Source: an uncultured Lachnospiraceae bacterium (GTDB taxonomy: Bacteria; Bacillota; Clostridia; Lachnospirales; Lachnospiraceae). Taken from it: DNA of 64,000 nucleotides. A program made the translations under genes and the position numbers. The stretch spans positions 1 to 64,000 of the forward strand of contig CANDAG010000002.1 in NCBI GenBank assembly GCA_947382625.1, in the 5' to 3' direction. Positions 1 through 64,000 of this stretch are shown here, piece by piece; the stretch's first letter is position 1, and each line of letters begins with the position of its first letter. Below the pieces are notes generated by a model. The model made no database searches, was not told the origin of the DNA, and saw only the letters and a program-made list of their open reading frames with translations.

Positions 1-5
1 CTAAT

Positions 6-78
<73 letters not shown>

Positions 79-84
79 TTTAAG

Positions 85-122
85 CTCTTAAATGTTGCGA
101 TGGCAATGTTTAAGAGTTTTTT
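85..122 (+). terminator. Rho-independent terminator after tRNA-Phe
   Basis: CTCTTAAA and TTGC at 85-98 pair with GCAA and TTTAAGAG at 103-116, leaving a 2x2 internal loop and a GATG tetraloop. A run of T follows. Confidence 0.8.
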
Positions 123-254
123 GGTTTCTATTGCATTTTTTCCTGGTTTATAGTATTTTGATAAAGGAATTTTATTTATTGGGGAAGAAAATTCTTAAAA
201 AGTGTATAATAATAAAAAGTTCATAGAATCTATAAAACTAAAAAAGGTGGAAGT

Positions 255-806
255 ATGAGGGACAGGGCCAAAAAGTATGGTAAGCATCTTGAAAAAATAA
301 GAAAGAGATATGAACAAAAAAAGGAATTTTATTTATTGCTGAAGGAATATGCGCCTGATATTTTGGATTCAGAGAATTTTCAGAATACAAGAAATTATAT
401 CCAGCATGGTACAATACCGGTACGGAGACATTGCCTTGATGTAGCAAGGCAGAGTATTGCCATCAGTAAATTTCTTGGAATTCATTGTAATGAGAGGGAT
501 CTGATCAGAGGCGCTCTTCTTCATGATTATTTTTTATATGACTGGCATGATAAAACCAGAACGAATTATCAGAAGCTGCATGGATTCTATCATCCCGGGA
601 TTGCCTTGAGGAATGCCAGCAAGGAGTATTCTCTGACATTAAGGGAAAAGGATATTATCAAAAAGCATATGTGGCCTCTTACAGTAGTTCCGCCTCTTTG
701 CAGAGAGGCATGGATCGTTACCACAGCGGACAAATATTGTTCCTTGTTGGAAACATTGAGACTGCGTAAAGGAGCGAAAAGAGCACAGGTTAAGGTGACA
801 GGATGA
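255..806 (+). CDS. HD-domain phosphohydrolase
   Basis: This 183-aa soluble protein has the metal ligands of the HD superfamily in order: H59, H90-D91 (the HD doublet), H113, H138 and D159. Such proteins hydrolyse phosphomonoesters or phosphodiesters, often of nucleotides, but the substrate cannot be read from the sequence. The start follows AGGTGG at good spacing. The stop overlaps the next gene's start (ATGA), so the two are probably translationally coupled. The family call is secure and the function is open. Confidence 0.8.
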   Translation: MRDRAKKYGKHLEKIRKRYEQKKEFYLLLKEYAPDILDSENFQNTRNYIQHGTIPVRRHCLDVARQSIAISKFLGIHCNERDLIRGALLHDYFLYDWHDKTRTNYQKLHGFYHPGIALRNASKEYSLTLREKDIIKKHMWPLTVVPPLCREAWIVTTADKYCSLLETLRLRKGAKRAQVKVTG

Positions 807-2284
807 ATCAGAGGCTTTTTGAAAGCCTGAAGGCTTATAGTGAAAGTGATAATTATCCGTTTCATATGCCTGGGCATAAAAGAAATCCTGAAAGCGGTTC
901 TCTGGCGCAATTTTATCAATATGATATTACGGAGATAGATGGATTTGATAATCTGCATGAGCCGGAATCCTTAATTAAGGATGCACAGGAGAGAGCAGCA
1001 AAATTATATCATTCAAAAGAGACATATTTTTTGGTTAATGGAAGCACGGCGGGGATTCTGAGTGCAATTTCGGCATCGGCGGTGCGGGGTGATAAGCTTA
1101 TTATTTCCAGAAATTGTCATAAAGCCGTATATCATGCGGCTTTTTTGAATCGTATGGAGCTTCATTATGTGTATCCCCAAAAAGTAAAAGGATATGAGAT
1201 TGGTGGACCTGTTATAAAGGAAGACATAAAGAAAGAGATTGAGTGTATTCTTAGCAGGGAAAAAAACGATATAGAACGATCAGAAGTCAAAGAGGGGTGG
1301 AAGAAAATTGCAGGAGTAGTAATCACTTCACCAACTTATGATGGGATTGTTTCAGACATAAAGGGAATTGCGCAATTAGTTCATAGCTATGATATTCCCT
1401 TGATCGTAGATCAGGCACATGGAGCTCACTTTGGTATGCATCCCGATTATCCGGCAAATGCAGTGGATGAAGGAGCGGATATAGTGATCCACAGTGTTCA
1501 TAAGACATTACCGGCGCCTACCCAGACAGCGCTTCTTCATAGTAATGGGAAGTTGATAGATGAGGAGATTTTGAAAAGATATCTTCGGATCTATCAGACA
1601 AGCAGCCCTTCCTATTTACTGATGGCGGGAATTGACGAGGCTGTTTCTCTGGCGCAGAAGGAGGCCGGGAGTCGGCTGGATGAGCTTCTTTTTTTGAGAA
1701 ATTCCTTTTTAAATGAGATGAAAAAGTGCAGGAATATTCAGATTTGCCCGTTTACAGAACCGGGGAAGCTGGTCATATCTGTAAAGGAATCTGCTATGAC
1801 CGGACAAAGGCTTTACGATATCCTGCGGGAAAAATATCATCTCCAAATGGAGATGGCTGCGGGAAGCTATGTGATCGCAATACTCTCCATGATGGATCAG
1901 AGGGAGGGCTTTGAGCGTCTTTTGAGGGCTTTGCAGGAGATTGATGCCTTAGCGGCTGCTGAGGAAGATATTTCTGATCAAGAAGCAGAGTATTGGGAGA
2001 GCAGCTGGTGGCAGGCAGATCTGCATCCGCATATAAATATGAATCTTTGGGAGGCATACAGAATGCCCTTTGAGGAGCTTACATTTGAGGAGGCAGAGGG
2101 AAAAACAGCAGCAGAGTTTATCAATTTATATCCGCCGGGAATCCCATTGCTGGTGCCGGGGGAGAGGGTGGAAAAAAATCTGATAAAGCTTATTTGCGAT
2201 TATCTTTTGCGAGGCTATCATGTGCAGGGAGTGTATGATAACAAGATCAGAGTTTTAAGAAACAGCGGGATTACGCTGCTATAG
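803..2284 (+). CDS. Orn/Lys/Arg decarboxylase-like PLP enzyme (YaaO type)
   Basis: This 493-aa fold-type I PLP enzyme belongs to the Orn/Lys/Arg decarboxylase major-domain family. It has the N-terminal FHMPGHKR signature (about residues 20-27), the cofactor-contacting D203 and H206 in VDQAHGAH, and the Schiff-base lysine K234 in HSVHKTLP. At about 490 aa it is the short form without the N-terminal wing domain, as in Bacillus YaaO/SpeA. It probably decarboxylates lysine, arginine or ornithine. A yaaO-type gene also sits upstream of tmk-yaaQ-yaaR-holB in Bacillus, so the synteny is old. It overlaps the HD gene by 4 bp. Confidence 0.85.
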   Translation: MNQRLFESLKAYSESDNYPFHMPGHKRNPESGSLAQFYQYDITEIDGFDNLHEPESLIKDAQERAAKLYHSKETYFLVNGSTAGILSAISASAVRGDKLIISRNCHKAVYHAAFLNRMELHYVYPQKVKGYEIGGPVIKEDIKKEIECILSREKNDIERSEVKEGWKKIAGVVITSPTYDGIVSDIKGIAQLVHSYDIPLIVDQAHGAHFGMHPDYPANAVDEGADIVIHSVHKTLPAPTQTALLHSNGKLIDEEILKRYLRIYQTSSPSYLLMAGIDEAVSLAQKEAGSRLDELLFLRNSFLNEMKKCRNIQICPFTEPGKLVISVKESAMTGQRLYDILREKYHLQMEMAAGSYVIAILSMMDQREGFERLLRALQEIDALAAAEEDISDQEAEYWESSWWQADLHPHINMNLWEAYRMPFEELTFEEAEGKTAAEFINLYPPGIPLLVPGERVEKNLIKLICDYLLRGYHVQGVYDNKIRVLRNSGITLL

Positions 2285-2301
2285 AAGGGAAGAGACATAG
2301 A

Positions 2302-3714
2302 ATGAGAAAAACAAAAATAATCTGTACCATCGGACCGGCCAGTGAGTCGGAAGAAAAACTTCGGGAGTTAATGCAGGCAGGGATGAACGTTGCCAGATTT
2401 AACTTTTCTCATGGTACTCATGAGGAGCATAAGAAAAAATTTGACAGGGTTATGAAGGTCAGCAATGAACTGGGAGTCCAGGTGGCAACTATGCTCGATA
2501 CCAAGGGTCCGGAGATCCGGCTGAAGGATATAGAAGGCGGCAGGACGGAGCTTGTAAGCGGGCAAAGGTTTATATTAACCACCGAGGAGCTGTTGGGGAA
2601 CAGCGAAAAGGTTACGATCACATACAAGAATCTGAAGGATGATATATCGGCAGGCACTACTATTTTGATCGATGATGGTTTGATCGAGATGGTGGTGGAT
2701 GCCATCGAAGAAACCGATATAATATGTACAGTGATAAACGGCGGTCCCATATCTGACCATAAGGGAGTAAATGTTCCGGGGGCTGTGCTGTCCATGCCTT
2801 ATATCAGTGAGACAGACAGAAGCGATATCCTGTTTGGCTGTGATATGGGTTTTGATTTCCTTGCGGCCTCCTTTGTAAGGGGAAAAGAGGATATTCTGGC
2901 TGTACGGAAGATCCTGAAGGACCGGGGCAGTGATATGAAGATCATAGCCAAAATTGAAAATATGCAGGGAATCCGTAATCTGGAGGAAATAATCTCTGTT
3001 TCTGACGGTATTATGGTGGCAAGAGGAGATATGGGGGTAGAAATACCTTTAGAGGAAGTACCTGTAATACAAAAGCAGATGATCAGAATGGCAGAAAAAG
3101 AAGGAAAGCATGTGATCACAGCCACTCAGATGCTGGAGTCCATGATCAAAAATCCCAGACCCACCAGAGCAGAAGCTACAGATATAGCCAATGCGATCTA
3201 TGATGGAACCACTGCGATCATGCTTTCAGGAGAAAGCGCTGCAGGTCTTTATCCGGTAGAAGCAGTAAAGACTATGGCAAGGATTGCAGAGAGAACAGAG
3301 CAGGATATTGATTACAACGGGCGGATGAAACGTAGAGAGCTTAGCGGAGAGGTAGATGTGACAACAGCGATTTCCCATGCCACATGTACCACGGCCATGG
3401 ATCTGAAGGCATCTGCCATTATCACGGTTACAATCTCCGGATTTACAGCAGGAATGATCGCAAGATATAAGCCTAAATGCCCGATCATCGCCTGTAGCGT
3501 CAGTCCTGGGGTATGCAGGCAGCTTAGCCTGGCATGGGGGGTAACGCCGGTCTGGATCGCCAGAGAAAACACGGCAGATGATCTTTTTGAGGTGGCAGTG
3601 CGTGCGGCGGAGAGTGCAGGATATATCAAAAAAGGGGATAAGGTGGTGCTTACCGCAGGCGTTCCTCTGGGCGTGTCAGGAAATACCAACATGATTCGTG
3701 TTGTAGAGGTTTAA
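2302..3714 (+). CDS. pyk: Pyruvate kinase
   Basis: Pyruvate kinase transfers phosphate from PEP to ADP in the last step of glycolysis. The 470-aa protein starts with the typical KTKIICTIGPAS stretch, has the substrate-binding RFNFSHG motif (about residues 32-38), the catalytic lysine K217 followed by E219 in IAKIEN, and the metal-site segment ARGDMGVE. Its length matches the plain form, without the extra C-terminal PEP-utiliser domain of some Bacillus enzymes. It lies 17 bp after the decarboxylase-like gene and 5 bp before the kinase-like gene, so it is within the operon. Pyruvate kinase is not part of the Bacillus version of this cluster. Confidence 0.96.
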   Translation: MRKTKIICTIGPASESEEKLRELMQAGMNVARFNFSHGTHEEHKKKFDRVMKVSNELGVQVATMLDTKGPEIRLKDIEGGRTELVSGQRFILTTEELLGNSEKVTITYKNLKDDISAGTTILIDDGLIEMVVDAIEETDIICTVINGGPISDHKGVNVPGAVLSMPYISETDRSDILFGCDMGFDFLAASFVRGKEDILAVRKILKDRGSDMKIIAKIENMQGIRNLEEIISVSDGIMVARGDMGVEIPLEEVPVIQKQMIRMAEKEGKHVITATQMLESMIKNPRPTRAEATDIANAIYDGTTAIMLSGESAAGLYPVEAVKTMARIAERTEQDIDYNGRMKRRELSGEVDVTTAISHATCTTAMDLKASAIITVTISGFTAGMIARYKPKCPIIACSVSPGVCRQLSLAWGVTPVWIARENTADDLFEVAVRAAESAGYIKKGDKVVLTAGVPLGVSGNTNMIRVVEV

Positions 3715-3719
3715 TTGTC

Positions 3720-4307
3720 ATGGGAAAAATGGTATACTTAATGGGGAAGAGTTCATCGGGGAAGGATACCGTTTACAGGCATCTCCTGGAATGGGATGAG
3801 ATTGCCCTCAAAAAAGTAGTGCCTTATACTACCCGTCCTATACGGGCGGGTGAGGTATCGGGAGAAGAGTATTACTTTACCGATGAAGATGGATTTAGAA
3901 GGCTGGAGGCCGCCGGAAGGATCGTGGAGGCAAGAGCCTACGATACATACCATGGTTTGTGGCGCTATTTTACGGTGGATGATGGAAAAATAGATCTGTC
4001 ATGCAATCATTACCTGATCATCGGAACCATAGAATCCTATTTAAAAACAAGGGAGTATTTTGGAAAAGAAAAGATAGTGCCAGTGCTGCTTGAACTTGAT
4101 GACGGAGTAAGGCTAAAGCGTGCGCTTGAACGTGAGATGCAGGAGAAAAATCCACGATACCAGGAAATGTGCAGACGTTTTCTGGCGGATGCGGAAGATT
4201 TTTCAGAGGAAAGAATAAAGGAAGCAGGGATCACAAGGCGGTTTACCAATGATGAGTTAAATAGCTGTCTTGGAGAAATAAAAAAATATATTATAGATAA
4301 TCTTTGA
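3720..4307 (+). CDS. Guanylate kinase-like P-loop protein
   Basis: This 195-aa protein has the P-loop GKSSSGKDT at residues 9-17 and, near residue 38, a TTRPIRAGE stretch matching the GMP-binding TTRPxRxGE signature of guanylate kinases. It may phosphorylate GMP/dGMP or be a paralogue with another role. A clostridial genome normally has a separate canonical gmk beside rpoZ. Its place between pyk and yaaR is the slot that tmk occupies in Bacillus, so a divergent nucleotide-kinase role is possible. The spacer after pyk is only 5 bp. Confidence 0.75.
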   Translation: MGKMVYLMGKSSSGKDTVYRHLLEWDEIALKKVVPYTTRPIRAGEVSGEEYYFTDEDGFRRLEAAGRIVEARAYDTYHGLWRYFTVDDGKIDLSCNHYLIIGTIESYLKTREYFGKEKIVPVLLELDDGVRLKRALEREMQEKNPRYQEMCRRFLADAEDFSEERIKEAGITRRFTNDELNSCLGEIKKYIIDNL

Positions 4308-4368
4308 CAGTATACATAGAAGGTGAAAGCTGCAATATATGGTGAAGACTCAAAGAGAGGTATTGTAA

Positions 4369-4809
4369 GTGGATATTAAAGTGAACCAGGCTGCCCCTGT
4401 GATACAACCGGAGGCAGCGGCTCCGGTGCAGGAGTCAGACGGAGCGTTTAAATTTACATTAGTCAGTCATATCGAGGAACAGGAGCTTCAGGCCAGGCTG
4501 AATACCCTTATGGAGGAAATTACCATGCAGGGAGATAAGCTGGCAAAGAAACGTGATATCAGAGATATGAAGAAGTACCGGGGGCTGATCAAGGAATTCA
4601 TGAATGAGATCGTCAGCCGTTCTCATTCTTTTTCCCGCGAAAATTTTCTGGACCGTAAGGGCAGGCACAGAGTTTACGGGATCATACGTCTGGTGGATGA
4701 AAATCTGGATGAGCTGGCGCAGGAGCTGATGAAGGATGAGCAGGATCATCTTGCAATCCTTAACAAAATAGGGGAGATCAGAGGACTGCTTCTTGATATT
4801 TTAACTTAA
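4369..4809 (+). CDS. yaaR: YaaR-family (DUF327) protein
   Basis: This 146-aa predominantly helical protein matches the YaaR/DUF327 family in size and in its position directly upstream of holB, the order also seen in Bacillus subtilis. It has no membrane segment or catalytic motif that I can see, and its function is not established. The start codon is GTG at 4369, placed by GAGAGG at 4355-4360. The call rests on synteny and general resemblance. Confidence 0.75.
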
Positions 4810-4850
4810 GCTGACAAAAGACCGCATGGCGCGGCAGAAGAGAGGGGTAT

Positions 4851-5843
4851 ATGCGCAGATTTGCAGATATTGTGGGGCAGGAGCATTTAAGAGAGCATTT
4901 GGAGAACGCCATTAAGATGGACAAGGTATCTCACGCCTACATCATTAACGGGGAGAAGAACGCCGGAAAGGAATTCATTGCAAAGACCTTTGCCATGGCA
5001 TTGCAATGCGAAAACAGGCAGGGGACAGAGCCTTGCGGAGAATGTCATTCCTGTAAACAGGCACTGAGCGGGAACCATCCTGATATTATTTTTATCACTC
5101 ATGAAAAACCCGGAACTATTGGGGTGGATGATATCCGCAGGCAGATCAATAGTGATGTGGCCATCAAGCCCTATAAGGGTCCGAAAAAAATTTATATCAT
5201 GAATGAAGGAGAGAAGATGACAGTTCAGGCTCAAAATGCTCTGTTAAAGACATTAGAGGAGCCTCCGGAATACGCCGTACTTCTCATTCTTGCAGCAAAT
5301 ATGGATTCCCTGTTGCCAACTATATTGAGCAGATGTGTGGTTCTTAATATGAAGCCGGCAAAGGATGCCCAGATCAAAAAATATCTGATGGAAACCATGG
5401 AAATTCCGGACTATAAGGCAGATATCTGTGTGGCTTTTGCGAGAGGGAATGTGGGAAAGGCAAAGCTCCTTGCAGGCAGTGAGGAATTTGACAAAGTAAA
5501 GGAAGAGGCCATCACCTTGTTAAAGTATATCAAGGAGATGGAGTTAAACGAAATTGTCGCAGCAATTAAGAAGATCAACGAATACAAATTCGATGTAAAT
5601 GATTATATGGATATTCTTTCGATTTGGTATCGTGATGTGCTTTTGTTCAAGGCAACCCATGATGCGAATCATCTGATATTTAAAGAGGAGATACAGCATA
5701 TCCGGAAGGTAGCGGATAAGAGCGCCTATGAGGGTATTGAGAGAATCATAGATGCATTGGAGAAGTCAAAGCAAAGGCTGAATGCCAATGTGAATTTTGA
5801 CCTGACGATGGAGCTTTTGCTTTTGACCATCAAAGAAAATTAA
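4851..5843 (+). CDS. holB: DNA polymerase III delta' subunit
   Basis: This 330-aa AAA+ clamp-loader subunit works with DnaX and HolA to load the beta clamp. The N-terminus has the typical VGQEHLREHLENAI and SHAYIINGEKNAGKE segments. The Walker A is degenerate, as is usual for delta', which does not hydrolyse ATP. Four cysteines between about residues 50 and 67 (CENRQ...CGECHSC) form the zinc module. A KTLEEPP sensor-type segment follows near residue 133. Synteny with yaaR and ricT supports the call. Confidence 0.93.
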   Translation: MRRFADIVGQEHLREHLENAIKMDKVSHAYIINGEKNAGKEFIAKTFAMALQCENRQGTEPCGECHSCKQALSGNHPDIIFITHEKPGTIGVDDIRRQINSDVAIKPYKGPKKIYIMNEGEKMTVQAQNALLKTLEEPPEYAVLLILAANMDSLLPTILSRCVVLNMKPAKDAQIKKYLMETMEIPDYKADICVAFARGNVGKAKLLAGSEEFDKVKEEAITLLKYIKEMELNEIVAAIKKINEYKFDVNDYMDILSIWYRDVLLFKATHDANHLIFKEEIQHIRKVADKSAYEGIERIIDALEKSKQRLNANVNFDLTMELLLLTIKEN

Positions 5844-5860
5844 AGTGAGGTTTATAGATC

Positions 5861-6769
5861 ATGATAAAGGTAATAGGAGTACGTTTCAGAACAGCAGGAA
5901 AAATATATTTTTTTAATCCGGGGAAATTTAACATCAAACGCGGAGACCATGTGATCGTGGAAACTGCAAGAGGGATTGAGTATGGTACGGTAGTGGGGGA
6001 TCCCAGGGAAGTAGAAAACAGCAAGGTGATCCAGCCGTTAAAGCCTGTACTTAGGATCGCAACCCAGAGAGATGACGAGCAGGAGGCCGGAAATAAGATA
6101 AAGGAAAAGGAAGCCTTTAAAATCTGCCTGGAAAAGATACAGAAGCATAAGCTGGAAATGAAGCTGATCGATGCGGAATATACCTTTGACAACAATAAGG
6201 TGCTGTTTTATTTCACGGCGGATGGAAGGATAGATTTCCGGGAGCTGGTGAAGGATCTGGCCGCCGTGTTTAAGACCAGGATCGAGCTGCGTCAGATCGG
6301 AGTCAGGGATGAAACCAAAATTCTGGGCGGTATCGGGATCTGCGGCAGGGAATTGTGCTGCCACAGGCATTTATCAGAGTTTGTTCCTGTTTCCATCAAG
6401 ATGGCGAAGGAGCAGAATTTATCCTTAAATCCCACCAAGATTTCCGGCGTATGCGGCAGGCTTATGTGTTGTCTTAAGAATGAGGAGGAAACCTATGAGG
6501 AGCTGAACCGGAGGCTGCCTAATGCAGGGGATCATGTGACCACAGAGGACGGATTAAAGGGAGAGGTTCACAGCGTTAATGTCCTCAGGCAGCTGGTAAA
6601 GGTAGTCGTTGATGTGGGGGATGAGAAGGAAATACAGGAATACCGTGTAGAGCAGCTCAGGTTCCGCCGGAAGCATAAGCATAATAAAGTGGATGTCCAG
6701 GATGAAACCTTAAAGAAGCTTGAAAAGCTGGAAAAGGAAGAATCCAGATCAAAGCTGGATGATAACTGA
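5861..6769 (+). CDS. ricT: PSP1-domain regulatory iron-sulfur protein RicT (YaaT)
   Basis: This 302-aa PSP1 C-terminal-domain protein carries the family's cysteine signatures GICGRELCC (about residues 163-171) and GVCGRLMCC (about 197-205). In B. subtilis RicT these take part in Fe-S binding by the RicA-F-T complex, which supports RNase Y-dependent mRNA maturation and affects sporulation and competence. It sits between holB and trmN6 with short spacers, in the order yaaT-yabA-yabB. yabA is absent here. The last 40 residues are highly charged and probably flexible. Confidence 0.9.
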   Translation: MIKVIGVRFRTAGKIYFFNPGKFNIKRGDHVIVETARGIEYGTVVGDPREVENSKVIQPLKPVLRIATQRDDEQEAGNKIKEKEAFKICLEKIQKHKLEMKLIDAEYTFDNNKVLFYFTADGRIDFRELVKDLAAVFKTRIELRQIGVRDETKILGGIGICGRELCCHRHLSEFVPVSIKMAKEQNLSLNPTKISGVCGRLMCCLKNEEETYEELNRRLPNAGDHVTTEDGLKGEVHSVNVLRQLVKVVVDVGDEKEIQEYRVEQLRFRRKHKHNKVDVQDETLKKLEKLEKEESRSKLDDN

Positions 6770-6783
6770 AAGTGTAATTAAGA

Positions 6784-7569
6784 ATGGCAAATGAGGATTT
6801 TGATCAGAAAATAAAACAGGAAGTATCAGAGGATTTAAAGCTCCTGAAAGGAAATGAAAGGATAGATGATCTCCAGAGGAATCATTACAGGATCATACAG
6901 GATCCCGGGAGATTTTGCTTCGGAATGGATGGCGTGCTTCTTTCCGGCTTTGCAAAAGCAAAGGAGGGCGCACGGGTTCTGGATCTGGGGACAGGAACGG
7001 GGATTATTCCTATCCTGATGGAGGCCAAGACCGGGGCGGCGCACTTTACCGGTCTGGAAATCCAACCGGAAAGTGCGGATATGGCTGCGCGCAGTGTCAG
7101 GCTGAACCGTCAGGAGAAAAAAATAGAGATTATCACAGGCGATATTAAGGAAGCAGTCAGTCTTTTTGGCGCTGCTTCCTTTGATGTTGTAACCAGTAAT
7201 CCCCCATACATGACAGAGCATCACGGGATCACGAATCCGGAGGAACCAAAAGCCATTGCGAGACATGAGCTTCTTTGTACATTAGAGGATGTGATCAGCC
7301 AGAGCAGCAGACTGTTAAAGCCCGGAGGAAATTTTTATCTGGTACACAGACCATTCCGGTTGGTGGATATTCTGGTGCTGCTCAGGCAGTATCGGTTGGA
7401 GCCAAAGCGGATGCAGCTGGTTTATCCTTTTGCAGACAAAGAGCCTAATATGGTTCTGATGGAGGCTAACCGGGGCGGAAAGGCCCGGCTAAAGGTGGAA
7501 AAACCACTGATCATATTTAAGGAGCCAGGAGTATATACGGATGAGATCACGGAGATATACGGTTATTAG
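6784..7569 (+). CDS. trmN6: tRNA1(Val) adenine-37 N6-methyltransferase (YabB/TrmN6 family)
   Basis: This 261-aa Rossmann-fold SAM methyltransferase has motif I VLDLGTGTGIIPIL (about residues 66-79) and the amino-methyltransferase catalytic motif NPPY at residues 139-142. The family methylates N6 of A37 in tRNA1(Val) in E. coli, and the Bacillus homologue YabB lies in the same ricT-rsmI interval. The spacer to rsmI is 15 bp. The Shine-Dalgarno sequence is weak, so translation may depend on coupling to ricT. Confidence 0.88.
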   Translation: MANEDFDQKIKQEVSEDLKLLKGNERIDDLQRNHYRIIQDPGRFCFGMDGVLLSGFAKAKEGARVLDLGTGTGIIPILMEAKTGAAHFTGLEIQPESADMAARSVRLNRQEKKIEIITGDIKEAVSLFGAASFDVVTSNPPYMTEHHGITNPEEPKAIARHELLCTLEDVISQSSRLLKPGGNFYLVHRPFRLVDILVLLRQYRLEPKRMQLVYPFADKEPNMVLMEANRGGKARLKVEKPLIIFKEPGVYTDEITEIYGY

Positions 7570-7584
7570 TAAGGAGAGTGACAG

Positions 7585-8421
7585 ATGACAGGAACATTAT
7601 ATTTGTGTGCAACGCCCATTGGTAATTTAGGGGATATTACCTTTCGGGTGCTCGATACCCTGAGGGAGGCAGACCTGATCGCGGCAGAGGATACGAGAAA
7701 CAGCAGGAAGCTGTTGACCCATTTTGATATCCGGACGCCAATGACCAGCTATCATGAGTATAATAAGGTAGAAAAGGCGGAGCAGATTCTGGCCTGGATA
7801 AAAGAAGGAAAAAATATCGCCCTGATTACAGACGCAGGAACACCGGCGATTTCTGATCCGGGAGAGGTTTTGGTAGAAAGATGTCTGAAGGAGGGAGTAC
7901 CGGTTACTTCCCTTCCGGGATGCTGTGCCTGCATCACGGCATTAACGCTCTCCGGCCTTTCTGCCAGGAGATTTTGCTTCGAGGGATTTCTCCCATCGGA
8001 TAAGAAAGAAAAAAAACAGATCCTGGAGGAGCTGCGGGAGGAGACACGGACGATCATTATGTATGAGGCTCCCCATCATTTAAAAAGAACCCTGGCAGAG
8101 CTTTATGAAACGCTGGGAGAACGCCGCATTACTTTGTGCAGAGAATTGACCAAGCGTTTTGAAACAGTTTTTCCCACCACAATAAGGGGGGCCGTTTCCT
8201 TCTATGAGGAGAATGAGCCCAGAGGGGAATATGTTCTGGTGATAGAAGGGGTAAGCCGAAAAAGCCTGAAGCAGGAGGAAGAAAAGAAATGGGCGGAGCT
8301 TTCTGTGGAGGAGCATATGCAGATCTATGAAGAACAGGGCCTGGAGCGGAAGGAAGCCATGAAAAAGGTGGCTGCAGACAGAGGGATCAGTAAGAGAGAG
8401 GTTTATCAGGCATTGCTTTGA
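7585..8421 (+). CDS. rsmI: 16S rRNA (cytidine-1402-2'-O)-methyltransferase
   Basis: This 278-aa tetrapyrrole-methylase-fold enzyme 2'-O-methylates C1402 in the ribosomal P site. Its N-terminus contains the family hallmarks ATPIGNLGDIT and AAEDTRNSRKLL, and a GTPAISDPG loop follows near residue 91. The length is standard. The start follows AAGGAG. It closes the yaaR-holB-ricT-trmN6-rsmI run. Only 41 bp separate it from spmA, so spmA may receive read-through in addition to its own promoter. Confidence 0.95.
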   Translation: MTGTLYLCATPIGNLGDITFRVLDTLREADLIAAEDTRNSRKLLTHFDIRTPMTSYHEYNKVEKAEQILAWIKEGKNIALITDAGTPAISDPGEVLVERCLKEGVPVTSLPGCCACITALTLSGLSARRFCFEGFLPSDKKEKKQILEELREETRTIIMYEAPHHLKRTLAELYETLGERRITLCRELTKRFETVFPTTIRGAVSFYEENEPRGEYVLVIEGVSRKSLKQEEEKKWAELSVEEHMQIYEEQGLERKEAMKKVAADRGISKREVYQALL

Positions 8422-8438
8422 GATTACAGACATAGAAT
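8410..8438 (+). promoter_or_regulatory. Possible sigma-E-type promoter of spmA
   Basis: CATAGAAT at 8431-8438 differs at one position from the mother-cell sigma-E -10 consensus CATACANT and lies about 25 bp before the spmA ATG. GCATTGC at 8410-8416, 14 bp upstream, is a poor -35 match. This is an inference from consensus only. Confidence 0.35.
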
Positions 8439-8462
8439 GCTAAAAAAGGAAAAGAGTAATCT

Positions 8463-8765
8463 ATGTTAAACTATATTTGGGCGGCAATGATCGTATTAGG
8501 AGTTCTCTTTGGAGCTGTAAACGGAAACATGAAGGAGGTCACGGAGGCGGCGCTGGACAGTGCCGGAGAGGCAGTATCCCTTTGTATTGCCACAGCGGGG
8601 ATCCTGGCTTTTTGGGTTGGACTTATGGAGGTGGCCCAGAGCTCCGGGCTGATCGCCAAGCTTACAGATATGCTGTCTCCTTTTATTTCCTTTATGTTTC
8701 CGGGCTTGCCAAAGGAGCATAAGGCGAAAGGGTTTATCTCTATGAACATTATTGCCAATGAATAA
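8463..8765 (+). pseudogene. spmA: Spore maturation protein A, 5' part (interrupted by element)
   Basis: The 99 native codons encode the N-terminal half of SpmA, a membrane protein with a nucleoside-recognition/Gate-type domain needed for normal spore-core dehydration in Bacillus and Clostridium. It has hydrophobic segments near residues 3-20 and 40-58. The match ends at the conserved ...NIIAN segment (codon 99, AAT at 8757-8759). After that come one foreign codon and a TAA. The missing 112 codons are at 31369-31707, and joining at AAT restores one frame of 211 codons, a normal SpmA length. The gene is disrupted by integration. Whether it is dead or restored by excision is unknown. Confidence 0.92.
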
Positions 8766-8782
8766 TTTATAATAGGACTAAA
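8757..8782 (+). other. attL of the spmA-integrated element
   Basis: The junction between spmA and the element. AAT (8757-8759) is shared with attR at 31366. Twelve bases after AAT lies the arm ATAGGACTAAA (8772-8782), the exact reverse complement of TTTAGTCCTAT at the right end (31342-31352). Confidence 0.8.
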
Positions 8783-8826
8783 TAAAGAACCTTTAACTAC
8801 GAGGGCTTTATTAGTCCTATTTTTTA
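8771..8826 (+). terminator. Hairpin with T-run at the left end of the element
   Basis: AATAGGACTAAATAAAG (8771-8787) pairs with CTTTATTAGTCCTATT (8806-8821) with one bulged base, and a T-run follows. It could stop transcription coming from truncated spmA. The left half is also the attP arm, so recombinase binding and termination share this sequence. Confidence 0.6.
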
Positions 8827-8999
8827 TGCGAAAATCGCGGAATCAGTGGAGATACAAGACAGACAACCTTTTCTGTAATGGTACGCCCGGCGCATTCTAC
8901 ATCAAAACTGAACGGGGCGCACTCCGCTCCGTCAATCTTTACAAAAATGTGACTGTTTCCTTTATTTTGGTATTCATAAGAAAGAAATGCTACTTTATA
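8817..8999 (-). pseudogene. Startless coding-like fragment (possible gene remnant)
   Basis: On the minus strand 60 codons are open and end in TAG at 8817-8819. The translation looks protein-like (for example KIDGAECAPFSFDVECAGR) but contains no usable start codon before the upstream in-frame stop at 9000-9002. I do not recognise the family. It may be the 3' remnant of a gene lost when the element was assembled. The remaining non-coding stretch to 9136 holds only the leader of the next gene. Confidence 0.35.
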
Positions 9000-9136
9000 T
9001 CAAGGTATTTTGAAAATAAAATGGTATTAAATAGTGACAGGTTTGTGCTGGAGCGTCACAGATTTGTTTGATGGCAGATATAAATTTGAGATTTGCACCA
9101 CCTTTATTGCGTAAACGCTCCAGAATGGAGGCTAAA

Positions 9137-10504
9137 ATGATAATATCAGCGTTAGAAACAAAATTAATCGTGCGTCCTCTGATAGGATGTCTGACGCACA
9201 CCCACTTCTGGGAGGGGCCATGTAGGGCGGGACTTCCGGAAAACATGACGGCTGAAGCAGAGAGTGCTTCTGCGGACAGGGCCTTTGCCAATGCAGTTGA
9301 GCTGCTTCAGCAGGCAACGGACGAGATTACATTTCTGGATCCCATCGATGTGAGGTATACGGAAAACTTTGTGGTGGGAGAGGATATTTTTGCCAAAATT
9401 GAGGAAGATTTGGATAAGGTGGATTTTTTCCTTTGCATAAACTGGCGTATTCCCAAGCTGGAGAGATATAAAAAGACGGTGGTGATCATGCAAAACGGCA
9501 ATGAAGGGATTGATTTTGCATCTTATTGCAACTCCATTGGGGTAGAGGCCTTTGTGGCTATGGACATGAAGGATCTGAATGAGATTGCGCATACGTTATG
9601 GGTAAGAAAAGCAGTTGGAAATACCAGGGCGCTTGTTCTGACTGCAGGAGGCCTGCCTACCTTCGGGATGCAGAGCCTGATAAGGGATCCCGAAATCATC
9701 AGGCAGCGCTATGGAATGGAAATCATTAAGTTACCCTTCCATGATATTTTTCCCTATATGGATCAGATTACAGACGAGGAAGCGCGACCTCTGGCAGAGG
9801 AAATCATTAACGGAGCCCGGGAGGTAAAGGTTAATACAGATTGGTTCCTTAATGATATTAAGTATTATCTGGCTGCTAAGAAAATGATGGAGGTGTATCA
9901 GTGCAATGCATTTTCAACAGCCTGCCATGAGCTGTGTACCTCAGAAATCCCACAGCAGCGTAAGTTTACGCCCTGTATCTGCCATTCACTCCTGAAAGGA
10001 GAGGGAATTCCCAGCGGATGCGAAGAGGATCTGAATGCTTTACTGGCCATGACGATCATGCAATATGCTGCTTATCGCCCTGCATTTATGGGGAATCCCA
10101 GTATGGAAAGTGAAGAAATACTATTGCTCCACCATGCGGTGCCGGCGCTGTGCATGAACGGTTATGGTTCAAAGCCGCTTTCCTATAAGCTGTGGGCATT
10201 TACGGGACAGGGATTTGGTGGAAAACTGCAGGTTGACTTTACGGAAAATGAACAGGAAGAAATCACACTGGGAAGATTCAACACCATGGGGGATACTATG
10301 TGTGTGAAGGTGGGAAAAGTGCTTCGTTCGGAATACAGGGAAGTATACTGCAGCCCATATTATTACATACAGATGGATAGTGCAAGGAAGTTCATGCATA
10401 ACCTGGCAGGTTTTGGCCACCATCAGGTTCTGGTTTTTGGAAATTACATGGAGATGCTGAAAGAAATCGCAAAGATCATGCACTTCAACATTCTGGAGGG
10501 GTAA
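9137..10504 (+). CDS. L-fucose/L-arabinose isomerase-like sugar isomerase
   Basis: This 455-aa protein resembles the L-fucose/L-arabinose isomerase superfamily, which interconverts aldoses and ketoses at a metal site. The general architecture fits: an N-terminal Rossmann-like half, a central E-rich metal region, and a C-terminal barrel with FMGNPSM and an HHAVPALCMNG segment. The substrate is unknown. The ATG at 9137 is chosen because GGAGG lies at 9127-9131. An upstream in-frame ATG (9125) overlaps that Shine-Dalgarno sequence. It is first in a three-gene operon. Confidence 0.65.
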   Translation: MIISALETKLIVRPLIGCLTHTHFWEGPCRAGLPENMTAEAESASADRAFANAVELLQQATDEITFLDPIDVRYTENFVVGEDIFAKIEEDLDKVDFFLCINWRIPKLERYKKTVVIMQNGNEGIDFASYCNSIGVEAFVAMDMKDLNEIAHTLWVRKAVGNTRALVLTAGGLPTFGMQSLIRDPEIIRQRYGMEIIKLPFHDIFPYMDQITDEEARPLAEEIINGAREVKVNTDWFLNDIKYYLAAKKMMEVYQCNAFSTACHELCTSEIPQQRKFTPCICHSLLKGEGIPSGCEEDLNALLAMTIMQYAAYRPAFMGNPSMESEEILLLHHAVPALCMNGYGSKPLSYKLWAFTGQGFGGKLQVDFTENEQEEITLGRFNTMGDTMCVKVGKVLRSEYREVYCSPYYYIQMDSARKFMHNLAGFGHHQVLVFGNYMEMLKEIAKIMHFNILEG

Positions 10505-10510
10505 AGAGGA

Positions 10511-11647
10511 ATGATATACCTTAACAATGCCGCCAGTTCCTGGCCGAAACCGGAATGTGTCAGGAAAGCGTTCCTGGATTATATGGATGCCCCTCCCTGC
10601 GGGCAGATGCGCGACAGCGGCCTGGGGGAAACCGGGGATATACCGGACAAATGCCGCAGAAGTCTGGGCAGGCTTCTCGGCATTCGGGAATGGCAGAGGA
10701 TTTTCTTTACTTCCGGTGCCACGGAGGCCGCGAACCTGTTTATCCAAGGGCTTAATTGGGAAGGATTTCATGCCCTGGTATCTCAGACAGAACACAACAG
10801 TGTTCTTAGGCCGATCCGAAATCATCCTTTGTTGCAGGAAAAGGTCACGATACTGCCCTGCGACAGAAAGGGGTATGTGTCTGCGGAATCTATCATAGAT
10901 GCAGCGCCGGAGAGGGCAGTCGTATTTATCAATCATTGCTCTAATGTGACAGGGACACTGCAGCCAATGGAAGAACTGGGGGCGGCGGCAAAGAAAAGGG
11001 GATATCTTCTGGCTGTGGATGTTTCTCAGAGTGCCGGCTGCGTACCGGTGGAAGGCGATAAATGGCAGGCTGATATCCTGATCATAACCGGCCATAAAAG
11101 CCTGTCAGGCCTGCAGGGGACGGGTGGGATTTACATCAGGCCCGGCCTTAATATCAAACCGCTGAAATATGGAGGAACCGGAAAAGACAGTGAAAAACAG
11201 GTTTATCAGGAGGGAGAATATGAATATGAGCCTGGTACCCAGAATATGGCGGGGATTGCAGCGTTAAAAGCCGGTGTGGATCATATCCTGAATTTAGGGG
11301 TAGAAAATATCCATGAAAGCGAGCAAAGAAAAATGGAATGGCTTTTGCAGGAATTGAGCTCGATCAGAGGAGTGCAGTTATATGGACCAGGACCGGATGA
11401 AAACAGGGGGCCGCTGGCAGGATTTAATATGAAAGGCTTGTCCCCCTCGGAGCTTTCCTACCTTCTTGCCTATGGATATGAAATTGCAGTGCGGTCAGGA
11501 CTGCAATGTACCCCATTGATGCACACCGCGCTGGGAACAGGAGCTTTGGGACTGGTCAGGGTAAGCATATCACATATGACCGGAATGGAGGAACTGATGG
11601 CATTGGTAAATGCGTTAAAAGAGATCAGTGCGGGGATGATGAAATGA
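10511..11647 (+). CDS. Class V aminotransferase / cysteine desulfurase-like enzyme
   Basis: This 378-aa PLP enzyme is of the NifS/SufS-like class V family. It opens with IYLNNAASSWPKP, has the cofactor-binding SGATEAANL segment, the Schiff-base lysine K196 in TGHKSL, and a cysteine C333 in the VRSGLQCTPLMH loop that corresponds to the catalytic cysteine of cysteine desulfurases. It could release sulfur from cysteine or act on another amino acid. Its pairing with a sugar isomerase is odd and does not suggest Fe-S assembly. The stop overlaps the next start (ATGA). Confidence 0.8.
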   Translation: MIYLNNAASSWPKPECVRKAFLDYMDAPPCGQMRDSGLGETGDIPDKCRRSLGRLLGIREWQRIFFTSGATEAANLFIQGLNWEGFHALVSQTEHNSVLRPIRNHPLLQEKVTILPCDRKGYVSAESIIDAAPERAVVFINHCSNVTGTLQPMEELGAAAKKRGYLLAVDVSQSAGCVPVEGDKWQADILIITGHKSLSGLQGTGGIYIRPGLNIKPLKYGGTGKDSEKQVYQEGEYEYEPGTQNMAGIAALKAGVDHILNLGVENIHESEQRKMEWLLQELSSIRGVQLYGPGPDENRGPLAGFNMKGLSPSELSYLLAYGYEIAVRSGLQCTPLMHTALGTGALGLVRVSISHMTGMEELMALVNALKEISAGMMK

Positions 11648-11925
11648 AAATCACAGAAATCAGAAATTCCATGGAGCAATGCAATGAAGCGGGATGGCAG
11701 GCTTTTGATTTTTTTGTAGAAAGACCGTTGCAGGAGGAGGATATTATGAAGCTGAAGCCTATGGGAAGCTTTTTGTATCTTTCTTCTCTAAAAACTCCTT
11801 TTTTCAAAGTTGACGGGGATTATTTTCATATAAAAGGGATAAAGGGAAACGGTCATTTCAGAGTAGCGCTCCATAGAGAGCATCTTGGTTATATTGATGA
11901 AATAAAAATGACAGCTGAGTCATAA
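11644..11925 (+). CDS. Small protein of unknown function (93 aa)
   Basis: The gene starts inside the last codons of the class V enzyme gene (ATGA overlap), a sign of translational coupling. The protein is soluble with mixed alpha/beta composition and a basic, aromatic C-terminal half (FKVDGDYFHIKGIKGNG). I do not recognise the family. Its fixed place after a class V PLP enzyme suggests an accessory role, but this is inference. No terminator is obvious before the next gene at 12070. Confidence 0.6.
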   Translation: MKITEIRNSMEQCNEAGWQAFDFFVERPLQEEDIMKLKPMGSFLYLSSLKTPFFKVDGDYFHIKGIKGNGHFRVALHREHLGYIDEIKMTAES

Positions 11926-12069
11926 TATAAAAATAAAATCATAAATACGAATGGAATTTTACAGTATGACGGTAATTATTACTATGTGGTTCTTTGAAAC
12001 GGGAATTGAGACTGTTAACAGAAGTACGAAATTGATAGTATGAAGACATCAAAAACGGAGGTGTAAGAA

Positions 12070-13779
12070 ATGAAGAAAAGGCAACTAAAGAAATTAGCAA
12101 GTATTATACTTGCATGTACAATGGTAGTAGGAATAGCTGGATGTGGAAGCTCTCCAAGCTCCTCGAGTTCACCTGATTCTGATACGGCATCATCTGAATC
12201 AGAAAGCGCCGTCGAAAGCAATGATAATGCAGAAACTGTTGCGGAGGAAGAATCTGGGGCTTCACGTAAATTGACTATGGCAATTATGCAGAGTTCTTTT
12301 GTGGAAAACTATGATACTAATTATCTGACCAGGAAGTTGGAAGAAGATATGAATGTTGATATTGAATTTGACATCCTTCCGGCTGATGCAAATGATGCAA
12401 AAACAAAATTGTCAGTGATGGCTAATGGCGGTGGGGAAATGCCGGATATCATTATGATGGCTTTAGGAGGATCTGAAATTTTACAATATGGACAGGCCGG
12501 AGTATTTCTTGACCTGAAGGATTACTTGAATGATAGTTCTATCACGCCTAATTTTAATGCGATAAAGGAAGAAAATCCGGAAGATATGGAAGCGATTATA
12601 AAGGCAATTACCAGTCCGGATGGTGGGATTTACTCCCTGTTTGACTGGAGACCGGAAGAATGGAATTTTACTCCGTTCCGATGCTGGATCAACAAGACAT
12701 GGCTGGATAATCTGGGGTTGGAGATGCCGACCACAACGGATGAGTTTGCCAAAGTAATGAAGGCATTTGCTACACAGGATCCTAATGGGAACGGTGTTCA
12801 GGATGAAATCCCTCTTACTGGATCAAATGCAATATGGGGTGGATACACACCGAATTTCCTCATCAATTCTTTTGTATTCTATAATGGGGGTCTTGCCTTA
12901 AGTGATGACGAGAAAACAGTGATTGCGCCGTTTGTTTCAGATGGATGGCGTGATGCCCTAACGTATATGAAGGAATTGTGTGATATGGGAGCACTGGATC
13001 CTGCAATGTTTACTATGGATGCTACCATGTGTCAGGCACTTTTGGATCAGGACACCAATGTAGTAGGATGTGTTTGTGCCGGAGGCTGGGGATATTGGAA
13101 TGGTGGACTGGACAGCCCGAACTTCCAGGATTTTACACTGCTTGCTCCGTTGGAGGGACCGGAAGGTCTTGACTATGCCTTGTATTATAATTTTGACCCC
13201 GGCAGAATTTTCTTTATCACAAGGAGCTGCGAAGATCCGGAACTGGCCATGGCAGTGGGGGACTGGTTCTTGAAACGTGAAAATTCCATATCAGGCAGAT
13301 ATGGAGAAGAAGGTGTTGACTGGTCTATGGAGGAAGCAGATACATCAACCAGGACAGCATTGTATGCGGCAGAGGGGTATGATTGTAACTTGGCAATCTT
13401 AAATAATGTATGGGGGTCTATGCAGAATAAAATGTGGCAGTCAGTGAATCCGGAGTATGTAAACATTGAGTACTACAGAGGGAAGGATTCATTAGCAGTG
13501 GAAGGTGATACAAGGGATGCTGATTATAGGGCCCAGGGATATGCACTCTACTCAAACCATCCGACATTATTACCAGCTTTATCATATACTGAGGAAGAAA
13601 ATAATGCAATTTCAGAAATACAGACAAATATTATGGAATATGTTGACGGACAGTTGGCAGAGTTTGTGACGGGTAACAGATCTTTGGAAGAATGGGATCA
13701 GTATCTGGCAGATATCGAAAATATGGGTCTGCAGACATGGCTTGAAACAGCCCAAACGGCATATGACAGGATAAAATAG
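12070..13779 (+). CDS. Extracellular sugar-binding lipoprotein (family 1 SBP, LipO/LplA type)
   Basis: This 569-aa ABC solute-binding protein has a lipoprotein signal with a basic N-terminus, a hydrophobic core and lipobox GIAGC (Cys about residue 25). A Ser/Glu-rich linker (30-70) and the binding domain follow. The long form is typical of SBPs paired with LplB/YtcP permeases, which import oligosaccharides. GGAGGTG precedes the start. Genes for two permeases, GH2 and GH31 follow, so the ligand is probably a plant or host glycan fragment cut intracellularly by those enzymes. The 144-bp upstream gap is A/T-rich and I see no strong consensus promoter. Confidence 0.9.
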   Translation: MKKRQLKKLASIILACTMVVGIAGCGSSPSSSSSPDSDTASSESESAVESNDNAETVAEEESGASRKLTMAIMQSSFVENYDTNYLTRKLEEDMNVDIEFDILPADANDAKTKLSVMANGGGEMPDIIMMALGGSEILQYGQAGVFLDLKDYLNDSSITPNFNAIKEENPEDMEAIIKAITSPDGGIYSLFDWRPEEWNFTPFRCWINKTWLDNLGLEMPTTTDEFAKVMKAFATQDPNGNGVQDEIPLTGSNAIWGGYTPNFLINSFVFYNGGLALSDDEKTVIAPFVSDGWRDALTYMKELCDMGALDPAMFTMDATMCQALLDQDTNVVGCVCAGGWGYWNGGLDSPNFQDFTLLAPLEGPEGLDYALYYNFDPGRIFFITRSCEDPELAMAVGDWFLKRENSISGRYGEEGVDWSMEEADTSTRTALYAAEGYDCNLAILNNVWGSMQNKMWQSVNPEYVNIEYYRGKDSLAVEGDTRDADYRAQGYALYSNHPTLLPALSYTEEENNAISEIQTNIMEYVDGQLAEFVTGNRSLEEWDQYLADIENMGLQTWLETAQTAYDRIK

Positions 13780-13796
13780 TAATTTTAATTTATAAC

Positions 13797-13836
13797 AGGA
13801 TTCCTGTATGCTTTCTGTATACAGGAATCCTATTTT
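13797..13836 (+). terminator. Intercistronic hairpin between SBP and permease genes
   Basis: A 13-bp perfect stem (13797-13809 with 13819-13831) and a 9-nt loop are followed by ATTTTA. A partial terminator or 3' mRNA stabiliser here would give more binding protein than permease, a common pattern in sugar ABC operons. Confidence 0.7.
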
Positions 13837-13854
13837 AATATTGGAGAGATAAAT

Positions 13855-14775
13855 ATGAAAAAAAAGAAACTGAAAAAAAGGATTTTGGCCCGTTGGCAGA
13901 TTTACCTGCTTTTATTATTACCGGTGGCTTATCTTATTATTTTCTGTTACGTTCCCATGTTCGGGCAGATTATTGCATTTAAAGATTATAATGTGAAAGA
14001 TGGAATTTTTGGAAGCCGTTGGGTAGGTTTGGATAATTTCAGAAATTTTTTTGAATCTTACAATTTTTCAATGGTATTGAAAAATACTTTGACTCTATCT
14101 ATTTATAGTTTTCTGGCGGGATTCCCCATTCCCATATTGCTGGCACTTTTGCTGAATGCCCTGCCGGGACAGAGGTTTAAGAAGTTGGTTCAGGGAACAG
14201 CTTTCATACCATATTTCATTTCCACAGTAGTTATGGTAGGACTTATATTCAGGCTGCTGGATTACAGAACCGGTATGTATGGCACAATATTTACGGCGCT
14301 TACCGGGCAGACTGCTGTTGATCTGTTTTCAAAAGGAAAATGGTTTAAGCATCTGTATGTCTGGTCAGGTGTATGGCAGTCTATGGGATATAATACGGTA
14401 GTTTACACGGCAGCTCTTGCCAGTGTGGACGAGAGCCTTCATGACGCTGCAAGAATTGACGGTGCAAGCCGCTGGAAGAGAGTTCTGCATATTGACTGGC
14501 CGACCATAAAGCCGACGGTGGCAATCCTGATGATCTTGTCCTTAGGGCATATTATGAGTGTAGGGCTTGACAAGGTCCTACTAATGCAGACAAGCCTTAA
14601 TATAAGCTATAGTGAGGTAATATCTACGTATGTTTATAAAATTGGTCTTGCTTCCGGATTAGGAAATTTCTCACGGTCAACGGCGGTGAGTATGTTCAAC
14701 TCAGTGATCAATCTGATTATGTTGTTCATTGCCAATACGATATCGAAAAAAGTGACACAGAGTTCAATATTCTAA
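13855..14775 (+). CDS. Sugar ABC transporter permease, LplB type
   Basis: This 306-aa inner-membrane permease has about six hydrophobic segments, starting at about residues 17-37, and the EAA-type coupling loop DAARIDGASRWKRV (about residue 200) that contacts the ATPase. The N-terminus is lysine-rich. GGAGAG precedes the start. With the next gene it forms the heterodimeric channel served by the upstream lipoprotein. No ATPase is encoded in this cluster, so a shared MsmK/UgpC-like ATPase elsewhere probably powers it. Confidence 0.92.
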   Translation: MKKKKLKKRILARWQIYLLLLLPVAYLIIFCYVPMFGQIIAFKDYNVKDGIFGSRWVGLDNFRNFFESYNFSMVLKNTLTLSIYSFLAGFPIPILLALLLNALPGQRFKKLVQGTAFIPYFISTVVMVGLIFRLLDYRTGMYGTIFTALTGQTAVDLFSKGKWFKHLYVWSGVWQSMGYNTVVYTAALASVDESLHDAARIDGASRWKRVLHIDWPTIKPTVAILMILSLGHIMSVGLDKVLLMQTSLNISYSEVISTYVYKIGLASGLGNFSRSTAVSMFNSVINLIMLFIANTISKKVTQSSIF

Positions 14776-14790
14776 AGGGGGTGAATTGTG

Positions 14791-15681
14791 ATGAAGTTTC
14801 GAAAGTATTGTATAGAAGATAAATTCTTTTATTTGATGTCTTACATAATTGCCATATTTGTATTTGTGGCTGTATTGTATCCGTTCATTTATGTGGTGGC
14901 AGCTTCTTTTTCATCAGGGAACGCTATATCCAGTGGCAAGGTTGTTTTACTGCCGGTAGAGTTTACCTTGCAGGGCTATGAAATTGTGTTTAATAATTCG
15001 GCTGTACTCACCGGATTCTTAAATTCGGTGCTTTATACGGTGTCCGGGACAGCGATTAACCTTGTGATGACAATAACTGCAGGTTACTGCCTATCCAGAG
15101 ATGATGTTCCGGGTGCAAAGGTAATTTTGTTTTTATTTACATTCACCATGTTTTTTGGCGGAAATATGATCACAAACTACATGCTGGTGCGTAGTTTGGG
15201 ATTTTTGGATACTATATGGGCGGTTATTATCCCGGGGGCCATCAGTGCCTATAATCTGATCATTGCACGGACATTTATGCAGACCAGCATCCCGAAGGAG
15301 CTGTTTGAGGCCGCCGTGGCAGACGGCTGTTCTGATATCAAATATTACCTGAGTATTGTACTCCCCTTATCAAAGCCGGTAATGTCTGTCCTTCTTCTTT
15401 TTAGCGCGGTAGGGCATTGGAACTCTTATTTCGGCCCCATGATCTACCTGAATAACCGGAAGAGGTTTTCCCTGCCGTTGATTTTGAAGGAGATCCTGAT
15501 TTCCAGCCAGATCGACCCATCTACGGTAACAGACCCTGAGCTTCAGATGAAAATAGCTTCTATGGCTATGTCGATACAGTATGCTTTGATCGTGGTGGTG
15601 ATTGTCCCGATCATCATCATCTATCCGTTTATCCAAAAACATTTTGCAAACGGAATTATGTTAGGGGCAGTGAAGGGATAA
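14791..15681 (+). CDS. Sugar ABC transporter permease, YtcP/LplC type
   Basis: This 296-aa partner permease has hydrophobic segments from about residue 15 onward and the coupling loop FEAAVADGCSDIKYY (about 173-187). The family ending ANGIMLGAVKG is present. The start is taken as ATG 14791 rather than GTG 14788, because it is better spaced from AGGGGGTG. It lies 15 bp after the LplB-type gene in the same operon. Confidence 0.92.
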   Translation: MKFRKYCIEDKFFYLMSYIIAIFVFVAVLYPFIYVVAASFSSGNAISSGKVVLLPVEFTLQGYEIVFNNSAVLTGFLNSVLYTVSGTAINLVMTITAGYCLSRDDVPGAKVILFLFTFTMFFGGNMITNYMLVRSLGFLDTIWAVIIPGAISAYNLIIARTFMQTSIPKELFEAAVADGCSDIKYYLSIVLPLSKPVMSVLLLFSAVGHWNSYFGPMIYLNNRKRFSLPLILKEILISSQIDPSTVTDPELQMKIASMAMSIQYALIVVVIVPIIIIYPFIQKHFANGIMLGAVKG

Positions 15682-15715
15682 AATCTGATTGGGGAGAGGA
15701 AGGTAGAAAAAGGAC

Positions 15716-18700
15716 ATGGAATATCGTGAAACAAGGGTGATCAATGACGCGTGGGAATCCATATTGGCAGAGGGAAGCGCACAGGATTCTTATCAGGATG
15801 TGGAAGCAAAGGAATGGAAGAAAGTGACAGTGCCCCATAACTGGGAAGATTATCAGGGGTATCACAGGGTTTCTCATGGAAATCTTCATGGTACGGCGTG
15901 GTATCGAAGGAATTTAGGATATGATGAATGTTGGAAGGGGAAAAGGGTATTTTTGTTTTTCGAGGGAGTGAGTTCTTATGCTGACGTATGGGTGAATGAG
16001 CAGTATGTAGGCGGGCATAAAGGCGGCAGAACCTGTTTCAGCCTGGAGATCACAGACGCATTAGACCCTGCCGGCGCCAATAAAGTGCTTGTCCGTGCAA
16101 GGCATCCGGAAAAGATCAATGATCTCCCCTGGATCTGCGGGGGGTGTTATGGGACTCCGAATACGGAGGGTTCCCAGCCCATTGGCATTTTCCGTCCGGT
16201 ACATATCGTGGCAACCGGTGATATCAGGATCAAGCCCTTTGGAGTATATATTACGACCCCCAATTTGACAAAATCATATTCCGATGTCCATATAGAAAGT
16301 GAAATCGTAAGCTTTCAGGCAGGAGGAAAAACAGTTATTCTCCGTCAGGAACTTATTGCCCCACAGGGAGCGGTGGTTCAGAAGGTGGAATCGGAGTTTT
16401 GGGTTGATGGGGAGGGGGAATTTACCTGTTCCCAGGAGCTGAAGGGTGTCAAATCCCCCTCTCTCTGGTATCCGGATGAGCCTTCTTTGTACAGGGTCAG
16501 AACCACTGTATTGGTGGAGGGCCAGGTGATGGATGTGGTTGAAAACAGCTTTGGATTTCGGAGCATCACATGGGAGAATTTCGATACCAGCCTGTCGGAA
16601 GTCATAGATGCGGAAAAACTAACCGAAGAGCCAAGTGAGGAGAACCGGTATTTTGTTACCTATACCAGAGGAAACGAAAATGCAAAGGTGGCTATTATTC
16701 CCGGTGGGGTAAGGGTTCATCTTGCGGAATTTACAAAAGAAAGAACAGTGATTGTTATTGACACAGTCCTGAAGAATCAGGATGGGAAGGAGCACACTGT
16801 CCAGTTGGAATCCTTTGTACAGACATTTAACAGGACAAAGTCCATAGCAAACCTGATCACTGAAATTACCCTTTTGCCGGGAGAACAAAAGACCATTACA
16901 CAAATTTGTGAGCCGTTGGTATTCCCGGATCTATGGTCTGAGGAAAATCCTTATCTGCATAATGTCATGAGTACAGTGAGGGGAATCGATGAATTTTTAA
17001 AAGAATATTGCCAGACCAGTACTTCTTTTGGTATTTTTATGTGTGAAGGGATAGTCAATAAAGGAAATCCCTGGGTTCCGGGGCCAAATAAAGCAGGATG
17101 GGAAAAGCACCGCTTTCTGATAAATGGCAGACATTATTTTTTGAACGGAACCTGTGAGTACGAACATGAGCTTGGCAACGACCATGGGTTTGCGCAGGAA
17201 ATGATACGTACAAGAATGAATATGTTTCAGGCAGCAGGGTTTAATGCATTCCGGGAAGCCCATTGTCCTCACAATTTAAGATACCTTGAAATCTGCGAGC
17301 AGGAAGGGATTCTTTATTGGCCGCAAATGGGAGCGCACATTTATTTTGATACAGAGGAGTTTAAAGAAAATTTCCGGAATCTGACAGTGGAGTGGATGAA
17401 GGAAAGAAGGAATTCACCGGCAGTGATCTTATGGGGGATCCAAAATGAATCCATGCTGCCTGTAGATTTCACGAGGGAGATCACAGAGTTGATCCGCAGG
17501 CTGGATGTAACATCTCCCGGGCAGCGCAAGGCAGTTACCTGTAATGGCGGAGCAGGGAGTGACTGGAATATCCCCCAGAACTGGTCAGGAACTTACGGCG
17601 GTACGGTGGAAGCTTATGGGGATGAAGCCATTAAGATGCGCCTGATCGGGGAATACGGCCAGTACCGCGTGAAAGGGAAACATGCAGAAGGAGATATGGA
17701 GAAGTGCCAGAATACAGGCGGAGATGTCAGTGAAGAATTATTTGCCTACTGCCTTGAGACAAAGGTCAGGGAAGCGGAAAAGGTGCGTGAATATTTTTAC
17801 GGGCATTTTCAGTGGATCATGGTTTCCCATGCCAATCCGGGCAGGGAAGTACAGTATTGCTTAGATGGATCAGGGAGTAACAGTGTAGGCGTGATCAACA
17901 GCAAAGGGATATTTACAAACTGGGGAGAGCCGACAGATGCCTATTATATGTACCGCGCAAATTATACCCCTCCGGAAAAGGAAGCGGTATTATATTTAGT
18001 TTCCCATACCTGGCCGGACCGGTTTACAGCTCCCTGCCAGGCGGATATCGTTGCTTATTCTAACTGCGAAGAGGTAGAATTATATAATGATTATGGAGAG
18101 ATCCTGTCAGGAAAAGAAAAGAGAGGAAAAACAGGGGAGCATTTCACCTTCCGGAATGTTCCGGTAAACTACGGGATATTGACGGCAAAGGGCTACAATC
18201 AGGGAAAGTGCGTGGCAGTGGACCGGATCCTGTTCCCGGCCCTTCCCATGCCGGTGCAGGAGGGTGTGCAGAAAGAGAAGGAATTTCAGATTTATTCGTC
18301 AGATGAGGATGTGTACCGGGTAAATTGCGGCGGTATGGATTACACAGACCGGAATGGGAAAATCTGGCTGGCGGATCGGAGATTTGTTCCCGGAAGCTGG
18401 GGATGTATTTCATGGGGCACGGAATACGAAGATGTGGAAGATGAGATTGGAAGCATGGCGAGGGTCTGGGATAAACCGGAAGGCTGTGCTGATGCCCTGT
18501 TGATGCAGCAATTCCGTTATGGAAAAGACAAGCTGGCCTATTATTTCCCGGTGCCGGAAGCAGAATATATGGTGGAACTGTATTTTATGGAACCATGGTA
18601 TGGCCTTGCAGGGGAAAATGCTGCAAAGTGGCGGGTCTTTGATGTTGCCATGAATGATAAGGTATGCATTCGCGGCCTGGATATCTGGATGGAATCCGGC

Positions 18701-18829
18701 GGGGCATTGAAGCCGTTACGGAAACAATTGTTTGCCAGAGTAAAAAAGGATCAGGGCATCAAAATTTCCTTTCCCAATGCGATAAGTAATCAGGCTGTGA
18801 TCAGCGCAATGAGGATTGTAAAGGTATAA
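15716..18829 (+). CDS. Glycoside hydrolase family 2 enzyme
   Basis: This 1037-aa retaining exo-glycosidase is of the beta-galactosidase/beta-glucuronidase/beta-mannosidase superfamily. The order is a jelly-roll sugar-binding domain (about 1-170), an Ig-like domain, a TIM barrel with acid/base N577-E578 in GIQNES and the probable nucleophile E646 in IGEYGQ, and a C-terminal malectin-like beta domain (about 850-1037). There is no signal peptide, so it probably acts in the cytoplasm on imported oligosaccharides. The long C-terminal module argues against classical LacZ. Specificity cannot be fixed by eye. Confidence 0.88.
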   Translation: MEYRETRVINDAWESILAEGSAQDSYQDVEAKEWKKVTVPHNWEDYQGYHRVSHGNLHGTAWYRRNLGYDECWKGKRVFLFFEGVSSYADVWVNEQYVGGHKGGRTCFSLEITDALDPAGANKVLVRARHPEKINDLPWICGGCYGTPNTEGSQPIGIFRPVHIVATGDIRIKPFGVYITTPNLTKSYSDVHIESEIVSFQAGGKTVILRQELIAPQGAVVQKVESEFWVDGEGEFTCSQELKGVKSPSLWYPDEPSLYRVRTTVLVEGQVMDVVENSFGFRSITWENFDTSLSEVIDAEKLTEEPSEENRYFVTYTRGNENAKVAIIPGGVRVHLAEFTKERTVIVIDTVLKNQDGKEHTVQLESFVQTFNRTKSIANLITEITLLPGEQKTITQICEPLVFPDLWSEENPYLHNVMSTVRGIDEFLKEYCQTSTSFGIFMCEGIVNKGNPWVPGPNKAGWEKHRFLINGRHYFLNGTCEYEHELGNDHGFAQEMIRTRMNMFQAAGFNAFREAHCPHNLRYLEICEQEGILYWPQMGAHIYFDTEEFKENFRNLTVEWMKERRNSPAVILWGIQNESMLPVDFTREITELIRRLDVTSPGQRKAVTCNGGAGSDWNIPQNWSGTYGGTVEAYGDEAIKMRLIGEYGQYRVKGKHAEGDMEKCQNTGGDVSEELFAYCLETKVREAEKVREYFYGHFQWIMVSHANPGREVQYCLDGSGSNSVGVINSKGIFTNWGEPTDAYYMYRANYTPPEKEAVLYLVSHTWPDRFTAPCQADIVAYSNCEEVELYNDYGEILSGKEKRGKTGEHFTFRNVPVNYGILTAKGYNQGKCVAVDRILFPALPMPVQEGVQKEKEFQIYSSDEDVYRVNCGGMDYTDRNGKIWLADRRFVPGSWGCISWGTEYEDVEDEIGSMARVWDKPEGCADALLMQQFRYGKDKLAYYFPVPEAEYMVELYFMEPWYGLAGENAAKWRVFDVAMNDKVCIRGLDIWMESGGALKPLRKQLFARVKKDQGIKISFPNAISNQAVISAMRIVKV

Positions 18830-18835
18830 CGATAT

Positions 18836-21106
18836 ATGAAGGATGTAAGAAAACTGTTTTACAAATATCTGGTAGTTTATTTTGGTTTGTTCCTGATATT
18901 GGTGTTAGGGAGCTTCATGATAGTCCGGATGACAGAACAGATCATATGGGATGACCTGATTGCCAAAGAGGAATTAAAGCTGGAAAAGGGAAGTCTTGAT
19001 TTTGGACAGATGATCGATGCTATGAGGCATATCAATGATAGCTTAAGTAACAGCGAAAGCATGGAAGCACTGAATAAAGAAAAAGGTAAACTGAGCATAT
19101 TTAATTTTGTGGAAATGAATTATGTAAAAAAGCAGTTCAGAAGCTTTCGGTTTGCCGGCGGGCTTCCGTATGGCTTTGTCCTGTTCCGGGATAATCCGGT
19201 GTTTATGTCTGATTCGCAGGTATCGCCGGATTATGAAAAGTATTATAGCCAGTATATGGGAGCAGATTCTTATACGGCGGAGCAGTTCAGGGAATTAGTT
19301 TTCAGCCAGCCGGGTATTGTTTCTTTCATCCGTCTAAACAAGATGGAATATTATGACATCGGGCGTGTGTCTTTAGAAAATCCTGTTTTGGTTGTGCTTA
19401 AGCCAATATTGAGTTCCGGAGTCGTGCAGGAAAGCAGGCGCTGTGTTTTCGTGTTGCCTGAAGAGGAGATACTGGATTACTTTCTGGCAGATGATTTGCT
19501 AAACAGTGCTATTGTACGTATGTATGATTCCTCCAGACAGGTTTTAGTGCAGCATGGTAATGGTGAGGGGGAGTTACCTTTTTCTTTGGAGGAGGCAAAA
19601 GATGGGGAATACCAATTGATGCATACGGAAATTGACAGCGGTATGCTGTCATGTTATGTAGGGATCCCTTATACAGCGGTTAAAGTACAGGTTCAGGATT
19701 ACACCAGGGGAATTTATCTGGTTTTGGCATCCTCTGTCATTTACACGGCCCTTGCGGTGATCTTCCTTGTGTGGAGAAGATATAAGCCTACCAAACACAT
19801 GCTGGAATATATCCATGAAACAGCCGAGGAAGAGATAACAGCATCCAATGAATATGAGTATGTGAAGAACACGGTAGATGCGCTGTCACGGACACGAAAG
19901 GATATCCAGCGTCAGTTTTCTGAATTGAAACTGGAAGTGAATAACAGTATTTTAGTCAATCTGCTTTCACATGGTATCGTAAATGAAGCGGACAGAGACA
20001 AAATAAAGGATATCCTCCCGCATTCACTGGGATATTATTTCGTGATCGTGTTCCACTTAAATGAATTATGTGAGGGAAATCCTTATGAAGTGGCGCAGTG
20101 CCTGATTTATAGTTTTGCCCAATTTTATGGGGAATATATCTATGCGGTGAGGATGAATCTGTTGGAAGAGGTTTTTATTGTACCTTTATCAGAGACAGAG
20201 CAAATTGATATGGACCAAATAGAAGAACGTCTGAAGTCTGTTGTACATGAAGTGACAAGGAAGACGAATAAGATATTCAGCGTCGGCATAAGCGGAATTG
20301 GTAAAGGGATCGACACTATGAATATCAATTATAATCAGGCTTGTCAGGCATACATCTATACGAGACGTGACTATGAGAATACAGTTGGAAGCTATTCAAA
20401 TGTAAAGCTGGAGATTGGGGATAGCTCTCTTGAGATCACATTGCTCTTCCAGATTTATGACTTTATTTTGATGGGAAACAAAAAGGCAATCAGAAATAAT
20501 CTTGGCAGGCTTGTCCGATTTTGCGAAAGGACAGGGGATTACCAACAAAACAAAGAGTTTTTTTATTCCCTGTCACGGATCTTATCCAGCGCCTATGAAA
20601 CCTTAGGCATTGAGGAACAGAAGGAGAAGCATCTTCAATGGAATGGAAATTGTAGTCTGGGAGAGCAGATAGAAGTGATCAGGGAGCGCATAGATGCGTT
20701 GATTGATGATTATGACAAAAGTAAAAAAAGCCATAACACGGAATTGAAGGATGGGATTATCCAGTATATGGAAGAACACTTTCAGGATGCGAATCTGACA
20801 ATGGTACAGGTATGTGAAGCTATGCATATTTCAGAAAAATATCTCGCGCAGTTTTTGAAGGAGCAGACCCTGAAAACCTTTTCACGATATCTGGAGGAGC
20901 TTCGCATCAATAAGGCAAAGGAATATCTGGCGGATACCGAATGGAGCAATAAGGTGATAGCCGAAGCAGTGGGGTTTGGCTCCCTGACTACCTTTTACCG
21001 CGTGTTTAACAAGGTGGAAGGAATCTCCCCGGTAAACTGGAAGAAGCTGTATATTGACCATAAAGGCGTTATGGATAAGGCGGCTGACGAGGAACAGACA
21101 AAATAA
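18836..21106 (+). CDS. Membrane-bound AraC-type one-component sensor-regulator
   Basis: This 756-aa regulator has an N-terminal transmembrane helix (about 12-32), an extracellular sensor domain (about 33-285), a second transmembrane helix (about 290-315), a cytoplasmic linker, and a C-terminal AraC double HTH (about 640-745, with EAVGFGSLTTFYRVFNKVEG as the second HTH). This architecture is common beside LplA/B/C-type sugar transporters in Firmicutes, where it senses extracellular sugar. It starts 6 bp after the GH2 stop, so it is in the operon and probably activates it. Confidence 0.88.
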   Translation: MKDVRKLFYKYLVVYFGLFLILVLGSFMIVRMTEQIIWDDLIAKEELKLEKGSLDFGQMIDAMRHINDSLSNSESMEALNKEKGKLSIFNFVEMNYVKKQFRSFRFAGGLPYGFVLFRDNPVFMSDSQVSPDYEKYYSQYMGADSYTAEQFRELVFSQPGIVSFIRLNKMEYYDIGRVSLENPVLVVLKPILSSGVVQESRRCVFVLPEEEILDYFLADDLLNSAIVRMYDSSRQVLVQHGNGEGELPFSLEEAKDGEYQLMHTEIDSGMLSCYVGIPYTAVKVQVQDYTRGIYLVLASSVIYTALAVIFLVWRRYKPTKHMLEYIHETAEEEITASNEYEYVKNTVDALSRTRKDIQRQFSELKLEVNNSILVNLLSHGIVNEADRDKIKDILPHSLGYYFVIVFHLNELCEGNPYEVAQCLIYSFAQFYGEYIYAVRMNLLEEVFIVPLSETEQIDMDQIEERLKSVVHEVTRKTNKIFSVGISGIGKGIDTMNINYNQACQAYIYTRRDYENTVGSYSNVKLEIGDSSLEITLLFQIYDFILMGNKKAIRNNLGRLVRFCERTGDYQQNKEFFYSLSRILSSAYETLGIEEQKEKHLQWNGNCSLGEQIEVIRERIDALIDDYDKSKKSHNTELKDGIIQYMEEHFQDANLTMVQVCEAMHISEKYLAQFLKEQTLKTFSRYLEELRINKAKEYLADTEWSNKVIAEAVGFGSLTTFYRVFNKVEGISPVNWKKLYIDHKGVMDKAADEEQTK

Positions 21107-21202
21107 AAATGCTATGGAGAAGAGTTTCTTACCAAAAGCAGATTTCGCGGTAATGCTCCAATCCCCTTTAAATTAAAGTAATAGCGCGAAAGGAATATGA
21201 GT

Positions 21203-23578
21203 ATGGAAAAAATAGTGAAAACAGACACTTACCTGGAAATAGGAGTGGGGGAACTTAGGCATCGCCTGATTCCCGTTACGGATAGGATCATCCGCTGTAT
21301 CACATCAAAAAAACAGATACAGACGGGTGAGGATTCTCTGATTATCGAGAAAAAGCAGTATCCGCAGGTAGATTTTACGGTGGAAGATGACCTGGAAAGA
21401 GTGATTTTAAAAACGGATAAGGTATGGGTATCCGTTGAACGGCAAAGTGGTGAATTTACATGGATGCGTCCAGATAGTTCCGTATGGCTGAGAGAGAGGG
21501 GAAAGGAGCTGGCGGAAATTGATGTAGTACACTATATGGCAGATGGAGATGCATCGGAAGTAAAGCGTGTGAAAACGGTGGATGGAGAACGCAGTTTTGT
21601 TTCAAGTCTAAAGGCAGAAGTTGTACGGAAAGCTTACAAAGGCAGGATTTTTTTTCATTGGAAAGAAGAGGAAGCAATCCACGGACTGGGGCAGGCAGAA
21701 GAAGGAATTTACAATTACAGAGGCCATAACCAGTACCTTTACCAGCACAATATGAGGATTCCCATGCCGGCGTTTGTCTCTACGGAAGGGTACGGTATCC
21801 TCTTTGACTGTTGTTCCCTGATGACCTTTTGTGGTGAAGGAAAACAGCCTTATCTGTTCCTCGATACAGTGGAACAGATGGATTATTATTTTATGGGTGG
21901 AGAAACAATGGATGGCATAGTTTCCTGCCTGCGCACTTTGACAGGAAAGGCACAGCTTTTGCCGAAATGGGCCTACGGCTATATACAGTCTAAAGAACAG
22001 TATTATACGGCGGAGGAACTGGCAGATGTGATCAGACGATATCGGAATCTGCAGGTTCCTGTAGATTGCGTTGTACAGGATTGGAATACATGGGAAGCTG
22101 GAAACTGGGGGGAAAAGATTGTCGATCCAAAGAGGTATGGGAATTTAAGAGAATGCATGGAGGAAATACATAGTATGAATGCCCATGCCATGGTTTCCAT
22201 TTGGCCCAATATGAATGTGGGAGGAAAAAATCATCAGGAGTTTTTAGAGGCGGGATATCTTTTAAATGACAATTCGACCTACAATGCGTTTGATGAGAAA
22301 GCGCGGGAAATGTACTGGAAACAGGCGAAGGAAGGACTTTTTGATCAGGGATTTGATGCATGGTGGTGCGATTCAACGGAGCCTTTTTCCGGTCCGGACT
22401 GGAATGGGGAGATGAAAAGGGAGCCATGGGAAAGATTTGCCCTGGTGGGAAATGAACATAAAAAATATTTAGACCCGGCGCAGGCAAACGCCTTTGCCCT
22501 GATGCATGCAAAGGGAATGTATGAAAATCAGAGAAAGGATTGTGAAGACGGGCGGGTTCTGAATCTGACTCGTTCAGGATATATTTCCGGCCAGAAATAT
22601 GCGGCCATGCTCTGGTCCGGCGATACCAGCGCGTCATGGGAGTCTTTAAGGATTCAGATTGTGGAAGGTTTAAATATGGGGCTAAGCGGGTATCCCTACT
22701 GGACGCTGGATATTGGCGCTTTCTTTACGGTAAAGGATGCCTGGCAAAACCGCGGCTGCGGAAATAATACTAATTCCAGCAAACTCTGGTTTTGGCAAGG
22801 AGAATATAATGAGGGAGTGAGGGATAAGGGATACTGCGAGTTATATACACGCTGGCTGCAGGTAGGAGCATTTCTTCCTATGTTCCGTTCTCACGGGACG
22901 GACACACCAAGGGAAATATGGAATTTCGGTGAGAAAGGTACTATGTTCTATGATGCAATTGAAAAATTTATCAGGCTCCGTTATCATCTGATGCCATATA
23001 TCTATTCATTGGCAGCCTCCGTTTGTATGAGGGATGATACGATGATGAGAAGCCTTCTTTTCGATTTCCCTGGGGATAAGGAAGCCGGGAAAATAGAAAA
23101 TGAATTTATGTTTGGATCCTCGTTTCTCGTGTGCGCTGTGACGGAACCCATGTATTATGAGGCAGAGAATAAAAAACTGGATAGGGAAAAGAAATGGAGG
23201 TGTTATCTTCCGGAAGGGTGTAAGTGGTATGATTACTGGACGAATGATTGCTATGAGGGCGGGCAATACGTTACAGTGGACGCACCGATCGACAGGATTC
23301 CGCTGTTTGTCAGGGCAGGAGCGATTATCCCGACAGTCAGGGGATTGCAGTATGCATCGCAGAAGCCGGAGGAGCCGGTGGAAGTGTACGTGTATTCCGG
23401 TGCAGACGGAAAGTTCATTTTATATGAAGATGAGGGAGATAATTACAATTTTGAAAAAGGAATTTACGCTACAACGGAATTCATATGGAAAGAAAAGGAA
23501 CACAGGCTTGTGGTAAAAGAACGTCAGGGAAGCTTTCCGGGAATGGAAGAGATGGTCTACAAGACTGTAATTATTTAA
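21203..23578 (+). CDS. Glycoside hydrolase family 31 (alpha-glucosidase/alpha-xylosidase type)
   Basis: This 791-aa retaining alpha-glycosidase has the N-terminal galactose-mutarotase-like domain, then the catalytic barrel with the nucleophile region WWCDSTEP (D390) and the acid/base aspartate D474 in WSGDTSASW, then proximal and distal beta domains. No signal peptide is visible, so it should act in the cytoplasm. The ATG at 21203 is preferred over 21197 because AAAGGAA is then properly spaced. Alpha-xylosidase, alpha-glucosidase or sulfoquinovosidase-like activity are all possible. The WCDST variant differs from the commoner WxDMNE. Confidence 0.88.
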   Translation: MEKIVKTDTYLEIGVGELRHRLIPVTDRIIRCITSKKQIQTGEDSLIIEKKQYPQVDFTVEDDLERVILKTDKVWVSVERQSGEFTWMRPDSSVWLRERGKELAEIDVVHYMADGDASEVKRVKTVDGERSFVSSLKAEVVRKAYKGRIFFHWKEEEAIHGLGQAEEGIYNYRGHNQYLYQHNMRIPMPAFVSTEGYGILFDCCSLMTFCGEGKQPYLFLDTVEQMDYYFMGGETMDGIVSCLRTLTGKAQLLPKWAYGYIQSKEQYYTAEELADVIRRYRNLQVPVDCVVQDWNTWEAGNWGEKIVDPKRYGNLRECMEEIHSMNAHAMVSIWPNMNVGGKNHQEFLEAGYLLNDNSTYNAFDEKAREMYWKQAKEGLFDQGFDAWWCDSTEPFSGPDWNGEMKREPWERFALVGNEHKKYLDPAQANAFALMHAKGMYENQRKDCEDGRVLNLTRSGYISGQKYAAMLWSGDTSASWESLRIQIVEGLNMGLSGYPYWTLDIGAFFTVKDAWQNRGCGNNTNSSKLWFWQGEYNEGVRDKGYCELYTRWLQVGAFLPMFRSHGTDTPREIWNFGEKGTMFYDAIEKFIRLRYHLMPYIYSLAASVCMRDDTMMRSLLFDFPGDKEAGKIENEFMFGSSFLVCAVTEPMYYEAENKKLDREKKWRCYLPEGCKWYDYWTNDCYEGGQYVTVDAPIDRIPLFVRAGAIIPTVRGLQYASQKPEEPVEVYVYSGADGKFILYEDEGDNYNFEKGIYATTEFIWKEKEHRLVVKERQGSFPGMEEMVYKTVII

Positions 23579-23675
23579 ATGGATGTGATGAAGAAGGAAG
23601 AGTAAAGGACAGTATCAGGTAGATATTTCAATGATGATTTTGTTTTCAAATTAAAGAGAATAATGTATTAACCGT

Positions 23676-23728
23676 AGCTCCTTTTGGGGTCCAGGAATAA
23701 GAGACTTGGCCCCAAAGGGGCTTTTTTT
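23676..23728 (+). terminator. Rho-independent terminator after the GH31 operon
   Basis: The AGCTCCTTTTGGGG arm (23676-23689) pairs with CCCCAAAGGGGCT (23710-23722), followed by seven T. It closes the sugar cluster and separates it from the recombinase module. The rest of 23579-23890 shows no gene. Confidence 0.85.
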
Positions 23729-23890
23729 ATGGATGGAAAGGGGAAAATACCGGATATAAAAATTTTAATGAATGCACAGACGAGAACAGCATATTGCAGA
23801 TAAGCCATGGGCAACCTGCATATGTACTAAATGGGCGAATACCGGACAAGCAGAGAGAAATATATTAAAGAGAGCAGGGAAGGGATTGAT

Positions 23891-24145
23891 ATGCTGATGG
23901 ACGTGCAGACATTAAGAGAGCTGGCAGATGTGGACATCTGTACGGTTCCAAAGGAATCGCTGGTGGATATACGGAATGTGAAGATAGACGGGGCAAAGGA
24001 GCGTAATGAGAGGATTTCTGACTATATCAGGCAGGTAAAAAATCCATACTGTTTCCAGTGTAATGGCATTATTGTAAAAATGAATTTCAGCCAGTCAGAA
24101 GGGACTCTGGAAGAAAAGCTGGCAGGCTATTTCCTGTCAGTGTGA
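23891..24145 (+). CDS. Small recombinase-associated protein (DUF6870-like)
   Basis: An 84-aa acidic, soluble protein. Its pattern (LRELADVDICTVPKESL, then NPYCFQCNG) resembles small proteins I associate with serine-recombinase modules of Clostridia, possibly DUF6870. The function is unknown. An accessory factor such as a recombination directionality factor is a reasonable guess from position only. The start at 23891 follows GGGAAGGGA. An in-frame ATG at 23831 lacks a Shine-Dalgarno sequence. It lies 69 bp before the first recombinase gene. Confidence 0.6.
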   Translation: MLMDVQTLRELADVDICTVPKESLVDIRNVKIDGAKERNERISDYIRQVKNPYCFQCNGIIVKMNFSQSEGTLEEKLAGYFLSV

Positions 24146-24214
24146 GACAATGGAGCAGAAAACCAAACTGTCGCAATTTCGTAAAGTAAACCTTAAACTA
24201 TTTGAGGTGATCAT

Positions 24215-25930
24215 ATGAATACATATCTAAAAGGTGTCTATACGGCTGACACTTATTTCCGCCTGTCAAAGGAAGACGGGGACAAGGCGGAGAGTGACAG
24301 TATTGTTAACCAGAGGGCTCTTGCGAAAGAGTTCCTGAAAACGCATCCCGATATTCAAATTTATAAGGAGAGAGTTGACGACGGTTTTTCCGGGGTCAGT
24401 TTCGAGCGCCCTGCATTTAAGGAAATGCTGGAGGATATTAAGTCCGGAAAAGTAAACTGTGTGATTGTAAAAGACCTGTCGAGGTTTGGCAGGGACTATA
24501 TTGAGGCAGGACGGTATATTGAGAAGATATTTCCATACCTTGGCGTCAGGTTTATTGCAATTAATGACAATATAGATACGGCTTCCGGGTTAAGCGGTGC
24601 AGAGGAGATGCTGATCCCGTTCAAGAACCTGATCAATGATGCCTACTGCCGGGATATTTCCGTAAAGATCAGGAGCCATCTGGATATTAAGAGGAAGAAC
24701 GGACAGTATATCGGCTCTTTTGCCCCTTATGGCTATCGGAAGTCCCCGGATGATAAAAACAAGCTGATTGTTGATGAAAAGGCGGCTTCGGTGGTGCGCC
24801 AGATTTTTAAATGGAAAATAGGAGGCATGAGCGGGGAGAGGATAGCGGAAAAGCTGAATGAGCTGGGAATCCCCACGCCCATGGAGTACAAGCATAAGAA
24901 CGGGGAGAATTTCCAGTGCGGCTTCCGCAGGAAGGCAGACCCGAAGTGGCAGGCAAACGGTGTCAATTACATTTTACGGAATGAAGTATATACAGGCGTG
25001 CTTTTGCAGGGGAAAACATCTTCCCCCAACTATAAGATAAGGAAGCGGACAAAGAAGGACGAGAAAGACTGGATTCGCTGTGAGGACAGCCATGAGGCAG
25101 TTGTATCGAAAGAGGATTTCATGGTGGTTAAGGAAGCCTTTGGGGCGGATACAAGAGTTGCACCGGAAGAAAAGATATTATATTTGTTTTCAGGCTTTGT
25201 AAAATGCGGGCATTGTAACGGGAATATGACCAGAAAGACAATTCCGGTAAAAGGCAAAAAATATGTTTATCTGGTCTGTATTGAAAATAAGAATAAGACG
25301 GGCTGCACGAATAGTAAAGGGGTTCCTTTGGAGAAATTTGAAAAGGTTATCCTGCAGGTAATCAACCTGTATATAGAGAGCGTTTTTGAATTAAGCCAGT
25401 TGCTGGAATTAGTTGATGAAGTTTCTCACCATGGATATTTTGTGGAAAAAATTCAGGAAAGTATTATGGATAAGGAGTTGGAGATAGAAAAGAAACGCCA
25501 GTATGCGTCTTCTGCTTATCAGGATTATAAGGAAGGAGTGTTATCAAAAGAAGAATATCTGGAATTAAAGGATTGTTACAAAACAGATATTGAAAGTCTG
25601 CAAAAAGAAATTGGAGCGCTGGAAGCTGAGTATGAAGAAACCGTAAAGAATAGAAGAGATCAGGCAGGATGGATGCAACGCTTTATCGAATACAGAGGAT
25701 TCAAAGAGCTTTCGCGGGAATTGTTGGCAAGGCTGGTAGAAGAGATAAAAGTATATGATAAAGACAGGATTGAGGTTACATTTAAGTTCAAGTCAGAGTA
25801 TGAACAGGCATGGACCTATATAAAAAAGGTGGAACAAAGCGGAATGCCGGAAGGAGGGGCAGATGGCAAGGAAAAGCAGGAAGGCCGGCAGGGGCGTAGC
25901 TGGGAAAGTTTCTGTTGCTGTCCTTGCTAA
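24215..25930 (+). CDS. Large serine recombinase 1
   Basis: A 571-aa large serine recombinase. The N-terminal resolvase domain (about 8-155) has catalytic S18 in YFRLSKED and the conserved VKDLSRFGRD segment. A recombinase domain (about 165-275), a zinc ribbon (CGHC near residue 332, second Cys pair CIENKNKTGC) and a C-terminal coiled coil (about 405-480) follow. Large serine recombinases cut both strands at a 2-bp core and integrate directionally. The 3' end overlaps the next gene by 68 bp. It is the first of three paralogues. Confidence 0.95.
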   Translation: MNTYLKGVYTADTYFRLSKEDGDKAESDSIVNQRALAKEFLKTHPDIQIYKERVDDGFSGVSFERPAFKEMLEDIKSGKVNCVIVKDLSRFGRDYIEAGRYIEKIFPYLGVRFIAINDNIDTASGLSGAEEMLIPFKNLINDAYCRDISVKIRSHLDIKRKNGQYIGSFAPYGYRKSPDDKNKLIVDEKAASVVRQIFKWKIGGMSGERIAEKLNELGIPTPMEYKHKNGENFQCGFRRKADPKWQANGVNYILRNEVYTGVLLQGKTSSPNYKIRKRTKKDEKDWIRCEDSHEAVVSKEDFMVVKEAFGADTRVAPEEKILYLFSGFVKCGHCNGNMTRKTIPVKGKKYVYLVCIENKNKTGCTNSKGVPLEKFEKVILQVINLYIESVFELSQLLELVDEVSHHGYFVEKIQESIMDKELEIEKKRQYASSAYQDYKEGVLSKEEYLELKDCYKTDIESLQKEIGALEAEYEETVKNRRDQAGWMQRFIEYRGFKELSRELLARLVEEIKVYDKDRIEVTFKFKSEYEQAWTYIKKVEQSGMPEGGADGKEKQEGRQGRSWESFCCCPC

Positions 25931-27608
25931 AAATTTTGTAGGTATTTACACCAGATTGTCGATTGAAGATAACGGTTACGAAAGTAAGGATTCCATACAA
26001 AATCAGATCGCATTTTTAAAGGAATATATCGAGAGGCATGAAGATAATTTTGAGCTTGTGGAAGTCTACGTGGATAATGGGGCTACGGGAACCAATTTTG
26101 ACAGGGAAGAATGGAACCGTATGGTCAGCGATATAAAGGCCGGGAAGATCAACTGTGTAGTGGTTAAGGACTTTTCAAGACTGGGGCGGAATTATATTGA
26201 AGTGGGGAATTATCTGGAAAAGGTATTTCCATTTTTAGGTGTGAGGGTTATTGCGGTCAACGAAAATTTTGACAGTGAAAAGCAGACATTTGAAAATAGT
26301 ATGTTGATGAATTCCCTGACTAATATAGTGAACGAATATTATGCGAGGGATATATCAAAAAAAGTTACACAGACGAAGCGTACCATGCAGAAGAATGGAG
26401 AGTGTGTCAGCGGGGTGCTTCCGTATGGTTACACGCGCGCAAGCAGGCGTGAAAAGTCGGACAAGGATAGAAAGAAGCTGGTTATTGATCAGGAAGGCGC
26501 AGATGTGGTGAAAAAGATATTTGAATGGCGTCTGCAAAAGAAAGGCTGCACTGTAATCGCCAATTATCTAAACGAGCTTGCCATACCGTCACCAGGGCTG
26601 TACCGCTATATGAATGGAAATCAATCTTTTAAACGCAGCAGTAATGCAAAGTGGAAGTCAAAACATGTTGCAGGGATTTTGTCAAATCCGGTCTATCTTG
26701 GACATATGGTTCAGGGAAAGACGAGATGCAGTTATTTTGAGCAGGAGGGGAAGCTGCGGTTTCTTCCCAAAGAGGATTGGATCATTGTAGAGGGAACGCA
26801 TGAACTGCTTGTCACACAGGAACAATTTGACGCAGTGGCCGCAATGGCGGAGGAAAGCCGGAAAAGGCACATACAGCAGATGGAGGCTCATAAGGATATT
26901 GCCCATGTGGAAAATCCGCTGCGTAAAAGGGTTTTTTGTGGACAGTGTGGTAGCATGATGACAAGGCGGAGCAGGGTGGAAAATGGGAAAAGAGATTACT
27001 GTTTCTTTTGCGGTGCGCCTAAATTAAAGCTGGGCGTTCATTGTACAAATACCCATATACATGAGATGCCGCTTATGGAGGCGGTAACAGAAGCAACAGA
27101 CCGACAGCTTCGGTTATTGGGAAAAATAGAGAGTGGTTGGAACAGGCAGAAGCAATCTGAAGAACATAAGAAAAAGGAACAGACGACAGAAAGCAGAAAA
27201 AGGGATTTGGGAGAAGCTATTGACAGGGCTAAAAAGCAAAAACAGGAAATTTACGCTGACAGGAAAGAAGGGTTGCTTTCACCCGATGATTATGAGTACG
27301 AAAAAAAACGTCTGGTAAAAAAGCTGGAAGAGTATGATGCCGCAATGGAAAGTCTTATGAAAGACAGCAGAATGGAAAAAAAACTGGAAGATGTATTGGA
27401 GCGGCATTGCAAGAATGTTTTAAATCTGAAAGGCGAGGGAATAGCGGATGATGTGATTTCCATGGATTTGCTGGATGCATTAGTTAAAAAAATAGTGGTC
27501 TATTCACCGGAAAGAGTTAAGGTCACCTTTGCTTTTTCAGATGAACTGGAAGAATGGACCAGAAAATTACAGACAGATGCGCCACGGGAAAGGGAGTGGA
27601 AAAGTTGA
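25863..27608 (+). CDS. Large serine recombinase 2
   Basis: A 581-aa large serine recombinase with a basic N-terminal extension (ARKSRKAGRG), catalytic S33 in YTRLSIED, the VKDFSRLGRN segment, a recombinase domain, a zinc ribbon (CGQC, later CFFC) and a coiled coil near 420-500. GGAGG precedes the start inside the tail of recombinase 1, so the genes are tightly coupled. The sequence is clearly paralogous to, not duplicated from, its neighbours. It may act jointly with the other two, as in tandem recombinase modules of some mobile elements. Confidence 0.95.
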   Translation: MARKSRKAGRGVAGKVSVAVLAKNFVGIYTRLSIEDNGYESKDSIQNQIAFLKEYIERHEDNFELVEVYVDNGATGTNFDREEWNRMVSDIKAGKINCVVVKDFSRLGRNYIEVGNYLEKVFPFLGVRVIAVNENFDSEKQTFENSMLMNSLTNIVNEYYARDISKKVTQTKRTMQKNGECVSGVLPYGYTRASRREKSDKDRKKLVIDQEGADVVKKIFEWRLQKKGCTVIANYLNELAIPSPGLYRYMNGNQSFKRSSNAKWKSKHVAGILSNPVYLGHMVQGKTRCSYFEQEGKLRFLPKEDWIIVEGTHELLVTQEQFDAVAAMAEESRKRHIQQMEAHKDIAHVENPLRKRVFCGQCGSMMTRRSRVENGKRDYCFFCGAPKLKLGVHCTNTHIHEMPLMEAVTEATDRQLRLLGKIESGWNRQKQSEEHKKKEQTTESRKRDLGEAIDRAKKQKQEIYADRKEGLLSPDDYEYEKKRLVKKLEEYDAAMESLMKDSRMEKKLEDVLERHCKNVLNLKGEGIADDVISMDLLDALVKKIVVYSPERVKVTFAFSDELEEWTRKLQTDAPREREWKS

Positions 27609-29173
27609 TAGATGGCTATGTTGCAGAGTATCTTAGAATATCTGATGATGACGTGGATGTTGGAAAGGGAAAGGACGAGAGCGGCAGTATCAGCAACCAG
27701 AGAAGTGTGCTGAGGCACTTTATCAGTAATCATGAAGAATTGTCAAAATATCCGGTCAGGGAATTTTTGGATGACGGGTATTCCGGGGTGAATTTTAATC
27801 GTCCCGGGGTTCAGAATCTGCTTAGGGAAGTAAAAGAAAATAAGGTTGCATGTATCGTAGTCAAGGATTTATCCCGCTTTGGAAGAAATTATATTGAAGT
27901 GGGTGATTACATAGAACAGATATTTCCATTTCTTGGGGTGCGTTTTGTTGCTATATCAGATAATTATGACAGCTTTTTAAACTCAGGTGGAATAGAAGTA
28001 GGATTTAAAAATCTAATCCATGATATGTACAGCAGGGATCTGTCTAAAAAGATAAAGTCTGTAAAGCGTATGCATCAGAAAAAGGGAACTTATATAGGCG
28101 GAGATGTGCCTTATGGGTATATGTATAGCGGAAACAAGAAAGCTGAAAAAGGCATTGGTATCTATCAACCGGATTTGGATGCGGCAGTGGTGGTAAAGAA
28201 GATTTTTGGACTGGCGGCGGAAGGGAATACGCCGGTCAATATTGCAAAGTATCTGAATGATCAAGGGATTCCTACACCAGGTGCCTATAAGAATCAGACA
28301 AGGAATTATAATTACCGGGTGAAGAATACAAAAAGTAATTTGTGGGTGGGCAGTAAGATTAGAGATATCTTGCAGAATGAAGTATACATTGGAACTTATA
28401 TTTGTCACAAAGCTACTTCAATCAGGCCAAGAGAAATGAACCGGAATGATGTGTCAGAGTATCTGCGATTTGAGAATGCCCATGAGGCGTTGGTTTCGAG
28501 AGAAATTTTTGATGCTGCACAAAGAGTCATAAGGTCCAGGAAAAAAAGAGATATCTATAAGAAAGCAGAGAACTGCCATGCATTACAGGGAAAGGTGAAA
28601 TGCGGATATTGCGGGTATGCCATGAGCAGGAGCAGTAATAAACCGGATTCCGATTATCTATGCAGAATGGGTGACAGTTGCGGTTCCCATTTACGGATCA
28701 AGGAGCAGATTCTGGAAGCTGCTGCTCTGGAAATTTTAAAGAAGCTGATTTTCATTCAGAGAGATGCTGAACTTAAAAAAGAGAAGAACGGGGGTAAAGT
28801 GCTGTCAGAACTTACAAAAGGCAGGGAAGAAACAAGAGTTCTGGAAATGAAGATAGAACATTGTAAGACCAGTCGTTTAAACCTGTACCGGCAGTGGAAA
28901 GAGCAGCAGATTACAAAAGATGAATATATAAGGAAGAGAGATGAATACACAAAACAGGAGGAAGACCATAAGGCAAGGATGCAGCAGTTAGATGAACAGT
29001 TAGGCAGGCTGATCGAAGAACAGGGGAAAAAGCCGACTTGCGATTTACTAGGATATAGCGGTGTCCAGTCTTTGACGAAGGAATTAGCGGATAAATTAGT
29101 AGAGAGAATTGATGTATATGATGGGGATAGGGTGGAAGTGACTTGGAAGTTTGGGGATGAGTATAATGTATAA
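27605..29173 (+). CDS. Large serine recombinase 3
   Basis: A large serine recombinase of about 522 aa with catalytic S13 in YLRISDDD, VKDLSRFGRN, a recombinase domain, a zinc ribbon (CGYCGYAMSR with a later Cys pair) and a coiled coil near 400-460. The start is uncertain. TTG 27605 forms a TTGA overlap with the previous stop and is 8 bp from AGGGAG, whereas an in-frame ATG at 27554 has no clear ribosome site. Eight bases after the stop lies the first copy of the right attachment arm. Confidence 0.93.
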   Translation: MIDGYVAEYLRISDDDVDVGKGKDESGSISNQRSVLRHFISNHEELSKYPVREFLDDGYSGVNFNRPGVQNLLREVKENKVACIVVKDLSRFGRNYIEVGDYIEQIFPFLGVRFVAISDNYDSFLNSGGIEVGFKNLIHDMYSRDLSKKIKSVKRMHQKKGTYIGGDVPYGYMYSGNKKAEKGIGIYQPDLDAAVVVKKIFGLAAEGNTPVNIAKYLNDQGIPTPGAYKNQTRNYNYRVKNTKSNLWVGSKIRDILQNEVYIGTYICHKATSIRPREMNRNDVSEYLRFENAHEALVSREIFDAAQRVIRSRKKRDIYKKAENCHALQGKVKCGYCGYAMSRSSNKPDSDYLCRMGDSCGSHLRIKEQILEAAALEILKKLIFIQRDAELKKEKNGGKVLSELTKGREETRVLEMKIEHCKTSRLNLYRQWKEQQITKDEYIRKRDEYTKQEEDHKARMQQLDEQLGRLIEEQGKKPTCDLLGYSGVQSLTKELADKLVERIDVYDGDRVEVTWKFGDEYNV

Positions 29174-29178
29174 AAAAG

Positions 29179-29205
29179 TTTAGTCCTATCTCGACACCGG
29201 TTAAT
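29179..29205 (+). other. Internal attachment site (right arm copy 1)
   Basis: TTTAGTCCTAT (29179-29189), 13 bases, then AAT (29203-29205). Arm sequence, spacing and the inner GACACC all match the site at 31342-31368. It marks the junction of the recombinase element and the next cassette. Confidence 0.75.
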
Positions 29206-29230
29206 TGCCAGTAGTGTAGATGTGAAATTT

Positions 29231-29327
29231 ATTTTGCGAAAAATATGCAAAATGTTTATATAATCGTTGACGTTTTGGCATACTAAACATATAATTGTAT
29301 TATTATTTTGCAAAAATACTGCAGAAT
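29231..29327 (+). promoter_or_regulatory. Promoter of the AbiL-like operon flanked by 23-bp repeats
   Basis: The -35 TTGACG (29267-29272) and -10 TATAAT (29290-29295) are 17 bp apart, close to ideal sigma-A. Two similar 23-bp sequences, ATTTTGC then A-rich then TGCA then AAT, lie at 29231-29253 and 29305-29327, one upstream of the -35 and one in the leader. They look like paired operators. Confidence 0.65.
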
Positions 29328-29339
29328 GGAGGAGATTAT

Positions 29340-30668
29340 ATGCTGTTGGAATTTAAAGTGGAAAACTATAAATCATTTTTAGAGGAAGTAACATTTTCTA
29401 TGGTGGCAGCGCCGAAACAATCAGGATTGGATTATAGTCTGCTGAAAGAAAAAGTGAAGGGTAAACTAGTGAAGGGATTGAGTTCTTCTGTGATTTACGG
29501 GCCGAATGCTGCCGGAAAAACCAATATTATAGGGGCGATAGATGTACTTCGGGCAATCATCATAAGAGGAAATATAAGAAATTCAGAAGAAAAAAATTCT
29601 CCCAATGCTGCAGCTGCAGCATTGGAATTGATACCAAATAATAGATTGACAGCGGCTCGTCCGGTAAAATTCTCAATTACATTTTTAGAAAAAAAGATGC
29701 AAATACAATATGAGATTTTGATGGATTTGGGAACATTCCTTGATGAGGAATATTGTAGAGAGATTAAGGAAGAAAGATTGAGTGTTAATGGAGAGGATAT
29801 TTTTATCAGAAGCGAAAATTTAACGATTGGTAATTTAAAGGGAATTGAAGATTTTCTTTCTGATATTACTAATCAAAATAAAGAGAATGTAATGGGGATT
29901 GCACGAAACAGTCTTAACAAAGATGAATTGTTTTTGACCAATGGATTCAAGCTGATTTTTTCACAGAAACTTGTGAAATTAATAGTTGATTGGTTTACAG
30001 ATAAATGTATGGTCATTTATCGGGCAGATACGATACAGTTAATTAAAAGATTTTCCGACCCAAAGAAAAAGGCTGTCTATGTAGAAAGGACAACAAATCA
30101 GGCGGCAGAATTATTTGGCATCAATTCAAATGCAGTAGGTTATGTAGTGAGTGATGATGAGCCGGAGGCAAAATTATATTCTATCTTTAAAAATGCAGAA
30201 AATGAAAAGAATACGGCAATTGTTTCTGAAATTTTTGAGTCTTATGGAACCATCCGTTTTATTAACATGTTCCCATTGGTGATAAAAGCAATCATAACGG
30301 GAGGAACACTTATTGTGGATGAGTTTGATGCTTCTATTCATCCAATGGCTTTGATGAGCATTATTAATATTTTTCATAATGATGATATAAATATTCATCA
30401 TGCACAGTTGATTTTCAATACACATAATCCTATTTTCCTGAATTCAAATTTGTTCCGCCGAGATGAGATCAAGTTTGTAGAGAGGGATGATGATAATCAT
30501 TATAGTACTTTGTATACTTTGGCATCATTTGGAACAACGGGAGAAAAGGGAGTGCGTAAGCATGAAGATTATATGAGTAAATATTTTATCAGCCAGTATG
30601 GTGCAATCAAAGATATTGATTTTACACCAATCTTTGAACAGCTTATAGGAGACGAAAGCGAGGTTTGA
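29340..30668 (+). CDS. AbiL-like AAA-family ATPase (RloA/AbiLi type)
   Basis: This 442-aa OLD/SMC-type ATPase begins with LLEFKVENYKSF and has Walker A GPNAAGKT at 54-61, Walker B LIVDEFD (D327-E328) and a NTHNP switch segment about 40 residues later. Such ATPases pair with a TOPRIM or RloB nuclease-like partner in abortive-infection systems (AbiL; the analogous pair in PARIS). GGAGG fixes the start at 29340. The gene ends 2 bp before the partner's start codon. AT-rich composition points to transfer. Confidence 0.8.
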   Translation: MLLEFKVENYKSFLEEVTFSMVAAPKQSGLDYSLLKEKVKGKLVKGLSSSVIYGPNAAGKTNIIGAIDVLRAIIIRGNIRNSEEKNSPNAAAAALELIPNNRLTAARPVKFSITFLEKKMQIQYEILMDLGTFLDEEYCREIKEERLSVNGEDIFIRSENLTIGNLKGIEDFLSDITNQNKENVMGIARNSLNKDELFLTNGFKLIFSQKLVKLIVDWFTDKCMVIYRADTIQLIKRFSDPKKKAVYVERTTNQAAELFGINSNAVGYVVSDDEPEAKLYSIFKNAENEKNTAIVSEIFESYGTIRFINMFPLVIKAIITGGTLIVDEFDASIHPMALMSIINIFHNDDINIHHAQLIFNTHNPIFLNSNLFRRDEIKFVERDDDNHYSTLYTLASFGTTGEKGVRKHEDYMSKYFISQYGAIKDIDFTPIFEQLIGDESEV

Positions 30669-30670
30669 CC

Positions 30671-31330
30671 ATGGCAGAGCGGAAACCAAATAAGAAGTAT
30701 TATTTCAGCGTAGAGGGCGAGACAGAACATTGGTATTTAAAGTGGTTGCAGGATTTAATCAATGAAACAGAAGAAGCGGCATACAAAATTTCGATTGACT
30801 GTCCTGTTAGGAAAAATCCTCTGAAGCATGCAAAGTCATTAACCGTAACAAGGAAAATAGAGGTATATCATTTTTTCGATTATGAAAGTGATGAGGGAAT
30901 ACATGAGCAGAGTTTTAAAAATGCTATGGATAATATGAAAAAAGCGCAGAATCTTGGCAAGCAGATAGTATACAGATCCGGTTACAGTAATTTTACATTT
31001 GACCTGTGGATTATTCTGCATAGGCTGGACTGCAATAGTTCTTATGCACATAGAAAACAGTATATTACTGCAATAAACAGGGCATATAATGAAAAATTTC
31101 AGGATATGGAAGAATATAAAGAAGAAGATAACTTTAAAAGATGTTTGAAAAAATTACAGCTTTCCAATGTAAAAGATGCGATAGGGAGAGCCAAAGGCAT
31201 TATGAAGAAAAATGAAGACAGTGGATATATTTTACATCACTACAAAGGTTATAAATATTATAAAGAAAATCCATCTCTAGCAGCGTGGGAGGCAATAGAG
31301 AAAATTTTGATGGATTGCAAATTGACTTAG
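30671..31330 (+). CDS. RloB-like TOPRIM-fold protein (AbiLii type)
   Basis: A 219-aa RloB-family protein. The N-terminus YYFSVEGETEHWYLKWL carries the TOPRIM-type glutamates (EGETE), and SNFTFDLWIILH matches the family's conserved SNxxFELWLLLH segment. An HFFDYESDE acidic stretch between them may supply the metal-binding aspartates. With the upstream ATPase it forms an AbiL-like abortive-infection pair in which this protein is the likely effector. The ATG at 30671 is preferred over an upstream TTG. Confidence 0.78.
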   Translation: MAERKPNKKYYFSVEGETEHWYLKWLQDLINETEEAAYKISIDCPVRKNPLKHAKSLTVTRKIEVYHFFDYESDEGIHEQSFKNAMDNMKKAQNLGKQIVYRSGYSNFTFDLWIILHRLDCNSSYAHRKQYITAINRAYNEKFQDMEEYKEEDNFKRCLKKLQLSNVKDAIGRAKGIMKKNEDSGYILHHYKGYKYYKENPSLAAWEAIEKILMDCKLT

Positions 31331-31341
31331 AGTTAAAAATT

Positions 31342-31369
31342 TTTAGTCCTATCTAGACACCAGCTAATG
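31342..31369 (+). other. attR at the spmA junction (right arm copy 2)
   Basis: TTTAGTCCTAT (31342-31352), 13 bases, then AATG (31366-31369) that is also spmA codon 99 and the first base of the next codon. The AATG is shared with attL (8757-8760). Confidence 0.85.
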
Positions 31370-31707
31370 TCCTGGGGCTGGGGTGGGCGGCTACGCCGGC
31401 GGGCTTGAAGGCCATGGAGGAATTGGCGAAGCTGGAGGAGGAGAGAGGGAATCCGGCGTATGCGGCTTCCGGTGGTTCAGGTATAGAAGCAACAGGCGGA
31501 AAGACTGGCAGGATTGCCAGTAATGAAATGTGTACGTTTTTGATATTGAATATTTCTTCTTTGCAATTGATACCGGTTAATATGATTGCTTACCGGCAGC
31601 AGTACGGGAGCGTGAACCCGGCAGGGATCATTGGACCGGCGATTGTGGCCACGGCAGTGAGCACGGGTGTGGCAGTAATTTACTGTAAAGTTATGGGGAG
31701 AAAATAA
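31366..31707 (+). pseudogene. spmA: Spore maturation protein A, 3' part, copy 1
   Basis: Codons AAT GTC CTG GGG CTG GGG TGG ... continue exactly where the 5' half (8463-8759) stops. The product includes LGLGWAATPAGLKAMEELAK and the membrane segments of the SpmA C-terminal half, ending ...YCKVMGRK. By itself it has no start or ribosome site. Excision between the two AAT sites would rebuild a complete 211-codon gene. spmB, normally the next gene, is absent. Confidence 0.9.
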
Positions 31708-31827
31708 AGGAATATTTATCAGAATAAATGCAACCGACGGATTTATTAGAATAAGTGCAACAAGATGTTGCATTTAATTTGAAAAGTTTTAAATTTTGTA
31801 TTTTTGATGTAATATTTTATCTTTAGG

Positions 31828-31938
31828 TTGTGGATATGTGGATAATATTGTATAATCAAAAAAACAAGTTTCTTTTCGTAAATTATAAGCATAATAATAT
31901 TGAAATAGCTTGAAATATCTATAATAGTATGGTATATT
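31828..31938 (+). promoter_or_regulatory. Promoters of the ImmA/Pycsar-like operon
   Basis: Two candidates: TTGTGG (31828-31833) with TATAAT (31851-31856), spacing 17, and TTGAAA (31910-31915) with TATATT (31933-31938), spacing 17. The second puts its start next to the LexA-type box. Further upstream GAATAAATGCAAC and GAATAAGTGCAAC (about 31722-31734 and 31751-31763) form a direct repeat of unknown role. Confidence 0.55.
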
Positions 31939-31947
31939 TCATTAAAA

Positions 31948-31959
31948 GAACATACGTTC
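31948..31959 (+). promoter_or_regulatory. LexA/DinR (SOS) operator
   Basis: GAACATACGTTC at 31948-31959 matches the Gram-positive LexA/DinR box core GAAC-RNRY-GTTC at every position. It lies about 10 bp after the -10 at 31933-31938 and 40 bp before the ATG of the first gene, where a repressor would block transcription. Confidence 0.75.
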
Positions 31960-31999
31960 TAAAGGGAACAGCCATTTATAAAGAAAAGGATGTGAGAGA

Positions 32000-32512
32000 A
32001 TGGACAATGCAACAAGAACTATGATAAATTCATTAGCTCAAGATATCTTGAGTTCATTTGACATTCAAGTTCCTATTCAAGATATTGATGAGTTCGTTGG
32101 TATGTTAGGGGGAAGTATACAAACAGATATTAGTAGCACAGATGGTTCGGTAGTGAAAGAAGGAGATTCATTTAGGATATTGGTTTCACCTTTTCAGGAC
32201 GAAAGGAGACGTAGATTTACAATTGCACATGAATTAGGCCATTTATTTTTGCATATGGGTTATTTGACTAATATGGAATTATGGGAACGTCAAGATGAGA
32301 ATATTTATCATAGATTGGGCAGTTCTGAAAAAGAATATCAAGCAAATGAATTTGCAGCTGCATTTTTGATGCCACAAAATGAATATTTTAAGGTAATGAA
32401 TGAGAATATAATTGGTAATAAAGTAAATACCTCCAAAATAGCGGAGTATTTTAATGTATCGGTAGAGGCAGCATCAAACCGAGGAAAATTTTTGGGGTAT
32501 TTAAAATGGTAG
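32000..32512 (+). CDS. ImmA/IrrE-family metallopeptidase
   Basis: A 170-aa gluzincin-like peptidase with zinc motif HELGH at residues 77-81 and a downstream acidic segment (EKEYQANEFAAAFLMP) that supplies the third ligand. ImmA-type peptidases cleave repressors or antitoxins after a stress signal. There is no HTH domain, so it would act on a separate target. AAAGGATG precedes the start and a LexA-type box controls the operon. The stop overlaps the cyclase start by a few bases, so the peptidase may regulate the cyclase system. Confidence 0.85.
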   Translation: MDNATRTMINSLAQDILSSFDIQVPIQDIDEFVGMLGGSIQTDISSTDGSVVKEGDSFRILVSPFQDERRRRFTIAHELGHLFLHMGYLTNMELWERQDENIYHRLGSSEKEYQANEFAAAFLMPQNEYFKVMNENIIGNKVNTSKIAEYFNVSVEAASNRGKFLGYLKW

Positions 32513-33948
32513 ATAAAAAAATTTCAGCTAGATTGCAGGGAAATTATAGTGCTCAAATTCAAAACTTGAATCAAGAAAGAGAAGAACTATTCGAACGAAG
32601 AAGTGTTGAGGTGTTCTTCTCTTTTGATATAGTTAATTCTACGGCATACAAAACATTGAATTTTACGGGTTGGTCTCAAGTAATATTTACCTTGTTTAGT
32701 AAAGTACAACAGTTGGTTGCTAAAAAGATACCGAGTGCGGAAATGTGGAGAATTTTAGGAGATGAAGTGATTTTTATTGTACCAATTAAGGAAAAAAACG
32801 ATATCTTTGTATATGTGAATAGTATTTTTGAAATTTTGAATATTATGGTTTTACAATTAAAAAAAGGAACATTTTTTGATGAAATAGAGATATGTGATTT
32901 GGATCTCAGTTTAATGAAAATGCAAAATATTATATCTATGAAAGCAGCAGCATGGGTAGCGATTATAGGAGAAAATTTAAAAAAATTGGAACAATATGAT
33001 AACTTAATTGAGAGATTTAAATTACAAGAGGGGTATGGGGTTTTTGAATTTTTGGGAAATGACATAGATACAGGATTTAGAATTAAGGCGAATACACAGG
33101 ACAGGAGGCTAGTAATCAGTTATGAATTAGCATATATTTTATCAAGGAATACAGATTATTTGAGGAATATACATATTTTAACTTATAAACGTTTAAAAGG
33201 AGTTTGGCAAAATCGTTTATACCCCATTATATGGTATTACGATGATAAATATTTTGATGGAATATCATTTGAGAACAGTTTTTATTATGATGAAGGAGAG
33301 GATAGTGAACTAGTAAAATTATATTTTAAAAATAGAATAAATCCGATGTTAGAGCAAGAAATGTATGATGATGTAGATTATGCTTTGAAAAAGATATTAA
33401 AAGATCAACAATTAGAGGACAAATTTGATAAGATTGATAAAATTATTAAGGAATCGCAAGAAGATTTCAAACATTTGTTAGATCCTAAGTTTCTGCTGAG
33501 ATTACATTGCGTAGCAGTTTGCTATGATAAAAGTAATAAAAAAATTTTAATTATGAAGAGGGCAGATAATAGGGATAAATTTCCAAGTTGTTGGGAGTTT
33601 GGATGTGCTAAGGGAAGATTGGAAACATCATTAGTAGAACAGATCGAAAACGAATATAGAAATGATTTTGGAATAAAGATTAAGGTGCAGTGTAATAAAG
33701 ACAGAGAGGATATTCAACCGATACCTTTGGCTATGTATGAAATAGACAGTGCACAAGGAAAGGATAAAGGAATAATTACAATGGCTGAAATTGTTGAGGA
33801 TTTTGATATTGATAATTTTAGTGGAACCAAACATTCAGAAGTTCGTTGGATAGAAGAAAATGAGATAGAGAATTTTTCAGAGCCGACAATTGCTGATTTT
33901 AAGAATACATTAAAAATAGTGTTTGATAGATTGAAGGAGGAAAAATAG
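32506..33948 (+). CDS. Pycsar-like class III nucleotide cyclase fused to a degenerate Nudix domain
   Basis: A 480-aa protein. The N-terminal part (about 33-230) reads as a class III cyclase, with first metal aspartate D41 in FSFDIVNST and second D86 in ILGDEVIF, as in PycC pyrimidine cyclases that make cCMP or cUMP on phage infection. The middle (about 230-325) is unassigned. Residues about 330-475 are Nudix-like, but the box around 368-390 keeps only some residues: G389 and E383 fit, while the usual RE and EE positions read N382, N386 and D387. The Nudix part may therefore bind rather than hydrolyse nucleotides. It is followed 1 bp later by a PycTM-like effector gene. AT-rich. Confidence 0.75.
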   Translation: MVDKKISARLQGNYSAQIQNLNQEREELFERRSVEVFFSFDIVNSTAYKTLNFTGWSQVIFTLFSKVQQLVAKKIPSAEMWRILGDEVIFIVPIKEKNDIFVYVNSIFEILNIMVLQLKKGTFFDEIEICDLDLSLMKMQNIISMKAAAWVAIIGENLKKLEQYDNLIERFKLQEGYGVFEFLGNDIDTGFRIKANTQDRRLVISYELAYILSRNTDYLRNIHILTYKRLKGVWQNRLYPIIWYYDDKYFDGISFENSFYYDEGEDSELVKLYFKNRINPMLEQEMYDDVDYALKKILKDQQLEDKFDKIDKIIKESQEDFKHLLDPKFLLRLHCVAVCYDKSNKKILIMKRADNRDKFPSCWEFGCAKGRLETSLVEQIENEYRNDFGIKIKVQCNKDREDIQPIPLAMYEIDSAQGKDKGIITMAEIVEDFDIDNFSGTKHSEVRWIEENEIENFSEPTIADFKNTLKIVFDRLKEEK

Positions 33949-34473
33949 ATGAATGAGGATCATCATAAAATAATACAGGATTTATTAAAGGATATTTTTA
34001 ATAATGTGAATAATTGGTTAACTCATGCGGAAGCTAAAAATGTAGCAATAGTGGCGTTTAATGTGGCATGTTTATCTTTAATATCAGAAATAAAGGATAT
34101 TGCTAATATTAAGATTTTGTATTATATTGTGTGCGTCGGTATGTTATTATCTACAATTATGGCATTGATTTCTTTTTTTCCTAAAATGGGTAAGGAAACA
34201 AAAAATCAAGGGAGTCGTTCTGATAGTGATAATTTAATATTTTATATTGATATAGCTAAGTATGACAAAGAACAATATATTAAAGCAATATTTAAGCAAT
34301 ATGCAGGAATTGATATTTTAGATACTGAAGTTCAGAAAATAGAAAAGGATTTTGCAGAGGAAATTACATATAATGCTACTGTTGTTATAAGAAAATATAA
34401 ATGGTTTAATTGTGCAATTAAGACAGAAATTTTAATGTTAGTCATGTTAGTAATTACATTAATTGCTGCATGA
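33949..34473 (+). CDS. PycTM-like membrane effector (DUF5706-like)
   Basis: A 174-aa protein with two N-terminal transmembrane helices (about 31-47 and 54-77), a cytoplasmic middle domain, and a C-terminal helix (about 157-173). The WLTHAEAKN segment just before helix 1 fits the Pycsar transmembrane effector family, whose members bind cyclic pyrimidine nucleotides and disrupt the membrane. Its start follows the cyclase stop directly. The effector call rests on topology, this motif and pairing with the cyclase. Confidence 0.7.
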   Translation: MNEDHHKIIQDLLKDIFNNVNNWLTHAEAKNVAIVAFNVACLSLISEIKDIANIKILYYIVCVGMLLSTIMALISFFPKMGKETKNQGSRSDSDNLIFYIDIAKYDKEQYIKAIFKQYAGIDILDTEVQKIEKDFAEEITYNATVVIRKYKWFNCAIKTEILMLVMLVITLIAA

Positions 34474-34860
34474 ATCTAGTGAAATGACCATAGATGATAG
34501 GTAAAATATTTCAAGAGTGATAGTAAAGGATAATTAAAATTATGGAAAATACATGAAAAAGACTAGTGGTATACAAGAAAATTAAGGTGGCAAAGTGTAT
34601 GCTAGAAAGAGGAAAGTTGACTAAGAATTTTTTGAGGATTTGAATTTGCCATTGCATATAGTAGAATTTTTTGAAAATAGTTTACAGCTAGCAATTGATT
34701 TTGTAGTGGCTTGTGAAAGCAGGAACTCTTGAAGCGGAGAAATCCTGCTTTTATTATACAAATTTTCTTGTTTTGTTATAATTCAACAATAGAAGAGAGG
34801 AAAAATCCATTATTACAAGATATTTTTCACAAACTTCGTGTCACTAACTTGACACAAGGG
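34474..34860 (+). other. Gene-free stretch between effector and spmA copy 2
   Basis: There is no intact gene. A 35-codon open fragment (about 34626-34733, beginning EFFEDLNLPLHIVEFF) ends in TGA and could be a decayed remnant. A hairpin AGCAGGA/TCCTGCT follows at 34718-34749, then AT-rich sequence and the inverted repeat at 34838-34855. Confidence 0.4.
34718..34755 (+). terminator. Terminator hairpin of the Pycsar-like cassette
   Basis: AGCAGGA (34718-34724) pairs with TCCTGCT (34743-34749), followed by TTTATT. Confidence 0.55.
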
Positions 34861-35187
34861 GGTTTGAAGGCGATGGAGGAGTTGGCGAAGCTGGAGGGGG
34901 AGAGAGGGAATCCGGCGTATGCGGCTTCCGGTGGTTCAGGTATAGAAGCAACAGGCGGAAAGACTGGCAGGATTGCCAGTAATGAAATGTGTACATTTTT
35001 GATATTGAATATTTCATCGCTGCAGCTGATACCGGTTAATATGATTGCTTACCGGCAGCAGTATGGGAGTGTGAATCCAGCGGGAATCATTGGGACGGCA
35101 ATTGTGGCGACATTTGTGAGTACGGCGGCTGTGGTGTATTGTAAAGTGGAGGATAGAAGGCGGAGGGGGGAGCGGTTACTGGAATGA
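34861..35187 (+). pseudogene. spmA: Spore maturation protein A, 3' part, copy 2
   Basis: This encodes GLKAMEELAKLEGERG... through ...YCKVEDRRRRGERLLE, a second version of the SpmA C-terminal half, starting 12 codons further into the gene than copy 1 and ending 7 codons longer. A 96-bp stretch (34899-34994) is identical to copy 1 (31440-31535), while both sides carry many differences. It has no start of its own, and an upstream in-frame ATG (34729) is fortuitous. No spmB follows. Confidence 0.88.
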
Positions 35188-35277
35188 GGTGTTATTGTGT
35201 GACAATCCTTAGTGCTTGGTTTCCGGAAAAACCAGATCGACCAATCTTGTAATCCGATTATTTTATATAGTTCTTAC

Positions 35278-35316
35278 AAAAAGCAGGAAGCCTTTATGAG
35301 GTATATCCTGCTTTTT
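35278..35316 (+). terminator. Bidirectional-type terminator
   Basis: AAAAAGCAGGA (35278-35288) pairs with TCCTGC plus TTTTT (35306-35316). It isolates the spmA remnants from the downstream operon. Confidence 0.7.
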
Positions 35317-35431
35317 GTTCTGGCAGAGTAAATGGGGCGTTTATATTTTAAACTACAAATTCAATGATTGTATCTGCTCTCTGTGTTATGATTTGAAAAA
35401 TACAATAATCAAGAACCGGAGGAAAAGATAG

Positions 35432-35806
35432 ATGAAAATCAGAACAGATTTTGTGACAAATTCCAGCAGTAGCAGTTTTATTATTGCCAGAGAAGAGGAA
35501 CTTTCGGAGCATCTCAAAGAAATAATCATTTCTTTTGCACTGGACGAAATGATGGGAGAAAAAATGCTTACACCCGACAGTACAGAAGAAGATATCCAGA
35601 AAGTTTTTGAAGAAAATTATATTGAAGATGAGAAACAGCAGGAGATTCGCAGGGCATTGAAGGAAGGAAAAACGGTTTATGGGGACTGCATTGATTTTGA
35701 ATGCTGTGATTATAACTATGCGGAATTATTTGAAAAGCTTTGGGGTAAGCTGGAAGAGGCAGGAGAAAAGAGTTTTGAAATCATTGATGGTGATCTCAGC
35801 TATTGA
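35432..35806 (+). CDS. Small acidic protein with N-terminal VTNSSSSSF motif
   Basis: A 124-aa protein. The first 17 residues (KIRTDFVTNSSSSSFI) form a conserved-looking N-terminal motif that I have seen on otherwise unrelated clostridial proteins. The rest is acidic and soluble, with a Cys-containing stretch DFECCDYNYAELF near residue 90. CGGAGG precedes the start. The next gene, a radical SAM/SPASM enzyme, begins 8 bp after the stop, so this protein or its N-terminus may be the enzyme's substrate. Function otherwise unknown. Confidence 0.65.
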   Translation: MKIRTDFVTNSSSSSFIIAREEELSEHLKEIIISFALDEMMGEKMLTPDSTEEDIQKVFEENYIEDEKQQEIRRALKEGKTVYGDCIDFECCDYNYAELFEKLWGKLEEAGEKSFEIIDGDLSY

Positions 35807-35814
35807 GGTATAGT

Positions 35815-36894
35815 ATGAAAATACGAAAAGAAAAAAATTTTATATCTCTTTTTGACCCTCAGACAGGAAGATACATTCGAACCGGTATCCTAAAAAACGG
35901 AAAAGATACAGGCGCAGATCCATTCATGGCATCCTTCCCGGAATTACTGGATGTTGGCATTATGGGATACTGTAAACATGGACAGAGTGGTCTTTGCATA
36001 AAAGCAGGAATTGAATGTTATCAGGATGGTCTGCATCAAAAGAAGCCCAATATGAGGCTTCAGGATTTTGAGAATATAGCCTTCCAGTGCAGTAGACAGA
36101 CATATCAATTTGCACTTGGCGGATGTGGAGACCCGGATCAGCATGAGCATTTTCGGGAAATTCTTGAAATTTGTACACAAGCAGGAATTGTTCCTAATTT
36201 TACGACCTCTGGCTTTGGAATAGGGGAGGAGCAGGCGCGTCTTTGTGGTAAATATTGTGGAGCAGTTGCAGTAAGCTGGTATCGTAGTGAGTATACCCGA
36301 AAAGCAGTTGGGCTTTTAGTAAAAGCCGGAGTAAAGACGAATATTCATTATGTTCTGAATAAATTTACAGTCCATGAGGCAGTGGAACGGCTGGAGGCTC
36401 ATAAGTTCCCAGAAGGCATAAATGCAGTTATATTTCTTTTACATAAACCAGTTGGTCTTGGTAAAAGGGAGAATATTATTACAGCTGACCATGTGGAGTT
36501 TCAGCAGCTGCTTCATTTGGCAGCATCTGGAAAAACTGCATACAAGATTGGATTTGATTCGTGTACAGTACCAGCGCTGGTTAATATGGAAGGAAGTATA
36601 GCTGAGAATAGTCTGGATACCTGCGAAGGGGCCCGATGGTCAGCTTATATTTCGTCAGATATGAAAATGATGCCATGCAGTTTTGACAATCAGGAAATGC
36701 GCTGGGCAGTTGATTTAAAGAAGTATACCATTGAAGAAGCATGGAACAGTACACAATTCAAGGAGTTTCGGAACTATTTCAGAACAGCTTGCAGTGACTG
36801 CGAAAAACAACGGTTATGTATGGGTGGATGCCCTATCAGACCGGAAATTGTCATTTGTAAGAAAAAGCGGTGCAGAGAACTATTCGAGGCTTAA
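35815..36894 (+). CDS. Radical SAM/SPASM-type enzyme with unusual cysteine spacing
   Basis: A 359-aa protein. C53, C61 and C68 (C-x7-C-x6-C, in GYCKHGQSGLC then IKAGIEC) stand where the radical SAM 4Fe-4S loop would be, but the spacing is not the canonical C-x3-C-x2-C. The C-terminus has a SPASM-like cluster motif CSDCEKQRLCMGGCP, and ALGGCGDP in the middle resembles the SAM-contacting glycine motif. SPASM enzymes usually modify peptides. The ATG at 35815 follows GAGG. It forms an operon with the VTNSSSSSF protein. Confidence 0.7.
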   Translation: MKIRKEKNFISLFDPQTGRYIRTGILKNGKDTGADPFMASFPELLDVGIMGYCKHGQSGLCIKAGIECYQDGLHQKKPNMRLQDFENIAFQCSRQTYQFALGGCGDPDQHEHFREILEICTQAGIVPNFTTSGFGIGEEQARLCGKYCGAVAVSWYRSEYTRKAVGLLVKAGVKTNIHYVLNKFTVHEAVERLEAHKFPEGINAVIFLLHKPVGLGKRENIITADHVEFQQLLHLAASGKTAYKIGFDSCTVPALVNMEGSIAENSLDTCEGARWSAYISSDMKMMPCSFDNQEMRWAVDLKKYTIEEAWNSTQFKEFRNYFRTACSDCEKQRLCMGGCPIRPEIVICKKKRCRELFEA

Positions 36895-36964
36895 AATCAA
36901 TTTACTCTCTTTATGATTTGATGTGTTATACTATATAATATGAAAAGGCACAAAGGAGAAGAGG

Positions 36965-37279
36965 ATGTACCCGACGATTGATATGAAAGCTACCGGAATG
37001 TGTATTCGCCGAATTATGAGTCAACGAAAATTTACAGTGAAGGATGTGCAGAAATATTTAAATTTATCCAGTGTACAGAGTATATATCATTGGTTTAATG
37101 GGAAAAGCGTGCCGACCGTTGATAATTTATATGCGCTATCAGAACTTTTTCAACTTCCAGTGGATGCGATGCTTGTAGGAAACAGGAAATACCATATGTC
37201 ATTTTCTGATAAGCCATTTTACAGACAAGTCTATGTGTATTATACGGAAATAAAGAGATTAAGAGTATCTTATCCATAA
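36965..37279 (+). CDS. XRE-family transcriptional regulator
   Basis: A 104-aa DNA-binding protein whose residues about 10-70 form a lambda-repressor-like HTH (the VKDVQKYLNLSSVQSIYHW stretch spans the recognition helix), followed by a short basic tail. A -10 TATAAT lies at about 36935 and AAAGGAGAAGAGG just before the start. It may regulate the upstream radical SAM pair. Its last bases overlap the convergent gene at 37270. Confidence 0.8.
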   Translation: MYPTIDMKATGMCIRRIMSQRKFTVKDVQKYLNLSSVQSIYHWFNGKSVPTVDNLYALSELFQLPVDAMLVGNRKYHMSFSDKPFYRQVYVYYTEIKRLRVSYP

Positions 37280-38052
37280 AATTTATTATGCCATTTGACG
37301 GCTTCCTCGCGGTATTTCATGGCGGTGTCCATAAGCTCTTCATATTGTTTGCGGATACTTTGGATCAATTGGTCGCGGCCTGAAAGCTCTGACTGTAGTT
37401 TGGAGAGTTGCTTTTGTGTTTCTGTAAGAAGCTCTTTATTTTTGTTCAATTCAGTTTGCGTGGCAGAGTCCATTTCCCGGGTTTTGCTCAGCTTGTCACA
37501 TTTGAGTGATTCATTGATCGTAAAAATGAATTCTTCCATATCGTGGGACAGGCACACAAGGAGTGATCCGCCGGCAGACAGGATGTGAAGTGCGGGCAGC
37601 GAGCGAAATACCGCTTCACCGGAGGCGGAAGGAGTCTCTGTTGATGAAAAAAGTGTTCCTGGCAACAGGAATTTTTGTTCCGGTTCAAGTGGAAGGAGGG
37701 ATTTCAGGCAGTAACTGTTGTTAACCGGATTTTTCACGAAATAAAACAGGAGCAGCTTTTTTTGGATTACTGCAATTTGCGGGTGAAAGCAGTCTGGCGT
37801 GTTGCGGCTGCTTATTTTATATAAATTGTCCTGCTCCATAACGCTTCGGAGTATGATATCCTGGTTTGTGTTTTGATAGACGTAGTAGATGGTATCATTA
37901 TAAACCAGATCGCAGAGATTCGAAGCATAATCATTACAAAGAATAATGGGCCTGGTCAGATTTTCTCCCACTGAGGTCCTCAGACAGATATAATTTCCAG
38001 TACTATATAAGATCAGATTTTTTTCCCCATCAACAGCATATACATTTCCCAT
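37270..38052 (-). CDS. Unknown protein with beta-rich N-terminus and C-terminal coiled coil
   Basis: A 260-aa protein. Residues about 1-165 consist of repeated short beta-type segments with aromatic turns (DLVYNDTIYYVYQN, IAVIQKKLLLFYFV), suggesting a small propeller-like fold. Residues about 185-250 form a heptad-rich coiled coil (TQTELNKNKELLTETQKQL). I do not recognise the family. The ATG at 38052 is placed by GGGAG. A sigma-E-like promoter lies upstream, so expression in the mother cell during sporulation is plausible. Confidence 0.55.
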   Translation of the reverse strand: MGNVYAVDGEKNLILYSTGNYICLRTSVGENLTRPIILCNDYASNLCDLVYNDTIYYVYQNTNQDIILRSVMEQDNLYKISSRNTPDCFHPQIAVIQKKLLLFYFVKNPVNNSYCLKSLLPLEPEQKFLLPGTLFSSTETPSASGEAVFRSLPALHILSAGGSLLVCLSHDMEEFIFTINESLKCDKLSKTREMDSATQTELNKNKELLTETQKQLSKLQSELSGRDQLIQSIRKQYEELMDTAMKYREEAVKWHNKFYG

Positions 38053-38091
38053 AGGATTCTCCCGTTTTGCATAATATTTCTTTTTCCTATC

Positions 38092-38129
38092 ATTATATGG
38101 CACATGATATGAAAAAATGACATATTATA
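38092..38129. promoter_or_regulatory. Divergent sporulation-sigma-like promoters
   Basis: Minus strand: TCATTTT (38120-38114), 14 bp, CATATAAT (38099-38092), which fits sigma-E (KMATATT-N14-CATACANT) at 6/7 and 7/8 positions. Plus strand: CATATTATA (38121-38129) fits the sigma-K -10 CATANNNTA, with AC at 38102-38103 about 17 bp upstream. Consensus matching only. Confidence 0.45.
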
Positions 38130-38163
38130 AAGTAAATTAACTGGAAAGAAGAGTAAATGGCTT

Positions 38164-39156
38164 ATGGCGAAATGTAAATCAGGGAAATGTGGATGCAAGG
38201 CAAGGATCGTCAGCAATGTGGTCCGGAATATGCAGGGAAATAACTGCATAGACGTATGCTCTAACCCAATCTGTGAGCCGCCCAAGGTGCTGAGCCTTAT
38301 GGCACCATTGATTTATGATGAAATCGGAATTAATCTCTGTGCGTCTTTTGCGCTGGGAACGGATATTTCAACGACTTATCCGACTGCAGTGTCTGCAACG
38401 GCGCATGTGTTGAATATCGGTTACACCTATGGTGACGGAGGCGTTGTGATTGAGGCGATCACAGGCAGACCGAATTGCTATGTTGTTACCTTGTCGAACC
38501 TGTCGATCGAATTTGCAGTCAATCTTTATGACGAAAACTGTCGGTTGTTGGCTACGCTTTATCCTACGGCTGTTTATCTGCCGCCGGAAACCACAGCGGC
38601 AACCTATGATGAGGATACGAATCCGACTTCCGTGGAACTGGAGATTTTTGCTCCATATGGAATCAGCTATAATCTGGGAGCAACTGCCGACGCGGACCCG
38701 ACTCCGAATATCAATTATGTTGGTTTTTTGGAAAATAATAATTATATCAGACAAGGTCTGAATCTTTATTCGATGGCAAAGGTTCTAGGATTTGATACGG
38801 ATGACGATACGGTTACTGTCGGTCTGACGCTTGTTCTGCAGAGTCTGTACTTTGCAGGATATCACGTGGAGAGTGCAGGTAAGATCAACACACCGAAGGG
38901 GAGCCTGATCACGCCGGATAACAGCAATTGTCTGCGCTTTGTTGCAGGTGATCTGCTGGATCTGGCAATCAAGCCTTTGGAACTTGGTCCCCCGCTTTGC
39001 GAGGAGCAGTATAAAGAAAACTGTGCCACTTTGTGCAATTCACGGTGCGGTGCAGGAGGCGGCGCAGGCGATGACACGACCATTCTTCCCGGAATCGGCG
39101 GCGGAGCCGCAGCAGCGACTGGAAATACCGGCGATACGGAAAAGACAGAAAGCTGA
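38164..39156 (+). CDS. Unknown protein, Cys-rich N-terminus (candidate spore-surface protein)
   Basis: A 330-aa protein without signal peptide. The first 45 residues are rich in Cys and Lys (CKSGKCGCKARIV), the middle is beta-rich with many Thr/Tyr/Asp and few lysines, and residues about 280-300 hold five more cysteines before a Gly/Ala-rich acidic tail. This composition fits a cross-linked structural protein. A sporulation-sigma-like -10 sits 35 bp upstream of the start, so a coat or exosporium role is a reasonable inference, not a homology call. Confidence 0.5.
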   Translation: MAKCKSGKCGCKARIVSNVVRNMQGNNCIDVCSNPICEPPKVLSLMAPLIYDEIGINLCASFALGTDISTTYPTAVSATAHVLNIGYTYGDGGVVIEAITGRPNCYVVTLSNLSIEFAVNLYDENCRLLATLYPTAVYLPPETTAATYDEDTNPTSVELEIFAPYGISYNLGATADADPTPNINYVGFLENNNYIRQGLNLYSMAKVLGFDTDDDTVTVGLTLVLQSLYFAGYHVESAGKINTPKGSLITPDNSNCLRFVAGDLLDLAIKPLELGPPLCEEQYKENCATLCNSRCGAGGGAGDDTTILPGIGGGAAAATGNTGDTEKTES

Positions 39157-39180
39157 TCGCTTAAAAGGAAGTAAGATCAT

Positions 39181-39226
39181 GGGGCTGTTGCAATGGCTGA
39201 ATAAGCCGGGGCAACAGCCCCTTTTT
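39181..39226 (+). terminator. Rho-independent terminator
   Basis: An 11-bp perfect stem GGGGCTGTTGC/GCAACAGCCCC (39181-39191 with 39211-39221) is followed by TTTTT. The following 220 bp up to the ABC gene contain no other gene. Confidence 0.9.
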
Positions 39227-39449
39227 AGTCGAACGTAGGCTTGCAGAGCGCACCGGCGTTTGACAGGACTTATTAAAGCTTTATTAGAGGTGTGGTAGTA
39301 AAGCTTGCGAGTTTTTACATCTAAAGTGCGGGTTTTTACAATCTGTGAAAAAGACGATAATTACTATGGTATAATCAAAAGAAGCGCTGATGCGTGTATG
39401 GGATAAGAAGCTCATAAATTTTTGTGATCGGGAAAGGGATTGTAAGAAA

Positions 39450-42400
39450 ATGAAAAGGATGCTGCAATTCATAAATTCTGACAAAGCGGCCAAAGGGAAG
39501 ATTGCGCTTTTGCTGGTACTCTATGCTTTACAGGCTTTGTTTCAGGTGGCGCAGCCAGAGGTACTCAACCAGGCTATGGGTGCAATAGGAGATGGGAACT
39601 GGCCGGTGCTCAAGGCGGTGGTAATAGCTGCGGTTTTTGTGACGGCGGGTACACTTCTGGTGGACGCAGCCATCAAGCTGAGGATGGTTTCATTTTCCAA
39701 TGTGACACTTCAGAATATACAGACCGATCTGATGGACCGGATCATGAGGTTTCAAAGGAAACGGTTTCAGAAAAATGAGATTCCGGATTACCTGACAGGA
39801 ATCGTGGATCACGCAGAATCGGCAGTGCAGAGCTCCGTGTACTGTTTTTTCAGCGTCTGCTCCAGTGTATTGATCCTTCTGGTCTGTACGCTGTATATGT
39901 GCTATCTGAGTATTCCGCTGACTCTGATCGTGGTGGCGTTCAATATAGCGCTTCGGCTGGTACTATCTATAGTGGAGAAAAAGATAAAGCAGGTTGCGGA
40001 CGTCTGTAATCAGGTGGTCAAAGAAAACAACGGATTTCTGGTAGAGCTTCTTTCCAATATGCTTACAATACGTACCTATCGGGAAAGGGAATATTTTGAG
40101 CGTAAGTTCTTTGGGAAGGAAAAGGAGACTTATAAAAGCCATATCCGTATGAATCTGTGGTGGAAAGGGCAGAGTGAATTTGTCTGGTGTTCCCTGAAAT
40201 TTGCAGAATATGTGCTGGTCTACGGGATTGGCGGGGTATTGTATTACCGGGGACTCATCGATTTTGGGCTTTTCCTTGCCTATCCTATCGCCATGGATTA
40301 TTTTGTGAAGGGTATCAACCTGTTCATGTATACGCTGGTGAACAAAAATATGGCGCTGAGTGCTATGGACGCTCTCAAATGGCTTTATGAAAAAGCAGAT
40401 ATGGAAGAGGGTCGACACATGTCTCCTGAGGAGGAGGAGGCGGTAAGAACCGGGGAGATCCGTCTGGAGCATGTGACTTTTTCATATCAGAGGGAGGATG
40501 GCACAGCCAGAGAGATCCTTAGGGATGTGTCTTTTGTGATCGAGCCGGGGGACAAGGTACTTTTACAGGGGCCTAACGGAGAAGGAAAATCTACGCTTCT
40601 GTACCTGATCAGTGGTCAGTATCGGCCAGACAGCGGCCAGATTCTGTATGGTGGGATACCGACGGAGAAGGTTTCCCTTAAAGCTCTTTCCGAAAAGTAT
40701 CGGTTCATTTCCCAGGAGAATGATCTGTTCCACTGTGATGTTCCCGGAAATATTGAATTAAGCCTTGAAGCAGACAGGGAAGCCTGCAAAAGGGTGCTGG
40801 AAAAGCTACGGATGGAGGATCGGCTCGAAATGGAGGCGTCACATCTGTCTCAGGGGGAAAAGCAGAGGGTGAATATTGCGCGGGCATTGCGGAAGGGAGG
40901 AGACGGGCGTATCTTCCTTTTAGGGGATGAGATCACGGCAAACATCGATCCTCAGAATGCACAGAATATATATCGGCTTCTGCAGGAGGAATTTGCGCAA
41001 AACACCGTCATCCTTGTGTCCCACGGGGATTGCGGGTTTGTGTGGAATAAGCGGATTACGGTGGAGTCCGGGCACGTTGTGGTGGAGGAAGCGCAGGTGC
41101 AGACTGACGGGACATGGGGAACGTCGGCAGAGATGAAAACCTGGGCAGTAAAGACGGAAAAAGCACAGACTACCGGCGGGTCTATAGGCGAAGAAGGCGT
41201 TGCAGAGAGAAGGACAGAGGATAAAACGAATGGCGGCAGGACGTCTGGCCCGGCCCGGAAAGTAAAAGGGCAGACATCACTCTTTCTCTTTTTTGAGTTC
41301 GTGAAAAAGCAGTGGTTCCTATTGGCGCTGACAATGCTTTTGCTGACAGGATTTGCAGTACTGCGGACTTACAGTACCTCCTTTATTTCGGAAATAGTGG
41401 GAAGCCTCCAGTCGAAAGCGCCGCTTTCTGAGGCAACAGGACTGGCTCTTCTGGGGGCGGCAGTGGCGTGTCTGTCCTATGTGATCCGGTTTGCGGGGCA
41501 TGTTCTGTGCGTGGTCATGGGGGAGAAGCTTGCACTTAAGACCCGTTGCAGATTGACGGAGCATCTGTTCAGGATCCCATGGAGCGAATATGAGAGACAA
41601 AAGACCGGGCAGTTGCAGACCGTGATCCGGAATGATGTTCAGCAGGGGGCGGATATGATCAGTTCTATTTTTTCCTATATTGCCCTAAGCTTATTTCTGT
41701 TTATGGCTACCCTGGTATATATGTTCATCATCGCCCCGGTTCCGGCGCTTGTGATTACAGGGTTCACGGTCTTTATGGTATTTGTGAACCAGCAGGTCAT
41801 TATCCGGCAGAAGGGTTATAGCAAGCGCGCCCGGGATGCCGCCGGAGAGGTGGCAGAGACGGTTTTGACCTCATGTAAGGGAATGAGTACCATAAAGTCC
41901 TACCGTGCAGAGCGCTTTATCCTTCGTCTTCTGGGAGAAAAGAAAAGAAGCTATAACAATGCGGTCTATAGGGCAGAGCTGATCGATGCCGTACGTGTTT
42001 CAGCTTATAATCTCACCAGCAGCTTTGTATTATATGCTACCATTTTGCTGATGGGAAGCAAAGGAATTCGGGGAGAGGTGAGCTGGGGAGATATTTTGGT
42101 GTTCATCGTACTGGTGCGTCAGGTAATTATGCCGGCGGAGCTGATTTTTTGGGGAATGGGCCAGGTTGCTGGCGGGATTGCCGCATGGGAGAGGGTCAGT
42201 GGGATCCTGAGGCTTGCAGCACCGGCAGAGCCGGGGGAATTGCCGGCACCGGAAGAGACCATCGTGGCAAAGGAAGTTTCTTTTTCTTATGGACAAGGGG
42301 CAGAGATCCTGCGTGATCTGAGCCTTGAGTTAAAAAAGGGGGAGATTGGCGCCCTGATCGGAGAGAGCGGCAGTGGAAAAACGACGCTGTGCAAGATTCT

Positions 42401-42989
42401 GTGCGGCCTGTATGGGGAGGCAGAATGGAGACGGCAGGGATCGGAGGAAAGGCAGGAGTCCGGTCAGGAACAAAAGCTTTGGCAGGAGCCCTATGAGCTG
42501 CACGGAAAGTGGATTTTGGACGGAAAGACCCGGGAGGGCGGCACAGTGCCCTGGTGTATCTACAACCCGGCGGAGCCGGAGCTGTTCCACATGAGTATTT
42601 ATGAGAATATTGTGTTCGGGCAGACACAGATTAGCCGTGAGGAATGTATGGCGTTGGCAGAAGAACTTGGCGCTGCAGATTTTATCCGCGGCCTGTCAAA
42701 CGGGATCGATACGGTGATCGAGGCAGGAGGGCGGACCCTCTCCGGCGGACAGAGACAGCAGATTGCAAACCTGCGGGCACTGCTTTCGGGAAAAAAGATG
42801 CTTATTCTGGATGAGGCCTTTGCATCTCTGGATGTGGAAAGGCGGCAGAGATTGCTTGAGGTGTTGAAAAAAAGACGATCGGTGCAGTTTATATTGCTGG
42901 TGACCCATGAGAGGGGTGTATGCAGCGAGAATGGGGGCGCGGATACTTTTGATATGAAAGAGATTAATAAACTGGCCTGCGAAGCGTGA
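39450..42989 (+). CDS. Double-length fused ABC transporter (TMD-NBD-TMD-NBD)
   Basis: A 1179-aa polypeptide with two complete ABC exporter halves. Half 1: membrane domain about 10-310; NBD with Walker A GPNGEGKST, signature LSQGEKQRV, Walker B FLLGDE and H-loop SHGD. A Thr/Gly/Lys linker (about 545-605) follows. Half 2: membrane domain about 610-900; NBD with Walker A GESGSGKTT, signature LSGGQRQQI, Walker B LILDE and H-loop THE. In NBD2 the Q-loop glutamine is replaced (CIYNPAEPELF) and about 45 residues are inserted between Walker A and Q-loop. Such exporters are usually two proteins in bacteria. Substrate unknown. Confidence 0.9.
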   Translation: MKRMLQFINSDKAAKGKIALLLVLYALQALFQVAQPEVLNQAMGAIGDGNWPVLKAVVIAAVFVTAGTLLVDAAIKLRMVSFSNVTLQNIQTDLMDRIMRFQRKRFQKNEIPDYLTGIVDHAESAVQSSVYCFFSVCSSVLILLVCTLYMCYLSIPLTLIVVAFNIALRLVLSIVEKKIKQVADVCNQVVKENNGFLVELLSNMLTIRTYREREYFERKFFGKEKETYKSHIRMNLWWKGQSEFVWCSLKFAEYVLVYGIGGVLYYRGLIDFGLFLAYPIAMDYFVKGINLFMYTLVNKNMALSAMDALKWLYEKADMEEGRHMSPEEEEAVRTGEIRLEHVTFSYQREDGTAREILRDVSFVIEPGDKVLLQGPNGEGKSTLLYLISGQYRPDSGQILYGGIPTEKVSLKALSEKYRFISQENDLFHCDVPGNIELSLEADREACKRVLEKLRMEDRLEMEASHLSQGEKQRVNIARALRKGGDGRIFLLGDEITANIDPQNAQNIYRLLQEEFAQNTVILVSHGDCGFVWNKRITVESGHVVVEEAQVQTDGTWGTSAEMKTWAVKTEKAQTTGGSIGEEGVAERRTEDKTNGGRTSGPARKVKGQTSLFLFFEFVKKQWFLLALTMLLLTGFAVLRTYSTSFISEIVGSLQSKAPLSEATGLALLGAAVACLSYVIRFAGHVLCVVMGEKLALKTRCRLTEHLFRIPWSEYERQKTGQLQTVIRNDVQQGADMISSIFSYIALSLFLFMATLVYMFIIAPVPALVITGFTVFMVFVNQQVIIRQKGYSKRARDAAGEVAETVLTSCKGMSTIKSYRAERFILRLLGEKKRSYNNAVYRAELIDAVRVSAYNLTSSFVLYATILLMGSKGIRGEVSWGDILVFIVLVRQVIMPAELIFWGMGQVAGGIAAWERVSGILRLAAPAEPGELPAPEETIVAKEVSFSYGQGAEILRDLSLELKKGEIGALIGESGSGKTTLCKILCGLYGEAEWRRQGSEERQESGQEQKLWQEPYELHGKWILDGKTREGGTVPWCIYNPAEPELFHMSIYENIVFGQTQISREECMALAEELGAADFIRGLSNGIDTVIEAGGRTLSGGQRQQIANLRALLSGKKMLILDEAFASLDVERRQRLLEVLKKRRSVQFILLVTHERGVCSENGGADTFDMKEINKLACEA

Positions 42990-42999
42990 TATACTTATG

Positions 43000-43035
43000 T
43001 GAAAAATCAGCCGGGAAAATACAATTCCCGGCTGA
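43000..43035 (-). terminator. Terminator of the acetyltransferase gene
   Basis: An 11-bp stem TCAGCCGGGAA/TTCCCGGCTGA (43007-43017 with 43025-43035). On the minus strand it is followed by TTTTT. It may also serve the convergent ABC gene. Confidence 0.75.
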
Positions 43036-43049
43036 TAATCCGTTCCACT

Positions 43050-43652
43050 TTATTTTGGCTGTTCATCGAACCGCCGGTCTTGAAAGTAATATTCCGCATC
43101 CCGTTCATTTATTTCCCTGTATACCTTGCAGGGACTTCCGAAGGCAACCACGTTTGCAGGGATATCCTTCGTCACTACGGAGCCTGCCCCGATCACGGAA
43201 TTTTCTCCAATGGTGACTCCGGGCATAACGATCACATTTGCTCCGAGCCACACGTTGTCTCCGATCGTAATGGGGAAGGAATACATGCCGTCACCCCGGT
43301 GGTCGGGATGGATTGGATGTCCTGTGGTACACAACGTAACATTAGGTCCTAAGAGGACGTGCTTTCCAATCGTTATTTTCCAGTCATCGATGAGGGTCAG
43401 ATTCATATTTGCATAGGTGCCTTCTCCAATGGAAACATATTTCCCTACAGAAACTGTAAGCGGAGGCACGATCCACACATGTTCCCCCACATTTCCAAAG
43501 ATGTCTTTGAGAAGTGCGGCGCGGCCTTCCATATCCTCCGGGGGAAGACTGTTGAATTTCCGGGCCAGGCCCTTTGCATGAGCCTGCAGGGCCATATTCT
43601 CATCATCATCAGCCCAGATGTACCCTGCTTTCATTTTTTCCTGTTCTGTCAT
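43050..43652 (-). CDS. Sugar O-acetyltransferase (maltose/galactoside acetyltransferase type)
   Basis: A 200-aa left-handed beta-helix acetyltransferase. It has the N-terminal Mac domain (EKMKAGYIWADDDE), hexapeptide repeats (about 70-180), the catalytic His in CTTGHPIHPD and the C-terminal GSPCKVYREI. It transfers acetyl from acetyl-CoA to sugars, probably for detoxification. The ATG at 43652 follows GGAGG. Downstream of an XRE regulator gene on the same strand, with 26 bp between them. Confidence 0.9.
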   Translation of the reverse strand: MTEQEKMKAGYIWADDDENMALQAHAKGLARKFNSLPPEDMEGRAALLKDIFGNVGEHVWIVPPLTVSVGKYVSIGEGTYANMNLTLIDDWKITIGKHVLLGPNVTLCTTGHPIHPDHRGDGMYSFPITIGDNVWLGANVIVMPGVTIGENSVIGAGSVVTKDIPANVVAFGSPCKVYREINERDAEYYFQDRRFDEQPK

Positions 43653-43678
43653 TTTTTTACCTCCATTCATGCAACAGT

Positions 43679-44032
43679 TTATTTGGATGAATCCATCTCT
43701 TTCCAATATTTTAGAAGCTTTATGATTTTTTCCTGTTCTTCAGGCGAAAAGCGGTGCAGGATATCAAGGGCTTCGGCATCACGGATCGCGGAGGCGTTCT
43801 GGCATTCTGCACTTGTTTGTCCGGCGTTTAAAATAGAATCCACCGATACGTGAAAAAGCTTTGCATAATAAGTAAGAACCCGGAGGTTCAGCTTGGTGCG
43901 GTTGTTTTCAATATTGCTGATAAAGGCTACCGTACAGCCCATTTCGTCTGCGATCTGCTCCTGGGTACAGGCATGTTCTGTTCTGAGACGTTTCAATTCC
44001 ATTCCGATTTTTTCAAAATCATATTGTTCCAT
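43679..44032 (-). CDS. XRE-family transcriptional regulator
   Basis: A 117-aa regulator with an N-terminal HTH_3 domain (about 8-65, CTQEQIADEMGCTVAFISNIE) and a C-terminal helical tail. It is cotranscribed with the acetyltransferase gene and divergent from the MoxR gene. Two 14-bp repeats in the shared intergenic region are candidate binding sites. Confidence 0.88.
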   Translation of the reverse strand: MEQYDFEKIGMELKRLRTEHACTQEQIADEMGCTVAFISNIENNRTKLNLRVLTYYAKLFHVSVDSILNAGQTSAECQNASAIRDAEALDILHRFSPEEQEKIIKLLKYWKEMDSSK

Positions 44033-44063
44033 TATCTTACCTCAGCTTATGTTGCGGATGTTA

Positions 44064-44144
44064 ACTGATAAATATATTTTATTATAGTTTTTGGTTGAAA
44101 ACAACTCTTTTGTTTAGTATAATTTAATATACTGATAAATATAT
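44064..44144 (+). promoter_or_regulatory. Divergent control region with two 14-bp direct repeats
   Basis: ACTGATAAATATAT occurs at 44064-44077 and 44131-44144. Between them lies a plus-strand promoter TTGAAA (44095-44100)-N17-TATAAT (44118-44123). The second repeat covers the probable transcription start. Confidence 0.65.
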
Positions 44145-44215
44145 AGAAGGGTATCTAATGCAAAAGGGGCGCTGACACATAAATTCGCTGACTGCGGGAA
44201 AGGAAGATAGCGGGA

Positions 44216-45631
44216 ATGAATATCAAAGAAGCAAAAGAAGAAATCAAAAGATCCATAGAGATTTATCTGGACAAAAATGAATTTGGGGAATACATGATAC
44301 CGGTATCCAGACAGCGTCCTGTATTCATGGTAGGGGCACCCGGCATTGGGAAGACGGTGATCGTACGGCAGATTGCTTCGGAGCTGGATATTGCGCTGGT
44401 ATCCTGTTCCATGACACATCATACCAGACAGAGCGCACTGGGGCTGCCGGTGATAGAGGAAAGAGACTATAGCGGAAAGCAGGCGCTGGTATCGGAATAT
44501 ACCATGGGCGAGATCATAACGGCTGTTTATCGGGTGATGGAGGAGTCCGGCAAAAAGGAAGGGATTCTCTTTCTGGATGAGATCAACTGTGTCTCCGAAG
44601 CGCTGGCACCGGCCGTGCTGTTATTTTTACAGTACAAGAGATTTGGAAACCAGTCTCTGCCGGAGGGATGGGTAGTGGTAACGGCAGGAAATCCGTCCCG
44701 TTATAACAGATCGGCGAAGGAATTTGATGTGGCAACTCTGGATCGTTTAAAGCGGATCGATGTGACAGAGGATTTTTCCGTCTGGAAAGAATATGCATAC
44801 AGACAGGGGATCCATGCAGCGGTTATCACGTTCCTTGAGATTAACCGGCAGTGGTTTTACTCCGTCCGCTCATCGGTGGACGGGATGCAGTATGTGACGG
44901 CAAGAGGCTGGGAGGATCTCTCGGACGCCATGAGGCTTTATGAAAAGAAAGGGTTTCCCATAGACAGACGGCTGATCGGGCAGTATATAACGGACACGGA
45001 AATAGCCGGAAGGTTTGAAATCTATTATGAATTATACCGAAAGTATCGTTCGGAGTATCAGATTGAGGCTATTCTGTCCGGAAAATACAGTGAAGAAATC
45101 GCCGGGAGATTGCAGAAAGTAAGAATGGATGAGAGGTTCGCTCTTTGGGGAATGTTGCTTGAGAGGTTAAACGGGGAATTTCGAGGGGCTCTCAGACGGG
45201 AACACAGCCTGCAGATGGCGGCCGGGGCATTGGACAGCATTAAGAACCTTTTCAAAGATAGTAAAGTATCGCCATTGATCCTGTTGGAGGAACAGACCCG
45301 CGAATTGAAACAGCAATTACGGAAAAGGCTGGCAGCAAACAATATTATGGCCGGAGAAAAGAAAGAATATCTCATGGCAATACGCCTGCTGGAAGAATAT
45401 CAGAAAATGCCGGCGGCTGAAGATTCCAAAAAGGATTTTGACAAGATCAAAAGGCTGTTTGAACGGGAAGTAAAAAAGCATGAAAAACAGACCAAAGAAA
45501 TGCAGGCAATGCGGGAAGCGGCATTTACTTTTCTGACGGAGGTATGGGGAAGTGATCAGGAGATGATTTCCTTTTTGACGGAGCTTACAGAAGGCACAGA
45601 AGCGCTGATACGAAAATCCTGTTTCATGTGA
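44216..45631 (+). CDS. MoxR-type AAA+ ATPase
   Basis: A 471-aa AAA+ protein with Walker A GAPGIGKT (about 41-48), Walker B GILFLDEIN (about 117-125), and sensor motif AGNPSRYN with ATLDRLKR arginine finger near 160-180. The C-terminal part (about 300-440) is helical and probably coiled. MoxR ATPases usually act as chaperones with a VWA-domain partner. None is encoded beside it, so the partner is elsewhere or not needed. GGGAAAGGAAG precedes the start. Confidence 0.82.
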   Translation: MNIKEAKEEIKRSIEIYLDKNEFGEYMIPVSRQRPVFMVGAPGIGKTVIVRQIASELDIALVSCSMTHHTRQSALGLPVIEERDYSGKQALVSEYTMGEIITAVYRVMEESGKKEGILFLDEINCVSEALAPAVLLFLQYKRFGNQSLPEGWVVVTAGNPSRYNRSAKEFDVATLDRLKRIDVTEDFSVWKEYAYRQGIHAAVITFLEINRQWFYSVRSSVDGMQYVTARGWEDLSDAMRLYEKKGFPIDRRLIGQYITDTEIAGRFEIYYELYRKYRSEYQIEAILSGKYSEEIAGRLQKVRMDERFALWGMLLERLNGEFRGALRREHSLQMAAGALDSIKNLFKDSKVSPLILLEEQTRELKQQLRKRLAANNIMAGEKKEYLMAIRLLEEYQKMPAAEDSKKDFDKIKRLFEREVKKHEKQTKEMQAMREAAFTFLTEVWGSDQEMISFLTELTEGTEALIRKSCFM

Positions 45632-45697
45632 CGGTTTTACGTGGTATACTGTTTGCAATAAACCTTGCTCAATAAGTCGACTTGCGGAGGTGACGGC

Positions 45698-47413
45698 ATG
45701 ACGAAAAAAAAGGAATTTCCCATTGGCATAGAGAATTTTCGAGAAATGCGTACCATGGGGTTTTACTATGTGGATAAAACAGGCTTTATCAAAACGCTTT
45801 TGGAGAACTGGGGAAAGGTAAAGCTCTTTACACGTCCAAGGCGATTTGGAAAAACCCTGAATATGAGCATGCTGAAATGTTTCTTTGAATTCGGGTGTGA
45901 CAGTACGATTTTTGAAGGATTGGATATTTCTAAGGAAAAAGAACTCTGCAGTAAACATATGGGCAAGTATCCGGTTATTTTTATCAGCCTGAAGGAAGTG
46001 ACAGGAGATAACTTTGCAGATGCAAAAAGCATGCTTCGCAGAATTATCGGGAAGGAAGCTCAGAGGTTTCCGTTTTTGGCACAAAGCGACAGTCTGACAG
46101 AGGTTGAACGACGGCAATATAAGGCGCTTGTTAATGTAAATGAGGAGGGCGCCTTTACCATGGCGGATGAGCTTTTAAAGGATAGCCTGCAGACCTTATC
46201 ACAGCTTTTGCAGAAGCATTACGGGCAAAATACGATCGTATTGATTGATGAATATGATGTACCGCTTGATAAAGCATATCAGGCGGGGTATTATGATGCC
46301 ATGGCGGATCTGATCAGAATCCTGTTTGGCAGTGTACTTAAAACAAACGACAGCCTGCACTTTGCAGTGCTTACAGGGTGTCTGAGAGTGTCCAAAGAGA
46401 GTATTTTTACAGGACTGAATAATTTTAATGTATATACGGTAAAGGATGTACGTTATCGGGAGTTCTTTGGTTTTACTGACAGGGAAGTTGTGGAAATTCT
46501 TGATCATTATGGATTTACAGAGCGGTACAATTCTATAAAGGAATGGTATGATGGTTATCGGTTTGGAAATCAGGAGATCTACTGTCCATGGGATGTCATT
46601 AACTATTGCGGAGCTTTGTGTGACGGAAGTGTCACAGAGCCGCAGAATTATTGGGTAAATACAAGCAGTAATGATATTATCAGAAGATTTATAAGCAGGG
46701 CAAGTGCAGCAGATCGAAAAGAAATTGAAGAGTTGATCGCAGGGGGCAGTATTAAAAAGAAATTACGGCAGGAACTGACTTATCGGGATTTGGACGCTGA
46801 CTTTGATAATTTATGGAGCATACTTTTTACAACAGGTTATCTGACACAGCGGGGCAGAGCGGATGGTGAGCTGACAGAGCTTGTGATCCCAAATAAAGAA
46901 ATACGTTGGATTTATGTGGAACAGATCCGGGAATGGTTTAAAGATGAGATTAAGAGCAATACAGGACAGCTTGCAAGCTTTTGCAAGGCATTTCAGGAAA
47001 ACGATGTACCTGCTATTGAGGAGGGGTTTAATGCTTATTTGAGAAAAACCATAAGTATCCGTGATACCAATTCCCGAAAGAATATGAAGGAAAATTTCTA
47101 TCATGGGATTCTGCTGGGGCTTTTTGGGAATATGGAGGAGTGGGTCGTTATGTCTAATGCCGAGGCAGGGGAAGGATATAGTGATATCACCGTAGAAATT
47201 GAAAATAAAGAGATTGGAATCGTCATAGAATTAAAATACGCTGAAGATGCCGCGCTTGATGAAGGCTGCAGAGAGGCGATGCAGCAGATTAAGGATAAGA
47301 ATTATGAGGAAGTACTTGTTAAGGACGGTATGAAAACGATTTACAGATATGGTATTGCGTGCTATAAAAAGCGCTGTAAGGTTGTGTCGGATGAGATGGC
47401 TTTGGAAAAATGA
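45698..47413 (+). CDS. AAA-ATPase-like / PD-(D/E)XK nuclease-like protein
   Basis: A 571-aa protein of the widespread gut-bacterial family with an N-terminal AAA-ATPase-like domain (FYYVDKTGFIKTLL, then RPRRFGKT with G51-K52-T53, and IVLIDEYDVPLDKA) and a C-terminal PD-(D/E)XK-like domain (SDITVEIENKEIGIVIELKY, near 490-515). Its biological role is not established. The ATG at 45698 follows GGAGG. Its stop overlaps the helicase gene start (ATGA). A decayed relative is at 56619. Confidence 0.85.
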   Translation: MTKKKEFPIGIENFREMRTMGFYYVDKTGFIKTLLENWGKVKLFTRPRRFGKTLNMSMLKCFFEFGCDSTIFEGLDISKEKELCSKHMGKYPVIFISLKEVTGDNFADAKSMLRRIIGKEAQRFPFLAQSDSLTEVERRQYKALVNVNEEGAFTMADELLKDSLQTLSQLLQKHYGQNTIVLIDEYDVPLDKAYQAGYYDAMADLIRILFGSVLKTNDSLHFAVLTGCLRVSKESIFTGLNNFNVYTVKDVRYREFFGFTDREVVEILDHYGFTERYNSIKEWYDGYRFGNQEIYCPWDVINYCGALCDGSVTEPQNYWVNTSSNDIIRRFISRASAADRKEIEELIAGGSIKKKLRQELTYRDLDADFDNLWSILFTTGYLTQRGRADGELTELVIPNKEIRWIYVEQIREWFKDEIKSNTGQLASFCKAFQENDVPAIEEGFNAYLRKTISIRDTNSRKNMKENFYHGILLGLFGNMEEWVVMSNAEAGEGYSDITVEIENKEIGIVIELKYAEDAALDEGCREAMQQIKDKNYEEVLVKDGMKTIYRYGIACYKKRCKVVSDEMALEK

Positions 47414-49605
47414 GCATAACATGTGAACAATTTAAAGACAAATTTCATATTCACCTTAATCAGCAGCAATGGAAGGCTGTCTGTGCCGTAGAGGGGCCGG
47501 TTCTTCTTCTTGCGGTTCCCGGAAGCGGCAAGACCACTGTTCTGGTAACAAGGCTGGGATATATGACTCACTGTGCCGGAATCGCATCCGAAAAGATTTT
47601 GACAGTGACTTATACAGTGGCGGCAGCCAGGGATATGGCGGAGCGGTTTGGCGCTGTTTTTGGCGATGAATTGAAAGGGCGTCTGGAATTTCGGACGATC
47701 AACGGAATCTGTGCCAGGGTGATCCGGTATTATGGAAATCGAATAGGAAAAACTCCCTTTTCTCTTGTGACGGAAAATGAAGGTACTTCAAAAATCCTCG
47801 CAGATATTTATCGTATGACACAGGGGAGCTATGCCACAGAAGGCGACCTGAAAGGTGTCCGCACGATGATCACCTATATCAAGAATATGATGCTCACCGG
47901 TGATGAGATCAAACAGCTGGACGAAGAGGCAGGGGTTAAAATATCAGAGATTTACAAAATATATAGCAGTGAGCTGCAAAGCAGGGGATGGATGGACTAT
48001 GATGATCAGATGGTGTATGCCCGTAACATTCTAAGAAAAAGTCCTGAAACACTGCAGTATTTTCAGAATAAATATGAGTATATTTGTGTGGATGAGGCGC
48101 AGGATACCTCCAGGATCCAGCATGAAATTATCCGTCTACTGGCAGGAGAGCGTGATAATCTGTTTATGGTGGGAGATGAGGATCAAAGCATTTACGGTTT
48201 TCGTGCGGCCTATCCGGAGGCTCTTTTATCTTTCGAGAAAAACCATCCGGGTGCCAGGGTATTGCTTATGGAGGTAAATTTCCGGTCCGATGGGGAAATT
48301 GTGAGGGCGGCGGACAGGTTTATCCAAAAAAATAGTTTACGTCATGAAAAGCATATGACGTCCGCCAGGGAAGCCGAAACCGAGATACAGACAATCGTAT
48401 TGAAAAACCGGAGTGACCAGTATCAGTACCTCGCTAGGATAGCAGAAGAGTGCGGAGAGCAGACCGCAGTGCTTTACAGGAATAATGAGAGCGTGTTGCC
48501 TTTGGTAGATCTGCTGGAGCGAAAGGGGATTTCCTATCGGCTCCACAATGGGGAGCTGACCTTTTTTACGCACCGGATCGTTCAGGATATCCGGAATATT
48601 ATCTGCTTTGCCTTAAATCCAAAGGATACGGAGTTATTTCTCCAGATTTATTATAAGATCTCTACTTATATCAGCAAGCAGGATGCCCTCCGCATTTGTG
48701 AGATCAGCAGGAATGAAGACAGAGAAGTTTTGGAGGCAGCCATAGACTATGGGCAGCTTCCGGCGCGGACAGTGCAGAGCTGTAAAATGATAAGAGCACA
48801 GTTAAGGAGCATGCTGCAGCAGCAGGCGGACAGGGCGGTCGGCCAGATTGTAGATAACATGGGATATGGCAGTTATTTGGAGCGGGTGGGGACAGGCGAT
48901 GGAAAGATTTTTATACTAAAAGCCATTGCTCAAAATGAAAATTCGCCTTTGCGGTTGGTAGAGCGGCTGGATGAACTGCAATTGATCATGAATGAAAAAG
49001 AACAGGGGACCGGGGAGCGGCGTGACAGAGGAAATGCATCGCCGGTGATCCTTTCCACAATCCATTCCAGTAAGGGATTAGAGTACGATGCAGTCTATCT
49101 GTTGGATGTGGTTGACGGCGTGTTCCCCGAAAATGTCCCGAAGAATCTTAAGGCAATGGATCAAAAGGAGCGGGAAGCATATGAAGAGGAACGCCGTCTT
49201 TTTTATGTGGGAATTACCCGTGCCAGAAACAGGCTGTCCGTTTTTAAACTGAGTCAGAAATCTTCTTTTTGCAGAGAACTGACCTGCAAAGAAAAAACAG
49301 GATCCAGGCCTGTAACTGATCATAGGCAGCAAGCATCAAATCCGCAAAGAAATGCAGCCGCACTGGCCCAGATATATGCGATCAAAAAAAGACCCCTTTC
49401 CCGGGACGGATTCAGAGAATTTCTGGATGCTATAGGTGAGGGGCTGGTCGTACGGCATAAGAAACTGGGAGAAGGCGTTATCGTCAGGATACAGGGGGAC
49501 AAGGTAGTGATCCAGTTTGGAGAAGAACAGAGACTGTTTGAGCTTAAGGTGTTGTATGAGTATGGGTTGCTGGAGCTGCAGGCAAATGACAGAGACGAAG
49601 AATAG
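47410..49605 (+). CDS. UvrD/PcrA-like superfamily 1 DNA helicase
   Basis: A 731-aa 3'-5' helicase. It has motif I AVPGSGKTT (about 36-44), motif II CVDEAQDTSR, motif III VGDEDQSIYGFRA, motif V STIHSSKGLEYDAVYLLD and motif VI LFYVGITRARNRL. The C-terminal about 60 residues form a PcrA-like tail (GEGVIVRIQGDKVVIQF). Overlap with the AAA/PD-(D/E)XK gene is 4 bp. It is probably a repair or accessory helicase rather than the main PcrA, being shorter and more divergent. Confidence 0.9.
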   Translation: MSITCEQFKDKFHIHLNQQQWKAVCAVEGPVLLLAVPGSGKTTVLVTRLGYMTHCAGIASEKILTVTYTVAAARDMAERFGAVFGDELKGRLEFRTINGICARVIRYYGNRIGKTPFSLVTENEGTSKILADIYRMTQGSYATEGDLKGVRTMITYIKNMMLTGDEIKQLDEEAGVKISEIYKIYSSELQSRGWMDYDDQMVYARNILRKSPETLQYFQNKYEYICVDEAQDTSRIQHEIIRLLAGERDNLFMVGDEDQSIYGFRAAYPEALLSFEKNHPGARVLLMEVNFRSDGEIVRAADRFIQKNSLRHEKHMTSAREAETEIQTIVLKNRSDQYQYLARIAEECGEQTAVLYRNNESVLPLVDLLERKGISYRLHNGELTFFTHRIVQDIRNIICFALNPKDTELFLQIYYKISTYISKQDALRICEISRNEDREVLEAAIDYGQLPARTVQSCKMIRAQLRSMLQQQADRAVGQIVDNMGYGSYLERVGTGDGKIFILKAIAQNENSPLRLVERLDELQLIMNEKEQGTGERRDRGNASPVILSTIHSSKGLEYDAVYLLDVVDGVFPENVPKNLKAMDQKEREAYEEERRLFYVGITRARNRLSVFKLSQKSSFCRELTCKEKTGSRPVTDHRQQASNPQRNAAALAQIYAIKKRPLSRDGFREFLDAIGEGLVVRHKKLGEGVIVRIQGDKVVIQFGEEQRLFELKVLYEYGLLELQANDRDEE

Positions 49606-49616
49606 GATGAGAAGCC

Positions 49617-50324
49617 ATGAAATACAAAATAGCCATTTGTGATGACGCAGAGACAGACAGAGATCACTTATCTGCTTTGGCCCGGCAGTGGGCAGAGAGG
49701 GCGGGGCATCAGTTGCAGCTTTCAGCATTCCCCTCTGCGGAAAGCTTTTTGTTTCAGTACGCAGAGGAAAAGGATTTTCAGATATTACTGCTGGATATTG
49801 AAATGGAGGCTATGGACGGCGTTGCCATGGCCAGAAAGCTGCGCCGTGAAAATGACACGATACAGATCGTATTTGTGACAGGATACTCCGACTATATTTC
49901 CGAAGGCTATGAGGTGGAAGCGCTTCATTATCTGCTGAAGCCTGTGAAGGAAGAAAAGCTGTTTGCTGTCCTTGACAGAGCGGCAGAAAAGCTGCATAGA
50001 AATGAAAAAGTCCTGAATCTGGAAAACGGAGGAGAGCTGATCCGCGTTCCTGTATATGAGATCCGCTATATCGATGTGCAGGGCAATTATGTCACGATCC
50101 ACGGAAAGGAAGACTATGTTGTCAGAAAGACGTTGGGAGAACTGGCAGAGCTGCTGGCAGCAGATGAGAGATTCTGCCGGGTGGGGCGTTCGGCCATGGT
50201 GAATCTGTCCTGTATCTGTAAGGTGACGAAAAAGGATATTTATTTGAATGACGGATCGGTAATACCTCTGCCCAGAGGGGCTTATGAGAAGGTCAATCAG
50301 GCAATTATACGGATGAAGGAATAG
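49617..50324 (+). CDS. LytTR-family response regulator
   Basis: A 235-aa AgrA/LytR-type regulator with a receiver domain (about 3-120, phospho-acceptor D60 in LLLDIEM, acidic pair D9-D10) and a LytTR DNA-binding domain (about 135-232). Its cognate kinase is probably the GHKL protein at 51058, now separated by hicAB. The targets may be the downstream ABC exporter genes. Confidence 0.93.
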   Translation: MKYKIAICDDAETDRDHLSALARQWAERAGHQLQLSAFPSAESFLFQYAEEKDFQILLLDIEMEAMDGVAMARKLRRENDTIQIVFVTGYSDYISEGYEVEALHYLLKPVKEEKLFAVLDRAAEKLHRNEKVLNLENGGELIRVPVYEIRYIDVQGNYVTIHGKEDYVVRKTLGELAELLAADERFCRVGRSAMVNLSCICKVTKKDIYLNDGSVIPLPRGAYEKVNQAIIRMKE

Positions 50325-50370
50325 AAATTTTCTGATGCTTTTTGGGTTGTATCTGTTTGCGGGAGATCGC

Positions 50371-50398
50371 TTGAAAAAATAAGGGATTTTGATATAAT
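50371..50398 (+). promoter_or_regulatory. hicAB promoter
   Basis: TTGAAA (50371-50376), 16 bp, TATAAT (50393-50398), just before the hicA Shine-Dalgarno AAAGGAG (50409-50415). Confidence 0.65.
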
Positions 50399-50445
50399 AA
50401 TTCCATGCAAAGGAGTGAATTAGAATAGCGAATAATACATATGAT

Positions 50446-50664
50446 ATGGTAATGAGCGGAAAAAGTGATAATAATATCCGCTTTAATGATTTTCATAATC
50501 TTATTATTGATTTAGGATTTACTTTTAAGGGGCAAAAAGGTTCCCACATGTCATTTTATCATGATGAAATCAACGAACGTATGACAATACAAAGAGACGG
50601 GGCAAAAGCAAAAGATTATCAGGTAAAGCAATTAAGGCATATCATTGAAAGACATGGTTTATGA
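50446..50664 (+). CDS. hicA: HicA-family toxin (start uncertain)
   Basis: A 72-aa (from the first ATG) HicA mRNA interferase-like dsRBD fold protein, with the catalytic-His motif GQKGSHMSFY and the family tail KAKDYQVKQLRHIIERHGL. The Shine-Dalgarno AGGAG (50411-50415) is 31 bp before this ATG but 9 bp before an in-frame ATA (50425). That would add IANNTYD before MVMSGKSDNNIRF, so the original start may have mutated from ATG to ATA. Translation may be reduced. Confidence 0.8.
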   Translation: MVMSGKSDNNIRFNDFHNLIIDLGFTFKGQKGSHMSFYHDEINERMTIQRDGAKAKDYQVKQLRHIIERHGL

Positions 50665-50675
50665 GGAGGATTCGA

Positions 50676-50879
50676 ATGGCTGAATATTCTATTTTTATAA
50701 AATATGATCCTATAGATAAAATTTATGTGGCAAGTGTTCCTGAATTACCTGGATGCATGGCACATGGTAATACGAAGGAACAAGCATTAGCGGAAATTGA
50801 AATTGCGAAAGAATTGTGGATTGAAACGGCATTTGAAGATGGACAGCCGATTCCTGAACCTGATTTATTAGTAGTGTAA
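50676..50879 (+). CDS. hicB: HicB-family antitoxin
   Basis: A 67-aa HicB-like protein with the core EYSIFIKYDPIDKIYVASVPELPGCMAHG and TKEQALAEIEIAKELWIE. It lacks a C-terminal DNA-binding domain, so it is the short form. The ATG at 50676 follows GAGGAGGA, which overlaps the hicA stop. It neutralises HicA. Confidence 0.85.
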   Translation: MAEYSIFIKYDPIDKIYVASVPELPGCMAHGNTKEQALAEIEIAKELWIETAFEDGQPIPEPDLLVV

Positions 50880-50941
50880 ATGCGTCTTAGTAATCTATGG
50901 TTATGCCATGGATTAAGAAGGGCAGGCCTGGTCAGGATGAG

Positions 50942-51013
50942 AGGAAAAACACAGGGAATACCCGGACTGTATCAGCGATACGGAGGTCGAATGCCCTGTG
51001 GTTTTCTTTTTTT
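50942..51013 (+). terminator. Terminator after hicAB
   Basis: AGGAAAAACACAGGG (50942-50956) pairs with CCCTGTGGTTTTCTT (50994-51008), followed by T. The loop is about 37 nt. Confidence 0.55.
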
Positions 51014-51057
51014 GGCACAATACCACAACGAAATCTGCGGTATACGGGGGTATAAGC

Positions 51058-51786
51058 ATGGGAATTTTATCCAAAAGAATAGACCGGCAGATTGCTGCCT
51101 ACCAGAAAGAGCTGATCGAGACTCACTACAGGGAAGTGGAAAATATGTACCGGCAGATCCGGGGATGGCGGCATGATTACCGCAATCATATCCAGATGAT
51201 GAAGGCTCTGGCGGTAAACGATGATATGGATGGCATCAAAGCCTACCTGGACGAGCTGGATACGGATTTAAATACGGTGGATACTGCAATAAAGACGGGA
51301 AATCCTATGGCTGACGCTATATTGAACAGTAAGATCTCCCTGGCAAAGTCGAGAAACATTACCGTCCGTGTGGATGCCAGTATACCGGTAAGGCTTACCA
51401 TGTCGGAGCTGGATCTGTGCTGTATCATTGGTAATCTTTTTGACAACGCCATAGAGGCAAGTCTGGCGCTGCCGGAGGAGGAACGGCTGATACGGGTGTA
51501 TATGGATATGAAAGGTTCCCAGCTTTATATTTCTTTTACCAACTTTACCGCAGTCAGGAAACAGCCAAAGGTGGGGAAACGGTTTCGGACCACCAAGGGA
51601 GAAGGGCATGGATTTGGGCTGGTAAGGATCGATAATATTGTGGAACGCTTAAACGGATATCTGAAACGTGCCAGCGAGGACGGGGCGTTTACCACGGAAA
51701 TACTGATCCCGCAGATGGCGGGCGGCACACAGCTTTCAGATGCAGTGGAAGGAAGGCTGCGGGCGGAAAGGGAACATAACAGATAA
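51058..51786 (+). CDS. GHKL-type sensor histidine kinase (AgrC-like, soluble)
   Basis: A 242-aa kinase. DHp-like segment with phospho-acceptor H39 in WRHDYRNH (about 37-44), N-box NLFDNAIEA (near 125-133) and G-box GHGFGLVRI (near 188-196). It has no membrane segments, so it is a cytoplasmic or truncated form of the AgrC family. The ATG at 51058 follows GGGGG. Upstream in-frame ATGs at 50998 fall in terminator sequence. It probably signals to the LytTR regulator at 49617. Confidence 0.85.
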   Translation: MGILSKRIDRQIAAYQKELIETHYREVENMYRQIRGWRHDYRNHIQMMKALAVNDDMDGIKAYLDELDTDLNTVDTAIKTGNPMADAILNSKISLAKSRNITVRVDASIPVRLTMSELDLCCIIGNLFDNAIEASLALPEEERLIRVYMDMKGSQLYISFTNFTAVRKQPKVGKRFRTTKGEGHGFGLVRIDNIVERLNGYLKRASEDGAFTTEILIPQMAGGTQLSDAVEGRLRAEREHNR

Positions 51787-51816
51787 TATTGCTACAATTC
51801 ATCCCTTGAATTGAAC

Positions 51817-51848
51817 AATTCACCCCTGAATTTTCTCAGGGGTGAATT
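51817..51848 (+). terminator. Hairpin between kinase and ABC genes
   Basis: A 13-bp perfect stem AATTCACCCCTGA/TCAGGGGTGAATT with a 6-nt loop. It is preceded by a similar half, AATTCATCCCTTGAATT (51797-51813). The T-tract is weak (TGTCTGTT), so it may be a regulatory site rather than a strong terminator. Confidence 0.5.
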
Positions 51849-51891
51849 TGTCTGTTAAGATGAAGAAAGATCATATTTGGAGGTGAAAAGA

Positions 51892-53721
51892 GTGAACGGA
51901 AAGGAAAAACCCAAATACAACGTCTGGCAGAATGTGGGCTTCATGATCCGGATGGCCTGGCGGCATGTCAGAAGTGTTATATGGATGATATTTGTATCTG
52001 TGGGGCTTACTTTGGGGATCAACATAGCGCAGCTTTTTATAGCCCCGGTGGTTCTTGGAAAAGTGGAGCAGAAGGCGCCCCTTTCGGAGCTTCTCGGCAC
52101 GATCCTGTTTTTTACGCTGGTGTTGATCATACTGAATGGTATTTTGGGCTATGTGAACGAGAATACTCTGTACGGAAGGATTGAGGTGCGAACCGCCATC
52201 GTCATGGATATCAATGACAAGGCGTGTACCACATCCTATCCTAACAGTGGCGATCCGGGAATACTAAAGCTTCAGGAGAAAGCAATGATGGCATGTGGCA
52301 GCAATGATATGGCGACAGAACACATCTGGACGACATTATCGCTTTTGCTGGTGAATATTGCGGGATTCGGCGCCTATCTGCTTCTGCTGGCAAGGACGGA
52401 GCTGCTGCTGATACTGGCGGTGACGCTCACGGCGTCAGCGGGATTTTTTATCAGCAACCGCATCAACGGATGGGGCTACCGGCACAGAGAGGAGGAGGCA
52501 GAATACTGGCGGAAAATGCGGTATATCCAGCAAAAAACAGAGTCTATAACCCTGGCAAAGGATATTCGGATCTTTGGCCTTGCCCCCTGGCTGGATTCTG
52601 TGTATGAGAGTATACAAAAGCTGTATGTGGCATTTGTCTCAAAGAGAGAGAAGATTTATATCTGGTCCTGTGTGGCGGATGTGGTGCTTGGCCTTTTGAG
52701 AAATGGGATTGCGTATGGATATCTGATCCGCCTTGTGCTGGCAGGGGAGATCTCGGCCTCAGGCTTTTTGCTTTATTTTTCTGCATTTACAGGGTTTTCC
52801 GCCTGGATCACAGGGATTCTGGGGGAATGTACAACGATGTATAAGGAGAGCCTTGATATTTCCGCCGTTCAGGAGTATCTGAACCTGCCGGAGCCCTTCC
52901 GGTTTGAGGGAGGGATTGGGATTCCCCAGGCGGAGCGCTATGAACTGAAAATGGAAAATGTAACCTTCCGTTACCCGGGAACGGAGAAGGAAATTATCAG
53001 CAAACTGAATCTCACCCTTTCGCCAGGGGAAAAGCTGGCGATCGTGGGTTTGAACGGCGCAGGCAAAACCACTCTGGTTAAGCTGCTGTGCGGGCTTTAT
53101 GATCCCGATGAAGGGCGCATTCTGCTAAACGGCATTGACATCAGGGAGTTTGACCGAAGGGAATATTACAGGCTGTTTTCCGCAGTGTTTCAGGAATATT
53201 CCCTGTTAGATGTTACCGTGGCCCATACGGTGGCTCAGTCTGTATCGGAGATTGACAGGGAACGAGTTAAGGCTTGCCTTGAAGAAGCAGGACTTGCAGA
53301 GTGGCTTGCGGAGTTGCCGAAGGGTATGGAAACCCCTGTTGGAAAACTGGTATATGAGGATGGTGTGTTGCTTTCCGGCGGCCAGAACCAGCGGCTGCTG
53401 CTGGCAAGGGCGCTGTATAAGGACGGACCGTTTTTGTTTTTGGATGAGCCTACAGCGGCTCTTGACCCCATAGCGGAGCAGGATATTTATAGGAAATATA
53501 ATGAGATGACCAAAGGAAAGTCTGCAGTGTTTATCTCTCACAGGCTGGCGTCCACCCGCTTTTGCGATCGGATCATCTTTTTGAAGGACGGCAGGATTGC
53601 GGAGGTGGGAACCCATGAAGAGCTGCTTGGGCGGCAGGGGGACTATGCCGGACTGTTTGAGGTTCAGGCCCGCTATTATCAGGAAGGGAGGGAGTTTGAT
53701 GGCGAAGCGGTCAATTCATAG
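51892..53721 (+). CDS. ABC exporter subunit A (membrane-NBD half transporter)
   Basis: A 609-aa protein with an N-terminal six-helix membrane domain (about 20-320) and an NBD with Walker A GLNGAGKTT, signature LSGGQNQRL, Walker B LFLDEPTAALD and H-loop SHRLAS. The start is GTG 51892, placed by GGAGGTGA. It overlaps subunit B by 23 bp, so they probably form a heterodimer. Peptide, bacteriocin or drug export is likely given the LytTR/GHKL genes upstream. Confidence 0.9.
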   Translation: MNGKEKPKYNVWQNVGFMIRMAWRHVRSVIWMIFVSVGLTLGINIAQLFIAPVVLGKVEQKAPLSELLGTILFFTLVLIILNGILGYVNENTLYGRIEVRTAIVMDINDKACTTSYPNSGDPGILKLQEKAMMACGSNDMATEHIWTTLSLLLVNIAGFGAYLLLLARTELLLILAVTLTASAGFFISNRINGWGYRHREEEAEYWRKMRYIQQKTESITLAKDIRIFGLAPWLDSVYESIQKLYVAFVSKREKIYIWSCVADVVLGLLRNGIAYGYLIRLVLAGEISASGFLLYFSAFTGFSAWITGILGECTTMYKESLDISAVQEYLNLPEPFRFEGGIGIPQAERYELKMENVTFRYPGTEKEIISKLNLTLSPGEKLAIVGLNGAGKTTLVKLLCGLYDPDEGRILLNGIDIREFDRREYYRLFSAVFQEYSLLDVTVAHTVAQSVSEIDRERVKACLEEAGLAEWLAELPKGMETPVGKLVYEDGVLLSGGQNQRLLLARALYKDGPFLFLDEPTAALDPIAEQDIYRKYNEMTKGKSAVFISHRLASTRFCDRIIFLKDGRIAEVGTHEELLGRQGDYAGLFEVQARYYQEGREFDGEAVNS

Positions 53722-55594
53722 TAAGGCAGATGGTGAGGCAAAAATTACCTGGAAGGAGACGTTTAAGGTTCATTACTGGGCGTTCCGGGAAATGGGCAGG
53801 GGCTGTCCGGGGATCTTTACGGTTACGGCGATCCATTCGGCACTTAGCGCCCTTACCCCTTATGTAACCATTTTTCTTTCCGCCCGGATCATCAACGAGC
53901 TGGCAGGATCCAGGAGGCCGGGGACGCTTCAGACGCTTGTACTGGCCGAGCTTTTCAGCGTTGCTGTATTAACCCTTCTTACCGGTGGGGTGCTCCGTCT
54001 GAAGGAATTTATGAAATGTAAATATGATGTGAGGAAGGAGCGTGTCTTTACAGATAAGATGCTGTCTATGGATTTTGCTGATGTGGATAAGACGGAAAGC
54101 CATGATCTTCTGTCACAGATTGAGCAAAACGGCAGATGGGGAGGTTGGGGGCTGGGCGTTCTTCTTCCGGGCTTTGCGGAACTGACCCGGGGCGTGTTCG
54201 GTATTCTGGGCGCCATTGCGCTGACGGTGAGTCTTTTTACACTGCCCGTGCCAAAGAGCGGAGGAAGCTTAACGGTTTTGAATCATCCTGTATTTATTCT
54301 TGGGATTGTGGCGGCATTGGGTTTGGTCACCTGGATCAGCCCCTTGTGCAACAATAAAGCTATAGAATATTGGACGCGCTCCTCGGAAGAGAGCAAATTC
54401 TTTAACCGACTTTTCAGCGCGTTTGGGTTTCTGTATGGGGATCGCTCCAGGTCAATGGATATCAGGATGTATGACCAGCAGGTAATTGCACGTCATTATA
54501 TGGGGTCAGATGGTGGATTCGGCACAAAAGGGCCTATGGCAGCTTATGCAAGAGGGGTTGTGGGTGCCTGGGCGGCATTGGGTGCCAGCATAAGTTCTGT
54601 TATGACAGGAGCAGTCTACGTGTTTGTCTGTCTGAAAGCCTGGGCCGGCGCTTTCGGGATAGGCTCTGTTACCCAGTATGTGGGAGCGGTCACGGCTCTC
54701 AGCCAAAATATATCCCTTCTGATCCAGACAGCAGGACGTCTGAAAAGTAATACCGCTTTTATGCGTACGATTTATGAATTCCTGGATATTCCCAACGCCA
54801 TGTATCAGGGGAGTCTTTCCACTGAGAAAAGGGCGGATCGGGAATATGAGGTGGAGTTTCGGGACGTTTCTTTTCACTATCCGGGGACAGAGACCTGGGC
54901 GCTGCGCCATGTGAACATGAAATTTAAGATAGGAAAGAAAATGGCGGTGGTAGGCGAAAACGGAAGCGGCAAGACCACTTTTATCAAGCTCCTCTGCAGG
55001 CTTTATGATCCCCAGGAGGGACAAATCTTATTGAACGGTATCGATATCCGCAAATACGATTACCGGGATTATATGGACGTGTTTGCGGTGGTGTTCCAGG
55101 ATTTTCAGCTTCTGGCCCAGCCCTTGGGGAACAATGTGGCGGGAGCACAGGAATATGATGCAGACAGAGTAAAGAAGGCTCTGATGGACGCCGGCTTTGG
55201 GGAGCGGCTTGGCGCCATGCCGGAAGGGCTGGACACCATGCTTTATAAAGACTATGTGAAGGATGGGGTGGAGGTTTCCGGGGGAGAAGCCCAGAAGATC
55301 GCTATTGCAAGAGCGCTTTACAGAGATGCGCCTTTTATCATTTTGGATGAGCCCACAGCGGCCTTAGATCCTGTGGCGGAGGCAGAAATATATAGTAAAT
55401 TTAACGATATTGTAGGGGATAAGACAGCCATTTATATCAGCCACCGCCTTTCCTCCTGCAAGTTCTGTGATGAGATTTTGGTGTTTCATAAGGGACAGGT
55501 GATCCAGCAGGGAACTCATGAGGAGCTGCTTGCAGAGGCACGGGGCAAGTATTATGAGCTCTGGCACGCCCAGGCTCAGTATTATACGGGGTGA
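53699..55594 (+). CDS. ABC exporter subunit B
   Basis: A 631-aa half transporter with membrane helices between about 30 and 350 and an NBD with Walker A GENGSGKTT, signature VSGGEAQKI, Walker B IILDEPTAALD and H-loop SHRLSS. The ATG at 53699 follows GGGAGGGAG within the last codons of subunit A. Confidence 0.9.
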   Translation: MAKRSIHSKADGEAKITWKETFKVHYWAFREMGRGCPGIFTVTAIHSALSALTPYVTIFLSARIINELAGSRRPGTLQTLVLAELFSVAVLTLLTGGVLRLKEFMKCKYDVRKERVFTDKMLSMDFADVDKTESHDLLSQIEQNGRWGGWGLGVLLPGFAELTRGVFGILGAIALTVSLFTLPVPKSGGSLTVLNHPVFILGIVAALGLVTWISPLCNNKAIEYWTRSSEESKFFNRLFSAFGFLYGDRSRSMDIRMYDQQVIARHYMGSDGGFGTKGPMAAYARGVVGAWAALGASISSVMTGAVYVFVCLKAWAGAFGIGSVTQYVGAVTALSQNISLLIQTAGRLKSNTAFMRTIYEFLDIPNAMYQGSLSTEKRADREYEVEFRDVSFHYPGTETWALRHVNMKFKIGKKMAVVGENGSGKTTFIKLLCRLYDPQEGQILLNGIDIRKYDYRDYMDVFAVVFQDFQLLAQPLGNNVAGAQEYDADRVKKALMDAGFGERLGAMPEGLDTMLYKDYVKDGVEVSGGEAQKIAIARALYRDAPFIILDEPTAALDPVAEAEIYSKFNDIVGDKTAIYISHRLSSCKFCDEILVFHKGQVIQQGTHEELLAEARGKYYELWHAQAQYYTG

Positions 55595-55596
55595 GA

Positions 55597-56280
55597 TTAC
55601 AGATCCGCACAAAAGGTCCAGATAAACAATAAATTACACAATACGACCGGAAGCCATCTTACCACTCCATAGATTTTTGAATTGAGAGTCCTGCGCTCCC
55701 TGACAAAAGCTTTCACCTCGGCTAACGTGCCTTTGCAAAAGCGATTTTTGGGAAGGAGCAGGATTCTTCTTTCCGTAAAAAAGAGAAGGTATAGATTGCG
55801 AGTTTCCCCTGTCCGTTGCAATTCATTATAGGGGAGTTTTTTGCTGAACTTTCCTTTGACCTCTACATAATGGTCATAAAAATTTACTTTCCGGTTTTCA
55901 CTGGGGACAAGGTTTAGTTGTTCGTTAAAGCGCTTTTCTCCCAGTAACTTTGGAAATGCCTTTATGAAAAATACCATAGCCACAGGGACTGATAAACCGG
56001 TAAAAATACCAGTGAATCCTGACATAGCAAGGACGGTGTCAGGGGAGGGAGAAGAAAAATATTCAGAGAACAGGCCAAGAGTTTCAGAGGGATTTCTAAG
56101 AAATATCTGAATATTTGCAAGGATTGCCATTATACTTACGAGAAGTAAAAAGGCGATTCCGATGTCCATTTTTGAAAGTTCCATCTCTGCGCACATTTCC
56201 TTGGTCAGGGTGTATTCATTGGTGAAGAAAGAGTATTGAGATTTCAGCTCTGTGGTTGAAGGTTGGTTGAAATTTGTCAT
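55597..56280 (-). CDS. YcxB-like membrane protein
   Basis: A 227-aa protein with hydrophobic segments near 40-60, 80-108 and 206-224. The middle (KVNFYDHYVEVKG..., LPYNELQRTGETRNLYLLFFTERRILLLPK) fits the YcxB-like C-terminal domain family, whose role is unknown. The gene converges with the ABC operon, 2 bp from its stop. The upstream 56281-56618 region shows no intact gene, only a short remnant reading EETFTEDVPLIDELE before a stop at about 56600. Confidence 0.65.
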   Translation of the reverse strand: MTNFNQPSTTELKSQYSFFTNEYTLTKEMCAEMELSKMDIGIAFLLLVSIMAILANIQIFLRNPSETLGLFSEYFSSPSPDTVLAMSGFTGIFTGLSVPVAMVFFIKAFPKLLGEKRFNEQLNLVPSENRKVNFYDHYVEVKGKFSKKLPYNELQRTGETRNLYLLFFTERRILLLPKNRFCKGTLAEVKAFVRERRTLNSKIYGVVRWLPVVLCNLLFIWTFCADL

Positions 56281-56618
56281 GGATGTACCTTTCTTTTACT
56301 TGTATGGCCAGTGCTTCGTATTTCTTACTTCCAATTCATCATCAATTTTCACATAGTCGTATTACGGAGCGTATTTTAACATGGTGCGAGGAATGTATCA
56401 ATTATATTTTAGGTAAAATAAGGGCAGTTCACGAAGAACGGAAGTGAAAAGTTTTTGGCCCATTTGATTTTTCCCCTGTTGAAAACGCCTGTCATTTCAT
56501 ATATACTTTTTTTAATGTGACAAGGGCACCATAGCTTCTTCTGCTGACCAGGGAGGAAACCTTTACGGAGGACGTGCCGTTGATTGATGAACTGGAATAG
56601 GAAGGGAGAAGTAAGGCA

Positions 56619-57450
56619 TGGGAGTATACTTAAACAGTTCTGCAGCATATACCTTATATAAAAGTGAAACGGCAAAGCCTTACTTTGTAGATAAGACCCG
56701 GATTGGAAAACGGTGATGGCCAACCTGATTGCTTCTTTTTTTTCCAGGGGATGCGATGCATCTTCTGTGTTTGACAGACTGGCTATTTCCCGATATGAGT
56801 TCTACAGGCAATATGTCAATCAATATAATGTAATTCATATTTCTTTTAATGAAGTGCCAAAGCACTGCAAAACCTATGAGCAGTATATTAACCGGATTGA
56901 GAGCAGGCTGATCAAGGATTTAAAGATGGCTTATCCAAATGTGGAGATTGACGTAAACAATGCAGTTTGGGATATTTTGACGGATATTTATGTTGAAAAT
57001 GAGGAGCTGCGTTTTATTTTTATTCTGGATGAATGGGATTATATTTTTCAGCGCGATTTTGTAACCGAAGGGGATAAGGCGGCCTACATCGAGTTTTTGA
57101 GAAGCCTGTTGAAGGATAAGCCCTATGTTGCTTTGGCCTATATGACGGGAATTTTGCCGATTGCCAAATATTCCAGTGGGTCTGCTTTGAATATGTTTCT
57201 GGAGTACACAATGGCCACCAGAGAAAAATACAGCGAGTATTTTGGGTTTAATGACAGGGAAGTCGATGTGCTGTTTGAACGCTATCACTCCAGTACAGAG
57301 ATGCCAACGATAAGACGTGAAGATTTAAGACTTTGGTATGATGGTTATCACACTATGTCCGGAGAAAAAATATACAATCCCCGTTCTGTGGTCAGTGCGC
57401 TTGGGGACAATGAGATTGAAAATTATTTTTTCCTCGAAGAGGAAAAGTGA
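56619..57450 (+). pseudogene. AAA-ATPase-like family pseudogene
   Basis: The first 33 codons (GVYLNSSAAYTLYKSETAKPYFVDKT...) are the start of an AAA-ATPase-like protein, then a frameshift and internal deletion remove the segment leading to the P-loop. The remaining frame (56713-57450) resumes just after GKT with VMANLIASFFSRGC and keeps FIFILDEWDYIF and FGFNDREVDVLFERY. It then stops after NPRSVVSALGDN, so the C-terminal nuclease-like half is missing too. Relative of the intact gene at 45698. Confidence 0.8.
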
Positions 57451-57506
57451 AATAGAGGTATTGAAGGGCTGATAGAAAGAAACGGTATATAAAAACGGAG
57501 CAGATC

Positions 57507-58553
57507 ATGGCAAAAAATGTAACACTGGCAGATATTGCAGAAAAGGTAGGCGTCAGTAATGTGGCGGTTTACAAGGCGCTGGCGGATAAACCCGGCGTCA
57601 GTGATAAGCTACGGGAAAGGATCAAGCTGCTTGCGGATGAAATGGGCTATGTCAGTGGTGCGGCCAGGGCTGAAGCGATCAGCAGGACGGGAAATATCGG
57701 TATCATCATTCCAGAGCAGTATTATGGTTACTCTCTTTCCTTCTACGGGCAGCTTCACGAAAAGGTGGTAAAGGCTTTATATAAAAGTGAATATTTTGGG
57801 ATGTTGGAGATCATGACGCCGGAGGATGAGAGAAGCCTGACGATGCCGAGAGTGATGCAGGATGGAAAGGTGGATGGCCTGATCCTGCTTGGACAGATGA
57901 GAAAAGAATATATAGAATTTATGATCAGCCAGGAGAAGCTTCCGGTCATTTTTCTGGATACTTATATTCCGTTGGTTACCTTTGATACGGTAATTTCGGA
58001 TGGGTATTACGGGACGTATCTTTTAACCAATTATCTGATCAGGCAGGGACACAGAAAGATTGGCTTTGTGGGAAGTGTGGATGTCACAAGCAGTATTGCG
58101 GACAGGTACTGGGGGTACCGCAAGGCGCTTCGGGAGAGCGGGATTGCCTACGAGGATTCCTGGGAAACCCCGGACCGGAATGAAAGGGGAAATCTGTTCA
58201 AAGAGCTTCCGGTTCAGTGGGAAGGAATGGACGCGTTTGTCTGTAATTGTGATTATACGGCAGATATCCTGATACGGAGTCTGGAGGCAAAAGGATGTCG
58301 GGTGCCGGAGGATATTTCCGTTGTGGGGGTGGATGATTTCCTGCCCCAGGGCATGAACAATGACAGGATCACCACTTACCGGGTGGATATGGATCAGATG
58401 GCGGAGCGGTGTGTGAAGTCTCTGCTCAAAAAAATAAACGGAAAGAAATACACGGAAGGGATCCAGATCGTAACCGGAAAAATTATATACAGAAAAACTG
58501 TTGCCGGAAGAGGATCAAACGCTGTCACGCTTCGTGGGCCGCGGGTTGAATAA
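57507..58553 (+). CDS. LacI-family transcriptional regulator (mannan locus)
   Basis: A 348-aa regulator with an N-terminal LacI HTH (VTLADIAEKVGVSNVAVYKALADKPGVS) and a periplasmic-binding-like sensor domain (about 60-335). The hinge-region ARAEAIS replaces the usual alanine-leucine pattern. It lies upstream of the mannoside phosphorolysis genes and probably represses them or the divergent control region. GGAG precedes the start. Confidence 0.9.
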   Translation: MAKNVTLADIAEKVGVSNVAVYKALADKPGVSDKLRERIKLLADEMGYVSGAARAEAISRTGNIGIIIPEQYYGYSLSFYGQLHEKVVKALYKSEYFGMLEIMTPEDERSLTMPRVMQDGKVDGLILLGQMRKEYIEFMISQEKLPVIFLDTYIPLVTFDTVISDGYYGTYLLTNYLIRQGHRKIGFVGSVDVTSSIADRYWGYRKALRESGIAYEDSWETPDRNERGNLFKELPVQWEGMDAFVCNCDYTADILIRSLEAKGCRVPEDISVVGVDDFLPQGMNNDRITTYRVDMDQMAERCVKSLLKKINGKKYTEGIQIVTGKIIYRKTVAGRGSNAVTLRGPRVE

Positions 58554-58836
58554 AGAGTTCCTTCAGAAGGAGGCAGATATTTTGGGGAGTCGGCGGTGGC
58601 CGGCTTCTTTTTTACAATAAGTTGGCCCGCAGAGCATGCAGTCCGTGTTTGATCAGCCGACTTCCGAAGCATGGCGATGTTTGATAATAAGTGTTTGTAA
58701 TATAAATTTAGTTAAAATATTTGAAATATATTGATTAACTTAATTCGAAATGATATCGTTAATTAACAAAACATTTAACCGTCTGCGGCAGAGAGCCTGG
58801 GCGGTGGAAGCGTAAGGCAAGAAAGGAGAAGGTATC
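58554..58836 (+). promoter_or_regulatory. Terminator and control region before the mannan operon
   Basis: A hairpin AGTCGGC-GGTG-GCCGGCT plus T-run (58588-58613) ends the lacI transcript. The AT-rich stretch 58690-58775 contains inverted TTAAC/GTTAA elements and the palindrome GTTAATTAAC (58759-58768 region), plausible operator sequences. I could not assign a firm promoter. Confidence 0.5.
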
Positions 58837-59859
58837 ATGAGCAAAGTAAAAATTTATGGGATCACAACACCAAAGGTACCGTGGCAGGAGAAGCCGGAGA
58901 ATTTACAGGGGGCTCCGGTATGGAGGTACAGTGAAAATCCCATTATCGGACGCAATCCGGTAAAGGGCGTTGCAAGGATATTTAACAGTGCGGTAATGCC
59001 CTATGAGGATGGCTTTATCGGTGTGTTCCGGGGGGAGCAGACCAACGGGATTCCTTATATTTATCTTGGGAGGAGCCAGGACGCCATCCACTGGGAGTTT
59101 GATGAGGAGAAGATCCCCTTTAAGGATGAGGACGGAAATGATTTTATGCCAATTTATGCCTATGATCCCCGGCTTGTGAAGGTGGAGGACACCTATTATA
59201 TCATGTGGTGCCAGGATTTCTACGGGGCGTCCATCGGTCTTGCAAAGACTACAGATTTCAAAAGCTTTACCAGGGTGGAAAATCCTTTCCTGCCCTTTAA
59301 CAGGAACGCAGTTCTCTTCCCCAGAAAGGTGAACGGAAACTTCCTGATGCTTTCCCGTCCCAGCGACAGCGGTCACACGCCGTTCGGGGATATTTTCCTT
59401 TCCGAAAGCCCGGATCTTGTTTACTGGGGAAAGCACCGTCATGTAATGGGCAAGAGCAGTGAATGGTGGGAGAGTGTGAAGATCGGCGGAGGCGCGGCGC
59501 CTATTGAGACCAGTGAAGGATGGCTTCTGTTTTATCATGGAGTGACTGGTACCTGTAATGGATTTGTTTACAGTATCGGCGGCGCGATCCTGGATATTGA
59601 CAATCCCTCTATCGTGAAGTACCGTTGTGAGAATTTCCTGCTTACGCCGGAGGAGTGGTATGAGGAAAGAGGATTTGTTCCCAACGTGGCATTCCCCTGT
59701 GCAACGATGCAAGATGATGAGACAGGAAGGATCGCGATCTATTATGGCTGTGCGGACACTTATGTGGGGCTGGCCTTCACCCAGGTGGATGAGGTCGTTG
59801 ATTATATTAAGACTCATAGTGTGGTAAGAGAGTCAGATTCAGAAATCGGAAGGCGCTAA
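58837..59859 (+). CDS. GH130 beta-1,4-mannooligosaccharide phosphorylase (GH130_2 type)
   Basis: A 340-aa five-bladed propeller inverting phosphorylase. The general-acid aspartate is D110 in YAYDPRLVK. The WRYSENPIIGRNP opening and length fit subfamily 2, which releases mannose-1-phosphate from beta-1,4-mannooligosaccharides. There is no signal peptide, so it is cytoplasmic. GGAG precedes the start. Functional partners are the epimerase and GH130_1 genes that follow. Confidence 0.88.
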   Translation: MSKVKIYGITTPKVPWQEKPENLQGAPVWRYSENPIIGRNPVKGVARIFNSAVMPYEDGFIGVFRGEQTNGIPYIYLGRSQDAIHWEFDEEKIPFKDEDGNDFMPIYAYDPRLVKVEDTYYIMWCQDFYGASIGLAKTTDFKSFTRVENPFLPFNRNAVLFPRKVNGNFLMLSRPSDSGHTPFGDIFLSESPDLVYWGKHRHVMGKSSEWWESVKIGGGAAPIETSEGWLLFYHGVTGTCNGFVYSIGGAILDIDNPSIVKYRCENFLLTPEEWYEERGFVPNVAFPCATMQDDETGRIAIYYGCADTYVGLAFTQVDEVVDYIKTHSVVRESDSEIGRR

Positions 59860-59905
59860 TATAAGCTATGAGCCTGCGGGCTATGGAAAGGGCAGGGATA
59901 TTGTA

Positions 59906-61162
59906 GTGAAGACACTTGCAAACGAAATGAGGGAACATGCCAGGAAAGTACTTCTTCCCTTCTGGCAGGGCCTTAAGGATGAGGAGTACGGCGGTTTTTA
60001 CGGATACATGGGCTATGACCTGGGGCTGGATAAGGAAGCGGCGAAGGGCTGTATCCTGAACAGTCGGATCCTTTGGTTTTTCTCTAATGCATATCTTACT
60101 TTGAGGGATGAAAAGATACTTCCCTATGCAAGGCATGCCTACCTGTTCCTGAAGGAACATTGCTTAGACAGGGAAAACGGAGGTGTATACTGGTCGCTGA
60201 CCTATGACGGGAAGCCGGAGGACACCACCAAGCATACCTACAACCAGGCCTTTGCAATCTATGCGCTTTCTTCCTATTATGATGCCAATAAGGATGAGGA
60301 GGCTCTGGCGTTGGCAAAGGAGCTGTTTGAACTGATCGAGACAAAGTGCAAGGACGAATATGGTTATCTCGAAGCTTTTAATGTCCGGTTTGAACCGGAG
60401 GACAATGATAAGCTTTCAGAAAACGGCGTGATGGCGGAAAAGACCATGAATACCTTGCTCCATGTGCTGGAGGCTTATACAGAGCTGTATCGTGTGCTGG
60501 ATCAGGAAAATGGTGGAGCGTCAGGCGGAGTGGAAGGTCAGGAGGCAGAAGGCCGGGAAGCGGATGGAATATCGTTGAAAGAACGAGTGGCGCGGGCTAT
60601 CCGTTATATGCTGGATCTGGTGGAGACGAAGGTCTATAACAGGGAGGCCGGGCGTCAGGAGGTCTTTTTTGACCGCACATGGCACAGCCTGATCGATCTT
60701 TATTCCTATGGCCATGACATTGAGGCCTCCTGGCTGATCGACAGGGCGCTGGAGGTTTTGGGGGATTCTGTATATACAGAAAAGATTTCTCCCATCACAA
60801 GAACAATTGTTGACAACATTTATCACAGGGCTTATGCAGACCATTCCCTGATGAATGAGGCGGAGAACGGGAATAACGATACCACCAGGGTCTGGTGGGT
60901 GCAGGCGGAGGCTGTGGTAGGATTTTTGAACGGTTATCAGAAGGTACCGGAGCATGAGGAATACCAAAAGGCAGCGGAGGATATCTGGGAGTTTATCAAG
61001 GCTTATCTGGTGGATCCGCGGGAAGGCTCCGAGTGGTACTGGTCGCTGGATCAGGATCGACATCCCATAGAAAAACCCATAGTAGAGCCATGGAAATGCC
61101 CTTATCACAACGGAAGAATGTGTTTTGAGGTGATCAGGCGCTTTGAGGAAGCCGGCCGGTAA
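59906..61162 (+). CDS. Cellobiose/mannobiose 2-epimerase (AGE family)
   Basis: A 418-aa (alpha/alpha)6-barrel epimerase. Key histidines H260 (RTWHSLIDLYSYG) and H270 (GHDIEASW) and the family's NDTTRVWWVQAEAVVGF segment are present. It converts mannobiose to mannosyl-glucose, the substrate of GH130_1. The start is GTG 59906 after GGGCAGGGA. A Gly/Glu-rich insertion (about residues 205-225) looks like a flexible surface loop. Confidence 0.88.
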   Translation: MKTLANEMREHARKVLLPFWQGLKDEEYGGFYGYMGYDLGLDKEAAKGCILNSRILWFFSNAYLTLRDEKILPYARHAYLFLKEHCLDRENGGVYWSLTYDGKPEDTTKHTYNQAFAIYALSSYYDANKDEEALALAKELFELIETKCKDEYGYLEAFNVRFEPEDNDKLSENGVMAEKTMNTLLHVLEAYTELYRVLDQENGGASGGVEGQEAEGREADGISLKERVARAIRYMLDLVETKVYNREAGRQEVFFDRTWHSLIDLYSYGHDIEASWLIDRALEVLGDSVYTEKISPITRTIVDNIYHRAYADHSLMNEAENGNNDTTRVWWVQAEAVVGFLNGYQKVPEHEEYQKAAEDIWEFIKAYLVDPREGSEWYWSLDQDRHPIEKPIVEPWKCPYHNGRMCFEVIRRFEEAGR

Positions 61163-61246
61163 AGGGATAAGTCGGACGGTGAAGAGGCTGCCGGCTGTGA
61201 AGGCAGTGAGGAAATAGATTCAGGAAATGTAAGAGGAGATAAGAGA

Positions 61247-62413
61247 TTGCATAAACAATATTATGTGGAGCAGGCAAAGGTGGAACGGCTTGTTTCAAGA
61301 AGAAATCAGAAAAGTGAGCATTATAACGGGATTTATGACAGATATGTCTATCCCGTGCTTACCCGGGAATTTGCCCCGGTTCACTGGAGATATGATCTGA
61401 ACGAGGAGACCAACCCGTACTTTATGGAACGGCTTGGGATCAATGCTGTGATGAATTCCGGAGCAATCTATCTGAACGGGAAATATCATCTGATCGTCAG
61501 AGTAGAGGGAAATGACAGAAAATCCTTCTTTGCGGTGGCAGAAAGCGATAACGGGATAGACGGATTCCATTTCTGGGATTATCCTGTGGTTTTGCCGGAT
61601 ACCTGCCCGGAAGAGACCAATGTCTATGATATGCGTCTGACTCAGCACGAGGACGGCTGGATCTATGGTGTATTTTGCTCAGAAAGCAAGGATAAGGAAA
61701 ATCCGGATCTGTCTGCGGCCGTGGCAGAGGCGGGTATTGTGAGGACAAAGGACTTAAAGACCTGGGAACGCCTTGATAATCTCAAGACCCTGCGCTCTCC
61801 TCAACAGAGGAATGTAGTGCTGCATCCGGAATTCGTGGATGGAAAGTATGCCTTTTATACAAGGCCTATGGATGGTTTTATCGAGACCGGAAGCGGTGGC
61901 GGGATCGGATTCGGGCTTTGCGATGATATCGCTCATGCTGTGATCGATGAGGAAAAGATCATCAACAGGAGAATATATCACACGCTTACCGAGTCAAAGA
62001 ACGGCGCCGGAGCAGTGCCGATCCGGGGAAAGAAATGTTGGATCCACATTGCCCACGGGGTGCGTAATACGGCAGCAGGGCTTCGGTACGTTTTGTATGC
62101 TTTCGGTACGGACTTAAATGATCCTTCTAAGACGATCGCGAGCCCGTCCGGCGTATTTCTGGTTCCCTTTGGGGAAGAACGGGTGGGAGATGTTTCCAAC
62201 GTAGTGTTCACAAACGGCGCTATTGCCCGTGAGAACGGTGATATTTATATTTATTATGCTTCCTGTGATACGAGGATGCATGTAGCCACTACTACCATCG
62301 ATAAGATGGAGGAATACCTGTTTAATACACCGGAGGATCCCCACAGGTCAGCCGATTGTGTGAAGCAGAGGTGCGAACTTATCAGGAAAAACCTTGAGAT
62401 TATGGGTAAATAA
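61247..62413 (+). CDS. GH130 4-O-beta-D-mannosyl-D-glucose phosphorylase (GH130_1 type)
   Basis: A 388-aa phosphorylase. The general acid is D128 in [26 protein letters not shown] and the C-terminal helical tail fit subfamily 1, which splits mannosyl-glucose into mannose-1-phosphate and glucose. The start is TTG 61247, 8 bp after AGAGGAG. Together with the epimerase it forms the known intracellular mannobiose pathway. Confidence 0.88.
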
Positions 62414-62442
62414 CAGAGGGGTGAAAAGATTTTATATAAAAA

Positions 62443-62519
62443 TGCACAAAAATGCAAAGTAAATATCGTGCATTTGACGGATGCGTTTTATTGCGATTTG
62501 GGCAATGTTGTGCTATACT
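62443..62519 (+). promoter_or_regulatory. Promoter and TGCAC-type repeats upstream of the second lacI gene
   Basis: TTGCGA (62491-62496)-N17-TATACT (62514-62519). Upstream AATGCACAAAAATGCA (62441-62456) and GTGCATT (62469-62475) contain repeated TGCAC/GTGCA half-sites that recur at 63901-63972. Confidence 0.5.
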
Positions 62520-62577
62520 CATGTTAATGTGGCAGCGCAAACAATGGACAGCACGCTTTGCGGATTATCCCTATGTT

Positions 62578-62612
62578 AAAAAAGGCAGGCAGCAGATAAG
62601 CCTGCCTTTTTT
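62578..62612 (+). terminator. Terminator after the mannan operon / in the lacI leader
   Basis: GGCAGGC (62584-62590) pairs with GCCTGCC (62600-62606), flanked by six A and six T, so it could work in both directions. It lies between the candidate promoter at 62491 and the lacI start at 62687. Confidence 0.8.
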
Positions 62613-62686
62613 GTACCACAGGAAATTTCTGCGGGGAAACGGGCTGCCCGGGCACTTTAGCATGAGAGGGGAAGGGGTGGAGCCGG

Positions 62687-63769
62687 ATGAAAAAAACGAC
62701 GATCCAGGACATTGCCGAAACGCTTGGGTTTTCGAGAAATACGGTATCAATGGCACTAAAAGGAAATGACACAGTTGCACCAAAAACGCGGGAGATCATT
62801 TTGAAATATGCGGACAGCATCGGTTACCCCAGAATATCCCCACAGATTAAGGAGGAGGAGCCGAAGGCGGATACGATCTACCATATCATGATCCTGCGCA
62901 AGCCGGAGGCGGCTCTTTACTGGGACAAGATTGTTAACGGGATATCCGAGGAGGCAAGCCGCAATCGTTGCCAGACTCAGGTTGCAGTGGTAACAGATGA
63001 GGCTGAACGGGAGAATATCCTTCCTGTTGGCCTGAATGAGACGATCCAGGCAGTTTTCTGTGTAAAGATACTGAGTTTGGGATATTTAAAGAAGATTAAA
63101 GAAAAAGGCATTCAGGTATATATGTTGGATTGTCATCTGAGACAATACAGCAAAAGAGATATCTGGGGGAATGCATGGGATTATCATAAGACTGCAAAGG
63201 AAGAAATACTCGGGGATGTGGTGAAGCCGGAAGGGGTAAATACCACGATCGAGCTTGTACATCATCTGCTCGGTCAGGGGATAAGAAGGATCGGGTTTTT
63301 GAACGATTCCAGCAGCATTTACGAAACTATGCATGACAGATATACGGGGTATCTGGAGGGAATGAGACAGGCCGGAATTGAAACGGACCCCCGCATTGTG
63401 TTGCCGGATGTAAAGAGCAACAATTTTTATGATCTCCGGGCCTTTGAGAAAGTGGTAGAGAGCTATAAGGAGCTTCCGGAGGCGGTGGTATGTGCCAATG
63501 ATATGATCGCCAAGTTTCTGACCCAGGCTCTTCGCAGGAAGGGTGTTCGCGTGCCGGAGGATGTGGCGGTTACAGGATTCGATAACGATGAAGACGGTAT
63601 GCTTGATCCTTTTTTTACCACGGTACATATTGATGCCAAATGGCTGGGAAGGCGGATGGTACAGTGCTTTTTGCGAAGGATGCAGTTCCCTGATGCACCA
63701 TACGAAAAGATTGTTGTTCAGGGGGAGATCATCATACGAAAATCCTCCTGCAGGCGACAGACTGGCTGA
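62687..63769 (+). CDS. LacI-family transcriptional regulator
   Basis: A 360-aa regulator with HTH TIQDIAETLGFSRNTVSMALKGNDTVA and a sensor domain (about 65-340, with ANDMIAKFLTQALRRKGVRVPEDVAVTGFDND). It probably controls the mannoside genes or the transport genes that presumably begin after 64000. GGGGTGGAG precedes the start. Confidence 0.9.
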   Translation: MKKTTIQDIAETLGFSRNTVSMALKGNDTVAPKTREIILKYADSIGYPRISPQIKEEEPKADTIYHIMILRKPEAALYWDKIVNGISEEASRNRCQTQVAVVTDEAERENILPVGLNETIQAVFCVKILSLGYLKKIKEKGIQVYMLDCHLRQYSKRDIWGNAWDYHKTAKEEILGDVVKPEGVNTTIELVHHLLGQGIRRIGFLNDSSSIYETMHDRYTGYLEGMRQAGIETDPRIVLPDVKSNNFYDLRAFEKVVESYKELPEAVVCANDMIAKFLTQALRRKGVRVPEDVAVTGFDNDEDGMLDPFFTTVHIDAKWLGRRMVQCFLRRMQFPDAPYEKIVVQGEIIIRKSSCRRQTG

Positions 63770-63830
63770 GACGGACAGATCGGATCTGTTTGGTCACGTG
63801 TATATAAATAGAAATAAAATAGAAAATGAA

Positions 63831-63865
63831 AAGAACCTGAAAATGAAAATTCGGGTTCTTTTTTT
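63831..63865 (+). terminator. Terminator of the second lacI gene
   Basis: AAGAACCTGA (63831-63840) pairs with TCGGGTTCTT (63851-63860), followed by T. Confidence 0.8.
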
Positions 63866-63900
63866 GACCCATAAAATGCATTGGTAATAATCAACAAAAA

Positions 63901-63981
63901 TAGTGCAAAATAGTGCATTTATAAAAAGATTATTTATTTATTATGCCAAAAAGGCGGATGAATGCACAAAAAATATTGACT
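63901..63981 (+). promoter_or_regulatory. Control region of the next (off-window) gene
   Basis: TAGTGCAAAATAGTGCATT (63901-63919) and AATGCACAAAAA (63961-63972) repeat the TGCAC/GTGCA half-sites. TTGACT (63976-63981) is a -35 candidate whose -10 would lie at the window end. Confidence 0.45.
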
Positions 63982-64000
63982 CAATAGTGGAAAAGTGTTT

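Follow-up and report, generated by a model that had tools for sequence, protein, structure and literature searches.

A 22.6-kb element with three large serine recombinases splits spmA in a Lachnospiraceae genome and may restore the gene by excision

The spore gene spmA of an uncultured, gut-type Lachnospiraceae bacterium (G000) is interrupted by a 22.6-kb element, which raises the question whether the gene is lost or could be reassembled by excision. In the window, the 64,000-nucleotide stretch of DNA analysed here, all features described lie on the forward strand. The spmA N-half (8463–8759) comprises codons 1–99 and the C-half (31369–31707) 112 codons and the stop; both are open. The two junctions have the core AATG in common, at 8757–8760 (attL) and at 31366–31369 (attR). 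The initial annotation had proposed that the N-half ends at AAT (8757–8759), that the C-half resumes in the same frame at AAT (31366–31368) and that rejoining gives 211 codons. All of this was confirmed on the sequence, and the joined frame reads through without a single stop. The gene is, hence, split in such a way that exact joining restores its frame, as is the case for sporulation-gene-intervening elements. The N-half was detected in 30 of 37 genomes of the genus, and the empty site predicted from the join was found in all 27 relatives that possess it and are uninterrupted at this codon, in alignments without gaps and with 80–99 of 120 nt identical.

Joining the element ends had been predicted to yield a 50-bp site, and this site was verified as TTTAGTCCTAT-N13-AAT-N12-ATAGGACTAAA, centred on AA. 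The left attP arm, AATAATTTATAATAGGACTAAA, is located at 8761–8782 and has similar counterparts in three other genomes of the genus (G160, G168, and G182); the right arm, TTTAGTCCTATCTAGACACCAGCT, occupies 31342–31365. When the two 60-nt element ends were shuffled 20,000 times with their composition kept, an 11-bp perfect inverted arm with a spacing asymmetry of ≤3, as present in the real ends, occurred twice, and one at any spacing occurred 11 times. Judged by sequence, the junctions correspond to attL and attR of the serine-integrase type, with an attP of about 50 bp and a central dinucleotide. By eye, the left arm also doubles as one side of a terminator-like hairpin (8772–8820).

Interruption of spmA is uncommon in the genus and was observed in 4 of the 30 genomes with an N-half. 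Three of these, G000 among them, are broken at codon 99 with a common left end. In G160 (also record JAAUZD010000040.1) both ends and the codon are the same as in G000, while G168 has the same left end, its contig ends, and no C-half was found. In G182, codon 174 is the point of interruption, and the related element there has the core TA instead of AA; the attB left halves of the two sites agree at 10 of 12 consensus positions. Seven right-arm matches occur in the genus, six at spmA sequence and one inside the G000 element, and a search of 397 genomes of the family returned G000 as the sole match. All genomes compared are assemblies, several of them incomplete, and G157 has 10% contamination. 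The window itself belongs to an assembly of 113 contigs that is 88% complete and in which no additional spmA N-half was found. Such an assembly might contain a chimera; however, identical junctions recur in other genomes, and we therefore rejected a chimeric join as extremely improbable. It appears that spmA was invaded independently in G000 and G160, because closer spmA N-halves exist in other species, so that selection while split is not evident for spmA. For the same reason, similar dS values of spmA and the recombinases between G000 and G160 were rejected as proof, and dN/dS of the N-half was set aside as uninformative.

The left part of the element carries cargo genes (9068–23578) for a 478-aa protein of unknown kind, a class V aminotransferase, a sugar ABC transporter (SBP and two permeases), a GH2 protein, an AraC regulator, and a GH31 protein. 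They are followed by a gene for a DUF6870 protein (23831–24145) and by genes for three large serine recombinases (24215–25930, 25863–27608, and 27554–29173). The first of these is the best integrase candidate, the second is without counterpart in the G160 element, and the third has one relative among named genomes. The initial annotation had placed three serine recombinases at the right end. Pfam confirmed all three as large serine recombinases, so that the element codes for its own recombinases, but they are not the last genes: a defence pair of an RloA/AbiLi-like ATPase and an RloB-like protein (29295–31330) lies beyond them. The right-end motif flanks this pair at 29171–29205 and 31334–31368 (86% alike), the internal arm copy with core AA (29179–29205) preceding it. 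DUF6870 is a conserved neighbour of recombinases in related elements and, by its position alone, a candidate directionality factor.

Pfam scans covered the 15 ORFs of the element, of which two gave no match, and identified neither phage structural or replication genes nor relaxase or transfer genes, and the attP pattern had no match in viral contigs. Neither an excised circle nor a rejoined copy of spmA was seen. The recombinase genes are intact, the order of DUF6870 and recombinases is kept in three of four related viral-database contigs, and different cargo is located behind the same ends in G160. These features would fit an element that leaves the chromosome from time to time to be transferred, irrespective of growth stage, restoration of spmA being a by-product without developmental control. 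This explanation is compatible with other readings, but we consider it unlikely, as the scans gave no transfer genes and as it would, by itself, leave unexplained why a split gene that is shared between species is conserved.

Such conservation is indicated for another spore gene, pdaB. Of the 37 genus genomes, 19 have this gene split, at several places; in G000 a distance of 84 kb separates its pieces. A serine recombinase was present at split pdaB in 16 of 17 cases examined, two of them being distant matches, and at the join that was predicted the whole pdaB of G177 agrees with the split pdaB of its sister G155. G150 and G151, sisters with support 97/98 in a 21-genome tree, have a colinear pdaB element of 12 kb in common. 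Between these two, dS was 1.17 for the recombinase and 1.39 for the C part of pdaB, with dN/dS of 0.017 for the C part and 0.164 for the N part. This strongly suggests that, in this one sister pair, pdaB is under strong purifying selection while both genomes carry the split. The split C parts are open over the same 150–151 codons in 14 of 14 cases examined. In 8 of the 19 genomes, the pieces are found on separate contigs or point in opposite directions; stops occur within some pdaB pieces (G163, G183), and the split state is scattered across the tree no less than by chance. A comparison of dN/dS between split and intact pdaB was discarded as weak evidence since most pairs were saturated; at dS <1.5, 3 of 91 split/split, 14 of 196 intact/split, and 11 of 91 intact/intact pairs were kept. 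For spmA, the proposal of a sporulation-gene-intervening site is well supported with regard to the site-specific element, its attachment sites, and the possible restoration of the frame, all of which recur in other species; it gains much from the frequent splitting of pdaB and from the apparent purifying selection on the pdaB that the sisters share in split form.

To the right of the 22.6-kb element, a defence cassette (32000–34473) encodes an M78 peptidase (CapP-like), a 480-aa protein, and a Pycsar-type transmembrane effector. It is followed by a GG-core right arm, TTCGTGTCACTAACTTGACACAA (34835–34857), and by a second, truncated spmA C-half (34860–35187) with 92% identity to the first over 249 nt. 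Stacked C-halves occur in up to nine relatives, and the order intact spmA, cargo, right arm, leftover C-half is found, for example, in G150, G152, G153, G155, G179, and G181. In these GG-arm arrays, stacking occurred at one attB and the 5' target gene is whole, which is not so for the 22.6-kb element. No GG-class left arm was found at spmA in the stretches of sequence inspected. GG arms were also considered as transposon ends, which was rejected since similar arms adjoin recombinase triplets in pdaB. In G150 and G155, the unit of C-half, cargo, and arm is 98.8% identical along 3292 bp, compared to 74.5% in the alignment of their intact spmA, and the switch point between G150 and G151, about 37 nt within the C-half, is consistent with homologous recombination. 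The stacked C-halves show that some lineages regained spmA by another route than excision, and the intact gene ahead of old right arms in several relatives suggests that it is apparently favoured over the split one. All this would agree with a scenario in which elements use spore genes as silent sites dispensable in growth, the carrier loses spmA, and lineages that keep sporulating recover it through recombination with DNA that carries a C-half, leaving stacked C-halves and old right arms behind. We regard this scenario as possible but rather doubtful in view of the strong purifying selection that appears to act on pdaB of G150 and G151 despite their common split, and of the uniformly open pdaB C parts.

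Several known systems share features with the spmA element. SCC elements carry large serine recombinases (ccr), target rlmH, and keep the 5' target gene whole when stacked. Large serine recombinases are also present here, and the relatives' GG-arm arrays show the same kind of stacking; however, the ccr models scored ≤106 bits against cut-offs of 700–900, and the target is not rlmH. The triplet serine-recombinase ICEs of streptococci, which reportedly carry three serine recombinases each, are conjugative, and insert at targets such as rumA, are alike in recombinase number but differ in conjugation and target. In skin (sigK) and SP-beta (spsM), as outlined in PMC5595907 and PMC10747680, a site-specific element splits a spore gene that is rejoined by excision; these are prophages or prophage-like with a single recombinase, whereas here no phage genes were seen and two or three recombinases occur. 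The element yin in yabG of Clostridium botulinum, found integrated and as a circle according to PMC10747680, likewise intervenes in a clostridial spore gene, but it is prophage-like and from one strain, in contrast to the several species and codons observed here. For gin, in gerE of Bacillus cereus ATCC10987, PMC5595907 gives a size of 28.6 kb, three serine recombinases in the absence of phage genes, a predicted AA crossover, and demonstrated excision for the recombinase GirC with the factor GirX. The spmA element resembles gin in being non-phage, in its three serine recombinases, in the interruption of a sporulation gene, and in the predicted AA crossover, a likeness of layout. Unlike gin in Bacilli, the elements described here occupy spmA and pdaB in another bacterial family, with the recombinases in one row behind DUF6870.

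Taken together, we consider it fairly probable that the spmA element is a gin-like, non-phage intervening element with a DUF6870 and recombinase module that is excised to restore spmA in sporulating cells. An integrative element of this kind would insert site-specifically at spmA with the core AA, and recombination of attL with attR would remove it again, leaving an exactly rejoined spmA and a free circle with the 50-bp attP. We infer the trigger and timing of excision by analogy: as with skin, SP-beta, and gin, the element may, we think, be retained through its reversal in sporulating cells, most likely in the mother cell, the expected place of spmA expression. The G000 genome encodes two Spo0A_C proteins above cut-off, a ylbJ-like gene with a model score of 167 bits, below the cut-off of 305, and an spmB-like gene named by eye. 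Patterns for sigma-E and sigma-K had no match upstream of spmA, DUF6870, or recombinase 1. A block of AATAATT, about 13 bases, and CATA was noticed by eye ahead of spmA in several of the relatives inspected. In C. difficile, spmA and cspBA are sigma-E genes, as stated in PMC3789822.

Such insertion may be a habit of the lineage, with two spmA codons hit by related elements and several pdaB codons by elements that carry recombinases. More tentatively, and with some reserve, a genus-wide programmed reassembly can be envisaged in which spmA and pdaB, possibly together with csp-type protease genes, serve as common integration platforms for one element superfamily. The spmA- and pdaB-type arms would then pick the codon via the dinucleotide in the core of attP (AA, TA, or GG), and through stacked C-half and defence cassettes different species would exchange C-terminal halves of SpmA.

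In Bacilli and a small number of clostridia, intervening elements have, as far as is known, been described for individual genes. No report of spmA or pdaB as target was found among the titles and abstract openings listed, in searches that lay mostly outside subscription journals. Since both genes are cut at several places in relatives, spore genes may be reassembled by DNA excision in this lineage. Here, two spore genes are cut at several codons within one genus, and species with a whole gene stand next to sisters with a split one, which allows a comparative test of the old question whether these elements act as parasites or regulate sporulation. Furthermore, the arrays show how defence genes may be accumulated by these bacteria behind a gene of development, and genome-based sporulation calls can overlook genes that are split.

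The spmA gene of the window is split. Its N-half starts at 8463, behind an rsmI-type methylase gene, and is open for the first 99 codons; the C-half (C-half 1) runs from 31369 for 112 codons plus a stop. A shared core, AATG, ends the N-half (8757-8760) and starts the C-half (31366-31369), and the rejoined halves give 211 codons, so that the split at AAT with in-frame rejoining proposed in the initial annotation held. The 50-bp site predicted for the joined element ends, with 11-bp perfect inverted arms about AA, was likewise reproduced and spells TTTAGTCCTATCTAGACACCAGCT[AA]TGAATAATTTATAATAGGACTAAA. Shuffling the 60-nt ends 20000 times produced such arms twice with a spacing asymmetry of at most 3, and 11 times when any spacing was allowed. 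In the 88% complete assembly of the window's genome (G000), the N-half had a single match (E up to 1) and the C-half two, at 31369 and, unexpectedly, at 34852-35157. An spmB-like gene, named by eye, lies on the same contig near 138.5 kb, away from spmA; no spmB was found behind spmA in the fetched genus loci, which covered at most about 1.5 kb downstream.

The spmA N-half was found in 30 of the 37 genus genomes, 25 of which have a whole gene. Three genomes break at codon 99/100 (G000, G160 and G168). The G160 element (contig JAAUZD010000040.1, a Lachnospiraceae MAG) is 5.8 kb long and carries DUF6870, two recombinases and purine cargo, the cargo being named by eye; G168 has the same left end as G000, its contig stops 1.4 kb further on, and a search for its C-half found none. 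The gene is broken at codon 174 in G182, with the two ends on separate contigs, and is interrupted by a contig end in G177. A search of relatives for the predicted empty site, as had been suggested, gave gap-free matches in all 27 uninterrupted at codon 99/100. In a family sample, 95 of 150 genomes had the N-half, and the 94 besides G000 showed open frames of at least 195 codons. The G182 site has arms of the G000 type around [TA] instead of AA, and the consensus sequences of the two spmA attB left halves, taken over 26 and 25 genomes, match at 10 of 12 positions. The right-arm pattern (at most 3 mismatches) occurred at seven sites in six of the 37 genus genomes, six at spmA sequence and one internal to the 22.6-kb element; with 1 mismatch, G000 was the sole match among 397 family genomes.

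The element encodes, in order, class V aminotransferase, sugar ABC transporter, GH2, AraC and GH31 proteins, followed by DUF6870, three large serine recombinases and an RloA/AbiLi-like plus RloB-like pair. Pfam confirmed the three recombinases first described, and the right-end position ascribed to them belongs instead to the RloAB-like pair. Pfam scans covering 15 ORFs of the element, two of them without any match, revealed neither phage nor transfer genes. The right-end motif occurs twice (29171-29205, directly behind recombinase 3, and 31334-31368; 86% alike), which suggests that the RloAB-like pair was added to this end as a module. DUF6870 lies upstream of recombinases in the spmA elements of G000, G160 and G182, in the pdaB elements of G152 and G170, and in three of four related viral-database contigs. 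Recombinase 1, the most strongly conserved of them (86% in G160, 77% in G182), is therefore the preferred integrase candidate; its relatives in phage and plasmid records all fall below 60% identity.

Besides G000, nine relatives (G150, G151, G152, G153, G155, G177, G179, G181 and G182) have surplus pieces of the spmA C-half, G155 with four extra copies; in G177 and G182 a piece may be the far half of an interrupted gene. Twelve of 13 copies inspected begin at one common codon after a GG-core arm, TTCGTGTCAYTAACTTGACACAA. With at most 2 mismatches this pattern matched 26 sites, spread over 12 of the 37 genomes, and its reversed control matched none. By eye, 13 of these arms precede spmA C-half pieces, eight short 3' tails of subtilase-type genes and three a pdaB C part, two remaining without assigned target. 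A whole subtilase gene beside the tail was checked for the G000 tail alone; CspBA was its best model (367 of 1250 bits, below the curated cut-off). Judged from these arms, a Csp-like subtilase is the putative third target of the family. At this locus (L155, G000:C60, 1145-7243) the whole subtilase gene is followed by a gene recognised by eye as KilA-N-like and by a large unknown gene; behind these lie a GG arm and a subtilase tail of 14 codons left over from the target.

The C-half copies are separated by cassettes with, among others, genes of the Pycsar, HipA/HIRAN and MNT/HEPN types. One stacked unit lies directly after live spmA in G150 and second in the G155 stack; over 3292 bp its two versions are 98.8% identical, while the live spmA genes of these genomes show 74.5% in alignment. 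At the G155 locus (L107, G155:C31, 2227-13212), four partial C-halves with defence-like cassettes stand behind live spmA. By eye, the last of them seems to be interrupted at codon 174 by the initial 12 nt of a left arm, which may allow the events to be put in order. In the window, C-half 1, a defence cassette and C-half 2 probably form one stack into which the 22.6-kb element inserted last. A 96-nt mid-C-half stretch is identical between 31440-31535 and 34899-34994, with differing flanks on both sides, which looks like gene conversion. Behind the stack (35432-63887) lie ABC transporters, an AAA-ATPase/PDDEXK protein, a UvrD helicase and GH130-type genes.

In G152, G169 and G170, the GG arm is followed by a coding piece that is PdaB-like (polysaccharide deacetylase family sporulation protein); PdaB is its best model, with 146 bits against a cut-off of 237, for the C part only. 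Searches with both parts over the 37 genus genomes showed pdaB contiguous in 14, split in 19 (G000, G150, G151, G152, G155, G157, G160, G161, G163, G165, G167, G169, G170, G171, G175, G176, G179, G181 and G182), ambiguous in two (G153, G183) and not at all in two (G168, G172). Its chief split points are AILAA|GG, DAAWGN|ED, MTGGWV and one near codon 206. The gene is split twice in G171, G169 and G157 (the last with 10% contamination); the G171 locus (L248, G171:C61) shows three pieces and two interruptions. In eight split genomes (G155, G157, G160, G161, G165, G167, G169 and G181) the pieces lie on separate contigs or in opposite orientation, an arrangement that does not by itself point to a simple excision. 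Seventeen split genomes (all but G165 and G167) were examined for a serine recombinase, and the fetched sequence contained one in 16; G163 and G181 gave only distant matches, and the 3.5 kb fetched for G160 gave none. The G000 halves are 84 kb apart, on the same contig and strand (G000:C8:31043-31324, L238 and L250; 115261-115842, L194 and L251), with the common core TGGGGGAATG; a serine recombinase is close to the right end. The sisters G177 (whole) and G155 (split) agree in sequence at the join. In G155 (L246, G155:C20, 1013-3901) the halves have opposite orientations on either side of a recombinase gene, which could reflect the inversion of one segment.

On a tree of the 21 genomes with both pieces used, G150 and G151 are sisters (support 97/98). 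They share a colinear pdaB element at site B, one of the split points, which suggests an ancestral insertion. Of the changes between their C parts, 11 are nonsynonymous and 73 synonymous (dN/dS 0.017), the dS of 1.39 being near that of the recombinase (1.17); the N part has a dN/dS of 0.164. If the insertion is ancestral, pdaB would have been under selection while split. All 14 split C parts compared are open to an identical end. The split state requires 7 changes on the tree, 4 forced by well-supported branches, and shuffled labels average 7.1, which points to frequent gains or losses.

The nearest relative in kind is gin in gerE, described as lacking phage genes, carrying three serine recombinases and excised by GirC with GirX (PMC5595907). 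In C. difficile, spmA and cspBA are reported as sigma-E regulon members (PMC3789822). According to Durrant et al., the targets of such recombinases are enriched for competence genes; their main text has the word sporulation only within a reference (PMC10083194). By its sequence, the 22.6-kb element is a gin-like intervening element in a genus with repeatedly split spore genes. We know of no earlier case of spmA as an intervening-element target. Reconstitution of spmA at sporulation is proposed as the best explanation, and the original observation of a split spmA was right and is more interesting than first stated.
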